From: Axinella damicornis
Lineage: Eukaryota > Porifera > Demospongiae > Axinellida > Axinellidae
Reading direction: 5' to 3'
Length of the DNA stretch: 64,000 nt
Assembly: GCA_963931865.1 (NCBI GenBank)
Contig: OZ007508.1
Span: 4,395,206-4,459,205 of the forward strand
Within the stretch, counting starts at the first letter, position 1, and every line of letters starts with the position of its first letter. The notes beneath the pieces were generated by a model that was not told where the DNA came from, did no database searches, and saw only the letters and a program-made list of their open reading frames with translations. The translations under genes and the position numbers were made by a program. Below, one piece after another: positions 1 through 64,000 of the stretch.

Positions 1-91
1 TCTCCTATTTGAGTCTGTGGTGAGAACACTTCACTTTTGTATATTTCGTTATTTCCTGCATAGACCACACCTAGAGTCACTGTAAAAGCCA

Positions 92-1125
92 ATGATGAAA
101 CTCAAGTGTTCCCGCTTCGGACTCGAATGGGCGAGCGGATGATATTGACACGGAGCAGCTCTCACGGTTACTGTGCTCGCCCAGTCCCGTACCTACAAGT
201 AGTGTTTTCTGTGAGTCTGTTGACAGAGTTGTATATTGAAAAGATGTTCTACTTTGCCTCTGTGAAGCTGCAGTGCTCTGCAGATCTTCCAGAAGGAGGC
301 TGACCCCTCTGTGTACAAGGCCGGCAAAGGGGGTTCAAAGAAGGGCTGTCCCTCTTTGGTACGATCATAATAATTGTTCCTTCTCTGCTTGGTTTGTAGG
401 CATAGTCAACAGAACAAAGTCACCACTTGGAGTCACTTGCTACGGTGAGTTTGAGAACACATGTATACCCTCTCACTCTCAAGTATCCTACTGAGTTTGT
501 GCCCCAGTCTGGCTAAGTTGGTAGCCTCATACCCGGGTCGTCTCACCCCTCTTGCTTGTAGTACTAAGGTGGGTGAAAGCCTGGTAAAACTTATCACATG
601 CAGTGATGTACCTATTGGGTGGATGTGTGGACGAGTGGCAACATTCCTTCTGTACAACAGGTGTGGAGTGGATTTCTGAACTGGAGAGACGTTGCAAAGA
701 TTACCTCATCATTTGTTTCTCCGTGATCCGTGGTTGTGGTCGGTCACTTACTTGCGACTTTTCCAGGAATGTGCTACCCCTGCACATGTCCCCCCAGCAT
801 CCAGTACATCACTGCAATGACGTGTTTTAGCTCTCCTTCCCCCGTGTTTGTACTGCAAGTGCTGTGGTGAGAAGGCCTGGGTACAGGTTACTAAGTAGGT
901 ACCACAACAATGACAAGCAATGTGCGACGATGGTATCTGCACGGGAGAATCCATGCATGATCTGCTAGAGCTCTCTTTCCCACACCAGGCTGTGGTTCCT
1001 CCGTCCACTGAGGGATGTGACAGCCCTCCAGCAGCGGCAGGATGCCATCACCTTCCTGGCCTCCCCCAGGAATGAGGAGGTGGCAGCAACTCTTCACGAC
1101 TGCATCAAACACATCATCAACATAA
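92..1125 (+). pseudogene. MSH5: MSH5 (MutS homolog 5) exon fragments, decayed
   Basis: Three exon-like pieces resemble the core of the meiotic mismatch-repair family protein MSH5, which acts with MSH4 in crossover formation. Exon 274-358 reads ALQIFQKEADPSVYKAG; reaching the expected GLSLFG end needs one extra base near 340, so a 1-nt deletion is likely. Exon 400-444 (tag|GC...G|gtgagt) reads GIVNRTKSPLG and ends one base short for the next junction. Exon 989 to about 1124 follows cacaccag and reads LWFLRPLRDVTALQQRQDA then FLASPRNEEV...CIKHI, matching the MSH5 segment around LWF-RP-RD. Translation is broken between exons and the sequence switches abruptly at about 1125 to an ALDH16A1 intron. 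A related, inverted copy lies at 36.2-36.6 kb. Family identification is from remembered MSH5 sequence; the piece at 92-200 is assigned only through its inverted paralog. Confidence 0.7.
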
Positions 1126-1221
1126 CATTTCACAGCTGGGGCAAGTGAGCAGCCCACAATCATGCCCAGATTGTTTACCAGTATGGAGCGTTTTTAGTGC
1201 CAAAATTGGGACGCCTGTACA

Positions 1222-1462
1222 AATTGTGATGAGGTCGGTCACAAATGTTATGAGGTCGGTCAGAAATATTATGAGGTCGGTCAGCAATCTTATGAAGTCG
1301 GTCAGCAATCTTATGAAGTCGGTCAGGAATCTTATGAGGTCGGGCAGGAATCTTATGAGGTCGGTCAGGAATCTTATGAGGTCGGTCAGGAATCTTATGA
1401 GGTCGGTCAGAAATATTATGGGGTCGGTCGGAATTGTTATGAGGTCGCTCTAAAATGTTTTG
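1222..1462 (+). repeat. 21-bp tandem array, left arm
   Basis: About eleven copies of a 21-bp unit (core GAGGTCGGTCAGAAATCTTAT with variants GGAATC, GCAATC) run head to tail. They form the inner part of the left arm of the foldback element, and the same unit occurs inverted at 2364-2620. Confidence 0.9.
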
Positions 1463-1485
1463 TGGTCGCATAGGAACGATAATGT

Positions 1486-1731
1486 CTATGTGACCTGTTG
1501 ATTTGTTCGAGCAAAGTCAGACCTGCTTCCAGAACTTCGCACTTGTTCGCTGTTGCAAGTGTTGAGCTCAAGCAAAATGCGATGCAGCCTGTCTACATGA
1601 TAAACTAGACAGTCCAGTTTATCTGGATCCCTGGGCTCCTCATAACACGCTACCAGTCGTTGCACCCGCTGCATAGGCTCCAACTTTTTGCTGATGGCTT
1701 CAGGGACCATCAGGTCAAGTGCGCGAGCCAC
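1486..1731 (-). other. Coding-like ORF inside the foldback element
   Basis: An open frame of about 80 codons (ALDLMVPEAISKKLEPMQR..., LVACYEEPRDPDKLDC, LVYHVDRLHRILLELN) lies between the repeat arms. Its composition looks like a real soluble protein segment rather than a shadow frame, but I do not recognise it, and no splice sites or start are convincing. It may be a captured host exon or a remnant of the element's own gene. Confidence 0.3.
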
Positions 1732-1858
1732 ACCCCCGAAATTTAAACCTTACCCCTACCACGCCTTGATTACGCGGAGTTTGCCGTCTGATAACCGCTT
1801 CATAAACTTCCTGTTGTTTGAACTGAGGCCTGAGAGTGTGCTGCGTGTATAAATATAC

Positions 1859-1969
1859 GAAGTGGATATTGGTCCGGCAGGAAGTAGGGCAATGGAGAAG
1901 TCTAGATGCGCGCGCGTTTCCGGTACCTATACCTAAAGTATGTGCTTCCTGCCGGACCAATATCCACGC
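1859..1969. mobile_element. Short palindromic element (GTGGATATTGGTCCGGC family)
   Basis: Termini GTGGATATTGGTCCGGCAGG and its inverted copy ending CCGGACCAATATCCAC flank about 60 bp. A second member is at about 37042-37163, so this is a dispersed family. Target duplication is not clear. Confidence 0.6.
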
Positions 1970-2044
1970 TGTAGTTGCCTGTACGCTGAGATGCGGATCG
2001 CGTAAAATTATCAAGATGCCGAACAACCAAGATGCAGGACAACC

Positions 2045-2133
2045 TAGTCTCGGCCCCAGAACAATCTACCCCAGCGCGGATCGCTGGAAGCGATCCTCGC
2101 TGGGGTTGGTTGGTTGGTCTGGGACCGAGACTA
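2045..2133. mobile_element. Palindromic TAGTCTCG element with 9-bp duplication
   Basis: Starts TAGTCTCGG and ends CCGAGACTA, with an inner inverted repeat (CCCAGCGCGGATCGC / GCGATCCTCGCTGGG). Flanks are aggacaacc and gggacaacc, an 8/9 match, consistent with a 9-bp target duplication. Confidence 0.8.
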
Positions 2134-2363
2134 GGGACAACCAAGATGCGGAACAAGTTAAACAGTAGCACAGCTAATATACTACATCACACAAAAGCAT
2201 TCACAAAAAAAACCCTAAGCGTAAAATGCCGCCTCGCGCTGAGACGGCATTTGCAGGTCTCGTTCCCGGACGCTGATCGCACGAACGGGACAGACGTAGT
2301 TGCGATCCCATGACCGGTCGACCATGGCGCGGCAGGTACTGAGCCACCTCGCAACGACGAATG

Positions 2364-2620
2364 TGTTCGACCGACCTCATACATCACTATAGACCGACCT
2401 CATACATCACTATAGACCGACCTCATACATCACTATAGACCGACCTCATAAGATTCCTGACCGACCTCATAAGATTCCTGACCGACCTCATAATATTTCC
2501 GACCGACCTCGTAAGATTCCTGACCGACCTCATACTATTTCTGACCGACCTCATAACATTTGTGACCGGCCTCATAATATTTTTGAGCGACCTCATAACG
2601 TTCCTGACCGACCTCATCAC
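2364..2620 (-). repeat. 21-bp tandem array, right arm
   Basis: Inverted array of the same 21-bp unit as 1222-1462 (GACCGACCTCATAAGATTCCT and variants), with a few 23-bp units (catacatcactata) at its inner edge. Confidence 0.9.
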
Positions 2621-2736
2621 AATTTGTGTATGGGCGTCCCAATTTTGGCACTAAAAACGCTCCATATACTAGAAGGGCCAGGACAGTCACCACGATGAAG
2701 TTGCCCAGAGGATTGCCAGTATGACAGGTGTGTATA

Positions 2737-2772
2737 TAATATGTGTGTGTGTATGTATGTGTGTGTGTGTGT

Positions 2773-2811
<39 letters not shown>

Positions 2812-2828
2812 TGTGTGTGTGTGTGTGT

Positions 2829-2891
<63 letters not shown>
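2737..2891 (+). repeat. (GT)n microsatellite
   Basis: Almost pure TG dinucleotide with rare TA interruptions. It occupies the intron between two ALDH16A1 exons; the right-hand copy carries a short CA run in the same intron at 62492-62525. Confidence 0.97.
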
Positions 2892-2892
<1 letters not shown>

Positions 2893-3309
2893 TAGTAGAT
2901 GGTATACTAGGGTACCTTGTATTGCCATATGACCTACAGGTCAACACACATAACCTGCAAGTCCTATAGTGATCATGATTACATTTGTCCTGTAGGTCGT
3001 GACATTGAGGAGTGCAAGAGGGAGGTGGATTTGTCCATTCAGAGACTGTTCTACTGGGGGGCCTACGCTGACAAGTACGGGGGACAATTGCAGGTGAGGT
3101 CATGTGACGATCTTGTGAATTTACTAATAGAATTTTCTTATGAATATCAACAATGCCCTGGCCCCTCCCCTCACACTCCCTCCCCTCCCCCTCCTACTGC
3201 CTCCCCTCCTCCTCCTACTGCCTCCAACTTGATGAGCTATCTGCAATTAGACTTTGCTGCTACATTCAGCTGTCACCACATTCCAGGATCCCGCTCCCTA
3301 GACTAGTGC

Positions 3310-4054
3310 CCAGCCATTCACACATGCCCCCGCGGAGAAGGTCTGGTGGTTTCAGTGAGATTTCTTGTCACTGAACACCTTTCCCATCTGGGATTTGAGA
3401 TCGCCAATGAAATCGAAGAGCGTGCATGTAATTTACTACTGGGTTATGTCACCGATCAATCGAGGAGTCAAAGTTGAAACAGCTCGTAATGAGGACTTAC
3501 TTCGCTGGTGGTTGATGACACCCCTTCGTAGCTTCTAAGAACCTTTCAACCATCTCCAACTTCGAAAACAGCAGTTTACGGCAATACCGGAATAACGAAG
3601 AAGTCTACTGCCCTTTCGTTTGCAGCCGATGTTTCGGGGGTTAGTAGACCTTGCTGACTGCTTGAAGGTAGGGCTACATGACAAATAGTACAGAAAGGAG
3701 CGTTTATCTTCAAATTTCTCTACTAAATTGCACTCTTAGCACAATAAACGCTTCAAGTACACCTACGCTGGACATCATCCTGTACATCGCAACAATCACT
3801 GCATTTACAATGCTAGCACGTGGTTATACAATACGCATACCCGGTATGCCATTTATTGGCCGAGAGAATTTACCAATACCGATACTCCCCAGGAAGGTGA
3901 TTATCGGCCCGATACCAATAACCGATTTGAGTATCGGTGCATCACTAAGTTCTGCCGTGCTTGAGAGGAGCAGTGCAGCAATACAGTGGGGCCACGTTGT
4001 TGAGCTGCTGATGACCCACGAAGCATTTGTATGCATGATCCCTTGCAGTGGGAT

Positions 4055-4092
<38 letters not shown>

Positions 4093-4200
4093 GAAAGAAA
4101 TGTGGTAAGAGGTTGGTTAGAAGGTACGTTTACCTTGCTCAAAATTAATGTCAAGGTGAATTTCATTTATGCTTGAATTTCCTGTTGTTTCGTGGCTATG
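3310..4200. other. Non-coding stretch with poly-G tract
   Basis: No supportable gene. 3390-3650 is unique sequence in the decayed ALDH16A1 intron. 3820-3960 contains internally repeated ATACCGATACTC/GAGTATCGGT motifs suggestive of an old DNA transposon. A homopolymer of about 34 G lies at 4056-4089. Confidence 0.5.
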
Positions 4201-4324
4201 TCGATTGGAGCATGTGCCTCCCCCACCACACCCCTCACAGGAGACTACACTTTATGGCTGCACAGTTTGTATCAACGAGCCAGTGGGTGCAAATGAGGAG
4301 TGTGCATGTATTAGCAACTAAACA

Positions 4325-5310
4325 TTTTGTTATACTCCTGGTAGGGGAAAAATTTGTGCCCGTCATGATTGCTAACATGACCTGTCCACAATGTTGGTGC
4401 TGAAACTGATAGAGAACATGCAAGTGCTTTGTCGTGCATTCAGTTACTATTGCTCGAGTGTTCACTTCGACTTTCGTTGGCAGTACAGCTCTTGGGAAAG
4501 ATTCTGACCACACGGTTGTGATCGCTATCATTCATTGATGCTTACATGCCAAAACTTACCGTGCTGGTGCATAGAAAAAATCCCATAGAAAACTAATATC
4601 TCGTGGAGGGTGTTTACCTGTGGTACAACTACTAGTCTCGTTCCAAGACAATCTGTCATAATCGTTCCCAGGCCGCTTGAAGTAGGCCTGGGAATGAGGA
4701 TATTTCTTTTAAGCCATGTCATGGAGCAGCAGTGTCCGAGTTTGCTGGAGGTTGAATCATGTGCATGAAGAGTTTCTTGATCCAGGGAAGACTACCTCAG
4801 ACTGTTTGCATGGGATGACCCAGTTGCCGCGTGGCCTGGGAACGAGGCTACTGTTTGCTATGAACTTGGTGTAGATTCTGCAGGAGAACTTACCAAAGGA
4901 TAACTATTCCTCAGCCAAATGAAGTTGGGTAAGAAGTTAAGAATGCAGCTTTTCTGTCAGCAAAAGCACATCATGCGTTCAAGCCATCCCAAACATTGAC
5001 AAGAATTTACAACAAAGAACTAGCAAATTGCAGCTGTGCTCCGTCGACTAATGAGTAACCGACTCCATATACTGATTTGTATTGCTTGCCTCTGTGTGTG
5101 CATTTGACTTTGCGGTTGCTTATCCTTTGTGTTCAGAGTCCCCTCCCTGCACATCACCCTCATAAATAATTGCTGAGGTTGGAAAGTCTGATCATGTGTT
5201 AATTGGAACGAACTGAATACTTTGCTTGGTATATTATCTATGCTTGCGCTTCCAGCGAGTTGTAACTGGTTGCAACGGCTGCTACCAGGAGTGCAGTTGC
5301 CCCTCAAATA
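4325..5310. mobile_element. Unclassified insertion in the ALDH16A1 intron
   Basis: Intron sequence that is continuous in the right copy (around 61360-61430) is interrupted here by about 1 kb. The right edge (ACCAGGAGTGCAGTTGCCCC) matches an inverted piece at about 25245-25320 upstream of NLR-C, so it is a dispersed repeat. A TAGTCTCG-type palindrome lies near 4632-4700. No coding potential or clear target duplication was seen. Confidence 0.4.
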
Positions 5311-5351
5311 CAATAGAAGTAAAGAGCTTCTCAGCTTCCATCCATTCTAAC

Positions 5352-5967
5352 CAGGCCCGTAGGCAGGATTTGTAGGAAGGGGGTTCGGTGCGGGCACTGC
5401 CGAAGGCATTGCACAGAGGCGCGAAGCGCCGATCAGTCAGCGCGAAGCGCGCAAAAAATGTTTCACTGCCAAAGACAGTGAACTGAGCCGCGAAGTGGCG
5501 ATCAGTTCGCGCGAAGCGCGGAAAAAAAATTTCGCGGTCGTTTTTCAGTCACCTGGATGAGCTCTCGTAGCACTTTCACCGCTTTGCACTGCACTACCAC
5601 TGCTTCTGGTTTGCTTCACCTCTTCACTTTCACTAGAAGAGTTGTCACTAGGATTAGGGCTGGACGCGCGGAAGAATTTGAGGATAGTGGGAGTATCAGC
5701 AGCATCTTGCTTTCTCTTCGCCATAATATTATATTTGCTCGCTTGAGTTAATCTTCGCTTCCCAGGCCAGACGATCGCAGTGTGGGAACGAGACATCCCA
5801 GCCCCGCCTAGGTACATGACGTCGATCGCATGTTGAACCTGCCGGCGTCCTGGCCGTAGCGTTGACACATAGTACAGCGAAGGTTAGTTTAGTTTTGTCG
5901 TGATAACGAAGCATAAATTTTAGGGGGTTCGATCGAACCCCTCGAACCCCCCCTGGCTACGGGCCTG
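5352..5967. mobile_element. DNA transposon with CAGGCCCGTAG termini
   Basis: Inverted ends CAGGCCCGTAGGCAGG and CCTGGCTACGGGCCTG flank 616 bp, with CTAAC directly repeated at 5347-5351 and 5968-5972 (candidate 5-bp target duplication). Host sequence on both sides aligns to one continuous ALDH16A1 intron. GC-rich subterminal direct repeats (GCGCGAAGCGC) occur at 5410-5520. Superfamily is uncertain: the ends resemble hAT-like elements but a 5-bp duplication does not. Confidence 0.75.
5545..5868 (-). CDS. Transposon-encoded N-terminal fragment
   Basis: A 107-codon frame within the 5352-5967 element. The internal start MAKRKQDAADTPTILKFF followed by a Ser/Glu-rich stretch resembles the N-termini of hAT/ZMYM-type transposon proteins, where a Lys/Arg-rich start and an ILxFF motif precede zinc-finger and DDE domains. 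Neither domain is present, so it is a leftover first exon of a non-autonomous copy. Confidence 0.45.
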   Translation of the reverse strand: MSTLRPGRRQVQHAIDVMYLGGAGMSRSHTAIVWPGKRRLTQASKYNIMAKRKQDAADTPTILKFFRASSPNPSDNSSSESEEVKQTRSSGSAVQSGESATRAHPGD

Positions 5968-6339
5968 CTAACCTTCCCATTGTACGGCAACTGGGGACAC
6001 AGAGAAAATGCACAGATCCAGGCCTCATTGAAATTCGAAATTGGTTCCATACCAGTGAAGTGAATCATTCCCAGGTTATGTAGTTCGCTACAGACCAGAA
6101 GAATGCAGTGACCTCCGGCATGCTATCCCTCCCTCCCTCCTCAGGGTGAAGAGTTTCTCTACCATGCTACTGAGGTGAAGAATTAACATCTGGTTGCCCA
6201 TGGGAGAAGTCTTTGCACACCACACCTGGACAGACAGTTTGTATTTTGTTCATCTGTTTGTGATAATCAATATTACAATTTTCGGCAAGAGATCAAACTC
6301 AGCAGGGTTTCTTTTTTTTGGGAGGGGGGGCATTCGCCC

Positions 6340-6905
6340 CCCCCTTGAATCTTTACTGCCCCCCCCTTAAGGTTACGGGATACTCGTGCGCGCGCCGTCC
6401 GAAATGTATAGGGAAATGCATACTTAAGCTCGCTAACCAAAAATCTCGAGTACGAAGAGCGTGAGCAACTTCATTCTGGCGGTGGAGGTGCGCTGTCACA
6501 AGGTGCAGGGCATGACGGAAGCTTTTTTTGATAGCATAATCCTTGGCAAACTTATCTGCTGTCTCGCTCGAGAAAAGCGGTAAATACGGCTTTTTGGTGA
6601 ACTGAACTGCTCGTTTTTGCACGGCTATACAGCGTATCCGTAAAAGCTTCCGTCATGCCCTGCATCTTGTGACAGCGCACCTCCACCGCCAGAATCAAGT
6701 TGCTCACGCTCTTCGTACTCGAGATTTTTGGTTAGCGAGCTTAAGTATGCATTTCCCTATACATTTCGGACAGCGCGCGCACGAGTATCCCGTAACCTTA
6801 AATGATACCCAAGAAGTATTATGTATGCAAAGCTATTCATGCCCCCCCCCCCCCCCCCCCCCTTACCTCGCCGCGCTACGATTCCGCCCCCCCTTGAACG
6901 ATTTT
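6340..6905. mobile_element. Long hairpin (foldback) element
   Basis: About 160 bp at 6364-6525 (from AAGGTTACGGGATACTCG to TGACGGAAGC) recurs inverted at 6642-6802 with near-perfect identity, separated by about 115 bp. Outer edges are CCCCCCCTTGAA runs, with a C homopolymer at 6842-6862. It lies between the ALDH16A1 remnant and the 3' end of NLR-A. The transcript would form a very long stable hairpin. Confidence 0.8.
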
Positions 6906-7035
6906 CTAAAAGAAACACTGCATACATAGCATATTATGTTAGCACAAATTACATCAACATGCATGCATAATATGCACAATTAGTACAAAAAAAGTTGCTA
7001 GCACTTACTAAGAGATGCATCTTGAAATTTACGCA

Positions 7036-10017
7036 TCATCGCCACCAGTTAATTCTGTGGTCACTAGTTTCAGACTTGTACTTCTCTGACAGCTGCAGCT
7101 CCCTCAATGTCTTCTTGTACTTGACACCGTTCATGAGTTGGTGAACCGACTGAGTCGTCACTCAACCATAGCCATGTTAGTGACGTGTTGTGCTGTAACA
7201 TGTCCGACATTGAGGAGGCTCCCTCGACACCAATGGGGTTACGGTTTAGGTTCAGATGTTGCAGAGTTGAGTTCTTGCAGAGTGCAGCCGCCAGTTCACC
7301 AGCATACTGTCCACTGATGTGGCAGTCTTTTAACCACAAGTGTGTCAGTGATTTGTTCTCTGCTAACATTGTGGCTACTGCAGTCACTCCGTCCACCTGC
7401 TCTCCAATGGGGTTACCACTCAAGTGCAGTTCTCTGAGTGTAGTGTTCTTGCCGAGTGCTGTTGCCAGTTCCACTGCACCTTCACTGCTGATGTGGCAGT
7501 CTCGTAACCTCAATGATGTTAGTGTGCACTTTGAGTGTTCTCTCAGTAGTGATGACAAGTGTAGTGTATTTGCTGTGCTAAAGTGGGAGTCTGAAATGTC
7601 CAGTGTTCTCAGAGAATTGTTGTGACTGAGTCCAGTGATAACGCTGGCTACACTCTCTGAGGACAAGTTGTTCTGGCTAATGTTAAGCCATCCAAGTGAG
7701 TGAGTGGACTGAAGCAGTTCTGACAATGCCTCACAATTGATCTGGTCCCCCAATCCCAGTGTCGTACAGCCACAGTTGTTTCACTCCACTGCCACAGAGT
7801 GACTTGATCACCTCCACAGCACCACCACTTCCTATCGGGTTGTTAACGAGCCAAAGCACCTCCAACCTTGCCATTGATGGTACTACCTTGGCCAGCAGGT
7901 CATACGCACTCCCATCCAGTTTGTTACCACTCAGGTCTAGCACTCTCATGCCCTGTAGGATGCGTGGTGGGATGCTCACAAATGATTGCATGTGTTTGGA
8001 GGTGATGTCATTGTAACTGAAGTCGGCACGTGAGATGTAGCCCTCACATCCAGTTCCCCCAGGGGTAGAGCATCCCTGACATAACAGCTCAAATATCTCA
8101 TCATCAATGGAAGAGGCATCAAAGTTCAGTCTCCAGGGGCAGTTGGAATGAGAGATGACATGTCCTATCACGTAGTAATCCAGGGGAGTCCTGGAGTAGT
8201 GTGACCTGATAACCATTTCATCTGAACCCAGAGTTCTGGTAGTCACTGAAGTGTCTTTACACTCAAACAGCCAATGAAGTAAAGTCAGACTATCATCACG
8301 ATCCTTCCTCAGCTTCCAGCTGATGATTACTGGAGGTACATTTGCCAACTTTGTGAGTCCGGCGACAAATCTCAGAGTCATTTTGAAGTGGCTACTATCA
8401 AGATGATCTTGAGTTAGTTTCATTTGCTTGTTTGTGGGGAGTTGTGAGATATGAATGGCAGATAAAAATTCCGGAAGTGTTAGGTGGGTGAAGTGAAAGG
8501 ATGCTTCATCTTGTGTGTGGACCTCCTGCATTAGACCGAGTGGTGAGAATCCAGGGGGAAGGTGTGCGCCAGAGAAAACCAGCTGTTGCCTATTCAGTAT
8601 TCCCTCATAGGCCATTCTGCACAGGTCCAGGAATTGCTTGTACACATCTGGTGGGAGGTTACTGAAGCTAGTCACCTTCAACTGCTGTTTGCGGTACAGT
8701 GGGTGTGTTGAGAGGTATCCCACTAGGGTCTTGAGGGTGAAGGTGGTGAACAGCTCTGTCATAGTGGTGGGAGGGGGTGATTCAGTGAGCTGGCTCCAGA
8801 TGAACACTTCTGCTGATGTCTTTGCATTGAAGGGAGTGTACATGGCTGCTCTGATGGCAGGAGTAGATGAGAGGTAGTCCCTGTACTTGGTAGGGAGTGA
8901 TGGATCTGCTTCTACTTCCGCTTTGCTGAGGTACTGTTCTACCGATGGCAGGAGTTTATCCAGAATTGGGACTTCATCCACAGCCTTCCATTTCTCGGCA
9001 GTTGATGGAGAACCAAGACCACGTGCAGATGTGAAAGATGTTAGGCCTGTCTTACGGGTGTAGCTCTCTCCCTGGAGCTTTATCTGGTAACCAGAGGTAG
9101 AATATGTGTGCATGGGATCTCCATACTGCTGACCCTCTGATGGAAATATAGTTGAGAGTTCCTGTACTGGCAACTGAAAGAGGGGCTTTTCTATAAGTTT
9201 TGTGAATGTGCTGGTTGTGACAGGCTCACTTGTGCCTTGTGCTTTGTGAAACTTCTCAGCTGGCATTGGAGGACTGATACTTACTGTAGGTTGTTCAGAG
9301 GTGTCCTGCTCTGTCAGGTAGCCACTGATGGGAGTGGGATAGCAGTCTTGTCCATCAATCATAACAGTTTCAATCTTGTGTTCAATGAAGAAGTCACTGG
9401 CAGTATTTCCCATAGCTTCCTGTAAGATCTTCACGAATGGTGCTGGTAGGAACCATGTGATTACGATGCTTCCTGTCTCAATCTTTTTTAGCCGAAGGGC
9501 AAAGTCAGGCAGGAAAAATTTGTGAGTGATGACTCCCTTTAAGGTCTCAAGATCTTCCAGGGTACACCTATCCCAGTCATGCTTCATCTTGACAACGAAA
9601 TTTCGGAGATCAGACTTGGGGGGAGTTTCTCCTAGCACTGGCCAACAGTCAATGAAGTCACAGAGCCTGGTGGCCTTCCGGAAGCTCTGGAGATCATGTA
9701 CATAGGACTCCATCTTGTGCTTGAGGTCTTCACTTCCAAACTTGCCTACAACGTGCTCCAAAAGGTTGAAGTTCAGGAAGTTCCAGTAGCCACATAGCTT
9801 ACCCCAGAGGTTGTGAAAGGTTGTCCCAGGTTCGAAAAGGTTATTAATGAATTCCCCGTGCTCTTTACTTCGAGATAGATCGAGTGCCATTAGGTAAGCA
9901 TGAAAACGATTGGCTTCAATGCCTTTGTCTGCTAGTGTTTCGTATGTGCAGTACACCAGATCAGAGAAACGGCTTTCAAACTGCTTCACATGTTGCCTGA
10001 CTGACTGCTTGTCCAGG
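7036..10017 (-). pseudogene. NLR-A terminal exon: NACHT-less, LRR frameshifted
   Basis: Minus-strand homolog of the NLR-F terminal exon. The frame 9989-7731 encodes the unnamed helical N-terminal domain (ESRFSDLVYCTYETLADKG; FLNFNLLEHVVGKFGSEDLK; RLCDFIDCWP), a linker of about 110 residues replacing the NACHT core (no GxxxxGKT), the post-NACHT helical region (YRDYLSSTPAIRAAMYTP; WSQLTESPPPTTMTELF) and LRRs. A 4-nt insertion at about 7741 (GGACCAGAT-caat-TGTGAG) shifts the frame; LRRs continue in another frame to about 7150, where an 11-nt deletion breaks them again. The ancestral stop would be at 7036-7038. Relative to F, 11 nt including the splice-acceptor AG are deleted near 10017. It is most likely a pseudogene, although a truncated product ending after the first LRRs is conceivable through another acceptor. 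Confidence 0.85.
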
Positions 10018-10129
10018 GGACGTAGCAGGTGGGGTCAGACAGTGACTAGAATGTCAGTTGCACACTGTTACCACTCAGCAGCTGTTAGTCACATTTCATA
10101 CAATGTATATTAGCCTAGAGACGAGCAGT

Positions 10130-10930
10130 CTCGTGCCCAGACCACACCCTTCGCAGGAAAGAAGGTCTGGTTACTTTGTGCAGAAACCTCAGTCTTCAGA
10201 AACCTCAGTCACCTTTTAGGCAGGAATTTCAGACTGCCAATGAAATCGTAGAGAATTCTTTGCTAATAGTGAAGTTCTCTTGCAATTACATTGGCTCTAA
10301 AAGGCTGTGAATTGCATTTGGCGGATTAAAATTTGATGGATTTGGAAATTTGCAGTGAGAGAATGACATCATACTAACCACATGGCTGTGTGGCCACAGA
10401 GCGCTCGGTGGTTTACGTGTCGGTGAGATCTTGTGTCGGTAGGCTGCGATGGAGTCCGAATTTGCGGTGGAGAGCTGTGTTTGAGGTACCATGTCTACAA
10501 AAACCTCTGGGATGCGATTGTAGGAGAGGAACTGCCGTGTGAGTGGTATGCAGTAGCAGTGATGCGAAGGAGCGCCATCGTCGGCCATGTACCCAGGAAG
10601 ATATCAGCTGCTTGCTCACTATTTCTGGCCGATCAGCTGCTTGCTCGCTATTTCTGGCAGATCAGAGACAGTAGCTTAAGCGTCGTTAAAAGACCCTGCC
10701 CACATCATGTCATGACAAAACATTTAATTTGGCGGTGGGTTCATAATCCGCCAAACCGCCAAATTAAATTCCCCGCTAAATTGTCCGGCCATACGGTATC
10801 TCAGGGGTAGGACTTCTGGTTCTGTCCAGTTTCAGGCGGTTTGCTAAACTGTGAATATTAAATGAAGACTGAGAATGTTTGCAGAAAGTCACCAGACAGT
10901 TATTCCGTAGGTTTCCGGCTGGGCATGAGA
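10130..10930. repeat. Block shared by the last introns of NLR-A and NLR-F
   Basis: This segment is the inverted counterpart of about 57080-57870. It contains two copies of a 28-bp unit (TTTCTGGCCGATCAGCTGC...) at 10610-10667, AT-rich GGCGGATTA/TAATCCGCC inverted motifs at 10738-10760, and an open frame (10286-10588 minus, MADDGAPSHHCYCIPL...) that is also present in the F copy. It is probably an old insertion that predates the inverted duplication; no element boundary is certain. Confidence 0.6.
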
Positions 10931-11014
10931 GTAAGAGACAAGTAGCTTAGACCAGATGTACTGTACATGTGGACAATATATTAACCAGTGACATACATGT
11001 GGTATGTCTGGTAC

Positions 11015-11113
11015 CTCTGTGTGCTGGTGGGGGATGGTGAGGGGGTGTGGTCACAGTGGCAGGTTCTGTGGTGGAAGGTGTCCCAGGAGGAACAATGAAG
11101 TGAGGGGGAGGAT
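11015..11113 (-). CDS. NLR-A linker exon 2 (Pro/Thr-rich)
   Basis: Acceptor ttttacag, donor gtacca, 99 nt with phase-1 junctions on both sides. Encodes DPPPHFIVPPGTPSTTEPA... rich in Pro, Thr and His. Homologous to NLR-F 56899-57006 (3 codons longer) and NLR-C 31080-31187. It acts as a flexible spacer between the Death domain and the helical domain. The donor differs from the gtatgt of its paralogs. Confidence 0.7.
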
Positions 11114-11347
11114 CTGTAAAATACAGGAGTCACGAATCCAAATCAAATTCTGAGCAGTGTTTGACCATCCAACCCACTCTATTCACAAATCACATGTGCT
11201 TTTTTCAGCTGGTCTGTAGTAAGCACACATGCAATTCCAATGTCAGCAGTGGCAATTAGTAACATCTTGAAAGTTCAAAGGTATCAGGTACCAAACACAA
11301 TACAGTGGTGGCATGAGAACTACACCTACATGTACTGCTGGAGCTAC

Positions 11348-11539
11348 CTGTTGCAACTGATGCCTGCACTGGTGGCTGAGATGTGGCCACAGTCTGTACA
11401 GTGTGAGATGTTCCAAGCTGAGGGAGAATCGGCTGTGCAGGTAGTGATGTGGGAGGGACATGTGTGGATGGGGCAGGGCCAGGAGGGACTTGAGGGAGCT
11501 GTGAGTATGTGCGGTGGACAGCCGGTGTTGCAGGACTAG
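11348..11539 (-). CDS. NLR-A linker exon 1 (shortened)
   Basis: Acceptor cactcacag, donor gtagct, 192 nt, phase 1 on both sides, open throughout (ASPATPAVHRTYSQLPQVPP...QPPVQASVATG). It matches only the 3' half of the 393-nt NLR-F exon 56320-56712; the 5' half has been lost and a new acceptor appears to be used. Confidence 0.65.
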
Positions 11540-11620
11540 CTGTGAGTGGAGGGATGATATTCTAGTACTCACAGATCACTACTACTGACTGTCAGTACTA
11601 GAATACTCTGAGGGAGCTAC

Positions 11621-11974
11621 CTTGTGAGGTGGGGGGAGCACCAGGGGGTGATGGTCCTGGGGTGGGGTAGACATGCGGTATCGTTTCCTCTCCTCCTCGG
11701 CAGTACGCCCTCATCTGCAGGGCCAGGTGTCCCTCCCCCACAGGAGGACTCTCCAGAGCTTTAGTCAGAGCTGCCCAGGAGGGATGGGGGTCGATACGTC
11801 TCAACCAGTGACTACACATCTCTGTCAAGCAATCGGTTGGGTCAGAAAACTCTGATCTGATGGCATCCAGTGTTCCTACAGGCAACTTCAGCTGAACTCC
11901 GATACGGTACCACTTGGTACGGGCATCAAACAAGGCTTGTACCAGTTCTCCCAAGTCTTCCAGTGAAAGCTGCC
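11621..11974 (-). CDS. NLR-A Death-domain exon
   Basis: Acceptor ccctcag, donor gtagct, 354 nt, phase 1 on both sides, open. Encodes a Death-fold domain (LSLEDLGELVQALFDAR; WYRIGVQLKLPVGTLDAI; CSHWLRRIDPHPSWAALTKA) then a Pro-rich tail. Death domains are helical interaction modules that recruit other Death-fold proteins in immune and apoptosis signalling. It is the most diverged of the five copies (VQALFDAR, TDCLTEM) and represents a distinct A-type; a broken A-type relic also lies in NLR-F at 55566. It is intact although the terminal exon is not. Confidence 0.85.
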
Positions 11975-12568
11975 CTGAGGGGGTACATAATGAGTATTAC
12001 TACAATGTACAAATGTAGTATGATCTTCCTTTTATGGACATATCTGGTGAGTGATAATTATCATAGTCTATCGAGCTAGACCAATTTTCTCTCGCTTCAG
12101 GATGTTGGTGCAGGAAAAGGTCAAGTCAGCAATGGGTGCAGGGAGGATGGACTAGCCTCATTCCCGGCCAGAGATGAAGAGGCTCAATTCTCATGTTCTG
12201 AATTAAGTAATGCTCATAAGAGGTCATACAGTCATGTGGCGTGGTCACACGTGCCAGTGGTACGTTATTACTGAGCAGAATTGATTTCTATGTGGTGATG
12301 TAGTCAGTGAAAATTTCCCTCTGAAAAATATTTGTGTGTCACTATTACTTGCTAGACTGCGAAATTTTTGCCATGCAAAATAACCTAGGGTACCTTGTAC
12401 CGGTACGACTACCGCTGGGGTTGTTAACTTCTGTAGTACACACAAACAGTGATGAGTATGTTGTAAGGACATTCCCACACAACAGATAAGCCATAGGGTG
12501 ATCCACTTTGACACTACTGACCCACTACTCACTGACTGATCTTACATTACACTAAACCAGAAACTCAC

Positions 12569-12638
12569 CGACAGGTCCTGGGTTAGTTTCGATGTCCCCA
12601 CTGAGGACCAACAGCAGTAGAATCACTCCCACCACCAT
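12569..12638 (-). CDS. NLR-A leader and 2A ribosome-skipping exon
   Basis: From ATG (12638-12636, A at -3 and G at +4) the exon encodes MVVGVILLLLVLSG followed by DIETNPGP and Val, ending G|gtgagt in phase 1. DxExNPGP is the invariant core of 2A-type sequences, at which ribosomes skip the Gly-Pro bond. The Leu-rich stretch before it looks like a signal peptide. Splicing to the Death-domain exon gives ...NPGP-VGQLSLEDL. The frame stays open upstream of this Met, but the paralogs show that this Met is the better start. Confidence 0.85.
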
Positions 12639-12771
12639 CCTCCCCAGACCAGAGGGGACACCGAGACCAGGGCTGGGGGAAACACGACGGACTCTGGAGT
12701 GGGACGAGGAGGACCGGATGTTCACCTGTACTCCTCTATTGTTCTGCAGCACTAATGCTGGTGGCACAGTG

Positions 12772-12942
12772 TCAATGTGTAGTGGCAGCATCAAGGGGGG
12801 GTGTCCAATGGCAGTGAGACAGGGGTGAAGATGTTCCGTGGGGTTGATGTGGTGTACGTGTGGTGTTCAGCGACACGACCAGCACTAACAGTGGCAACAT
12901 GAAGATACACACAGTCACTAGGAGGGCGTGGCCTGGCACCAT
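12772..12942 (-). CDS. Upstream ORF in the NLR-A leader exon
   Basis: Begins MVPGHALLVTVCIFMLPLLV and runs 56 codons, ending before the 2A Met in a different frame. A shorter upstream ORF with the same start is present in NLR-C and NLR-F. It is hydrophobic and could be a translational regulator, or simply a remnant of an older leader. Confidence 0.35.
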   Translation of the reverse strand: MVPGHALLVTVCIFMLPLLVLVVSLNTTRTPHQPHGTSSPLSHCHWTPPLDAATTH

Positions 12943-13607
12943 GTGAAAGTGGTAGTGGATATGGTGAGGTTGTCGTACCCTTTCATTCACATGCTGTGAT
13001 GAACCTTCATCTGCATTGGGAATAAATCAGTGCACATATGCTTTACGTCACACATAGATCACATCATACATACACACACTCTAGCCATTGTACTGTACAT
13101 TGAAGGCTATAAGTTCTAAAAGTGTCCCTGTGCGTGATACTGGAAGCGATCCGCACTGGGTTTGGTTGGGTCTGGGACCGAGACTAGTCTAGCAAGTCTG
13201 CAAAGCACCCCACCTTGGCATGTAACGAAGGTGGAGCTAATAATAGAGGTCATAGTTCAAATGCAACTGAAGTCTCCAGCACATCTAGGGAGAACATAGC
13301 CTCGTTCCCAGGCCAAACAACACACAATTTGCTGCTCACGGACATCGTAGTACAGCAGTACAAACACTGTAATTGTGACATTTGCTGTAATTGTCCCCGC
13401 TTTTAGTTCCTCCATAAATATAGTGGCCAAACGTTCTTTCCCCTGCTAACGTCTGGCCCAAGAGACTAGTAATGGAGGCATTCCCCACCTTGGACATAAT
13501 CCCCCTTGGAAACAAGGTCCTGACACTGGACACGGAGTATAACCTGAGGCACAGATAATTTATTGGACTGGGTCACACCACACCCCAAACAACACCAATT
13601 TGCTCAC

Positions 13608-13680
13608 AATTTCTCAACTGCTGTCCAACTCTTAATCTAGCAACGCTGGTCGGCAGATCAGATACAGGTAGCTGTGTCTA
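13608..13680 (-). promoter_or_regulatory. NLR-A 5'UTR exon
   Basis: Contains the block shared by all five genes (ATCTGATCTGCCGACCAGCG...TTGGACAGCAGTTGAGAAATT) ending at a gtgagc donor at 13607. It carries no coding sequence. The conserved upstream promoter block seen in B, C, E and F is absent on this strand beyond about 13680. Confidence 0.6.
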
Positions 13681-14290
13681 GGCACGCGCACATTCTGCGG
13701 CATATGCTTTGGGCAAAATTTGTCTGTGAAGCATAATGCTGGCTAGACTTGCAGGCCAGACTGTTTGGGGGTGTGGCGGGAAGAGGCCACGGAATATGTA
13801 GCCTTCGCGTGTGGGCCTGGGAACGAGGCTACGAATATGGCCCAGAGACACCAGACTCTTTTTCCCCTCCGCGCTTCCGGCCACACCCCCAAACAGGAAA
13901 AAGAGTCTGACTAAAATTTAATGCTGGCAATGGCATAGGTGAAGCAGCAATGGGAGCTAGCCTCCCTCTACCCACCTAGTCTTCGCTTTCTCCAGCACAG
14001 GATCATATTCCATGCTTGGGAAAAATTCGAGGGGCTAGCTGGCTAGACTACTACCCACCTGATTGCTTGCTGTTCAGCTCTGTTCTTTTCACTGCATCTC
14101 AGAGACTGAGAGTAACAGTTAGACATCATTTGGTTTTGCTGCATGTTGCATGTTGTGTAGCAAGTTGCACTTCGACCTCTAATAGCCCCGCCCTCTATTG
14201 ACGTGCATCGCGAGCGTGGTTTCGTTCCGGATCCGTTCCAGTATCAAACATTCTCCGAGACCACACAAACAGTTCGACTGGACACTGTAA
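13681..14290. promoter_or_regulatory. Divergent intergenic region between NLR-A and NLR-B
   Basis: Between the two head-to-head 5'UTR exons. 13748-13895 is an imperfect palindrome (CTGTTTGGGGGTGTGGC / GCCACACCCCCAAACAG) with a 33-bp TAGCCTTCG palindrome (13799-13831) inside it. 13985-14290 is the conserved plus-strand promoter block shared with NLR-E 42360-42665 (98-99% by eye), including TTGCACTTCGACCTCTAATA, a GC box CCCCGCCC and GAGCGTGGTTTCGTTCCGG. It probably drives NLR-B, or did before the element at 14291 was inserted. Confidence 0.6.
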
Positions 14291-15653
14291 TATGGCAAAC
14301 CATCTGTTTCAAAAGTGCGCTAAAAAACGAGGGGCGCGCTGTACGTCTCTCTGCACGTGCACAAAAATCCCAACCGAAGTGGTTTTAGCGCGCGCTAAAA
14401 CCAACCGAATTGGTTTTAGCGCGCGCACGTGCAGTGATGCGTACAGCACGCCCCTCGTTTTTTAGCGCACTTTTGAAACAGATGGTTTGCCATAGTTTGC
14501 CAGTGTTGCTGACACTCGCTTAACAAGCTTTCGGCACAAGTTAGCATCACATCCACATCCTCTATCTTGACTTAGTAATTATTGGTATTTGGGTATTGGG
14601 TATCTGTATCTTGTTTCTAAGTCTTTTGTTCTTTTAGCGCGTGATGGCATATAGCTCGCGATGGTTTGTTTTAGCGCGCGATAGAACCACTTGGTTTTGT
14701 TTTAGCGCGCGATAGAACCGCTCGGTTTGTTTTAGCGCACGATAGGTTTGTTTTAGCGCGCGATAGAACCACTTGGTTGTGTTTTAGCGCGCGATAGAAC
14801 CACTAGGTTTGTGTTAGCGCGCGATAGAACCACTTGGTTGTGTTCTAGCGCGCGATAGAACCACTAGGTTTGTTTTACAGCGCGACAGAACCACTTAGTT
14901 TTGTTTTAGCGCGCGATAGAACCACTTGGTTTTGTTTTAGCGCGCGATAGAACCACTTGGTTTTGCATTAGCGCCCGATAGAACCACTTCGTTGTGTTCT
15001 AGCGCGCGATAGACCCACTTGGCTTTGTGTTAGCGCGCAATAGAACCACTTGGTTGTGTTCTAGCGCGCGATAGAACCACTAAGTTTGTTTTACAGCGCG
15101 ATAGAACCACTTGGTTTTGTTTTAGCGCGCGATAGAACCACTTGGTTTTGTTTTAGCGCGCGATAGAACCACTTGGTTTTGCATTAGCGCCCGATAGAAC
15201 CACTTCGTTGTGTTCTAGCGCGCGATAGACCCACTTGGCTTTGTGTTAGCGCGCAATAGAACCACTTGGTTGTGTTCTAGCGCGCGATAGAACCACTAAG
15301 TTTGTTTTACAGCGCGATAGAACCACTTGGTTTTGTTTTAGCGCGCGATAGAACCACTTGGTTTTGTTTTAGCGCGCGATAGAACCACTTGTTTTTGCAT
15401 TAGCGCCCGATCGAACCACTTCGTTGTGTTCTAGCGCGCGATAGACCCACTTGGCTTTGTGTTAGCGCGTGATAGAACCTGTGTTAGCGCGCGATAAAAC
15501 ACTTCGGTTTGTTTAGCGCGCGATAAAACCGACTTCGGTTGCTTTTAGCGCGCGCTGAAACAACTTCGGTTGGGATTTTTGTGCACGTGCAGAGAGGCAT
15601 ACAGCACGCCCCTCGTTTTTTAGCGCACTTTTGAAACAGATGGTTTGCCATAT
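14291..15653. mobile_element. Foldback element with 31-bp array inside the NLR-B promoter
   Basis: Begins TATGGCAAACCATCTGTTTC and ends with its reverse complement; a second inverted terminus is at about 14440-14494, giving a 200-bp hairpin unit followed by the array. NLR-E is continuous across this point (gacactgttacccttttctctatgg at 42664-42688), so the 1.36 kb is an insertion. The ends contain AAAAAACGAGGGGCG...TGTAC and GCACGTGCA motifs. Confidence 0.85.
14630..15565 (+). repeat. Tandem array, about 31-bp unit
   Basis: About 30 copies of TTTTAGCGCGCGATAGAACC followed by ACTTGGTTTTG, with a higher-order pattern: a block of five or six variants (CATTAGCGCCC, CTAGCGCGCG, TACAGCGCG) repeats about three times at 14860-15470. 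Its GCGCGC core makes it very CpG-rich. It is internal to the 14291-15653 element. Confidence 0.9.
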
Positions 15654-15753
15654 TCTCTATGGACTGAGCGAGTTGTTGGACACAAATTGTAGGACTTCTG
15701 TCTGCCGTCGCATCGCCCGCGTTGCTTGTGAAGTTGGACAGCAGTTGAGAATT
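15654..15753 (+). promoter_or_regulatory. NLR-B 5'UTR exon
   Basis: Non-coding first exon matching NLR-E 42682-42779 (CTATGGACTGAGCGAGTTG...TTGGACAGCAGTTGAGAATT) ending at donor gtaagg. The insertion lies immediately upstream. The transcription start is not defined by the sequence. Confidence 0.6.
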
Positions 15754-16372
15754 GTAAGGTAAAAATTACTTATTGTTTTGGGGGGTGGGGCACAATTTGC
15801 TGACTCGGCTTGGGGCTCACAGTGTCCCAGTCAGTTCTTGCTGTAGCCTATTTCAGTGTGTGAGGGGTCTATGCCTCCAGTAATTATAACTGTTCAATTC
15901 CTAGTTGTGTCACTGGTGGCCGAACTAATAATTCGTGTCTAGAGGTGAGGACCTTGTTTCCAAGGGTGATCATGTCCGGTTAGGTTGCTCCTTTGTTTAA
16001 CTGGAATACATAAGCCCAAGATGAACAAAGCGACAAAATATTATGCACACGACCGCCCACCGGTGCCTCATTGGCCATGACTGCTCTTAAGCTTTGTTCT
16101 TCCTAGCCTCATTCCGAGGCCTGTCCCACCTCCAGTTTTATTGCTTGCAATATACTTTTGCTATACTGTTCTGTGCACCAGCTGTGCAGTAGTGCAGGAT
16201 GCACTGGAAATGACTTTGTTACACCGTACGAGCTGCATGTTGGGTTGTAATGATACCACACTTGTGATGGTCTGGTGCATGAAAGTAGCTATGTTACGTT
16301 CAAATATCTCATCCCACTCCAGAATCCATCCCAGCCCTGGTCTCAGACAGTGTCCCCTCTGGTCTGGGGAGG

Positions 16373-16442
16373 ATGGTGGTGGGAGTGATTCTACTGTTGT
16401 TGGTCCTGAGTGGGGACGTTGAGACGAACCCAGGACCTGTTG
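16373..16442 (+). CDS. NLR-B leader and 2A exon
   Basis: ATG in strong context (A at -3, G at +4), MVVGVILLLLVLSG, then DVETNPGP-V and a G|gtgagt donor (phase 1). Just upstream, NLR-B has a 4-nt insertion (tctc-agac-agtg, about 16344) that breaks the frame open in other copies. The 70-nt ATG-to-donor segment is untouched, which argues that this Met is the real initiator. The product is predicted to be a 22-residue leader ending in Gly, released by skipping, with the receptor starting at Pro. Confidence 0.85.
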
Positions 16443-18104
16443 GTGAGTTTCTGGTTTAGTGTAGTGCTGTGTACACTAAAGCTCTCTCTAAGAAGGTCAT
16501 ATGTGACCTGAGGTCATACATGTCTGAGTGTAGTCTCGGAACCAGACTCTTGATCATAATGTGGAGGGTCTGGGCAAAAGGCTGAAGTGGATGTGTACCA
16601 TGTGGGATGTGTACCGTGTGGGATGTGTAGCATAATATAGCGACGTAATACCCTTTGCCAACTGACGACGGATTTATCTGTTGTGACAATTTCAGCTTCA
16701 TGATGTCACCATGTCCTTGGGACGTAGGTTCAAATTCTGCATGAGCAGAAAGGTGGAGCAGGAGAAAGTGGGTGGGTGCATCCGAAGGGTGCAAACAGCA
16801 TGGCCGCATCTGGACTTGGCCATGAATAACCGGGTGGGCCATTTCTCTTGTTTTAAGCGTAAATGGGCCTAGAAAACAGCCTTCTCACACCTCGAAGTCC
16901 AGTGTTTTTTCTTGATTTGATTGCACATTCGTTAAATAGTGGGTGTGGTTAGACTTGGTAAAGAGTTAACAGTGTGTGTGCATATCAGCAGAGTAGTCAC
17001 TGACTGGTGATGGCTGGTAGCAGACATATCAGCAGATTGTGTGACAACATCGTACACAGGACCACCAACAGAAGAGGATTCCCTACGAGCCTCTCATGTG
17101 GTAACATTTCCAATAAAATGCACATAAGGATGCAGTTGTTTTAATGACAAGTGCACCTGCATTCTGCGTGCATGCACGGTACACCTAGCCTCGTTCCCAG
17201 GCCATCTGCCGCTTCGTTTTTAGGCCACGGTACACCTCCGCCCAAGCCTATTGCCCTGACCTCTTTTCATAATTCTGAGGTCTGGTTCCAAACTAGTGAG
17301 CAGAGACCTCTCAGTGAGTCGTGGGTCAGTAGGAAATCAGCTTATGGCTTTGTGACTCATTTGTAGCTTGCAGTACTAATGAGACAAATACTGGGATGAG
17401 AAGGTCTGGTACGATGCATTACATCATACCAGGCCCATGTTCCATTCTATACAGACTGGTTATCAAATAGTGTATCACTCCACCCTTGAATTAACTCTAA
17501 CATCTTCCAGACTCCCTTAAGGATGCCCACGATGAAAGTGGAGAAAGGGTCTGGTCTCCATTGTTCATGTTACCATAGTGACTGTGCATTACTTATGTAC
17601 TCCACATTTGAATGTGATTGAAGAGCAATAAGCCGCTGAGCCCTTTTACGAAGGTTTTGTGTGGGTATGACCAGTTCCTACCTGAGAGTTGACAGTCAGG
17701 GAAGTGTGCTGCTGGTTAGGGCTCATTAGGGGTAGGGTTAAAACGTTACACACTCAACCATGGACCATGGCAGTGTCATTCTCATCTTCCCTAATTAGCT
17801 CTTCCATCAATACATAATGATGCTCATGACAGAGTAGTGGAACCCCCCACGCTACCCCCTGCCCCGATACACCCACCCACCTGACACACCCTTTATGTAC
17901 TAAGCATGTGTTGCTTCCTGTTCCTGGAGTTTGCGTCATGATTACACTTGACATACCAGATGCTTGTGAATTCACTCAGAGTCATGGCAACCAGTTTATC
18001 CATAAGTGGATGCCCATTTCTACCTCAACAGTGTAATACATGTACTACCATGCGCTTTGCATTAACACTACATGCTAACACATTACTCGTATTGATCCCC
18101 TCAG
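16443..18104 (+). other. NLR-B intron 2
   Basis: No coding sequence supported. 16930-17600 is similar to the equivalent NLR-C intron (27960-28400). A partial TAGCCTCGTTCCCAGGCC palindrome lies near 17190. 17880-18060 matches the pre-acceptor region of C and E (CAGATGCT...GTCATGGCAACCAG). Confidence 0.6.
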
Positions 18105-18461
18105 GGCAACTTACACTGGACGACCTGAGTGAAGTGAGGGGAGCCTTGTACGAGGCCCGTGCCAAATGGTACCATATCGGAGTTGAACTGAAGCTGTCGG
18201 TAGGAACACTGAATGCCATCAGATCAGAGTTTACTGACAAGAACGACTGCAACACTGAGATGTGCAGTCACTGGTTGAGATGTATCGACCCCCGTCCCTC
18301 CTGGGAGGCTCTGACTAAAGCTCTGGAGAGTCCTCCTGTGGGGGAGGGACACCTGGCCCAGCAGCTGAGGGACAAGTACTGCCCAGGAAGAGAGGAAGCG
18401 ATACCGCACATCTACTCCACCCCAGGACCATCACCCCCTGGTGCTCCCCCCACCTCACAAG
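18105..18461 (+). CDS. NLR-B Death-domain exon
   Basis: Acceptor cccctcag, donor gtagct, 357 nt, phase 1 on both sides. Encodes GQLTLDDLSEVRGALYEAR, WYHIGVELKLSVGTLNAI, CSHWLRCIDPRPSWEALTKA, VGEGHLAQQLRDKYC and then a Pro-rich tail (TPGPSPPGAPPTSQ). This is a Death-fold domain with the usual Trp in helix 5 and a GVELKLSVGTL helix 2-3 region. After 2A skipping, the mature chain would begin Pro-Val-Gly-Gln-Leu-Thr-Leu, placing the Death domain at the extreme N-terminus. Confidence 0.88.
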
Positions 18462-18586
18462 GTAGCTACCTCAGAATATTCTAGCGCTGTCACACACTGA
18501 CAGTCGGTAGTAGTGATCTGTGAGTGTACTGTGTGGTACTGTCACGCACTGACAACTGATGACAGTCGGTAGTAGTGATCTGTGAG

Positions 18587-19069
18587 CAGTGGCGCCTGGC
18601 ACCTGCATAGTTGGGCCTACCCGGGCATTGCCCGGGTATCTCTGCATACTGTCTATCGCATGATCACTAAACCACATACATCATAATCATGGCGTATGGA
18701 TGGTTGAAGTGCACTTTTTAAATATGGAAGACTTGTCCAGGGCCAGGACAAAGCACCCCAATAACCAAACCAGTCTCCTATTATTGCCTGGCAAGGCCAG
18801 CCTGACCACGGCTTCGCTCGTGGCTGGGGTCAGGCTGGCCTTCGCTAGATTGTACTACAGATTTTCATGCTTGGCAAATAGCTACCTAGTTAATAGTATG
18901 TACTTGCAGTGCAAAGCACAAAGGTGCCACGAGAGCCCAACCTGATAACCGAAATATGAAGACGAAAATTTTTTTCCACGCTTTGCGCAGACTGGTAGCC
19001 ACTACGCGCCTCTATGTACTGCCCTCAGCTTTGCCCGCGGGTTACTACTGACTTTTACAGGCGCCACTG
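18587..19069. mobile_element. hAT-type MITE in NLR-B intron 3
   Basis: Termini CAGTGGCGCCTG and CAGGCGCCACTG, flanked by the exact 8-bp duplication tctgtgag (18579-18586, 19070-19077). The same intron in NLR-C (about 29352) shows the empty site gatctgtgagtgtact. An internal hairpin (AAGGCCAGCCTGACC / GGTCAGGCTGGCCTT) lies at 18790-18842. An 8-bp duplication with CAGTGGCG ends is typical of hAT non-autonomous elements. Confidence 0.9.
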
Positions 19070-19155
19070 TCTGTGAGTGTACTGTGTGGGGAGTCATTGT
19101 ACTGGCAAATCTGCAGACATGTTCTGTGACCACAAACTCCTCTGTCTCCCTGCAG

Positions 19156-19305
19156 TACCACATGGTGAGTCACCTTTGACCTCTGCTGTAACCTCACCCC
19201 CTCCCCCATCCCCCATCACCTACGACTCTGGTATCCCTCCTGCCGTGGTACCACCCACCTCACAGCTGACCACACCCCCTCACCATCCCCTACCAGGACA
19301 CACCG
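19156..19305 (+). CDS. NLR-B linker exon
   Basis: Acceptor ccctgcag, donor gtatgt, 150 nt, phase 1 on both sides. Encodes VPHGESPLTSAVTSPPPPSP... to PTSQLTTPPHHPLPGHTG, a Pro/Thr/Ser spacer between the Death domain and the helical domain. Homologs: C 29448-29588 and E 45005-45154. Confidence 0.8.
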
Positions 19306-19348
19306 GTATGTAATTGCTCTAATGTAATTGTAACAGTGTACAGAATGC

Positions 19349-19453
19349 TAGTCTCGGCTGCAGATCCAAACCAACTCCAGCGCGGCTCACTTCCAGTATC
19401 ACATACTGGAAGTGATCCGCGCTGGGGTTGGTTTGGGTCTGCAGCCGAGACTA
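19349..19453. mobile_element. Palindromic TAGTCTCGGC element
   Basis: Ends TAGTCTCGGCTGCAGA and TCTGCAGCCGAGACTA, with inner arms (ACTTCCAGTATCA / ACTGGAAGTGATCCGCGC). Flanks acagaatgc and ataggatgc match at 7 of 9. A related element occupies the same intron of NLR-E (45188-45280), so this insertion is older than that duplication or targeted the same site twice. Confidence 0.75.
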
Positions 19454-19653
19454 ATAGGATGCATGCTACCTATTCCTCACTGAAACAGTACCATACATTC
19501 TGTATTTGGAGAAATTAACTTGAGATTGTTCCCCATGAACGTGTGGTGGAGTGTTTGACAGTTATGTGAAGGCTGTGGTTATTGTGCTTGCATTTTGGAA
19601 CCATAGTTCATTTGGGAGACAAGAATTACCATACAATAATTGAATCCATTCAG

Positions 19654-22600
19654 GTTCCACTGCACTACGTAGCGTGGCCGACCAAGTTGAATACTTTGAG
19701 ACTGAATTTGCCAATCTTGTCGACAAAGCTTGTCACGACGTGAGGAAAAGAGATCTGGAACCTTCCATCTTCCTTTCCCGAGTTACCACCCTGCGAGTAT
19801 CCGACCGCATCCAGCATCGAAGCTTCATCCTGGAGAATTTGATAAACATTCCACCACCAGTAACATTCGAGAAGATCTGGTCGCGTCTCACAATTTATTG
19901 GGACTTTATGAACTACGGACTTCTAGAACATGTCATCAACAAATTGGGAGGCGAAGACTTGAAACATCAGATGCAGGTCTATGTGCAGGAATTGTCCACA
20001 TTCAAGGGTAGAACTCGGCTCTGTGACTTCATTGATAGCTGGCCGTGCAAAGATAACAGGCCACCAGAAGAGGAACTAAGGAAAATAGTCATCAAAATGA
20101 AACACGAATGGACCCAATGCACACTGCAAGATGTGGAGTCATACAAAATGGCTCTCATTCACAAGTTCTTCCTACCAGAATTTGAAATAATCCTCCAGAA
20201 TGCTAACAGGGGGTGTGTCTGTGTCACGTGGCTCACCTCTCCCTCCACTGCCACACTACTGCAGCAGAACCTGGCAAACATTGAGACGGAGTTCTTCAAG
20301 GAGCACAGCATTGATGCAGTGACCGTCGATGGTCAGGACATCTACCTCACCCCTGTCAAGAAGTACGGTGGCTACCTGAGAGAGCTGTACACCTCAGAGA
20401 GACCGCTAGTGGGTGTTGGCCTTCCTACCCCAACTGAAAAGCTCCTCCCCTTCAAGTTAGCCAGGATCGAGAAGGAGAAAATTGACCTGCAACATGCAGA
20501 TCACTTCACTAAGAGATACATACGTGGAGACCTAGACGATGTGGACTATTCTAATGGTATCGTTTACAAGAAGTCTCCAATGAAGTTATCAGAACTTAAT
20601 TGTCACGGGCGTGATTCCCACCAAGTTGTTCTGCTTGAAGGTGCCCCTGGGGTGGGCAAGACGACCTTCAGCTGGGAGTTCTGCAAGAAGTGGGGCAAGG
20701 GTGAGATTCTGCAGGACCATTCCCTGCTCCTCCTCCTCCCACTGCGGGACAACAACCTGAAAGAAGCCAAGACCCTCTCAGACCTCTTCTACCACCCAAA
20801 CCCAGAACTCCAGCAAGCAGTGGTCCAAGAGGTCACCAGTAACCAGGGCAAGGGAGTGGCCATCTGGCTCGAGGCATGGGACGAACTGGATCACAAACCA
20901 CGAGAGGAGACCTCCGTGTTCCTGGACCTCATCCATGGAAGAATCCTACCCCTTGCAACTGTGTTTGTCACAAGCAGGCCTTGGGCCAGTGAGCACCTCA
21001 GAGAGAAGTGTGGACATCGAATCTCCCAGCACGTTGAGATCCTGGCATCCGCGAAAGACCAGATCGAGCATATTATCAGCAAAGCTGAAGCCGAAGCACA
21101 GCCTAGCTCCTTCGCAACCAAGTTCACTGACTACCTCTCGTCTAATCCAGCGATCAGGGCAGCCATGTACACACCTGTCACAGCAAAGATGTCGGCAGAA
21201 GTGTTTGCCTGGAGCCAGCTCACTGAGTCACCCCCTCCCACCACTATGACAGAACTGTTCACCACCTTCACCCTCAAGACCCTAGTGGGATACCTCTCAA
21301 CACACCCACTGTACCGCAAACAGCAGTTGAAGGTGACTAGCTTCAGTGACCTCCCCCCAGATGTGCACAAGCAATTCCTGGGCTTGTGCAAAATGGCCTA
21401 CAAGGGAATACTGAACAGGCAACAGCTGGTTTTCTCTGCCGCACACCTTCCCACTGGATTCTCATCACTCGGTCTAATGCAGGAGGTCCCACAAGTGTAC
21501 ACACGAGGCAAAGCATCCTCCTACCATTTCACCCACCTAACACTTCAGGAATTTCTATCTGCCGTTCACATCTCACAACTCCCCACAGACGAGCAGACAA
21601 GAGTGATTCAAGATTATCTTGATAGTGGCCACTTCAAAATGACTATGAGATTTGTCGCTGGACTCACAAAGTTGGCAAATGTACCTCCAGAAATCACCAG
21701 GAATTTGAGGGATACTGATCTCATCTTAGCCACTAGTAGGCTGAGGGAGGATAATAGTAATCTGACGTTACTTCATTGGCTGTTTGAGTGTAAGGACACT
21801 TCAGTGACTGCCAGAACTCTGGGTTCAGGTCAGATGGTTGTCAGTTCACACTACTCCTGGACTCCCCTGGATTACTATGTGACAGGACATGGCATCTCCC
21901 ATTCCAACTGCCCCTGGGGACTGAACTTTTGTGTCTCTTCCATTGATGATGAGAACTTTGAGCTGTTTTGTCAGGGATGCGCTACCCCTGGGGGAACTGG
22001 ATGTGAGGGCTACATCTCATATGCCAGCTTCAGTTACAATAACATCACCTCCAAACACATGCAATCATTTGTGAGCATCCCCCCACACATCCTACAGGGT
22101 ATGAGATTGCTAGACCTGAATGGTAACAAACTGGACGGGAGGGCATGTGACCTGCTGGCCAAGGTAGTACCATCAATGTCCAGGTTAGAGGAGCTTTGGC
22201 TCGTTGACAACCCGATAGGAAGTGGTGGTGCTGTGGAGGTGATCAAGTCACTCTGTGGCAGTGGAGTGAAACGACTGGAGTTGTACAACACTGGGATTGG
22301 GGGACCAGATTGTGAGGCATTGTCAGAACTGCTTCAGTCCACTCACTCACTTGAACGGCTTCACATTGAGCAGAACTTGTCCACAGAGAGTGTAGCCAGC
22401 ATCATCACTGGACTCAGTCACAACAATTCTCTGAGAGAACTGAACATTTCAGACTCCCACTTTAGCACGGCGAATACACTACACTTGTCATCACTACTGA
22501 GAGAACACTCGAAGTGCACACTAACATCATTGAGGTTACGAAACTGCCACATCAGCAGTGAAGGTGCAGTGGAACTGGCAACAGCACTCTGCAAGAACAC

Positions 22601-23018
22601 TACACTCAGAGAACTGTACTTGAGTGGTAACCCCATTGGAGAGCATGTGGAGGGAGTGACTGCAGTAGCTACAATGTTAGTAGAGAACAAATCACTGACA
22701 CAGTTGGAGTTACGAGGCTGCCACATCAGTGGACATGGTGCTGGTGAACTGGCGGCCGCACTCTCCAAGAACTCAACTCTGCAAACTCTGAACCTGGACT
22801 GTAACCCCATTGGTGTGGAGGGAGCCTTCTCAATGTCGGACATGTTACTGCACAACGCATCACTAAGATGGCTATACATGCGTGATGACTCGGTCGGGGA
22901 AGAGGGGGTTCACCAACTCATGCACAGTGTCAAGTACAAGCAAACATTGAAGGGACTGTGGCTGCCAGGGAAGTACAAGTCGGAAACCAGTGACGACAGA
23001 ATTCATTGGTTATGGTGA
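19654..23018 (+). CDS. NLR-B helical-NACHT-LRR terminal exon
   Basis: Acceptor ccattcag, then GSTALRSVADQVEYFETEF..., 1120 codons to TGA. The exon set 70+357+150+3365 nt gives an intact 1313-residue frame. Order (exon residues): 10-255 unnamed helical domain (RLCDFIDSWPC; HKFFLPEFEIIL); NACHT with Walker A GAPGVGKTT at about 328, Walker B-like AIWLEAWDELD at about 400, VTSRPWASEHL sensor-1 region at about 435; post-NACHT helices (PAIRAAMYTP; LTESPPPTTM; FTHLTLQEFLSAVHIS); about ten ribonuclease-inhibitor-type LRRs from about 815 (LEELWLVDNPIGSGGAVEV). NACHT proteins are ATP-driven oligomerising receptors, and LRRs normally sense ligand or autoinhibit. Known: the 2A/Death/NACHT/LRR layout occurs in invertebrate NLRs. 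Inferred: this is a cytosolic or dual-targeted immune sensor. It appears intact. Confidence 0.93.
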
Positions 23019-23137
23019 TGCGTGAATTCCGAGATGCATCTCTCAGTAAGCACAATAATTGTGTACACCTTACATTATCCGTTAATGACTGTGCTATTTT
23101 GTTTTATCATTGCTATGTATATTCTGAATTACATGCA

Positions 23138-23238
23138 TTGTTCGAAAATATTTGGTTCACTACATTCACTGCACGAAAATATTTGGTTCACTACATTCAC
23201 TGCACGAAAATATTTGGTTCACTACATTCACTGCACGA
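23138..23238 (+). repeat. 31-bp tandem repeat, three copies
   Basis: GAAAATATTTGGTTCACTAC followed by ATTCACTGCAC, three near-identical units in the NLR-B 3' flank. NLR-E has one diverged unit at about 48858. Confidence 0.9.
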
Positions 23239-23274
23239 CACTTATGAATTGCAAACAGATCAACAAAATGAAAC

Positions 23275-23880
23275 TGTCTGGGCAACCAGGTGTTCTTCAC
23301 CTCAGTAGCATATGGTGGAGAAACTTCACCCTGAGGAGGGAGAGCATGCAGGAGGGACGTCATGTATTTTTCTGATCTGCAAACTCAAACCCTGAGAATT
23401 GATTTACTTCACTGGTATGGAACCAATTTCGATCTCAGGGGGAGTTGAATGTGCTTTTTCTGCAACTTGTCCCGTGTCCCCATCTGCCGTACAATGGGAA
23501 GGTTGAATGTTGTTTGAATGGAAACTGAGAAGCTCTTTACTTCTATTGTGTTCATTATTCAGCTGCTAATCCATGCACACTTTCAGATATATGACCACCC
23601 CCTCACACTCCACCTTTCCTTCCTCCCTTCCCCCCTTCCTCCCACCTGTCCCTGTGTGGGATCACTCCGCTCCCTGGCCCCACTAAATTGCCACTCCAAG
23701 TACTTTTTGCCTGAGGGGAGAAACAACCAATCAACTAAAGTGGCATTGCGTACGTCTGGCAATTTGGTAACTGTGGCCCCATGATAGGTAAAAAGTTCAC
23801 CCAGGTCCTCTTCACATTGTCCACTGACGCCATCTCCACAAACCTACTGCCCCTGTCACAGGCTGCACACAGTGCACAGT
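23275..23880 (-). pseudogene. ALDH16A1: ALDH16A1 remnant downstream of NLR-B
   Basis: Minus-strand relics of the last two ALDH16A1 exons: 23279-23337 reads GEVSPPYATEVKNTWLP (last exon, terminal residues lost), and 23785-23850 contains the [11 protein letters not shown] segment in the penultimate exon. Intervening intron sequence (about 23400-23640) also aligns with 61260-61480. The 5' exons are gone. Tail-to-tail placement with the NLR repeats the arrangement at 60.5-63.5 kb. Confidence 0.75.
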
Positions 23881-23899
23881 CACATGCATGATCACAGGC

Positions 23900-26060
23900 G
23901 GTCTTTGGATGGTCACAGAATTTGTGACCAGTCACAGCTGCAAGGAGGTACAGCACTTATTGGAGTGACTACCCAAAATATAGCCTCGATCGATCGTTCC
24001 CAGCCCCGTGCAGCTTTTTGTTGCTAGCGGCGCGCGGGCATGGGAACGAGGCTACCTAAAATAGGCTCAACAAGTCAACTTTAGATCAGTGGTCTTGCAC
24101 ATTTACCGGAAAAATCGTTTCACTAGTTTGGGCATGTTGCTAAATCATGATCGCTTTTGCACACCTTGGTACTACGTACATTGTGTTCACTCATGAATAA
24201 TTTATTCTCAGGATGCCAACTAGTCTCGGTACCAGACCTTCGCACGCGGAGGGTCTGGTACCGAGACTAACCACCACCGTGATATTACATATCATCCCAC
24301 CAAGGAGACATGTGACAAGTATATGAGGGAACACATCCAGCAAGACACACTTGTTCAACCCCAGCATGGATCACTCACACTAGCCTCATTCCCAGGCCCG
24401 CGCCATTTTAAATGGTATGGGCATGCCCTGGGAACAAGGATACAATTATACCAGAGTGGTCCACACAGGGGTTGACTGTGTCGGCCCATGTTGAGTTTCA
24501 AGACCTGCACTCTGCACTTAATTGGGACAGTCCCTTGCACAAACCCAATATTAGTCATTTATAGTGGCATACTTTGTATATTGCAAGCACATTAATATGT
24601 GGCCTCAGATACTTTTATCGAGGTGGAGACAGTCCACCAAGTATGGCCTTTGCATGACACTGGGAGAGCAGTTCAAACTTAGGCACCACAAAGTGAACAA
24701 ATGTTCCACAGGGACTGCCACAATCAAATCACCTCTTGTGGTGCTGGTATCAGTCACAGAGTCTCCTCCTCCCTGAGCTCCCTCATGACCGTGTGAGTGC
24801 CGGAGATTGGGTCTGGGAACAAAGGGTGTGCAGCAGTGAACACGAGCATGTAGAAACAGACAATTCAATTCAATAGGTGTGCACTGCATATGGAGGAGCT
24901 TGATTATATCCAGGGGGTGGAGTCAAGTCAGCCAAGTAACTGTGGGAAATACACTACAATCTTGAGGGGAGGGAAGGGGGGCCTTTTGTCCAAAAACTGT
25001 GAGGGATAACCGAGTCTGGGAACCTGAAAACACGTGCCCTTTTACCACCATAGGCACACCAAATCTCATTGACTTTCAGCAGAGTTGCAAGAAAGTTCCA
25101 TTGTTTTTCATGGATATACATCATACTTCTCTACTACTCAGTTCTTGACCAAAATTAATGAGTTTACACAACAACAACCAAACCAAGTGGTGGTGAAAGG
25201 GTTAATGTAAGCTGGAATCTACGGAATTTGAATACTCTGTACTGGTATCGAGGGGCAACCGCACTCCTGGTAGCCGCGGTTAAACGGTTGCACAAGCTAA
25301 GTGTGACAGTTCATTCCAATTATCACACATCAGTGAGTACCATGATAGCTATAGCGCTATATAGGGAAGATTTAGAGTGTTCTCAAGTACCCATTCATAA
25401 AGCATGCACAGCCGCGTTGCAACCCCGGTTGCGACTTGCCGTAGTGCTTCTTGACCAAAATTCATGAGTTTACACAACAACAACCAAACCAAGTGGTGGT
25501 GAAAGGGTTAACTTAAGCTGGAATCTACGGATTTGAATACTCTGTACTGGGACAATACAGTGCACCTGTAGTAAAGTGTTTGCATGTGACGTTTCACAGA
25601 GGTGCACAGGTTGAACGTAGACTCAGTATTGAATATGACGTGCATGCAAAAGGCACTCCAAACCTGGTGGCTGATGACTTACCTCACAAGTATGTTCAGT
25701 ACCCACTACATGCTTCACGTTGGTATTAAACAAGCACATCGGGGCAATGGCTGCTACAGATTTCCACACACTTGTTCCGTGAAGCCAGTCTGACTATCCC
25801 CATACAAGCTCCTATCAACACCAAGATGGCACACACGTGCGAGAGGGTCTGAGATTAGATGGCAGGCATGTGAGGAAAATTTTGTAGAATCAACATCAAT
25901 GCCATCGACAAGTTCCCAGAGTCTCCATTACTGTCCTCGCATGGCAGAAGGAAGTTCGGGTATAACACTGGAGGGTACAGTGTTTAGGAGAACAACCTGT
26001 TCACAAGGGATTATCTTCTTCACTGGGTGTACACAGCCATTGGCCCAATGAACTAATGAA
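23900..26060. other. Duplicated spacer between NLR-B and NLR-C
   Basis: No gene supported. It is collinear with 50510-52560 between NLR-E and NLR-F (shared tracts include GGATGGTCACAGAATTTGTG, AGGCACCACAAAGTGAACAA and CACTCCAAACCTGGTGGCTG), so whole intergenic spacers were duplicated with the receptors. A block at 25240-25450 is absent from the F-side spacer and is probably an insertion. Confidence 0.7.
23981..24054. mobile_element. Palindromic TAGCCTCG element
   Basis: Ends TAGCCTCG and CATGGGAACGAGGCTA; flanks cccaaaata and cctaaaata match at 8 of 9, fitting a 9-bp target duplication. A smaller relative (24231-24269, TAGTCTCGGTACCAGACC / GGTCTGGTACCGAGACTA) lies nearby without a recognisable duplication. 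Confidence 0.8.
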
Positions 26061-26385
26061 AAATTCCCCGCACCTGATTGCTTGCTAGCTGTTCAGCTCT
26101 GTTCTTCCTTTGGATCCGCTGCCTTTGCCACAGCATAGTCACTCTCATGACTCTCGATCTGCAAGCTTGCACTTCGACCTCCCATAGCCCCGCCCTTCTT
26201 TTGCTGTGCAAACGAGCTTCCGTTCCGTTCCAGTATGAAACAAGAAGACGGACTCATGTGATCGATCACAGACACAGCTACCGTACCTGAGCTAGCTGTA
26301 GGCCTATAGGTACTAGTGTGTCTGCCGTCTATATCTGATCTGCCTACCAGCGTTGCTTTACGAGTTGGACAGCAGTTGAGAAATT
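26061..26385 (+). promoter_or_regulatory. NLR-C promoter block and 5'UTR exon
   Basis: 26075-26230 matches the B/E/F promoter block (CACCTGATTGCTTGCTAGCT; TTGCACTTCGACCTCC; GC box CCCCGCCC; CCGTTCCGTTCCAGTATGAAAC). The 5'UTR exon ends at 26385 (AGTTGGACAGCAGTTGAGAAATT) with donor gtaagc. Confidence 0.6.
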
Positions 26386-26475
26386 GTAAGCAAATAATTA
26401 GCGTTTGTTTTGGAGGTGTGGTGTGACCCCTGTCCGATAAATAATTTATCTGTGCCTCAGGTTATAACTCGGTGT

Positions 26476-26512
26476 TAGTCTCGTTCGTTGTTTGGGTCTG
26501 GGAACGAGACTA
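26476..26512. mobile_element. 37-bp palindromic element, exact 9-bp duplication
   Basis: TAGTCTCGTTCG...GGGAACGAGACTA flanked by actcggtgt on both sides (26467-26475, 26513-26521). The A copy of this intron (13520-13545 minus) and the F copy (about 52938) lack the insertion. Confidence 0.9.
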
Positions 26513-26593
26513 ACTCGGTGTCCAGTGCCTTGAGCTGAGGTCAGGACCTTGTTTCCAAGGGGATTATGTCCAAGGTGGGGAATGCCTCCATTA

Positions 26594-26871
26594 GGCCACT
26601 ACAAATTAAACTTTAGTTTCCCGTCCTCCGCCCGCCCCACCCAGAGAAGACCGCATGGTTGACCATTATTGCTCTTTGCATCATTATTAGCCTGCGCTTC
26701 AACCGCAATGTCAGTTATCTATGGTTTCTTGTGTTATCTTTGCTTTATTCATTGCTGCTTGGCCGTACAGGTAATTATATTCACAGTAATGAATAATGGT
26801 AATGGCCCGCCCGCCCGCATTCAATTTCTAAGAAGTGTGGACGGGAAACTAAAGTCTAATTTGGAGTGGCC
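26594..26871. mobile_element. PIF/Harbinger-type MITE in NLR-C intron 1
   Basis: Inverted ends GGCCACTACAAATTAAACTT and AAGTCTAATTTGGAGTGGCC, flanked by TTA (26591-26593, 26872-26874). The homologous intron of NLR-A (minus, about 13466-13483) reads gcctccattactagtctc with a single TTA, an empty site. A 3-bp TTA duplication is characteristic of PIF/Harbinger elements. No transposase. Confidence 0.92.
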
Positions 26872-27437
26872 TTACTAGTCTCTTGGGCCAGACGTTAGCA
26901 GGGGAAAGAACGTTTGGCCACTATATTTATGGAGGAACTAAAAGCGGGACATCACAGCAATGTCACAATGACAGTGTTTGTACTGCTGTACTATGATGTC
27001 CGTGAGTAGCAAATTGTGTGTTGTTTGGCCTGGGAACGAGGCCATGTTCTCCCTAGATGTGCTGGAGACTTCAGTTACATTTGAACTATGACCTCTATAG
27101 TACCATATAAGGGTATGTGAGTCTGTTTCCTACATCTATTATTAGCTCCACCTTCTTAACATGCCAAGGTGGGGTGCTAGACTAGTCTCGGCCCCAGACC
27201 CAGTGCGGATAGCTTCCAGTATCACGCATGGGGACACTTTTAGAACTTACAGCCTCCAATGTACAGTACAATAGCTAGAGTGTGTGTTGCATAAGGTTGG
27301 TGTAATGTGATCTATGTGTGACATAAAGCATATATTACGTGCACTGATTTATACCCCATGCAGATGAAGGTTCATCACAACAAGTGAATGCCTCTCAAAA
27401 GGTACTACAACCTCACCATATCCACCACCACAATCAC

Positions 27438-27509
27438 ATGGTGCCAGGCCACACCCTCCTAGTGACTGTGCGTATCTTCATGTTGCCACTGTTAGTGCTG
27501 TCCGTGTAG
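27438..27509 (+). CDS. Upstream ORF in NLR-C leader
   Basis: 23 codons, MVPGHTLLVTVRIFMLPLLV..., TAG. The same length and nearly the same peptide occur in NLR-F (54584-54655). It lies about 230 nt before the 2A Met. Confidence 0.35.
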   Translation: MVPGHTLLVTVRIFMLPLLVLSV

Positions 27510-27737
27510 CTGAACACCACACGTACACCACATCAACCCCACGGAACATCTTTGCCCCTGTCACACTGCCATTAGACACCCCCCGTGATGCTACCACACC
27601 TTGACACTGTGCTACCAGCATTAGTGTTGCAGAACAATAGAGCAGTACAGTTGAACATCAGGTCCTCCTCGTCCCACTCCAGAGTCCGTCGTGTTTCCTC
27701 CAGCCCTGGTCTCGGTGTCCCCTCTGGTCTGGGGAGG

Positions 27738-27807
27738 ATGGTGGTGGGAGTGATTCTACTGTTGTTGGTCCTCAGTGGGGACATTGAGACTAACCCAGGA
27801 CCTGTCG
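27738..27807 (+). CDS. NLR-C leader and 2A exon
   Basis: MVVGVILLLLVLSG then DIETNPGP-V, ending G|gtgagt (phase 1). Context gggaggATGG. Same length as the other four copies. The frame also continues upstream to ATG 27588, but B lacks that frame and F lacks an upstream ATG. Confidence 0.85.
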
Positions 27808-28931
27808 GTGAGTTTCATGGTTTAGTGTAGTGTTGTGTACACCTTCAAAGAAGGTCATGTGTGACCTGAGGTCATACCCGTCTGAGCGATGTCTCATTCC
27901 CACACCCTCCCAGACCCTCACAATGCGGAGGAGGGTCTGTGTACTCTGTAGAATGTGTAATGTACTCACTCAATGAGATGAAATATCTGTATAGTCACGT
28001 ATCAGCCACATACCAGTGGATGGCTATGTAGCAGATAATTATATCAGCAGATTAGGTGATGACATCATGATATCATATGCAGGACCACTAACAGAGGAGA
28101 ATTCTGAGTGTGAGTCTCTCCTGCTGTTAGCGTTTCCAATTAATGCACATAAGAATGTGATTGCCTTAGTGAGGCAGTTGCATTCTGGGTGCATGGTACA
28201 CTTTTACCCCCAACCTTATTGTAGTGGCTAAACATTTCTGTACTGTTAATTTCCCTACCACTCACTGGTTATCAATATTTAAACCCCCTTAGGGATGAGC
28301 TAGTGTGACCTAGGGGAGCTGGTTATTGACTCTGCATTACGTATGTACTCATGTAATGGATCAGCAAAGATCCATTGATAAAGGTTATGTACTGAGGTCA
28401 GCAGTCTTGATCTCCGGTAGACAAATTATGTTCATCCATTGCTAATTACTGCATAGTAATCACATTCTTTACCGCGTGAAGATAGCCATTTGATAAAACC
28501 AGCTGTTCTAGCCTTCAAACTCACCTCTGGTCGCTCCTAGGCAAGGACGTTCCACATAGCCATCACCAACAGCTAAGGTCTCCAGTAAGGAATGTAATCA
28601 CTTACATAATGCTGACTGAGCACATACAGGGATTTTGCCAAGTATTACCAGGCCCTATTCCGAGTTCCATACGTGCCTTTTCCAAGTTCTGTGCGTGGGC
28701 CTGAGTACAAGACTATAATGTCTGACCAGGGAACCAAGCCGTCCCCTCCCATCACTTACTAAGCTACCTATTCCTGGAGTGAGTGTTAGGCTGCCTCATG
28801 ATTACACCAGATGCTCATGAATTCACACGTAGTCATGGCAACCAGCTTGTCCATGAAAGGAAGTCCATTTCTAAATGACCATGTGACTTGTACATTAATT
28901 ATGTGCTAACAGGTTACTTTCATCCCCTCAG

Positions 28932-29288
28932 GGCAACTTACACTGGACGACCTGAGTGAAGTGAGGGGAGCCTTGTACGAGGCCCGTGCCAAATGGTACC
29001 ATATCGGAGTTGAACTGAAGCTGTCGGTAGGAACACTGAATGCCATCAGATCAGAGTTTACTGACAAGAACGACTGCAACACTGAGATGTGTAGTCACTG
29101 GCTGAGGCGTATCGACCCCCGTCCCTCCTGGGAGGCTCTGACTAAAGCTCTGGAGAGTCCTCCTGTGGGGGAGGGACACCTGGCCCAGCAGCTGAGGGAC
29201 AAGTACTGCCCAGGAAGGGAGGAAACGATACTCCACGTCTACCCCACCCCTGGACCATCACCCCCTGGTGCTCCCCTCACCTCACAAG
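28932..29288 (+). CDS. NLR-C Death-domain exon
   Basis: 357 nt, acceptor cccctcag, donor gtagct. Nearly identical to the B and E copies (GQLTLDDLSEVRGALYEAR; CSHWLRRIDPRPSWEALTKA). Such high identity among B, C, E and F, against the diverged A copy, suggests recent duplication or conversion. Confidence 0.88.
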
Positions 29289-29447
29289 GTAGCTACCTCA
29301 GTGTGTTCTAGTACTGTCACACACTGACAACTGATGGCAGTCGGTAGTAGTGATCTGTGAGTGTACTGTGTGGGATGTTTAGTGAGTCATTGTACTGCAA
29401 ACCTGTAGACATGTTCTGTGACCACACACTCCTCTGTCCCCCTGTAG

Positions 29448-29588
29448 TACCACATGGTGAGTCACCTTTGACCTCTGCAGTAACTCCCCCATCCCCCAGC
29501 ACCACCGACTCTGGTATCCCTCCTGCCATGGTACCACCCACCTCACAGCTGTCCACACCCCCTCACCCGCCCACACCAGGACACACCG
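29448..29588 (+). CDS. NLR-C linker exon 1 (B-type)
   Basis: 141 nt, acceptor cctgtag, donor gtatgt, phase 1. VPHGESPLTSAVTPPSPSTT... to HPPTPGHTG. Homologous to the B and E linker. Confidence 0.78.
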
Positions 29589-29724
29589 GTATGTCACTTG
29601 TAACAGTGTATGTACTTGATGCAGTAATGTCCGTAGTAGATATTTGTAGTTTGATATTTTGCGCCTTGTAGCTAATTCTCAGGGGACAGGAATGACCATA
29701 AGTTAATGTGTGGTCAGGTTCCTC

Positions 29725-29915
29725 AAAAACTTTCGTGAAGTGGCAGACCAAGCTGATTACTTGAGAAGCCGACAAAGCTTGTAGAACCTCTCCACCTTCC
29801 TTTCCACCCTGCGAATATCCAATTGCATCCAGCATCGAAGCTTAATTCATCCAGGAGTATTTGACAAACATTCCACCACCAGTGATGTTCGAGAAGATCT
29901 CACCATCTAAGACAT
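29725..29915 (+). pseudogene. Relic of a B-type terminal exon inside NLR-C
   Basis: After a GTTCC acceptor-like start, the sequence tracks the 5' end of the B/E terminal exon (GTGGCAGACCAAGCTGATTA; ATCCAGCATCGAAGCTT; ACATTCCACCACCAGT; TTCGAGAAGATCT) but with deletions and stops, fading after about 29912. It shows that the ancestral C gene had its large exon here. Confidence 0.8.
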
Positions 29916-30047
29916 AAAGCTGGTGGGAAGGCTATTCTGGAATCATATTGACCAGGAAGGGGGGAGGAGGGAGGAAGGAGGATGTGCTTTTGTATTAACA
30001 TAACTCCCTCCAAGTTGTAAATTGATCCTCTTCATTGTTGTTCTCAG

Positions 30048-30110
30048 GTGAGTATGAGTGGCAGCAGAATTCACTCCGAGAGCAGACCAGAGAGCAACAA
30101 GTGACAGTAG
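30048..30110 (+). CDS. NLR-C 21-residue charged linker exon
   Basis: Acceptor ttctcag, donor gtgagg, 63 nt, phase 1 on both sides, open: GEYEWQQNSLREQTREQQV... Gln/Glu/Arg-rich and helical in character, unlike the Pro-rich linkers. No counterpart was seen in A, B, E or F at this position, although F linker exon 1 begins with a similar LSEYE. Its length keeps the whole gene in frame. Confidence 0.6.
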
Positions 30111-30168
30111 GTGAGGTGTTGGCATACCCCTGGTCTAGTGGAAGTCTATAGTGCTCACCCCCTGAAGG

Positions 30169-30170
30169 TT

Positions 30171-30207
<37 letters not shown>
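30169..30207 (+). repeat. Poly-C tract
   Basis: About 38 consecutive C in an NLR-C intron; assembly length is unreliable here. Confidence 0.95.
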
Positions 30208-30210
<3 letters not shown>

Positions 30211-31079
30211 GTTTATCCTCTGAGTTTTGATCACATATGCCGTCCTTATCAACTACTTTTCCAGATTCTTTATGATAATAGCGAGAGGGAAAAGCAAATT
30301 TCAATTGCTTTGAGAATTGTGTATTCCGTGGCTGGTATGGTGCGAGCAACTTCTTGCATTGGAGCTTCACAGTTATACCACAGCCAACATGCTGAGGTGC
30401 ATAAGACTGTGAAATTCTGCTTTTGTGACACTTACAGAATACGCAATTTTCAAATACAAGTGCAACAGAAAAGTCAATGCAGCCCCAATCCGACAGTGTA
30501 CTGTTGTTCACAAAACTGCTGCTGGAGAGGGAAAGCTAGGGCAGTGTCCAGAAATCCCCTACCGTCCAGTAATCCCTTACCATTCAGAAATCCCCTCCCT
30601 GCAGCTGGACTACTGGGCTAGCCCAGGTATAGGTAGCCTTGGTACCAGGGTTTTGTGCACGACGTCTAGGGCTGACCTAAAATAGTGCTTAAAATCCATC
30701 AGGAATATGAGGTCTCTAGCAGCAGAATGTAGAGTTGTGAACTGAACTAATGACATACTATGCCTCGTTATTATCTGGTAAGTACATGTATAGCTATACA
30801 CGTACTGGATCTGGGGCTTGTGAACATGACTCGTTAGCCTTCATGCCCAGCCAGCCTTTGTCTATGTCAGCTTGCTGATGCTCTTGTTTGTGATCATGCG
30901 GTAGCTCCAGCAATAGCTGTACTTTACTGGTGACCACTATATTGTGTTGGCGACTAATGGATAGAGCCAATGTACTACTACAGAGTAGCTGTATTGACTA
31001 TACACGTAACTATTCTTGTCAACTACCACTTGCATTTTGCTCTTGATTTGTGAATCATTTTATTCTATCATCTCTCCAG

Positions 31080-31187
31080 GTCTTGTGCCCCCCTTCTCCC
31101 CCATTATTGGTCCTCCTGTGACACCTCCCACCTCAGAACCTGCCACTGTGACCACACCCCCTCACCATTCCCCACCAGCACACAGAG
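31080..31187 (+). CDS. NLR-C linker exon 2 (A/F-type)
   Basis: 108 nt, acceptor tctccag, donor gtatgt, phase 1. GLVPPFSPIIGPPVTPPTSE..., homologous to F 56899-57006 and A 11015-11113, not to any B or E exon. Confidence 0.78.
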
Positions 31188-32450
31188 GTATGTCACTTTT
31201 AGTGTGAGTATACTTGTCTCAGAGCCGAGAGATGATTTTGTGATTGCTGCAACCACACCTAGCTCTGAATGCAGTGTTTGGAAGTGTCGTGTATCTCAGA
31301 CTATCTCTGCAGTGACCGCAACACAGCCAAATTGATTTTCCACCATCATTATGTAGTCATATAGGAAGGACTCTCATAACAATTTCTGCTGTGCACAGCA
31401 CTACCATTGCTTTCTGTTTCCTTGTCATCTTTATAAATACCGTAAATTTATGCATTCTTTTACCTGGACACATGTCTATAACTTTCGTAGCAACCTCATG
31501 AAATGACACGTACCTGTATTTGATATGGGTACCTGTTGACCGGAAGGAAAAATCTAATTAGTGTGTATATGGGCATCTGTACGTTATGTCAGCGATTGCT
31601 GTGAAATTGTCTCGAAAACGTCATTGAGATGGAAATAGGCATTTATGCACTGCTAATGCACTGCTAATAATGTAATATATTTAGGGCAAGAGCTATGCAT
31701 GTTTGGGAGACACTGCAGGCTGCTTTCGCTGCTAGAGGAGTGAGTTGCTCCATTTTCCCAGTGTACTTTAGCCTCTAGCAGGAGATGTGCGGCAAATGAC
31801 GTGTTCATTTACAGCTTTCGCCCTCGATACTCATGTCTTATAGCTGTACCCTGAAGCTGAAAGTGCAATTCACATGTGCTCAGAATTTATAGATGTATGT
31901 TGGAGGGGCCAAATTATTCGTGCAGCCGTGCTCTGCAGGAAGTTCGTCTTTGAATAAGTGGGCACAGATCTGAAGTCCAGCGCCGACTTAAATTTGTGCT
32001 GGGCTGGGTACGAATTGGCATGTACACAGGTGCTTGTAACCTTAAACGTGGGATGTTTAAAAGATAGCAGTGATGGTATGGAAATGGAGCCTTAGGGCCA
32101 TACCATGAGTAAGTTATGGGGCGGAGTTCACATGTGCAGCATTGTCTTTCAGAATGCTATGAAGGCACATATCTCTGGAACGGAAGAGAGTTCCAGACTG
32201 GGTGGGTTGCAAGCGTACGTAAGTACTTGCACTGTACCAAGAATCACTTCATTATTAGTGGTGGAGAGACAAGAGTTTGAAAAAGCTTAAAAATGCGCAA
32301 TTTGAAGGTGATCCCTTTTCTCAAATCCAGTCACATGTCTCCTACTGCTACTGTCAGTGCAGTGTGCACACACTACCCAGTATTCATGGGGCCTGTGTGT
32401 GGCCACAAAAATTACTGAACAATTAAGTAAATGTCCACATTCCATTTTAG
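31188..32450 (+). other. NLR-C last intron
   Basis: 1.26 kb, AT-richer than the surroundings. I saw no gene, transposon end or tandem array in it. Confidence 0.5.
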
Positions 32451-35400
32451 GTTCCACAGAGCCACATGGTGTGGAAAGCCAAGTCAAGTATTTTGAGGAT
32501 GAATTTGGTGGACTTGTCGATAAAGCCTACCAGGAAGTAAGAGAAATGGAACCTTCCACCTTCCTTGCCCGTGTTACGTACCTGCCTATGTCTTCCAGAC
32601 TTCAGCATCGGAGCTTCATTGAGACGAAATTGACGGACATTCCACCTCCAGTAACATTTGTCAAGATATGGTCCATTCTGAACCTTTATTGGGGCTTTCT
32701 GAACTATGGACTCCTGGAACATGCGATAAGCATCTTTGGAAGTGACGACCTAAAACATCAGCTGCAGGAGTATGTGGACAAACTTTCTGCATTCAAAAGA
32801 ACCACTCGACTCTGTGACTTTCTTGACAGCTGGCCGTGCAAAGATGACAGACCATCGGAAGAGCAATTAAAGAAAATAGTTGCTAAAATGCGTCACAAAT
32901 GGACCCAATGCACACTGCAAGATGTGGAGTCATTCAAGAAAGCTCTCATTCACAAGTTCTTCCTACCAGAATTTGACATAATTCTCCAGAAGGCTGAGAG
33001 GGGGTGTGTCTGTGTCACATGGCTCACCTCTCCCTCCACTGCCACACTACTGCAGCAGAACCTGGCAAACATTGAGACAGAGTTCTTCAAGGAGCACAGC
33101 ATTGATGCAGTGACCGTCGATGGTCAGGACATCTACCTCACCCCTGTCAAGAAGTACGGTGGCTACCTGAGAGAGCTGTACACCTCCAAGAGACCACTAG
33201 TGGGTGTTGGCCCTCCTACCCCAACTGAAAAGCTCCTCCCCTTCAAGTTAGCCAGGATCGAGAAGGAGATAATCGACCTGCAACATGCAGATCACTTCAC
33301 TAAGAGATACATACGTGGAGACCTAGACGATGTGGACTATTCTAAAGGTATCGTTTACAAGAAGTCTCCAATTAAGTTAGCAGAACTTGATTGTCAGGGG
33401 CGTCATTCCCAACAAGTGGTTCTGATTGAAGGTGCCCCTGGGGTGGGCAAAACAACCTTCAGCTGGGAGTTCTGCAAGAAGTGGGGCAAGGGTGAGATTC
33501 TGCAGGACCATTCCCTGCTCCTCCTCCTCCCACTGCGGGACAACAACCTGAAAGAGGCCAAGACCCTCTCAGACCTCTTCTACCACCCAAACCAAGAGCT
33601 CCAGCAAGCAGTGGTCCAAGAGGTCACCAGTCACCAGGGCAAGGGAGTGGCCATCTGGCTGGAGGCATGGGACGAACTCGATCACAAACCACGAGAGCAG
33701 GTGTCCGTGTTCCTGGACCTCATCCATGGAAGAATCCTACCCTTTGCAACTGTGTTTGTCACGAGCAGGCCTTGGGCCAGTGAGCACCTCAGAGAAAAGT
33801 GTGGACATCGAATCTCCCAGCACGTAGAGATCCTGGCATCAGCTAAAGACCAGATTGAGCACCATGTAAGCAAAGCTGAAGCCGAAGCACAACCTAGTTC
33901 CTTCGCCACCAAGTTCACCGACTATCTCTCATCTAATCCCGCAATCAGGGCAGCCATGTACACACCTGTCACAGCAAAAATGTCAGCAGAAGTGTTCACC
34001 TGGAGCCAGCTCACTGAGTCACCCCCTCCCACCACTATGACAGAACTATTCACCACCTTCACCCTCAAGACCCTAGTGGGATACCTCTCAACACACCCAC
34101 TGTACCACAAACAGCAGTTGAAGGTGACTAGCTTCAGTGACCTCCCCCCAGATGTGTACAAACAATTCCTGGGCCTGTGTAGAATGGCCTACGAGGGAAT
34201 ACTGAACAGGCAACAGCTGGTTTTCTCTGCCACACACCTTCCCACTGGATTCTCACCACTCGGTCTAATGCAGGAGGTCCCACAAGTGTACACACAAGTT
34301 AAAGCAGCCTCATACCATTTCACCCACCTAACACTTCAGGAATTTTTATCTGCCGTTCATATCTCACAACTCCCCACAGACGAACAGACGAAACTGATTC
34401 AAGATCATCTTGGTAGTGGCCACTTGAAAGTGACTCTGAGATTTGTCGCTGGACTGACGAAGTTGGCAAGCGTACCTCCAGAAATCACTAGGAAGCTGAG
34501 GAAGGATGATGATAATAATCTGACTTTACTTCATTGGCTGTTTGAGTGTAAATACACTTCAGTGACTACCAGAACTCTGGGTTCAGATGAGATGGTTGTC
34601 AGGTCACACTACTCCTGGACTCCCCTGGATTACTATGTGACAGGACATGTCGTCTCACATTCCAACTGCCCCTGGAGACTGAACGTTTTCACTTCTTCCA
34701 TTGATGATGAGAAGTTTGAGCTGTTTTGTCAGGGATGTGCTACCCCTGGGGGAACTGGATGTGAGGGCTACATCTCATATGCCGACTTCATGCGCAATGA
34801 CATCACCTCCAAACACATGCCATCGTTTGTGAGCATCCCCCCACACATCCTACAGGGCATGAGAATGCTAAACCTGGGTTATAACAAACTGGATTGGAGG
34901 GCGTGTGACCTGCTGGCCAAGGTAGTACCATCAATGTCAAGGTTAGAGGATCTTTGGCTCAGTCACAACCCAATAGGAAGTGGTGGTGCTGTGGAGGTGA
35001 TCAAGTCATTCTGTGGCAATGGAGTGAAACAACTGTTGCTGCATGACACTGGGATTGGGGGACCAGATTGTGAGGCTTTGTCAGAACTGCTTCAGTCCAC
35101 TCACTCACTTGAACGACTTGATATTGACCAGAACAACTTGTCCTCAGAGAGTGTAGCCAGCATCATCACTGGACTCAGTCACAACAATTCTCTGAGAACA
35201 CTGGACATTGCAGACTCTCACTTTAGTATGGCAAATACACTACACTTGTCATCACTACTGAGAGAACACTCAAAGTGCACACTAACATCGTTGAGGTTAC
35301 GAAACTGCCACATCAGCAGTGAAGGTGCAGTGGAACTGGCAACAGCACTCTGCAAGAACACTACACTCAGAGAACTGGACTTGAGTGGTAACCCCATTGG

Positions 35401-35779
35401 AGAGCATGTGGAGGGAGTGACTGCAGTAGCCACAATGTTAGTAGAGAACAAGTCACGGACACGGTTGGGGTTAGAAGACTGCCACATCAGTGGACAGGGT
35501 GCTGGTGAACTGGCGTCTGCACTCTGCAAGAACTCAACTCTGCAATATCTGAACCTAGACCGTAACCCCATTGGTGTGGAGGGAGCCTCCTCAATGTCGG
35601 ACATGCTACAGTACAACACGTCACTAACATGGCTATATATGTGTGATGACTCAGTCGGGGAAGAGGGGGTTTGCCAACTCATGAGCAGTGTCAAGTACAA
35701 CCAGACATTGGAGAGATTGTGGCTGCCAAGGAAGTATGAGTCAGCAACCAGTGACCACAGAATTCATTGGTTAAGATGA
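32451..35779 (+). CDS. NLR-C helical-NACHT-LRR terminal exon
   Basis: Acceptor ttttag, GSTEPHGVESQVKYFEDEF..., 1108 codons to TGA. Exons 70+357+141+63+108+3329 sum to 1355 residues in frame. Helical domain as in B but diverged at the 5' end (DEFGGLVDKAYQEV), then almost identical from CTLQDVESFKKA onward. Walker A GAPGVGKTT (nt about 33431), AIWLEAWDELD, SRPWASEHL, post-NACHT helices, and a full LRR set including SGNPIGEHVEGVTAVATMLV. The LRR surface carries C-specific changes (NLGYNKLDWRACD, RLGLEDCHISGQG). Intact. The diverged first 400 nt next to near-identical NACHT suggests gene conversion in the ATPase region. Confidence 0.93.
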
Positions 35780-35899
35780 TGTGTGAATTCCGAGCTGCAT
35801 CTCTCAGTAATTGTGTACACATTTGTACATGTACTTGTACATGCATTATATTTATTGTTGAATAAAATGTTCTATACTCCAACACTGACAGATGTGAAC

Positions 35900-36660
35900 A
35901 TCACATGATGTCATTTGTGTGTGCACATAACTCTTTACCAAGCAATGACTGCAAATTAAAGCCGCCATGCATGAGCTCCCATGCATGAGCTCCCATAAGC
36001 CCATAAGAATGTATATGGGGGCTTAATACTATATAGGCATTATACTTTAACTCTTTACCAACCATAATGAAGCTCACCGTAGCAAGCGACTTCCAAGTAG
36101 TGACTTTGTTCTGTTGACAATGCCTACTTAAAAGTAGAGAGGCAGGCAGATTCGCATAATAGTATCCACTTCAAGGAACTATTATAATGATTGTACCAAA
36201 GAGGGACAGCCCTTCCTCTAAACTTCACTTGCCAGCCTTGAACACTGAGGGGTGAGCTTCCTTCTGGAAGATCTGCATAGCATCACAGAGGCAAAGTAGA
36301 ACATCAATGTTGCTATGTCTACAGCCCACAGGAATAACTACCTGTAGATATGGGACTGGGTGGGGCAGCGTAACTGTCCGAGTTGCTCCATGTCAACATG
36401 ATTGTCTGCTCACCCGTTCAAGTATATGATGGGAACACTTGAAGTTTCGTATTTGAAGTGTTATTTGTGTTGTGATTGTGTCCTCAGAGCGGGAGGAGAA
36501 TTTGAAGGCAGACATCTTCATAGCCTATTGAGCTCTGCTGACACTCACCAAACCTACACAGAAGCAGCAGCAGCCGAGAGTGAGGCAATGGAGGGTCCTT
36601 AGAGGAGTGCCTGCAGGTGTGGTCTATGCAAGAAATAACGTAATATTCAAAAGTGAGGTG
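35900..36660 (-). pseudogene. MSH5: MSH5 exon remnants downstream of NLR-C
   Basis: 35900-36060 matches the NLR-F 3' flank (60610-60840, CCGCCATGCATGAGCTCCC). From 36180 to about 36640 the minus strand matches window positions 40-370: AGATCTTCCAGAAGG...CACCCCTCAGTGTTC (QIFQKEAHPSVF) and the block CCCAGTCCC...TACA upstream. The exon ends in TGA after KAGK and does not continue. An ALDH16A1 copy that should lie between is deleted. Confidence 0.6.
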
Positions 36661-36664
36661 TTCC

Positions 36665-36900
36665 CACTACACAGCAAAAACCTACGTTCTGAATCAGAAC
36701 TGGTCCAGTTCTGATACGGATCTGTTTACATTCTGATACAGATGCGCAGACGTATAGTGCATCAGATCATATCGGCAATGACCTGATTCAAAATGTAAGT
36801 ATGCTTCTGATTCAAAATGTAACCAAACCTGTATCAGATATGTAAACTGTTCTGAATCTGGTCAGCCTTTCTACAGATATGATTCATAATGATCTCATTT
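36665..36900. repeat. Internally repetitive stretch
   Basis: TTCTGATTCAAAATGTAA, TTCTGAATCAGAACTGG and ATCAGATATGTAAACTG recur in both orientations, suggesting an old palindromic transposon. No boundaries or duplication defined. Confidence 0.35.
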
Positions 36901-37041
36901 TCATTTCAATTACTCCCATGCACTGCTGAGACAAAAGAAGCAAGAACTTGACGTGGAAAACAGATTATTGGACAGTCAAAGGCCAAAGGAGATACAAAAT
37001 GGATTCAATGATACATAATATTATGTTCAAACAATAAATAA

Positions 37042-37163
37042 AGTGGTTATTGGTCGGCAGGTAGTAGGGAAATGGGTTATTTAGGGCCATGGCAGGTGCT
37101 GAATATGCATGCTGTCCATTACCTAAACTTCAAGTATGTACTTCCTGATGGACCAATATCCAC
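37042..37163. mobile_element. Short palindromic element, second copy
   Basis: GTGGTTATTGGTCGGCAGGT...TACTTCCTGATGGACCAATATCCAC, a diverged sibling of 1859-1969. Confidence 0.6.
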
Positions 37164-37589
37164 GTCAAACAATAAACCTCGTGCAGACCCCACTAGTGGG
37201 TTTGGGCACGAGACTGTGCAGTCATACTTTCTCAACTTCCCAATGTCCTCATGCTCCAGTTTGGTACTCCACGGAAACACAGGTGTTGCACTCATGTATA
37301 CTTGAGGCAGCTTTTGATATTGGGTAGTATCTGTACCTCAGCAGGCAAGGACATGCTGATCTGCTCCTGTTTGGCAAAAGTGTAAGGAAATGTATAATTA
37401 CATTTCGAACTAGCAAAAAAAACCCGAGTAAAATACTCTTACCTTCATGTAGAAGTGGATATCTTTGGCACAAGACTGCCAAGGGAGAGAGAGACCTTAT
37501 CGGCAGGGAGTATACAAACTAATCGAGCCATAGTACATCAGGTCGTTCCTCCACCTCTACCCTTAAATAAAGAAACATTTGCAGTCATG

Positions 37590-38075
37590 AAGGCGCAAGC
37601 AGTGCTTGTATATTGCTTGTGCAAGTTCACCACTGTACACTGACCTCCGATGGGAATGGCCAGTATAGTCATCACTCTGGATATGCCTGAAGCAGGGAAA
37701 GATGAGGGTGACACGGTTATAAGTATTCATCATCACAGCATTTCTCTCCATACCTTGAGGGTAGGCTTGAAATGATCACATTTCTCCACCAAAGTGGTCC
37801 TGTTAGTTGAGGTATAAAAGTGGTTGAGGTGATGAATACAAGCACAAAATTCCAGCCTCTACATCTCTAACCAGCTTACAGCACGTGATTAAAAGCCAGT
37901 GAGGCTTGCATCACAGCCCAGAAAGCTGGAGGGAGAGGCTGGACTAAGGTGAAAAGATATACCTCCATGTCTATCTCAGAATCTGAAGTGATATCACCAC
38001 CACCAGTTGTGCTGCAGATAATTCCAACAAGAGCAGCATGCTTAAGCTTGGCAGTTTCCAAATTACAGTATAGTC
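37590..38075 (-). other. Possible unrecognised exon pair
   Basis: Minus strand near 37970-38070 reads LETAKLKHAALVGIICSTTG, GGDITSDSEIDME before a gtatat donor; near 37580-37710, after a cttcag acceptor, it reads ISRVMTILAIPIGGQCTVVN then LHKQYTSTACAFMTANVS. Both look protein-like but match nothing I recognise, and phases were not confirmed. They could be host exons or transposon remnants. Confidence 0.25.
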
Positions 38076-38349
38076 TAGTTTAAAGTCAAACTCACTTCAC
38101 AAACACAGCACCACCAAACATGACCCGTCACAACGTTAACTTTAGCTGGGCAGCCCTCGAGACAATGCACCAACAACAGCAGGCCATAACTTTGCTTCAC
38201 AAAATTCAAATTCTCTGGTCACATGCAGACTCAACCCTGGGGGCGTGGTGTCACATAGCTGATCTGATACAGACCTGCAGTTATCTACATACCTGTAACA
38301 CTATGGAGCGCCATATGCGACAAAATTATTTGATTTATAATCGACAAAC

Positions 38350-38665
38350 TAGCTATTCCCGAAAATCGATTATCAGATGTCGATCTCTGAAAATCGAATT
38401 TGCTTTCACACAATTTTCGGAAATCGATCTTTGGAAATCGATATTTGGAAATCGATCTTCGGAAATCAATATTTGGAAAGCGATCTTCGCGAATCCATCT
38501 TTGGAAATCGATTTTCGCTAATGGTAATCTTTGGAAATCGATATTCGGAAATCGATACTCGTAAATCGATATTTGCGAATCAATCTTCGCGAAATCGTTA
38601 TTCGCGAATCGATCTATGGGAAATCGATATTTGGAAATTGATATTCGGAAATCGATCTTGAGATC
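38350..38665 (+). repeat. AT-rich minisatellite (GGAAATCGAT unit)
   Basis: More than twenty imperfect copies of a 14-15-bp unit, GGAAATCGATCTTT or GGAAATCGATATTC. Frames across it are artefacts. It is followed by a TCTCGTTCCCATACC palindrome (about 38712-38750). Confidence 0.9.
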
Positions 38666-38832
38666 CAGATCATGGTGACGTTGGTGTCTGGAAACGAGTA
38701 TAACAAGTAATCTCGTTCCCATACCATAGGTCGTGTGGGAACGAGGCATATAGCCCACTTGAGATGGATAGTGTTTGTGAGTGTGTTATTGAAGTTAGCG
38801 AGGCTGCCCTACTTACATAAGCACATTAGTCA

Positions 38833-38900
38833 TAGCCTCGTACCAGGCCTTCTCACCCCATTCTAACCCCAATTACCAAGAGCGCCTGGGAACGAGGCTA
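38833..38900. mobile_element. Palindromic TAGCCTCG element
   Basis: TAGCCTCGTACCAGGCC...GCGCCTGGGAACGAGGCTA, without a clear flanking duplication. Confidence 0.6.
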
Positions 38901-39269
38901 GTCCTGTATTTGCTCACTTACAGAGAGAACGTCTGGATAGCGAGGATAGGTATACATGTACTCTAGTGCCAGAATCATCCAGCTCCACACCCACCCCCCA
39001 GACTGTGTACCTAGGAGAGGAGGGGAGGGGTGGGAGCACATGTGTGTATAAGTGTGAGAGTGTGTTCGTTTGTGACTGTGTGTATGGCTGCAGTGCGTGC
39101 ATGTGTGTTTGGATGACTGAGTATATGCTGCTCATTATAGTTTGCTTGCAAGAGCACATGATGACATCATCTTCATTGTGCAATGACCATGACATCATCA
39201 TGCACTCTTGCAGTGTATGTGTACATGCGTCCATATGTGTGAACATGTGTCACGAGTGAGGGTTGACAT

Positions 39270-39367
39270 TAGCCTCGTACCCAGGCCTTCTCACCCCAGC
39301 ATTTACCGCTTGCAGTGAGTACTGCATGCGACAAATGCTGGGGTGAGAAGACCTGGGTACGAGGCTA
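39270..39367. mobile_element. Palindromic TAGCCTCG element
   Basis: TAGCCTCGTACCCAGGCC...ACCTGGGTACGAGGCTA with long inner arms (TTCTCACCCCAGCATTT / AAATGCTGGGGTGAGAA). Flanks ggttgacat and agttgacgt, 7 of 9. Confidence 0.8.
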
Positions 39368-39691
39368 AGTTGACGTATGGGACAGTCAAGCAGAAGAGTT
39401 ATGCTACCATGTTGGTACAGTCCAGGGGAAGGAGGGAGGAGATCTGGATGAGCCTCTCCTCCTCACTGCCCTCTTGGGAGACTCCAGGGAGGTTGGACGT
39501 CATTATAGTGCAACCAGGCATGTACTTCCAAAAATTAAAATTTAGCGTAACTTTTGATCCGAATGCTGTATACACTTCATTTTTTTACCATACTATAGCG
39601 CTCGAAATTCTCTATCCGTCGATATATTTTTTATGTCCACGACTTGCTCAGAAGGCTAGTTTTGAGGATACCCGTCAATTTCGGTAGCTTA

Positions 39692-40254
39692 AGGTAGGTG
39701 CTGGTATTATGAGTCGGTACCAATTATGGGTTTCAAACGTTACAAGAACTTATAGACATCGTCACTTCACCTGAAGATAGTCAACTGTATCCTCTATCAT
39801 TTGATAGAATGAATGGTGCAAAACATTTGGTATTCATGATTTGGCAAGTATTATTTAAATGTGATGAAATTTACGGCTAGTTCCGATTGTCCTAATAAAA
39901 AATGTACTGCCAGAATACTGACAAGCATATTTGCATGGAAATGGTTCTACCAGAATCTTCTATGCTGGTAGGGTGTGGCTACCTAGCCAAACGATGATTA
40001 GGTACGAAAACATATAGCAAAACTGGGGTGACCCATAATACCCTACCCTGACTCATAATTGCCTCACTAACGAATGTGACAAAAATGCAGCTAAACTGCA
40101 CTACCGGGACAATGCTGTAACTTTGCCTACCATGGATTATTAGTACAGTGTATTATCTTGTTAAATTTGTACTCTAGTACAATCACATCCTGTTGATAGC
40201 TTGTTGGTTAATTGAAATGGTTAAGTGACTCATAATACCAGCACCTACCTTATG
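39692..40254. mobile_element. MITE with AGGTAGGTGCTGGTATTATG ends
   Basis: About 25-bp inverted ends (AGGTAGGTGCTGGTATTATG at 39692 and its complement ending 40252), about 560 bp, AT-rich interior without coding sequence. TA on each side could be the target duplication. Confidence 0.75.
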
Positions 40255-41750
40255 ACATCACAAATGAAAATTTTAACCGGTTGGTGACGTCATGCCAAGA
40301 CTGCCGCGTGTTTGCCGCGAAATAGTGCTTGTCTGGGTTTGCTGCTGTTTTCTGCCTCTGAAGCGATGCCACGGAAGACTGCGAGGAAGAGACAGCTGGA
40401 TCTGAACCTAGAGAAGGCAAGGGAGTGAAAAAGAAGGCGAGAATCTGCCAGTGGTTCCTGCTAGTGCGGCTGAAATCGAGGTGCGAAGTGAACGCAACGG
40501 TACCGACGTGGAGCAAGATGAGCCCGTTGATTTGCTGGACTTCTAGCGATGACAGAGGATGCTACAGACACTGATGATGAAGCTGTCGATCCCACGTTCG
40601 ATCTGGACTCGAGTATGAAGTCTGATGTCGATCATATTTAATATTGAGACCGTGATAATTGGACAAAGTTTCTCTCGGTCTTTTCTTGTGTTTCAAGCTC
40701 ACAAAGCAGCTTAACTTAGGAGACACAATGGCTGCAGAGCTTGCTGCCATGATGATAGGGATGTCAGACAAGGCAGTGCATGACTGGAGTCTCAATTCTT
40801 TGAGAACGATAGCGAGATCGGCCAGAGAGCAAGTAAGGCAAGTACCGGTGATCTCGCATACTGCGAGCGAGTGAAGACCTCAACAACAAGGCCTCCAGAT
40901 TCATTAGGTGGAATGCCAGTGTGAAGGGGCAGCCAAACCTGACAATACCTACGTTTTGGCGATGTCCTCCGTACGAGACACCTGGGCCTGGTTTTCCCAT
41001 AAAGATTTTGGGCAGTCACCCTAACTTCCAAAACGAGTAATCAAGAATTGAGCGGCTTTTAGTGGAGGACAAGGAACACATTGAGTACATGTTGCCAAAG
41101 TTAACCGTGAAGTAAACCCCATCAAGCGCTATGGGCTCAGGAAAAGCGCTGTTCGAACGCATACTGCAGATATGGAGTCAAGCCTCCGGAGGAACGTTAT
41201 ACACCCAGCTCTCGATTTGGTGACTCTAGAAAGTATGCATCCACACCTCAGGAAGGTTAGGCATTACATGTACGCCTATTTGGAAGGGGTACCCGGTGGA
41301 TCAGACTTGGAGAAACTAGTTAAGAATTACAAGAAGATTATAAAATCGCACAGACGAATTTCCGAACTTAAGTAATTTGTTTTCGTTTCAGTTCTTTTGT
41401 TCCTATAGTTGTATTTGAAAATTTTCTCTGTTAGAAACCTTCCTTTATGTGTTTACCTTCTTGCCTGCAAGTTTGGAGTTCATTGCTATAGTAATAAAAA
41501 ATGACATAGCTTTCAAAGTGATGACCCGAAAATCGGTTTTAAATGAATACAAAAAAATGAGAATGTTGTAACAAAAAAGTTCTCTGTTAGGATTTTCCTT
41601 TCAATGAGAGCTTTCAATTGATACCCATTTTGTTAGTATTGGATGAAGTATGTAGAACTACTTAGCTGATACAGAAAAACTGCATTTTTGGACCTAATTA
41701 GTGTGACGTCATCGTCACCATGGCAACGCCGCATATTACTATTGGTTTTG
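40255..41750 (+). mobile_element. Transposon-protein remnant
   Basis: Broken plus-strand coding segments: around 40865-40960 ...EDLNNKASRFIRWNASVKG then QPNLTIPTFWR; 41172-41375 open (MESSLRRNVIHPALDLVTLE...). The first resembles a segment recurring in transposon-encoded proteins of invertebrates (KGxPNLT motif); I cannot name the superfamily. Multiple stops and shifts. Flanking tgacgtcat motifs occur at 40287 and 41705 in opposite halves. Confidence 0.4.
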
Positions 41751-42201
41751 GGGGGTGGAGTAATGTGTCCAAGTTCAAGGCACCTCTGACCTACAGGCAG
41801 GAAGTTATGTCAAGATTTGTCCGTTTCCACATTTTTGGAACTAAATGCCTGGTTGCACTATAGAATGCGACGGCAACACGGTTCAACACCTGACAAGGCA
41901 ACGTACTTGACCCCAGTAATGCCTAAAAGACTGCCAATTAACTGGAAGCAGATTTGATGGACAGCTAAGGATGCTTCAAAAGCCTTCTGTGGGCCGTGGG
42001 TGAGCGGCAAAAGGTTAGTACATCTTCTCTCCCAATATGAGTAGCCATGATCACGCTTGGTCGACATGGGAGCCTTTAGCGGGCATGTTCGCAGGTACTT
42101 AACACCATGGGATTAATGCACATTATGTAGTGTGCTTCAAGCCCAAGAAATTCCACTTCGTTCACCAGACCGTTTCTCCCCACGAGGGGGTGTGGTATGG
42201 G

Positions 42202-42297
42202 TAGTCTCGCGGGCCAGCCTCTTGCCACACCCAGGTTCCCCGTAGTGGGTGTGGCGAGAGGCTGGCCTGCGAGACCATGGTCTGGGCACGAGACTAG
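42202..42297. mobile_element. Nested palindromic element upstream of NLR-E
   Basis: TAGTCTCGCGGGCCAGCCTC...GAGGCTGGCCTGCGAGACCA with GGGTGTGG arms, within CCAGACC/GGTCTGGGCACGAGACTA outer arms. Confidence 0.6.
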
Positions 42298-42324
42298 TCA
42301 CATCCATAGGTGAAGCAGCAATGG

Positions 42325-42779
42325 GAGCTAGCCTCCCTCTACCCACCTAGTCTAAAAAGTTAGCCTTCACTTTCTCCAGCACAGGATCACATAATTTCCA
42401 TGGCTGGGGAAAATTCGAGGGGCTAGCTGGCTAGACTACTACCCACCTGATTGCTTGCTGTTCAGCTCTGTTCTTTTCACTACATCTCGGAGTCAGACTT
42501 GACTGCGCATTCATGTTGCATGTAGTGTAGCAAGTTGCACTTCGACCTCTAGTAGCCCCGCCCTCTTTTGACGTGCATCGTGAGCGTGGTTTCGTTCCGG
42601 ATCCATTGGTTCCAGTATCAAACATTCACCGAGACCACACAAACACATGAAACAGTTCGACTGGACACTGTTACCCTTTTCTCTATGGACTGAGCGAGTT
42701 TTTGGACACAAATTGTAGGACTTCTGTCTGCCGTCGCATCGCCCGCGTTGCTTTTGAAGTTGGACAGCAGTTGAGAATT
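42325..42779 (+). promoter_or_regulatory. NLR-E promoter block and 5'UTR exon
   Basis: The uninterrupted version of the NLR-B upstream region: CAGCAATGGGAGCTAGCCTC, CACCTGATTGCTTGCTGTTC, CACTTCGACCTCTAGTAG, CCCCGCCC, GAGCGTGGTTTCGTTCC. The 5'UTR exon ends at 42779 with donor gtaagg. It serves as the empty-site reference for the NLR-B insertion. Confidence 0.65.
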
Positions 42780-43693
42780 GTAAGGTAAATTACTTATTGT
42801 TTTGGGGGGTGGGGCACAATTTGCTGACTGGGCATATGGTACATGGTGGCATGGGCTTGGGGTTCACAGTCACAGTCAGTTCTTACTGTAGCCTGTTCCT
42901 ATTTGGGTGAAATTTTATGTGTAGCATCAGTTTGTGAGGGGTTTATGCCTCCAGTAAATATAACTGTTCAATTCCTGTTGTGTCACTGGTGGCCAAACTA
43001 ATAATTCGTGTCTAGAGGTGAGGACCTTATTTCCAAGGGTGATTATGTCTGGTTAGGACTCCATGGAATACATAACCCCAAGATGAACAAAGCCACAAAA
43101 TATGATGCGCACGTCCGCCCACCCGTGCCTCATTGGCCATGGCTGCTCTTAAGCTTTGTTCTTCCTCCAGTTTTTATTGCTTGCAGTATACTTTTGCTAT
43201 ACTGTTCTGTGCACCAGCTGTGCAGTAGTGCAGGATGCACTAGAAATGGCTGAAACTAGCTTGTTACAGCCATACACTGGAAGAATGGCGACCAATTTTT
43301 CCTTGGAATGGATGACAGGATAGACTTGCCGTCTCTGAATATTGGTTACCTACAGACAGTACTAGCCATCTTGTAAACGCTGTTTCCTTGAAGTGAGTCA
43401 TCACAAGCAACCAGCCTCATCCCCAGGCATGAGAATTTGAATTGCATCTCTCAATGCTGGTTGAGAAAATAGCTACTGATGTGCAACTACGTAACTACAT
43501 TCAAACTGTGGTACACGTACTCCGTGAGGGAAGCGTGAGCTGTGGGCTGCATGTCAGGTTGTAATGATGTAGTCTCTTGTGCCACACCTGTGATGGTCTG
43601 GTGCATGAAGGTAGCTATGATGCGTGCAATGTCTCGTCCCACTCCAGAATCCTTCCCATCCCTGGTCTCAGTGTCCCCTCTGGTCTGGGGAGG

Positions 43694-43763
43694 ATGGTGG
43701 TGGGAGTGATTCTACTGTTGTTGGTCCTGAGTGGGGACATTGAGACGAACCCAGGACCTGTCG
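43694..43763 (+). CDS. NLR-E leader and 2A exon
   Basis: MVVGVILLLLVLSG, DIETNPGP-V, G|gtgagt. Identical in length and frame to the other copies. Confidence 0.85.
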
Positions 43764-44430
43764 GTGAGTCTTCTGGTTTAGTGTAGTGTTGTGTATACGA
43801 ATGCTCCCTCTAAGAAGGTCATACATGTGAACAGTGGTCATACTTGTCTGGGTTGGAAGTGTACCATGCGGAATGTGTAATGTACTCACTTAATGACTCC
43901 GAGTATTCCTGGTAGACGTCATGGCATGAATGTGTACACAAAGCCTATTCAAACTGACCATGTACCTATTTATGTGCATATCATTGGAAATGCTAAGCGC
44001 ATGAGAGACTCACAGGAGAATTCAACTCTGTTTGGGCCTGTCAGGGAAGTGTGCTGCTGGTAGCAGTGTAGCCTCGTAGTGTTGTCCTAATAGACTTGCT
44101 TTGCTATTCACATTCAACCATGGACTATGTAAATTTTCATCTTCCCTTTTATGAACACATCGATACATAATTAAGCACATGTCAGGATAGTGAGAACCCA
44201 GCCATTTCTCTCTGACTGTGGGGATTGAGGGGAACCACCTCTAATCCCATTATGTACTAAGCATGTGTTCCTGGAGTGTAGTCATGAGAGTGTCAGGTTG
44301 CCTCCTGATAACACTCTGCATACCAGAGGCTTATGAATTCACACAGAGTCATGGCAACCAGCTAGTCCATTTCTAAACCTACCTTGTGACTAGTACCATA
44401 TTGCTAAACAAGTTGCTTTTGTCCCCTCAG

Positions 44431-44786
44431 GGCAACTTACACTGGACGACCTGAGTGAAGTGAGGGGAGCCTTGTACGAGGCCCGTGCCAAATGGTACCA
44501 TATCGGAGTTGAACTGAAGCTGTCGGTAGGAACACTGAATGCCATCAGATCAGAGTTTACTGACAAGAATGACTGCAACACTGAGATGTGCAGTCACTGG
44601 TTGAGACGTATCGACCCCCGTCCCTCCTGGGAAGCTCTGACTAAAGCTCTGGAGAGTCCTCCTGTGGGGGAGGGACACCTGGCCCAGCAGCTGAGGGACA
44701 AGTACTGCCCAGGAAGAGAGGAAACGATACCCACAACTACTCCACCCCAGGACCATCACCCCCTGGTGCTCCTCCCACCTCACAAG
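44431..44786 (+). CDS. NLR-E Death-domain exon with 1-nt deletion
   Basis: Acceptor cccctcag, donor gtagtt, 356 nt instead of 357. The Death domain itself is intact (GQLTLDDLSEVRG... to LRDKYCPGREET), but one C is lost after ATACCC (about 44731; others have ATACCCC), shifting the Pro-rich tail. Splicing then reads TGA at 45026-45028 in the next exon. Predicted product: 149 codons, that is leader/2A plus a bare Death domain. A sequencing or assembly error in a C run is the main alternative. Confidence 0.85.
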
Positions 44787-45004
44787 GTAGTTAGTTACCT
44801 CAGAGTATTCTAGTACTGTCACACACTGACACAGTCGGTAGTAGTGATCTGTGAGTGGACTGTGTGGTACTGTCACACACTGACAAATGATGTCAGTCGG
44901 TAGTAGTGATCTGTGAGTGTACTGTGTGGGATGTTTAGTGAGTCATTGTACTGGCAAATCTGCAGACGTGTTCTGTAACCACAAACTCCTCTGTCTCCCT
45001 GCAG

Positions 45005-45154
45005 TACCACCTGGTGAGTCACCTTTGACCTCTGCAGTATTCTCATCCCCTCTCCCATCCCCCATCACCTACGACTCTGGTATCCCTCCTGCTGTGGTAC
45101 CACCCACCTCACAGCCAACCACACCCCCTCACCAGCCCCCACCAGGACACACCG
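45005..45154 (+). CDS. NLR-E linker exon
   Basis: 150 nt, acceptor ccctgcag, donor gtatgt. In its native frame VPPGESPLTSAVFSSPLPSP...; in the shifted frame it stops after eight codons. Confidence 0.7.
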
Positions 45155-45187
45155 GTATGTAATTGCTCTGATGTAATTGTAACAGTG

Positions 45188-45280
45188 TAGTCTCGGCCCC
45201 AGACCCAAACCAACCCCAGCGCGTGCGTGATACTGGAAGTAATCTACGCTGGGGTTGATTTGGGTCCGGGACCGAGACTA
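45188..45280. mobile_element. Palindromic TAGTCTCGG element
   Basis: TAGTCTCGGCCCCAGACC...GGGTCCGGGACCGAGACTA, at the same intron position as 19349-19453 in NLR-B, followed by the same ataggatgcat flank. Confidence 0.75.
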
Positions 45281-45449
45281 ATAGGATGCATGATACCTAA
45301 AACAGCACCATACGTTGTAAGTATTTGGTGGAGAAATTAACTTGAGATTGTTCCCCATGAACGTGTGGTGGAGTGTTTGGCGGTTCTTAATCAGAGTGTG
45401 AAGGCTGTAGTTATTGTGCTTGCATTTTGGAACCATAGTTCATTTGGGA

Positions 45450-45523
45450 TAGCCTCGTTCCCAGGCCCGCGCGCCGTTCTTTCGTGCAACCGAAAGCGGC
45501 GCGCGGGCCTGGGAACGAGGCTA
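45450..45523. mobile_element. 74-bp palindromic element, exact 9-bp duplication
   Basis: TAGCCTCGTTCCCAGGCCCG...GGGCCTGGGAACGAGGCTA flanked by catttggga on both sides. NLR-B has the empty site (ttcatttgggagacaag, about 19608). Confidence 0.95.
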
Positions 45524-45578
45524 CATTTGGGAGACAAGAATTACCATACAATAATTAATGGATGTTGAATCCATTCAG

Positions 45579-48500
45579 GTTCCACTATGCTACGCAGTGT
45601 GGCAGATCAAGTTGAATACTTTGAGACTGAATTTGCCAATCTTGTTGACAAAGCTTGTCACGACGTGAGGAAAAGAGATCTGGAACCTTCCATCTTCCTT
45701 TCCCGAGTTACCACACTGCGAGTATCCGACCGCACCGAGCATCGAAGCTTCATCCTGGAGAATTTGATAAACATTCCACCACCAGTAACGTTCGAGAAGA
45801 TCTGGTCGCGTCTCACCATTTATTGGGACTTTATGAACTATGGACTTCTGGAACATGTCATCAGCAAATTGGGAGGCGAAGACTTGAAGCATCAGATGCA
45901 GGTCTATGTGCAGAAACTGTCCACATTCAAGAGCAGAACTCGGCTCTGTGACTTCATTGATAGCTGGCCGTGCAAAGATGACAGGCCACCAGAAGAGGAA
46001 CTAAGGAAAGTAGTCATCAAAATGAAACACGAATGGACCCAATGCACACTGCAAGATGTGGAGTCATTCAAAATGGCTCTCATTCACAAGTTCTTCCTAC
46101 CAGAATTCGACTTAATCCTCCAGAATGCTACCAGGGGGTGTGTCTGTGTCACGTGGCTCACCTCTCCCTCCACTGCCACACTACTGCAGCAGAACCTGGC
46201 AAACATTGAAACGGAGTTCTTCAAGGAGCACAGCATTGATGCAGTGACCATCGATGGTCAGGACATCTACCTCACCCCTGTCAAGAAGTACGGTAGCTAC
46301 CTGAGGGAGCTGTACACCTCGGAGAGACCGCTAGTGGGTGTTGGCCCTCCTACCCCAACTGAAAAGCTCCTCCCCTTCAAGTTAGCCAGGATCGAGAAGG
46401 AGAAAATTGACCTACAACATGCAGATCACTTCACTAAGGGATACATACGTGGAGACCTAGACGATGTGGACTATTCTAAAGGTATCGTTTACAAGAAGTC
46501 TCCAATGAAGTTATCAGAACTTGATTGTCGTGCACACGCTTCCCACCAAGTAGTTCTGCTTGAAGGTGCCCCTGGGGTGGGCAAGACGACCTTCAGCTGG
46601 GAGTTCTGCAAGAAGTGGGGCAAGGGTGAGATTCTGCAGGACCATTCCCTGCTCCTCCTCCTCCCACTGCGGGACAACAACCCGAAAGAGGCCAAGACCC
46701 TCTCAGACCTCTTCTACCACCCAAACGCAGAGCTCCAGCAAGCAGTGGTCCAAGAGGTCACCAATAACCAGGGCAAGGGAGTGGCCATCTGGCTGGAAGC
46801 ATGGGATGAACTCGATGACAAACCACGAGAGGAGGCCTCTGTGTTCCTGGACCTCGTCCATGGAAGAATCCTACCCCTTGCAACTGTGTTTGTCACAAGC
46901 AGGCCTTGGGCCAGTGAGCACCTTAGAGAGAAGTGTGGCCATCGAATCTCCCAGCACATAGAGATCGTGGCATCCGCGAAAGATCAGATCGAGCATATTG
47001 TCAGTAAAGTTGACGTTGAAGCACAACCGAGTTCCTTCGCCACCAAGTTCATCAACTATCTCTCGTGTAATCCAGCGATCAGGGCAGCCATGTACACACC
47101 TGTCACAGCGAAGATGTCAGCAGAAGTGTTTGCCTGGAGCCAGCTCACTGAGTCACCCCCTCCCACCACTATGACAGAACTGTTCACCACCTTCACCCTC
47201 AAGACCCTAGTGGGATACCTCTCCACATACCCACTGTACCGCAAACAACAGTTGAAGGTGACTAGCTTCAGTGACCTCCCCTCAGCTGTGTGCAAGCAAT
47301 TCCTGGGCCTGTGCAGAGTGGCCTACGAGGGAATACTGAACAGGCAACAGCTGGTTTTCTCTGCCGCACACCTTCCCACTGGATTCTCATCACTCGGTCT
47401 AATGCAGGAGGTCCCACAAGTGTACACACAAGGCAAAGCATCCTCATACCATTTCACCCACCTAACACTTCAGGAATTTCTATCTGCCGTTCACATCTCA
47501 CAACTCCCCACTGACGAGCAGACAAAACTGATTCAAGATCATCTTGATAGTGGCCACTTGAAAGTGACTCTGAGATTTGTCGCTGGACTCACAAAGTTAG
47601 CAAACGTACCTCCAGAAATCACTAGGAAGCTGAGGAAGGATGATGATAATAATCTGACTTTACTTCATTGGCTGTTTGAGTGTAAAGACACTTCAGTGAC
47701 TACCAGAACTCTGGGTTCAGATGAGATGGTTGTCAGTTCACACTACTCCTGGACTCCCCTGGATTACTATGTGACAGGACATGTCATCTCACATTCCAAC
47801 TGCCCCTGGAAACTGAATTTTGACTACTCTTCCATTGCTGAGAAGTTTGAGCTGTTTTGTCAGGGATGCGCTACCCCTGGGGGAACTGGATGTGAGGGCT
47901 ACATCTCATATGCCAACTTCAGTGACAATGACATCACCTCCAAACACATGCAATCATTTGTGAGCATCCCCCCACACATCCTACAGGGCATGAGAGAGCT
48001 ACACCTGAGTGGTAACAAACTGGATGGGAGGGCGTGTAACCTGCTGGCCAAGGTAGTACCATCAATGTCCGGGTTAGAGGAGCTTTGGCTCAGCCGCAAC
48101 CCGATAGAAAGTGGTGGTGCTGTGGAGGTGATCAAGTCGCTCTGTGGCAGTGGAGTGAAACAACTGTGGCTGTACAACACTGGGATTGGGGGACCAGATT
48201 GTGAGGCATTGTCAGAACTGCTTCAGTCTACTCACTCACTTGAATTGCTTCACATTGGCCAGAACAACTTGTCCACAGAGAGTGTAGCCAGCATCATCAC
48301 TGGACTCAGTCACAACTATTCTCTGAGAGAACTGGCCATTTCAGATTCTCACTTTAGCACGGCAAATACAGTACACTTGTCATCACTACTGAGAGAACAC
48401 TCAAAGTGCACACTGACATCATTGGAGTTACGAGACTGCCACATCAGCAGTGAAGGTGCAGTGGAACTGGCAACAGCACTCTGCAAGAACTCAACACTGC

Positions 48501-48733
48501 AAGATCTGGACCTAGACCGTAACCCCATTGGTGTGGAGGGAGCCTCCTCAATGTCGGACATGTTACAGCACAACGCATCACTAAGATTGCTATACATGTG
48601 TGATGACTCAGTCGGGGAAGAGGGGGTTCGCCTACTCGTGAACAGTGTCAAGTACAACCAGGCATTGCAGGGGCTGTGGCTGCCAGGGAAGTACAAGTCA
48701 GCAACCAGTGACCACAGAATTCGTTGGTTATGA
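45579..48733 (+). CDS. NLR-E helical-NACHT-LRR terminal exon
   Basis: Acceptor ccattcag, GSTMLRSVADQVEYFETEF..., 1050 codons to TGA, internally intact. Walker A GAPGVGKTT (nt about 46565), AIWLEAWDELDDK, SRPWASEHL. Two LRRs (about 58 residues) present in B and C are missing: ELATALCKN joins directly to STLQDLDLDRNPIG, an in-frame deletion between repeats. Because of the upstream 1-nt deletion it is out of frame with the leader in the simplest splice form; the combined exons (70+356+150+3155) are not divisible by three. It could be reached by skipping the Death-domain exon, since 70+150+3155 = 3375 is in frame. Confidence 0.88.
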
Positions 48734-48929
48734 TGATGCACGAATTCCGATAAGCATCTCTCAGTAAGCACTTTTTTGTGTACACATTACATTATCTGTT
48801 GATGTTGTTGCATGACTGTGCTATTTCGTTTTATCATTGCTGAGTTACATGCATTGTTCTAAAATATTTGGTCTACTCATATTGAGGTGGGAACTACTTA
48901 ATTAACGTTTACTGCACGACACTTATGAA

Positions 48930-49840
48930 TGTCGACACCATCACACACTAGCCTCACTCCAGACCATTCCCACCTCCAGTCAATGTCGATTTCAATAAGG
49001 GAGTTGAATGTGCTTTTTCTGCAATTTTTCCCATGTCCCCAGCTGCTGTACAAAGGGAAGGTTGACTTTTTTTGAATGGACGGACTCTTTACTTCAATAT
49101 TCAGCTGCTAATCCATGCACGCTTTTCAGATATAACTAGTGCATACGTGAATGCACACAGAAGAGCCTCACGGGAAGCGAGTTAATACTTGCCAGCGCAG
49201 CACTGGTGTATTGTATTCGCAGCCTGGTAAGTATATTCATGTAGCTCACCCTGTCTATAGTAAACAGCTAGGTAAGTATATTCATGATGCAACCACAAAA
49301 CCCATACTCATTTTTGGAGTTAAAACTGTGTTATAAATAGCAGCCAGGTACTATATACTGTAAGGACAACATTCGCTGCGTGATGCCCCCCGGCACTGCA
49401 TAGTGAGTATTGCCCCCGCGCACTTACACGTACATAGTGAGTACGAGTGGCGTCCTTATTGCATTCCTGAGCGTTACAAACATATATATATATATACGCA
49501 AGCTCAGATTCGACTGCCCTGCTGCACGGTTAGTTGCCTCGCTTCCCGCTCGGCAATTATGACCACTGATGATGGTGTTGCCCCTGACAACCGCAGGGGC
49601 AGAGGGAGACAAATGCAAGCAGGGGACTCTCGTCTGGACATGCTATCCCGATCACACCCACTGGCTCGTTGATACGAACTGTGCAGCCATAAAGTGTATA
49701 GTCTCCTGTGAGGGGTGTGGTGGGGAGGGAATAGATAGGAGAAGAAGGGGAGGAAGGCAGTAGGAGGAGGAGGAAGGGCCAGGGCATTAAAGTCACGATC
49801 GTCACATGACCTCACCTGCACTTGTCCCCCGTACACACAC
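48930..49840 (-). pseudogene. ALDH16A1: ALDH16A1 remnant downstream of NLR-E
   Basis: 48960-49115 aligns with ALDH16A1 intron sequence at 61290-61430. 49560-49715 minus encodes [32 protein letters not shown], then shifts (CPCGCQG for FAPAVVRG). 49800-49835 is the 3' edge of the next exon upstream, running into a CA array. An insertion with a (TA)n run lies at 49130-49500. Confidence 0.75.
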
Positions 49841-49841
49841 A

Positions 49842-49870
49842 CAACCATGCACACTCAATCACACACACAG

Positions 49871-49942
<72 letters not shown>
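49842..49942 (+). repeat. (CA)n microsatellite
   Basis: Nearly pure CA after ACACAACCATGCACACTC. Confidence 0.97.
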
Positions 49943-49944
<2 letters not shown>

Positions 49945-50029
49945 CCTTTGGTAGTTTGGTAGTTTTCACATGTGAGCTCGAGAACAGCTGAAGTACGTAC
50001 ATGAACTGCAGCTACTTCCCCCAGTCTCA

Positions 50030-50112
50030 TTCCCGGACCTCCTCCTCCTCAGCTGGTGGTGATGGTACTACAAGTGACCAGAGCTGGGGAGGAGGTCTGG
50101 GAACGAGGCCAG
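50030..50112. mobile_element. Palindromic CAGTCTCATTCCCGGACC element
   Basis: CAGTCTCATTCCCGGACCTC...GAGGTCTGGGAACGAGGCC with CTCCTCCTCAGCT / AGCTGGGGAGGAG inner arms; degenerate member of the same family. Confidence 0.6.
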
Positions 50113-50391
50113 TAGGAACACGTACCAGTGAGTCCAAACACAGCAATTCATATATCATGCAGAGCTGGCATGCACTTGTTCTCATGTTGCATACACAGAT
50201 CTACATGACACTGTGTTGTGTGGCTATACCACTTGAGCTACAACCACTGGAGCTGGTGGTGGAGCCTGACAACCAGGGTAGTGTCACACTAGGATGTGAA
50301 GTCTTGTCACAGGGTGGTCACTCTCAGCTACAACCACAGGATGGGACAACATATACTGCATGCATGAGTGGGTGTGGCTTATACACCAGAT

Positions 50392-50448
50392 TAGCCTCAT
50401 ACCTAGCCCCCACCTGCCGCACGTGGGCGGGGCCTGGGTATGACGCTA
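50392..50448. mobile_element. 57-bp palindromic element, exact 9-bp duplication
   Basis: TAGCCTCATACCTAGCCCCC...GGGGCCTGGGTATGACGCTA flanked by acaccagat on both sides (50383-50391, 50449-50457). Confidence 0.92.
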
Positions 50449-50509
50449 ACACCAGATTGCTCCACTTACTACTGGGAGTCACAAGTCACACGGCCACAGG
50501 AGATTTAAG

Positions 50510-52560
50510 TGCACAGTCACATGCTTGATCACGGGCAGTCTTTGGATGGTCACAGAATTTGTGACCAGTCACAGCTACGTATAAGGAGGTCACTTTTAGA
50601 TCAATGGTCTTGCACATCCCTGTTAAAATTACCGGACAAATCATTTCACTAGTTTTGACATGTTGCTAAATCACATGCACACTTGTACTGGGTATATGTG
50701 TTCACTCATGAACAGGTTAATCATATGAAAGCAGGATGCCAACTCACATGTAGTGGAGTGATTGCTAATTTTCATTGCCAGGAAACATGGGAATTGTACA
50801 CACAACATGTGTGCCAAACAGTGCACACTACACAGGCAAATGGAGGGAGTTAGCTTGGTCTACTCCTGTAGTAGCCTTGTTCCCAGGCCATCGCCCATTG
50901 CTTTTTGTTCGTGTGTGGGAGAGCCTGGGAACGAGGGTACTACTGTACGTAGTACAAGTTCTATTTAGGCTGCACAGAGTGAAGCTGATCACGGACCACA
51001 GTTGAGTAAGTGGATGTGATAAGGCTACCACACAGTGGGGATGTGCTATGTACTGATCAGCTGGTCCACGTTTCCATACCCTCAGAGACAGCTACACTGC
51101 ACACCACCACCATGATATTACATACCCCATGGACACAGTCAACCCCTGTGTGGACCACTTGCAGTATTCCTGCCAGAGTATAGCCTCGTTCTGCTTTGTC
51201 ACATGTCTTCTTGGTGGGAGAGTTTCAAGACCTGAACTTAATTGGGACAGTCCCTTGCAAAAACCCAACATTAGCCTATTCAAAGTGGCATACTTTTGTA
51301 TAGCAAACACAAATAAAGTTAAGATGTGGGCCTCAGATACTTTCATTGAGGTGGAGACAGTCCACCAAGTTTGGCTTATGGCCTTTGAGCAGTTCAAACT
51401 TAGGCACCACAAAGTGAACAAATATTCCTCAAGGGACTGCCACAATCAAATCACCTCTTGTGGTGCTGGTGTCAGTCACAGAGTCTCCTCCTCCCTGAGC
51501 TCCCTCATGACCGTGTGAGTGCCGGAGATTGGGTCTGGGAACAAAGGGTGTGCAGCAGTGAACATGAGTGTCTGGAAACAGACCAATCTATTCAGCAGAT
51601 GATTCTGGTGTGCACTGCATATGGAGGAGCATGCACTGATCATGTCCAGGGGGCAGAGTCAAGTCAGCCAAGTAACTGTGTACTAAAGGGAAATACACTA
51701 CAATAAAAGCATCTTGAGGGGAGGGAAGGGGGCCTTTGTCCAAAACTGTGAGGGATAACCGAGTCTGGGAACCTGCAAACTGGCAATACATGCACTTACC
51801 CCTTTTACCACCATAGGCACACATGTGTCCCAAATCTCATTGACTTTCAGCAGAGTTTGCATGTTCCATTCTTATTCATTGTTTTTCTACTATATTTCAC
51901 TACTACTAGTGACCAAAATTCATGAGTCTACCAAAACACAACCAAACCAAGTGGTGGTGAAAGGGTTAACCGGAATTTGAATACTCTGTACTGGTACTAT
52001 GTAATGATACATGCTGTCACTTCATAACACAGTGCACCAGCATTCCAGTGCACCTGTAGTAAAGTGTTTACATGAAACGTTTCACAGAGGTGCACAAGTT
52101 GAACGGAGACTTTGTATCGAATATGATGTGCATGCAAAAGGCACTCCAAACCTGGTGGCTGATGACCTACCTCACAAGTATGTTCAGTACCCACTACATG
52201 CTTCACGTTAGTATTAAACAAGCACATTGGCTGCTACAGATTTCCACACACTTGTTCTGTGAAGCCAGTCTGACTATCCCAATACAAGCTCCTATCAACA
52301 CCAAGATGGAACGCACGTGCGAGAGGGTCTGGGGATGAGATTAGATGGTAGGCACGTGCAGAAATTATGCAGAGTTACGTGGAATCAATGTCAATGCCAT
52401 CGACAAGTTCCCAGAGTGTCCATTACTGTCCTCTTGCATGGCAGAAAGATGTTCGGGTATAACACTGGAGAGTAGTGTTTAGGAGAACAACCTGTTCACA
52501 AGGCATTATCTTCTTCACTGGGTGTACACAGCCATAATTTGGCCCAATGAAGATGGAAAA
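50510..52560. other. Duplicated spacer between NLR-E and NLR-F
   Basis: Collinear with 23900-26060. No gene supported; apparent frames (for example near 52080-52330) are shared with the other copy but contain no recognisable domain. A TAGCCTTGTTCCCAGGCC palindrome with flanks ctcctgtag / ctactgtac lies at about 50874-50939. Confidence 0.65.
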
Positions 52561-52574
52561 CTACAGAACTAATG

Positions 52575-52869
52575 CAATTCCCCCCACCTGATTGCTTGTT
52601 GTTCAGTTCTGTTCTTCTCAGACATCCTTCGGATCCGCTGCCTTTGCCACAGCATATATAGTCACTCTCGATCTGCTGCAAGCTTGCACTTCGACCTCCT
52701 GCAAGCTTGCACTTCGACCTCTAATAGCCCCGCCCTTCTTTTGCTGTGCAAACGAGCTTCCGTTCCGTCCCAGTATGAAACAAGAAGAGAGACTCGTGAT
52801 CGATAGTCTGTCATCTGATCTGCCGACCAGTGTTGCTAAGATTAAGAGTTGGACAGCAGTTGCGAAATT
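52575..52869 (+). promoter_or_regulatory. NLR-F promoter block and 5'UTR exon
   Basis: CACCTGATTGCTTGTTGTTC, two tandem copies of TGCAAGCTTGCACTTCGACC (52676-52715), CCCCGCCC, CCGTTCCGTCCCAGTATGAAAC; 5'UTR exon ending at 52869 (GGACAGCAGTTGCGAAATT) with donor gtaagc. Confidence 0.6.
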
Positions 52870-53685
52870 GTAAGCTGGTGTGATATGACCCAATTTGTAC
52901 ACTTACAAGCCTGTCCTAATAAATCTGTGCCCCCGGTTATACTGTGTGTCCAGTATGTCCACCTCCATTACGTTAGACGTTAGAACATTTGACCACTGTT
53001 GACAGGTTTCTAATAAAATGTGACATCATAGCAAATATCACAAGGAAATTATGCCATTACAATGTTTGTACTGCCATACTACATATGACGTCCGTGAGGT
53101 ATGGGGGGTGATCAGCAAACAAAAAATAGTTTGTGAGTTGTTTGGCATGGGAACAAGGCTATTTTCTCCCTAGATGTGCTTGAGACTTCAGTTGCATTTG
53201 AACTAGCTATTACCTTCTTTCCATGCCAAGGTGGGGTGCTTTGCAGGCTTGTTAGACTCGTCTCGGTCCCAGACCCAACCAACCCCAGCGCGGATTGCAT
53301 GCTTCCAGTATCACACACGGGGAACTTACAGCTTTCAATGCACAATACAATAGCTATAGAGTGTGTGTTGCGTAAGGTTTGTGTGATGTGCATAGCTACA
53401 TGCAGTTTGCAATGGTGCAGAGCTGAAAATAACATTTTGTGTATTGGTTGGTCAATTGTCCAGTCAAATTTGATTTTGCCAGGCCATTGAGTTGCTTTGG
53501 TTGTCCGGTTATAAAAGTGGTGTAGCTATAATGCATTACTTTTAGGCAGACTATAAGCAGAAAGATAGAACAAAAGGCAGCTAAGCAGAACTACCTAATC
53601 AGAACTCCCAGGAAAAGAGGTAGAGTAGTAACATACACAAGTCAAAATGGGCAATGTGTATGCAACACATCCTGAACCAAGATGT

Positions 53686-54010
53686 TCAGGGGCGGATCCA
53701 GGAAAATATATAAGAGGGTACTCTACTTCAACGGGGGGGGGGGGGGGGGTGCCTCAAAGCCAGTATCAAGCTAGAGGTGCTTTTGAGGCTGAGACCATGC
53801 GAAGCGCAAAACGTTTTTACCATCATATTTTCAGTTGTCAGGGCTCTCATGGCAGCTTGGTGCTTTCCACTGCCCTGCTACTGCTTTCTGGTTCTGTGCC
53901 ATGTCTTTTCACAGCATCTTGATTGTGCAGTCAGCATAGTAAGCTAGGGGCGTGCCTATAGGTGTACTCGGTATCAGTCAGTGAAGGGGGGGGGGGGGGG
54001 GGGGGGGGCT
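53686..54010. mobile_element. Degenerate DNA transposon with poly-G tracts
   Basis: CAGGGGCGGATCCAGGA at 53686 is a terminus typical of hAT-like MITEs; the opposite end may be the related GGGGCGTGCCTATAGG region at about 53947. G runs of 17-18 lie at about 53735 and 53988. Boundaries uncertain. Confidence 0.4.
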
Positions 54011-54583
54011 GATGTTGTTTACTCCCACATACACAAACATGCGTATCAATCAAAAGTGGGAAAAAACAGCTGGCTGATTCAACCCATGTCGTCATTCGTG
54101 TCACACTAGGGAAAATGAAAATGGTGAAAAAAGGAATTGGCTGATTCAAATCGTGCATGTTCTTTGCGTAAGGACATGGTTGGCAACTTCTGCCAACTTG
54201 CTCCTCCTACTGCATGTGGAAGCCCCTCATATGCTAATTAGAGGTGCAGACACTAACTCTATAAAGTGGCCAGTCATGTAGTCATTTGAGGGCCCTTTCA
54301 GTTGCTTGCATGGAAATTGACCGATGGCCGACTGTTATTCAGCTCTAATTACGTATGTGCCAGACCTGTGAGGGTCTGGTGGACGAAAGTAGTCCACCTA
54401 TGATACATATTTCCATGCTTTCATTTTTTTTTTGCTCTCCGTTTTTTTTTTCATTGTCTTTTTGAGCTAATATAGCCCTCTATGTGTGACAAAGCATACC
54501 TGCACGGATTTATTGGTGAAGGTTCATCACAACATGTGAATGAAAGGGTATGACAACCTCACCATATCCACTACCATATTCAC

Positions 54584-54655
54584 ATGGTGTCAGGCCACGC
54601 CCTCCTAGTGACTGGGCATATCTTCATGTTGCCACTGTTAGTGCTGTCCGTGTAG
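54584..54655 (+). CDS. Upstream ORF in NLR-F leader
   Basis: 23 codons, MVSGHALLVTGHIFMLPLLV..., TAG; same length and position as in NLR-C. Confidence 0.35.
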   Translation: MVSGHALLVTGHIFMLPLLVLSV

Positions 54656-54884
54656 CTGAACACCACACGTACACCACATCAACCCCACAGAAATTCTTCA
54701 CCCCTGTCTCACTGCCAATGGACACTCCCACTTGAAGCTGCCACACCTCGACACTGTGCCACCAGCATTAGTGCTGCAGAACAATAGAGGAGTACAGTTG
54801 AACATCAGGTCCTCCTCGTCCCACTCCAGAGTCTGTCGTGTTACCCCCAGCCCTGGTCTCGGTGTCCCCTCTGGTCTGGGGAGG

Positions 54885-54954
54885 ATGGTGGTGGGAGTGA
54901 TTCTACTGTTGTTAGTCCTGAGTGGGGACGTGGAAACTAACCCGGGACCTGTCG
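54885..54954 (+). CDS. NLR-F leader and 2A exon
   Basis: MVVGVILLLLVLSG, DVETNPGP-V, G|gtgagt. There is no in-frame ATG upstream within the open frame, so this Met is the only plausible start for the 2A frame. Confidence 0.88.
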
Positions 54955-55559
54955 GTGAGTCTTCTGGTTTAATGTAATGTAAGATCTTCTGATAGATGTC
55001 AGTGAGTAGTGTGTGTGCCAAAGGGGATCAACCTATGGCTTATCTGTTGTGTGGGAATGTCCTTACAACAACCATTCACTGTTTGTGCATACTACAGAAG
55101 CTAACAGGGGAGGGAAATTTTCACTGATTACATCACCACAAAGATATTATATCCACTCAGTAATAACTTACTATTGATAGTGACTGTGCCACATGACTGT
55201 GCGTATGACCTTAGAGGAAGCTTATAACATACACAACATTGCACTGTGCACACAGATTGAGAGACACATTTGACGTCTTCTATGGTAGTAAATACAATCA
55301 ACCATCAGAATACGAAACCTTGCACCACCTCTTATGAGCATGTACTTAATTCAGAACTTGTGAACCGTGAGAACCGAGCCTCTTCACCTCTGGCCGGGAA
55401 TGAGGCTAGTCCATCTTCCCTCTGCCCGTTGCTGACTAAGCACCTTTTCCTACACCAACTTCCTGAGCAAGAGAAAATTGGTCTAGCTCGATAGACTATG
55501 ATAACACTCACCAGATATATGTCCATAAAAGGAAGATCATACTACACTGTAGTATGTGC

Positions 55560-55722
55560 CCCCTCAAGGCAGCTTACACTGGAAGACTTGGGTGAACTGG
55601 TACAAGCCTTGTTTGACGCCCGTACCAGTATCGCGGAGTTCAGCTGAAGTTGCCTGTAGGAACACTGGATGCCATCAGATCAGAGGTTTCTGATACAACC
55701 CATTGCATTACTGAGATGTGCT
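55560..55722 (+). pseudogene. Relic A-type Death-domain exon in NLR-F
   Basis: GGCAGCTTACACTGGAAGAC, GAACTGGTACAAGCCTTGTT, CGGAGTTCAGCTGAAGTTGC and CTGTAGGAACACTGGATGCC match the NLR-A Death exon, not the B-type. It has a broken acceptor (ctcaag), a deletion at the KWY codons and a truncation at ATGTGC, where B-type intron/acceptor sequence (ttttgtcccctcag) takes over. Confidence 0.85.
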
Positions 55723-55735
55723 TTTGTCCCCTCAG

Positions 55736-56092
55736 GACAACTTACACTGGAAGACCTAAGTGAAGTGAGGGGAACCTTGTACGAGGCCCGTGCCAAATGG
55801 TACCATATCGGAGTCGAACTGAAGCTGTCGGTAGGAACACTGAATGCCATCAGATCAGAGTTTACTGACAAGAATGACTGCAACACTGAGATGTGTAGTC
55901 ACTGGTTGAGACGTATCGACCCCTGTCCCTCCTGGGAGGCTCTGACTAAAGCTCTGGAGAGTTTTCCTGTGGGGGAGGGACACCTGGCCCAGCAGCTGAG
56001 GGACAAGTACTGCCCAGGAAGAGAGGAAACGATACCCCACGTCTACTCCACCCCAGGACCATCACCCCCTGGTGCTCCCCCGACCTCACAAG
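55736..56092 (+). CDS. NLR-F Death-domain exon (B-type)
   Basis: 357 nt, acceptor cccctcag, donor gtagtt, phase 1. GQLTLEDLSEVRGTLYEAR..., nearly identical to B, C and E although the F terminal exon is A-like. It probably arrived by recombination that destroyed the native A-type exon just upstream. Confidence 0.88.
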
Positions 56093-56319
56093 GTAGTTAC
56101 CTCAGTGTATTGTATTCTAGTACTGTCACACACTGACAAATGATGGCAGTCGGTAGTAGTGATCTGTGAGTGGACTGTGTGGTTCTGTCACACACTGACA
56201 AATGATGGCAGTCAGTGGTAGTGATCTGTGAGTGTACTGTGTGGGATGTTTAGTGAGTCATTGTAATGGCAAATCTGCAGACATGTTCCGTGACCAAACA
56301 CTCCTCTGTTTCCCTGCAG

Positions 56320-56712
56320 CACCACTTAGTGAGTATGAAAACCGCCATCTTCCGCCACAAGTTCAGCATACTTGGACGACTCCGCAAGCTCAGTTCTTCA
56401 CCTCCCCCTTCTCTGAGCCAACACAACCACAACCCTCTCACCCCTCACCAGGTTCAGGGCCTGACTACCATCCTCCAGCAGCCAGCTACCCCGTGCCCAC
56501 ACCGTTCATCCCTCCACCTGCAGCTGGAGCAGCTAGTCTTGTCTTCCCCACATACTCGCAGCTCCCTCAAGTCCCACCTGGCCCTGCCCCATCCACACCT
56601 GTTCCTCCCACATCACTACTTGCACAGCCGACTCCCCATCAGCTTGCAACATCTCACACTGTACAGACTGTGGCCACATCTCAGCCACCAGTGCAGGCAT
56701 CAGTTGCAACAG
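56320..56712 (+). CDS. NLR-F long linker exon 1
   Basis: 393 nt, acceptor ccctgcag, donor gtagct, phase 1. 130 codons rich in Pro, Gln, Ser and Thr (APLSEYENRHLPPQVQHTW; SPGSGPDYHPPAASYPVPTP; QTVATSQPPVQASVATG). Disordered spacer; A keeps only its 3' half. Confidence 0.8.
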
Positions 56713-56898
56713 GTAGCTCCAGCAGTAGGTGTAGTTCTCATGCCACAACTGTATTGTGTTTGGTGCCTTCAAGATGTTACTAATTGCCACTGCTGACATC
56801 GGAATTGCATGTGTGCTTACTACAGACCAGCAGAGAGTGGGTTGGATGGTCAAACAGAATTTGATTTGGATTCATGACATGACTCCTGTATTTTTCAG

Positions 56899-57006
56899 AT
56901 CCTCCCCCTCACTTCTTCCCCATTATCGGTCCTCCTGGGACACCTTCCACCACGGAACCTGCCACTGTGACCACACCCCCTCACCATCCCCCACCAGCAC
57001 ATGGAG
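56899..57006 (+). CDS. NLR-F linker exon 2
   Basis: 108 nt, acceptor tttttcag, donor gtatgt, phase 1. DPPPHFFPIIGPPGTPSTTE.... Confidence 0.8.
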
Positions 57007-57079
57007 GTATGTTACCAGACATACCACATGTATGTCACTGGTTAATATCCACATGTACCAAGTACATCTGGTCTAAGCT

Positions 57080-57870
57080 ACTTGTCTCTTACTCTCGTGC
57101 CCAGCCGGAAACCTACGGAATAATCGTCTGGTGACTTTCTGCAATGTGTGCAAACATTCTCAGTCTACCGTATGGCCGGAAATTTAATTTGGCAGTTTGG
57201 CGGATTATGAACACACTGCCAAATTAAATTCCACCAATATTTTTGTCATGACATGATGTGGGTGGGGTCTTGTACCGACGCTTGAGCTACTGTCTCTGAT
57301 CTGCCAGAAATGGTGAGCAAGCAGCTGATCAGCCAGAAATAGCGAGCAACAAGCTGATCGGCCAGAAATAGCGAGCAAGCAGCTGATATCTTCCTGGGTA
57401 CATGGCCGACGATGGCGCTCCTTCGCATCACTGCTACTGCATACCACTCGCACGGCAGTTCCTCTCCTACAATCGCATCCCAGAGGTTTTTGTAGACATG
57501 GTACCTCGAACACAGCTCTCCACCGCAAACTCGGACTCCATCGCAGCCTACCGACACAAGATCTCACCGACACGTAAACCACCGAGCGCTCTGCGGCCAC
57601 GTGGCCGTGTGGTTAGTATGATGTCATTCTCTCTCTGCAAATTTCCAAATCTGCTAAATTTTAATCCGCCAAATGCAATTCACAGCCTTTTAGAGCCAAT
57701 GTAATTGCAAGAGAACTTCACTATTAGTTCTCTACGATTTGCAGTCTGAAATTCCTGCCTAAAAGGTGTGACTTCGTAATGAAGACTGAGGTTTCTGCGC
57801 AAAGCAACCAGACCTTCTTTCCTGCGAGGGGTGTGGTCTGGGCACGATACTGCTCGTCTCTAGGCATGAT
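57080..57870. repeat. Block in NLR-F last intron, with 28-bp tandem repeat
   Basis: Inverted counterpart of 10130-10930. Three copies of GCCAGAAATAGCGAGCAAGC (plus AGCTGATC) at 57302-57388. The conserved open frame is 57402-57704 here. Confidence 0.6.
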
Positions 57871-57959
57871 ACATTGTATGAAATGTGACTATCAGCTGCT
57901 GAGTGGTAGCAGTGTGCCACTGACATTCTGGCCACTGTCTGACCCCACGTCCCCTGCAG

Positions 57960-60463
57960 AGCTACTGGACAAGCAGTCAGTCAGGCAACATGTGAAGCAG
58001 TTTGAAAGCCGTTTCTCTGATCTGGTGTACTGCACATACGAAACACTAGCAGACAAAGGCATTGAAGCCAATCGTTTTCATGCTTACCTAATGGCACTCG
58101 ATCTATCTCGAAGTAAAGAGCACGGGGAATTCATTAATAACCTTTTCGAACCTGGGACAACCTTTCAAAACCTCTGGGGTAAGCTATGTGGCTACTGGAA
58201 CTTCCTGAACTTTAACCTTTTGGAGCACGTTGTAGGCAAGTTTGGAAGTGAAGACCTCAAACACAAGATGGAGTCCTACGTACATGATCTCCAGAGCTTC
58301 CGGAAGGCCACCAGGCTCTGTGACTTCATTGACTGCTGGCCAGTGCTAGGAGAAACTCCCCCCAAGTCTGATCTCCGAACGTTCGTTGTCAAGATGAAGC
58401 ATGACTGGGATAGGTGTACGCTGGAAGATCTTGAGACCTTAAAGGGAATCATCACTCACAAATTTTTCCTGCCTGACTTTGCCCTTCGGCTAAAAAAGAT
58501 TGAGACAGGGAGCATCATAGTCACATGGTTCCTACCAGCACCATTCGCGAAGACCTTACAGGAAGCTGTGGGAAATACTGCCAGTGACTTCTTCATTGAA
58601 CACAAGATTGAAACTGTGACAATTGATGGACAAGACTGCTATCCCACTCCCATCAGTGGCTACCTGACAGAGCAGGACACCTCTGAACAACCTGCGGCTG
58701 ATATCAGTCCTCCAACACCATCTGAAATGTTCCACCCGCGACTCAAGCAAGACTCGAGTGAAGAAGGGACCGTCGCAACAAGCATGTTCACGAAACTGAA
58801 GCTTTCAGTCAAGTCACTGTTTAAAAGGCATGTACGTGAGGTCTCAGTTGTACCTCCATCAGAAAGTCAGCAGCTTGGAGATCCCCCACACGTATCTCCT
58901 ACCTCTGGTTACCCGGAAAGCACACCAGAGAGATACGTATATAGCACTAGGATTACTTCAACTGATTTGAGTGAGGAAGAGGCAGTTGTGAAGCCAGGTA
59001 AGCCACTCTTCGAACATGAATATTCCAGTAGTTTTTCATCTGAGATTCAGCAGCTTGGAGATCCCCTAGACATGCCTTTAACTTCCACTTACCTGAAAAA
59101 GCTCCAGGGAGAGAGATACACCTCAAAGACAACCCTAACACATGACCTTGTTTCTGCTGAGGAGTATGTCAGACAGAAGTGTGTGGATGAAGTCTCGTAT
59201 ACGTATCGTAGGCCTGCTAAACTCCTACCATCAGTAGAACAGTACCTCAGCAAAGCGGAAGTAGAAGCAGATCCATCACTACCCTCCAAGTACAGGGACT
59301 ACCTCTCATCTACTCCTGCCATCAGAGCAGCCATGTACACTCCCTTCAATGCAAAGACGTCAGCAGAAGTGTTCACCTGGAGCCAGCTCACTGAGTCACC
59401 CCCGCCCACCACTATGACAGAACTGTTCACCACCTTCACCCTCAAGACCCTAGTGGGATACATCTCAACACACCCACTGTATCGCAAACAGCAGTTGAAG
59501 GTGACTACCTTCAGGGACCTCCCCCCAGATGTGTACAAGCAATTCCTGGGCCTGTGCAGATTGGCCTACGAGGGAATACTGAACAGGCAACAGCTGGTTT
59601 TCTCTGCCGCACATCTTCCCACTGGATTCTCACCACTCGGTCTAATGCAGGAGGTCCAACAAGTGTACACACAAGGCAAAGCATCCTCCTACCATTTCAC
59701 CCACCTAACACTTCAGGAATTTTTATCTGCCGTTCATATCTCACAACTTCCCACAGACGAGCAAACAAAACTGATTCAAGATCATCTTGGTAGTGGCCAC
59801 TTCAAAATGACTCTGAGATTTGTTGCTGGACTCACAAAGTTGGCAAACGTACCTCCAGAAATTACTAGGAAGCTGAGGAAGGATGGTGCTTTATTTAATT
59901 GGCTGTTTGAGTGTAAGGACACCTCAGTGACTACCAGAACTCTGGGTTCAGATGAGATGGTTGTTGTCTGGTCACACTACTCCTGGACTCCCCTGGATTA
60001 CTATGTGACAGGACATGTCATCTCCCATTCCAACTGCCCCTGGAGACTAATCTTTAGTCAGTCTTCCATTGATGATGAGAAGTTTGAGCTGTTTTGTCAG
60101 GGATGTGCTACCCCTGGGGGAACTGGATGTGAGGGCTGTATCTCATATGCCGACTTCAGTATCAATGGCATCACCTCCAAACACATGCCATCATTTGTGA
60201 GCATCCCCCCACTCATCCTACAGGGCATGCAATATCTGAACCTAGACCGTAACCCCATTGGTGTGGAGGGAGCCTCCTCAATGTCGGACATGTTACAGCA
60301 CAACACGTCACTAACATGGCTACACATATGTGATAACTCAGTCGGGGAAGAGGGGGTTCGCCAACTCATGAACAGTGTCAAGTACAACCAGACATTGAGG
60401 GAGCTGTGGCTGCCAAGGAAGTACAAGTCAGAAACCAGTGACGACAGAATTCGCTGGTGGTGA
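57960..60463 (+). CDS. NLR-F NACHT-less terminal exon
   Basis: Acceptor cccctgcag, ELLDKQSVRQHVKQFESRF..., 833 codons to TGA. Exons 70+357+393+108+2504 sum to 1143 residues in frame, so the gene is intact. The helical domain (FLNFNLLEHVVGKFGSEDLK; RLCDFIDCWP; IDGQDCYPTPISG) is followed not by NACHT but by about 190 residues of Ser/Pro-rich linker holding an internal repeat (SESQQLGDPPHVSPTSGY / SEIQQLGDPLDMPLTSTY). It rejoins the family at LLPSVEQYLSKAEVEADPSL and YRDYLSSTPAIRAAMYTP, continues through FTHLTLQEFLSAVHIS, then jumps from PPLILQGMQ to YLNLDRNPIGVEG, leaving only about two LRRs. No Walker A or B. It could act as a decoy or regulator of the NACHT-bearing siblings (inference). Confidence 0.92.
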
Positions 60464-61033
60464 TGATACACGAATTCCGAGATGCATCTCATGCTCAGTA
60501 AGCACTATTTTTGTAATTGTACACATTATATTTTCTGTTGATGTTGTTTTTGTTTATGTTGTTTATCATTACTGATGAGTTACATGCATAGAAAAAAATT
60601 GTTCTATTAATTCTCCAACACAGACAGCTAGATGTGAACATATATCACATGATGTCATTTGTGTGTGCACATGACACATGCATGCATGTGTAGCTAGGGG
60701 AAGGGAGGGATGGAAGGTGGGTGGGGACTCTTTACCATTAACTCTTTACCAACCAATGACTGCAAAAGCCGCCATGCATGAGCTCCCATATATAAGCCCG
60801 GCCATAAAAATTTATAATTATGGGGGCTTCAATACAAGGCCGGTTTAGCTGTTTCTTATGGTTGGTAAAGAACACCATCACACATTAGTCTCATTCCCAG
60901 GCTGTTCCCGCCTCCAGTCTTTGATCTCTTGCAGAAAATTATTGATTATCACAAACAGATCAACAAAATACAGACTGTCTGTCCAGTTAACTAGTTTCCA
61001 CTGGAGCCACTGTCTGACCAGGTGTGGTGCGCT
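60464..61033. other. NLR-F 3' flank
   Basis: Resembles the NLR-C 3' flank (35780-36060). A hairpin (ATAAGCCCGGCC...GGCCGG) surrounds 60795-60845. No gene. Confidence 0.6.
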
Positions 61034-62493
61034 TTAGTTTGCGAATATTTCTCCCATGGGCAACCAGATGTTCTTCACCTCAGTAGCATGGTAGAGAAAC
61101 TCTTCACCCTGAGGAGGGAGGGAGGGAGGGAGGGAGGGAGGGAGGGAGGGAGGGAGGGAGGGAGGGGGGGGGGGGGGGGGGGGGAGGTTATATGCATTCT
61201 TCTGGTCGTAGGAAACTATCTTCTCAAAACCTGGGAATTGATTCACTTTGAATCACTGCTGGTACGGAACCAATTTCAATTTCAATGAAGGATCTGTGCT
61301 TTTTCTGCAACGTCCCCAGCTGCCGTACAATGGGAAGGTTGACAGTTGTTTGAATGGAAGCTGAGAAGCTCATTACTTCTATTGAATGCAAGTGTTTAGC
61401 TGCTAATACATACACACTCCTCAGATGTACAGTCATACTATGACCACCCCCTCACACTCCTCTCCTCCTCCCCCTCCCACCTGTCCCTGGGTGGGATCAC
61501 TCCACTCCCTGGCTCCACCATAGTTCACCCAGGTCCTCTTCACATTGTCCACCGACGCCATCTCCACAAATTTACTGCCTTCCACAGAACCAAAGTACCT
61601 GCAACACAAGAACAAACCTGATGAGTAACAGTGTAGCACACCCACTTCCTGTGGTAATTATCAGGGACTTCCCCTTACCACATGGCCTCCACATCCTGGT
61701 GTTCCGTCAGGTACTTTGTGAGGTGGTCACGTGACCCTGTCACAATATTGACCACCCCTCCAGGGAGGTCTGATGTGTCGAATACCTTTTGGAAGAGGAG
61801 GTAGGGACGGATAAAACAGGAGGAGGAGAGAGTGAACGACGGCTGAATGCGGGTATGCAGTTACAGTGTAAGTAATGCCAAAGATCATCTACAATGGGAA
61901 TTTCCCTGTTCCTGTACACCCCTCCCCAACTCACACGCCATACACCTCCCCCACTCACCTGGTAGAGGTCCGTGGCTGACAGTGGATACTTCTCACTGGG
62001 TATGATGATGATGGTGTTGCCCCTGACAACAGCAGGGGCAAAGAGGGAGACAAATGCAAGCAGGGGACTCTCGTCTGGACATGCTATCCCGATCACACCT
62101 ACTGGCTCGTTGATACGAACTGTGCAGCCATACAGTGTAGTCTCCTGTGAAGGGTGTGGTGGGGGAGGGAGCGTGAGGGGAGGGGCCAGGGCATTGTTGA
62201 TATTGAAAATTCTATTAGTAAAGATGATTGTCACATGATATCACCTGCACTTGTTGATATTCATAAGAAAATTGTATTATTGTATTATTAAAGTCACATG
62301 ATCGTCACATGACCTCACCTGCACTTGTCCCCCGTACTTGTCAGCATAGGCCCCCCAGTAGAACAGTCTCTGAATGGACAAATCCACCTCCCTCTTGCAC
62401 TCATCAATGTCACGACCTACAGGACAAATGTAATCATGATCACTATAGCACTTGCATATGACAATATGAGGTACCCTAGTATATGATCTACTA

Positions 62494-62527
<34 letters not shown>

Positions 62528-62655
62528 TACACACCTGTCATACTGGCAATCCTCTGGGCGACTTCATCGTGACGGAGCTCCAAGTTCTCAGCAATATAGT
62601 AAACAATCTGGGCACGATTGTGGGCTGCTCGCTTGCCCCAGCTGTGAAACGTGTG

Positions 62656-62752
<97 letters not shown>

Positions 62753-63519
62753 TGTGTGTATGACGTGTGTGTGTGTAAGGAATACAGTCTTGAGAGTTTA
62801 ACAACCATCAAGGTTGCATTCAGCCACTAAAGCAACTCCTAAGTTTGTAGGAGAGGTACCCAGACTACAAGTACTTGGCTGCACACAGCAGACTCATGTA
62901 CACTCACTCTGGCTTGCCCAAAATACACGGACGTACCCTGGTGCAGCCCTGTGTGCGGCTTCCACTGCCTCACGGATGTCCTTCCTATTTCCCTCAGACA
63001 CCTGCCCCACGATCTTCCCAGAAGAGTTCATGACAGGTCTGGCATATGGTGCATCTGGACGCTTCTGGGCTCCACCGATGTACATCTTGAGGGTATGGTC
63101 AATGCTGACAGAGGGAGAGGTAGGAGGGGAGGGAGGGAGGACCAACGGAAGCAAGGGAAGCAAAAGAGAGAGGGAGAGTGAGAGGGAGGCAGGAGGGGAG
63201 TAGAGGGAAGTAGAAGGGAAAGTGTACAAGGCCAATACCTCACTGGAACAACCACGTCTCTGCAAGCATGTGTATCTCCTGCATACACTTGGAAACACAC
63301 AGCACATGTACATACCTGGGAGCCTTCACTCCATCCACCTCCATGGTAACTGGGTACAACTGCAACTGGTTTTCAGCTGGGTTCAAAGGTTGTGGGGCCA
63401 CATTCTGTCCAAAGGTTTTCACCTTCTCATCCACCTTTGGACGTGTGCTTGGCATACTCATATTAGTCTCGTGCCCAGCCGGAAACGTGTACGGAAACGA
63501 GACTATACTCATATAGACC
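61034..63519 (-). CDS. ALDH16A1: ALDH16A1, 3' half, well preserved
   Basis: Eight consecutive exons with matching junction phases: 63316-63519 ([17 protein letters not shown]), 62938-63103 ([20 protein letters not shown]...[11 protein letters not shown]), 62537-62643 ([20 protein letters not shown]), 62319-62416 ([20 protein letters not shown]), 61959-62144 ([37 protein letters not shown]), 61679-61785 ([20 protein letters not shown]), 61481-61598 ([20 protein letters not shown]), 61034-61108 ([23 protein letters not shown]). This is the second, non-catalytic ALDH-like domain and C-terminus of ALDH16A1. The N-terminal domain is absent: MSH5 exons lie directly upstream. The first exon holds a 42-bp transposon. 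Acceptor of 61785 (ccaaaag) is weak. Without its N-terminal half it is probably a partial duplicate; the parent gene should be elsewhere. Confidence 0.85.
61110..61186 (+). repeat. (GGGA)n and poly-G tract
   Basis: About 13 GGGA units followed by about 19 G. On the minus strand this is the polypyrimidine tract before the last ALDH16A1 exon. Confidence 0.95.
62660..62778 (+). repeat. (GT)n microsatellite
   Basis: About 50 TG units in an ALDH16A1 intron; a CA run (62492-62525) is in the next intron. Both left-end breakpoints (1125, 2727) abut the corresponding introns. Confidence 0.97.
63464..63505. mobile_element. 42-bp palindromic element inside an ALDH16A1 exon
   Basis: TAGTCTCGTGCCCAGCCGG...CCGTACACGTTTCC-type inverted arms ending ACGAGACTA, flanked exactly by tactcatat (63455-63463, 63506-63514). 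The 51-nt net gain preserves the reading frame and is open in the frame that continues downstream. Confidence 0.95.
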
Positions 63520-63655
63520 CTGTGGAGGAATGAATGTAGACCTCTCACCCATACATTCCGATCTACATGCAAGCTGTAATTTGGTATTTGGGGTAAAGGC
63601 AGCATAATCTGGCAATGGAATCGAGGCTATAGACCGAACAGGTACACATAGTTAC

Positions 63656-64000
63656 CACTTTATTGATGAGGTTTGCAGTACCGTGGAGATCCTCCGAGAA
63701 GTTCTCTGCTATCTGCAAACAAAAGACAACAGTAACACGGTCTACACAGGACCCAGTTGGTATACAGTCTATATCCGTAACCTTGCCAAATATGGCTATC
63801 TCTTTGGGAAGGGAGCGGCATACATCACCTGTGTAGATCCATTGAAGCAAGTCTGTACCAACACTATGCATGAAAGAGATAATGGATGCGTGGTCCATAC
63901 AGTCATGAAGCTAGTGGGTACTGTCATACTATACCTTGTACAGAGCCTGCCAGTCAATGACGGTGGCCTCAGCAGCATTCATTTTGGTTAGAATTCTCTG
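63656..64000 (-). pseudogene. MSH5: MSH5 exon group, right copy (partial, window edge)
   Basis: Minus-strand exons: 63935 to beyond the edge (RILTKMNAAEATVIDWQALY-K, donor gtatag), 63782-63828 (GDVCRSLPKEIAIFGK, acceptor acacag, donor gttacg), 63656-63712 (IAENFSEDLHGTANLINKV, acceptor tttgcag, donor gtaact). They match the MSH5 clamp region just after the LWF-RP-RD segment seen at 989-1124. The short exon expected between the first two (ending HSVG) lacks an obvious acceptor. The downstream MSH5 ATPase exons are missing; ALDH16A1 follows instead. Confidence 0.75.

Follow-up and report, generated by a model that had tools for sequence, protein, structure and literature searches.

A 64,000-nucleotide stretch of Axinella damicornis DNA (the window) carries five NLR-like genes whose first exon encodes a short hydrophobic leader ending in a 2A-like motif. 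The locus raises the question of whether these leaders are StopGo (2A) elements and whether, as a preliminary description had proposed, each gene thereby supplies receptor to two compartments.

Leader exons and gene models in the window

Five 70-nt exons encoding D(I/V)ETNPGP-V had been described in the window, and all five were found at those positions and on those strands, each 70 nt long, running from an ATG to a G|gtgag donor (all five inspected) and encoding MVVGVILLLLVLSG-D(I/V)ETNPGP-V (Table 1). Six-frame translation of the window shows no other NPGP motif. The start codons lie in a strong Kozak context, as previously noted, with GGGAGG-ATG-G (A at -3, G at +4) identical in all five. 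The octapeptide (D/G/C/N)(V/I)ExNPGP is present in 5/5 leaders, directly preceded in each by the hexapeptide LLVLSG, which on reading belongs to the LLLLSG-like class described by Li 2026 (PMC12846837). The identification of a DxExNPGP skipping motif is thus upheld, the window core belonging to the described StopGo class. RNA folding of the five leader exons was inconsistent, with z-scores from 0.48 to -2.34.

The proposed phase-1 join to a Death exon is supported by genomic signals in all five genes, where the phase-1 donor is followed, 594-1662 nt downstream of the leader, by a cccctcag acceptor and an exon reading GQL.... No transcript or protein supporting the leader-Death join was found, and searches with joined proteins returned single-exon frames or nothing. 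Three leader-bearing frames (P0199-P0201) carry residues of the C4, C4, and C9 leaders, respectively, and are probably the same loci. The NPGP motif was absent from all 120 NLR homologues listed (of 550). A search of viral contigs for the core gave no matches and one of bacterial genomes gave a single match, L176, in a binned genome, which reads as a non-LTR element.

Assignment of the Death domain comes from a widened alignment. Of its 11 members, eight match Pfam Death with an E value of 1 or lower (3.8e-7 for the best), and its profile has FADD death domains as its best matches in the PDB (1.9e-6). Taken singly, the gene B Death exon has no Pfam match and that of gene A lies under the cut-off; a profile of 29 close Death-exon copies alone found no Death match in the PDB. 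An AlphaFold model of the Death exon was set aside for its poor confidence (mean pLDDT 45).

Both a NACHT domain and a Walker A motif are present in genes B, C, and D and neither in A and E, so that the description of all five as NLR-family genes holds for the former three and goes too far for the latter two. The C-terminal LRRs are likewise over the Pfam cut-off in B, C, and D, with weak matches in A and E, and the LRR part of gene A is spread over two overlapping frames. The differing length of the gene D Death exon means that its frame is broken unless it is spliced differently. Gene B provides the sole complete joined model, with four exons, 1313 amino acids, and no internal stops.

Table 1. 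Features of the five genes in the window, in window coordinates
Feature	Position	Strand	Basis
Gene A leader exon, MVVGVILLLLVLSGDIETNPGPV	12569..12638	-	phase-1 donor gtgagt
Gene A Death exon, 354 nt	11621..11974	-	Pfam Death E 0.0085, below cut-off
Gene A main region, weak NOD2_WH, NLRC4_HD2, and LRR; without NACHT or Walker A	7070..10034	-	
Gene B leader exon, MVVGVILLLLVLSGDVETNPGPV	16373..16442	+	NPGP motif and splice signals
Gene B Death exon, 357 nt	18105..18461	+	widened profile, splice signals
Gene B proline-rich linker exon	19156..19305	+	four-exon model
Gene B main exon, NACHT (GAPGVGKT) and LRRs	19654..23018	+	Pfam, Walker A
Gene C leader exon, MVVGVILLLLVLSGDIETNPGPV	27738..27807	+	NPGP motif and splice signals
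Gene C Death exon, 357 nt	28932..29288	+	splice signals
Gene C main open frame, NACHT and LRRs	32312..35779	+	open frame; acceptor not located
Gene D leader exon, MVVGVILLLLVLSGDIETNPGPV	43694..43763	+	NPGP motif and splice signals
Gene D Death exon, 356 nt, length out of register with the other copies	44431..44786	+	
Gene D main exon, NACHT and LRRs	45579..48733	+	Pfam, Walker A
Gene E leader exon, MVVGVILLLLVLSGDVETNPGPV	54885..54954	+	NPGP motif and splice signals
Gene E Death exon, 357 nt	55736..56092	+	splice signals
Gene E main open frame, weak LRR, WH, and HD2; without NACHT or Walker A	57728..60463	+	

Leader families across the genome

A search of 226 Mb for D(V/I)E-x-NPGP revealed 149 cores, with none for the reversed-pattern control; the core pattern is not due to chance. 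On our own sorting by letters, made after reading all 149, 120 fall into seven leader families (F1-F7), with T, M, I, S, or R at x. The best nearby donor was in phase 1 for 120/120 family cores. Of 13 retroelement-type cores examined, ten had any candidate donor, and in two of these it was in phase 1. Death exons were found downstream of sampled members in six of the seven families, using a profile built from an alignment (A2) of five F1, three F6, two F2, and one F3 sequences, from which F5 and F7 are absent. The Death domains of F2, F3, and F6 are 22-34% identical to those of F1. The NACHT family also matches in 11 of 14 control genomes, above cut-off in three; the 103 NACHT places used here were all above cut-off.

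For 43 of the 51 Death exons most similar to those of the window, a same-strand core lies upstream at a distance of up to 8 kb; a core on the opposite strand was seen for two and a downstream core for one. Since 8/51 close Death exons are without a core within 8 kb and 7/85 distant ones have one, the leader is not obligatory. The leader is lost or shifted in 5/50 F1 cores, and within the sequence examined 10/45 intact F1 leaders are preceded by an in-frame Met (the remaining 35 are not), so that other starts are possible there.

Constraint on the core

To avoid selecting for the feature being measured, 57 leaders were picked by their first 24 nt alone, ignoring the core. An in-frame (D/N)(V/I)ExNPGP was present in 54, with two frame-shifted and one broken. 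Within the 54, residues E, N, P, G, and P are invariant while synonymous sites vary, and the only amino-acid changes in the core, at position 16 (I/V), at position 18 (x), and one D-to-N, are all compatible with the motif. The pN/pS of the core was 0.139 in these leaders, compared with 0.461 in 17 Death-exon copies chosen from 30 Death loci. The prefix-picked set was used for this estimate because a further set of 45 leaders (pN/pS 0.155) had been picked by the core, which in these cannot vary freely. A neutral rate from introns was dropped, being inflated by gaps. The pattern of selection fits StopGo recoding.

Hydrophobicity of the leaders

In place of signal-peptide prediction, hydrophobicity was compared in the residues preceding the core, to a maximum of 40 and irrespective of where translation actually starts. 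The best 11-residue mean of the window leader was 3.63, compared with 3.19 for a reporter-tested sea-urchin NLR leader, which was also exceeded by 43/50 F1, 9/9 F4, and 10/17 F6 leaders and by 0/13 retroelement-type cores. All 13 retroelement-type cores were in turn exceeded by 45/50 F1, 9/9 F4, 17/17 F6, and 7/8 F5 leaders. The medians of F2 (1.60), F3 (2.05), and F7 (1.16) lie below the retroelement median of 2.38, and 0/36 of their leaders are over the retroelement maximum. As these three families keep the core with weak hydrophobicity, it is StopGo, and not ER targeting, that appears common to all. The hydrophobic stretch is nevertheless present in the window leader, which could act as a signal sequence as had been suggested. 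The gene B protein has no KDEL-like C terminus, and nowhere else does it match the hydrophobicity of the leader; its nine N-glycosylation sequons, close to the 6.8 expected from composition, favour neither side.

Discussion

The dual-pool idea is not new, having been published together with reporter tests of a single NLR leader from the sea urchin (Roulston 2016, PMC4981915). In that study, cell-free skipping was put, as a qualitative estimate, at ∼80%, the wild-type leader was mainly cytosolic, exocytic targeting appeared in HeLa and plant cells once mutation blocked skipping, and 2A-like leaders occur on 85 of 241 Strongylocentrotus purpuratus NLRs. The statement that such N termini occur in invertebrate NLRs is correct for the sea urchin; for sponges no paper was found in our literature search, outside which the likely relevant Rao 2025, Yuen 2014, and Odon 2013 fell, and one sponge paper uses "2A-like" in another sense. 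The urchin leader (SpNLR2A) is a close analogue of the window leader. Both are N-terminal, place a hydrophobic run before SGDVETNPGP (urchin letters), and head a substantial part of a large family of NLRs that combine Death, NACHT, and LRR (in the window, genes B, C, and D). They differ in length to the last P (22 residues here, 26 in SpNLR2A) and in the letters upstream of SGD, and the window leader is a separate 70-nt phase-1 exon, the two being compared on leader sequence and not exon layout. Unlike SpNLR2A, the leaders here form several families, some weakly hydrophobic, in another phylum, and their StopGo activity is predicted.

Other systems are less close. The L-rich class of viral StopGo in Li 2026 (PMC12846837) shares (D/N)(V/I)ExNPGP and, upstream of it, a hexapeptide of the LLLLSG type with G next to the D, and its motif-6 example was active in vitro; viral elements lie between polyprotein parts, those here at the N terminus of cellular genes, in which StopGo is described as rare. 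The Dysidea avara NLRD study (PMC12909245) reports comparable Death-NACHT-LRR expansions, with transmembrane segments in some NLRs, and its main text does not use signal peptide, 2A-like, NPGP, StopGo, skipping, ribosom-, or recoding. The genome studied here also contains retroelement-type cores, which share the core and have no consistent phase-1 donor and, at the two loci read, no Death exon downstream. Non-LTR retrotransposons are reportedly a further source of 2A sequences.

Taking together the exon and its splice signals, the Death domain downstream, the conserved core, and the pattern of constraint, the leader exons look functional, as a real StopGo module, and we consider it likely that each is an N-terminal StopGo element which phase-1 splicing connects to the Death exon of a Death-NLR or NLR-like gene. 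With Gly21 in the ribosomal P site, a 21-residue chain, with only 14 residues ahead of the core and ending LLLLVLSG-D(I/V)ETNPG, would stall in the exit tunnel; most ribosomes would release this 21-mer and resume at Pro22, yielding a cytosolic receptor that starts Pro-Val-Gly. As skipping would be decided with the entire leader inside the tunnel, it would precede SRP binding; the hydrophobic leader would emerge from the tunnel on read-through chains alone, and these could be taken into the ER. Strongly hydrophobic families, including that of the window, would then have a large pool of receptor in the cytosol and a small one in the ER or secreted. In all families selection would be for StopGo, with any useful ER pool an optional and hypothetical addition.

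What such an element is for is less certain. Selection may retain partial skipping precisely to supply both a cytosolic and an ER or secreted pool, an explanation with a real chance of being right, if short of an even one. The reporter precedent and the hydrophobicity of the window, F1, F4, and F6 leaders relative to the urchin leader, a level that no retroelement-type core reaches, argue for it; the weakly hydrophobic F2, F3, and F7 and the features lacking from gene B argue against it. A NACHT ATPase, moreover, is expected to function in the cytosol. The claim of two receptor pools is thus plausible for the window genes by analogy with the urchin leader and seems not to extend to a general role. 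Somewhat less probable is that StopGo links receptor output to release and elongation factors, such that translation altered by virus or stress would shift the amount of NLR and the hydrophobic stretch would serve the exit tunnel only. The retention of the core, and not of hydrophobicity, in all seven families agrees with this, and stress control of StopGo was proposed in the Discussion of Roulston 2016 (PMC4981915), but the F1 hydrophobic stretch is longer than the six-residue upstream motif described for StopGo.

Two further readings would deny StopGo a function here, and both are very improbable. A plain signal peptide with an incidental NPGP, already disfavoured, would account for the hydrophobic N terminus and for possible small-residue cleavage sites near SG, but not for the invariant core residues amid varying synonymous sites or for the NPGP kept by poorly hydrophobic leaders; loss of NPGP with hydrophobicity kept should then be common and was observed in 1/57. 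That the leaders are functionless relics of 2A-bearing retroelements, or dead leader exons, is suggested by the 13/149 cores that precede a cysteine-rich, PHD-like stretch (by letters; PHD confirmed in one) and the 11 that lie inside a repeat array with reverse-transcriptase pieces. It is opposed by a pN/pS far under 1, by the Death exons downstream, and by the invariable phase-1 donors. A broader proposal, that StopGo is a general and perhaps ancient N-terminal phase-1 module of animal Death-NLRs, tying receptor output to the state of translation, with ER targeting a later option in hydrophobic families, is speculative and on balance doubtful.

The mechanism is known and the instance new and large, the leader type recurring in at least six gene families here. 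With 120 phase-1 StopGo leader exons, in families of which the sampled members mostly have Death exons downstream, this genome would use StopGo in its own genes on a very large scale. The mechanism of the sea urchin would then also operate in an animal lineage deeply separate from it, making common descent versus convergence testable. The natural variants of the leaders, at x and in strong versus weak hydrophobicity, offer a ready series for relating skipping to localisation.

Window leader exons and gene structure

All five 70-nt leader exons claimed in the preliminary description were recovered at exactly the positions reported, with a common leader in which position 16 is Ile or Val, and inspection of the sequence of genes A–E revealed an identical Kozak context and the donor gtgagt in each. 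The proposed phase-1 join agrees with the genomic splice signals, as 5/5 leaders reach an exon starting (G)QL at a distance of 594–1662 nt. Gene B, for which alone among the window genes the full exon join was made, encodes 1313 residues with zero internal stops and phase 1 at every junction, in the order leader, Death, proline-rich linker, an unnamed region, NACHT, and LRRs. The assignment of all five genes to the NLR family was supported for B, C, and D, where NACHT was found, and is too strong for A and E, which are without NACHT or Walker A and gave weak matches to winged-helix, HD2, and LRR only. Genes A and E retain their leader and Death exon as well as the post-NACHT parts, with the NACHT core missing, and could possibly encode NACHT-less NLR-like proteins or decoys.

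The gene B Death exon alone gave no Death match in a Pfam scan. With members of other families added, Pfam Death was matched by 8 of 11 sequences at E values up to 1 (best 3.8e-7), and the top PDB matches of the widened profile were FADD death domains (1.9e-6).

Coordinates of features in the window and elsewhere in the assembly
Feature	Position	Strand	Remark
Gene A leader exon	12569-12638	-	
Gene A main region	7070-10034	-	NACHT core missing
Gene B leader exon	16373-16442	+	part of joined four-exon frame
Gene B Death exon	18105-18461	+	part of joined four-exon frame
Gene B proline-rich linker exon	19156-19305	+	part of joined four-exon frame
Gene B last exon	19654-23018	+	part of joined four-exon frame
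Gene C leader exon	27738-27807	+	
Gene D leader exon	43694-43763	+	
Gene E leader exon	54885-54954	+	
Start-codon island (example)	54860-54910		
Gene E main open frame	57728-60463	+	NACHT core missing
Aldehyde dehydrogenase gene part	61740-62240	-	Pfam Aldedh 3.7e-8 on 51-aa piece
Leader array (G000; L031-L041)	C1:5419195-5425713	one strand	eleven F4-like 2A leaders
DIETNPGP without clear leader	C4:5654950, 8528789, 8754460		each 11-17 kb from opposite-strand F7 leader
Leaderless Death exons (L011-L014)	C8:8.76-8.91 Mb		191-194 bits
Mitochondrial-looking contig (L181)	C120		41 kb

Leader families across the genome

A search of the whole assembly (226 Mb, 120 contigs) for the StopGo core gave 149 matches, compared with 0 for a reversed control; the flanks of all 149 were read and the cores then sorted into families, F1 being that of the window.

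Core classes (n = 149) and medians of best 11-residue hydrophobicity
Class	Cores	Median
F1	50	3.63
F2	21	1.60
F3	8	2.05
F4	9	3.27
F5	8	2.84
F6	17	3.33
F7	7	1.16
C1 array	11	
Retroelement-type	13	2.38 (range 1.25-2.78)
Other	5	

In F1–F7 the best donor within 21 nt was phase 1 in 120/120 cases. Retroelement-type cores, which precede a cysteine-rich, PHD-like stretch (PHD confirmed by Pfam in the single member scanned), had a candidate donor in 10/13, two of those ten being phase 1; the array cores had a phase-1 donor in 10/11 and no donor in one, and four of the five other cores had a candidate donor, three of them phase 1.

The C1 repeat array, mostly with ~690 bp spacing, contains a reverse-transcriptase piece (Pfam RVT_1) and protease-like pieces recognised by eye; the leader exon was seemingly captured by a Ty3/gypsy-like tandem array, the element type being judged by eye. 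Contig C120 carries a cytochrome b frame readable with TGA as Trp, followed by ATP synthase subunit c (atp9) and tRNAs; its spacer sequence is seemingly repeated, and it is large for an animal mitochondrial genome. The presence of atp9 on a mitochondrial contig using this code suggests, short of proof, a demosponge source.

Association of leaders with Death and NACHT

Among 34 loci, most with ~1.5 kb of downstream sequence, a same-strand downstream Death exon was found in 6/6 F6, 3/5 F2, 1/1 F3, and 2/7 F1 loci, and in none of the 11 array, two retroelement-type, one other, and one F5 loci; a Death exon upstream, or on the reverse strand in the downstream part, was found at 0/34. Further stretches revealed Death at 0.00036 (Pfam, under its cut-off) with NACHT behind it for F5, Death at two F7 loci (the single scanned one above the Pfam cut-off), and, for F4, no Death exon within 3.5 kb. 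F4 leaders have same-strand NACHT 10–18 kb downstream in seven cases. Applying a simple rule located a phase-1 Death acceptor at 11 of 12 loci (the nearest candidate in 10) and none at L178; that of L060 sits 56 nt upstream and is perhaps not the real one. Additional other-phase candidates lie further upstream at 4/12 loci, in two phases at L058.

From the Death side, the best 150 of 815 candidates were scored and their positions compared with those of the 149 cores plus nine variants. A same-strand core lay within 8 kb upstream of 43/51 exons at ≥140 bits (opposite strand 2, downstream 1), 8/14 at 85–140 bits (0 and 0), and 7/85 at 40–85 bits (0 and 3). For NACHT (103 scored places out of 243 candidates), 20/103 had a same-strand core within 20 kb upstream, with 0 on the opposite strand and 4 downstream. 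Four near-F1 Death exons on C8, one of them interrupted by a stop codon, lack any 2A core in the 8 kb upstream of them and are natural leaderless copies.

Selection on leader and core

Of the 50 F1 cores, 45 belong to intact leaders and five to lost or shifted ones. Leaders were also picked independently of the core, from the first 24 nt with ≤3 mismatches, giving 57 places (control 0): 45 with the canonical core in frame, nine with an in-frame variant (DIEMNPGP 5; DVEINPGP 3, one starting ATA; NVEINPGP 1), two frame-shifted with the core kept, and one broken. Across the 54 in-frame leaders the core codons had pS 0.433 and pN 0.060; amino-acid changes were confined to positions 16 (I/V), 18 (the free x), and a single D-to-N at 15, with Glu17, Asn19, Pro20, Gly21, and Pro22 invariant. 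Asn at the Asp position belongs to the expanded motif of Li 2026 (PMC12846837). pN/pS was 0.273 for leader codons 2–14 (45 leaders picked by core) and 0.461 for the Death exon (17 copies chosen from 30 Death loci).

The 45 F1 leaders also display an island of nucleotide conservation spanning roughly positions −25 to +26 relative to the start codon, third-position diversity being 0.044 in codons 2–8 versus 0.316 in core codons 15–22. This island is possibly a promoter or a TISU-like initiation element.

Signal sequence and StopGo

The tested urchin leader, whose residues were derived by translating the primer sequence given in Roulston 2016 (PMC4981915), has a best 11-residue hydrophobicity of 3.19, which is exceeded by 43/50 F1, 9/9 F4, and 10/17 F6 leaders and by none in F2, F3, F5, or F7. 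By this comparison the window leader is an equally good predicted signal-sequence candidate, matching the reporter-tested urchin leader. Three families retain the StopGo core without a comparable hydrophobic stretch; start codons are uncertain in F2, F3, F4, and F7, and some F2 copies are without an obvious Met.

The ribosome exit tunnel accommodates some 30–40 residues, and the leader would be 21 residues long at the moment the bond is made or skipped. Consequently, skipping would be settled before SRP can see the leader, and the ER share would be at most the read-through share. For one urchin leader, Roulston 2016 (PMC4981915) qualitatively estimated skipping at ~80% in a cell-free system and found the product mainly cytosolic in cells; by analogy, skipping of the same order would be expected here.

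The same paper bears out the sea-urchin precedent for 2A-like NLR N-termini named in the preliminary description, a case cited again by Li 2026 (PMC12846837) and a 2024 picornavirus paper, and citing literature credits Rao 2025 with a StopGo motif search of viral and cellular proteomes. No paper on 2A leaders of sponge NLRs was found in the literature searched; the one sponge paper using the word 2A-like refers to another protein. The mechanism class is thus already published in urchin, and the sponge leaders are a large instance of it, new within the literature searched. Taken together, the evidence points to StopGo, and not to signal activity, as the property that the families have in common and that is under selection.
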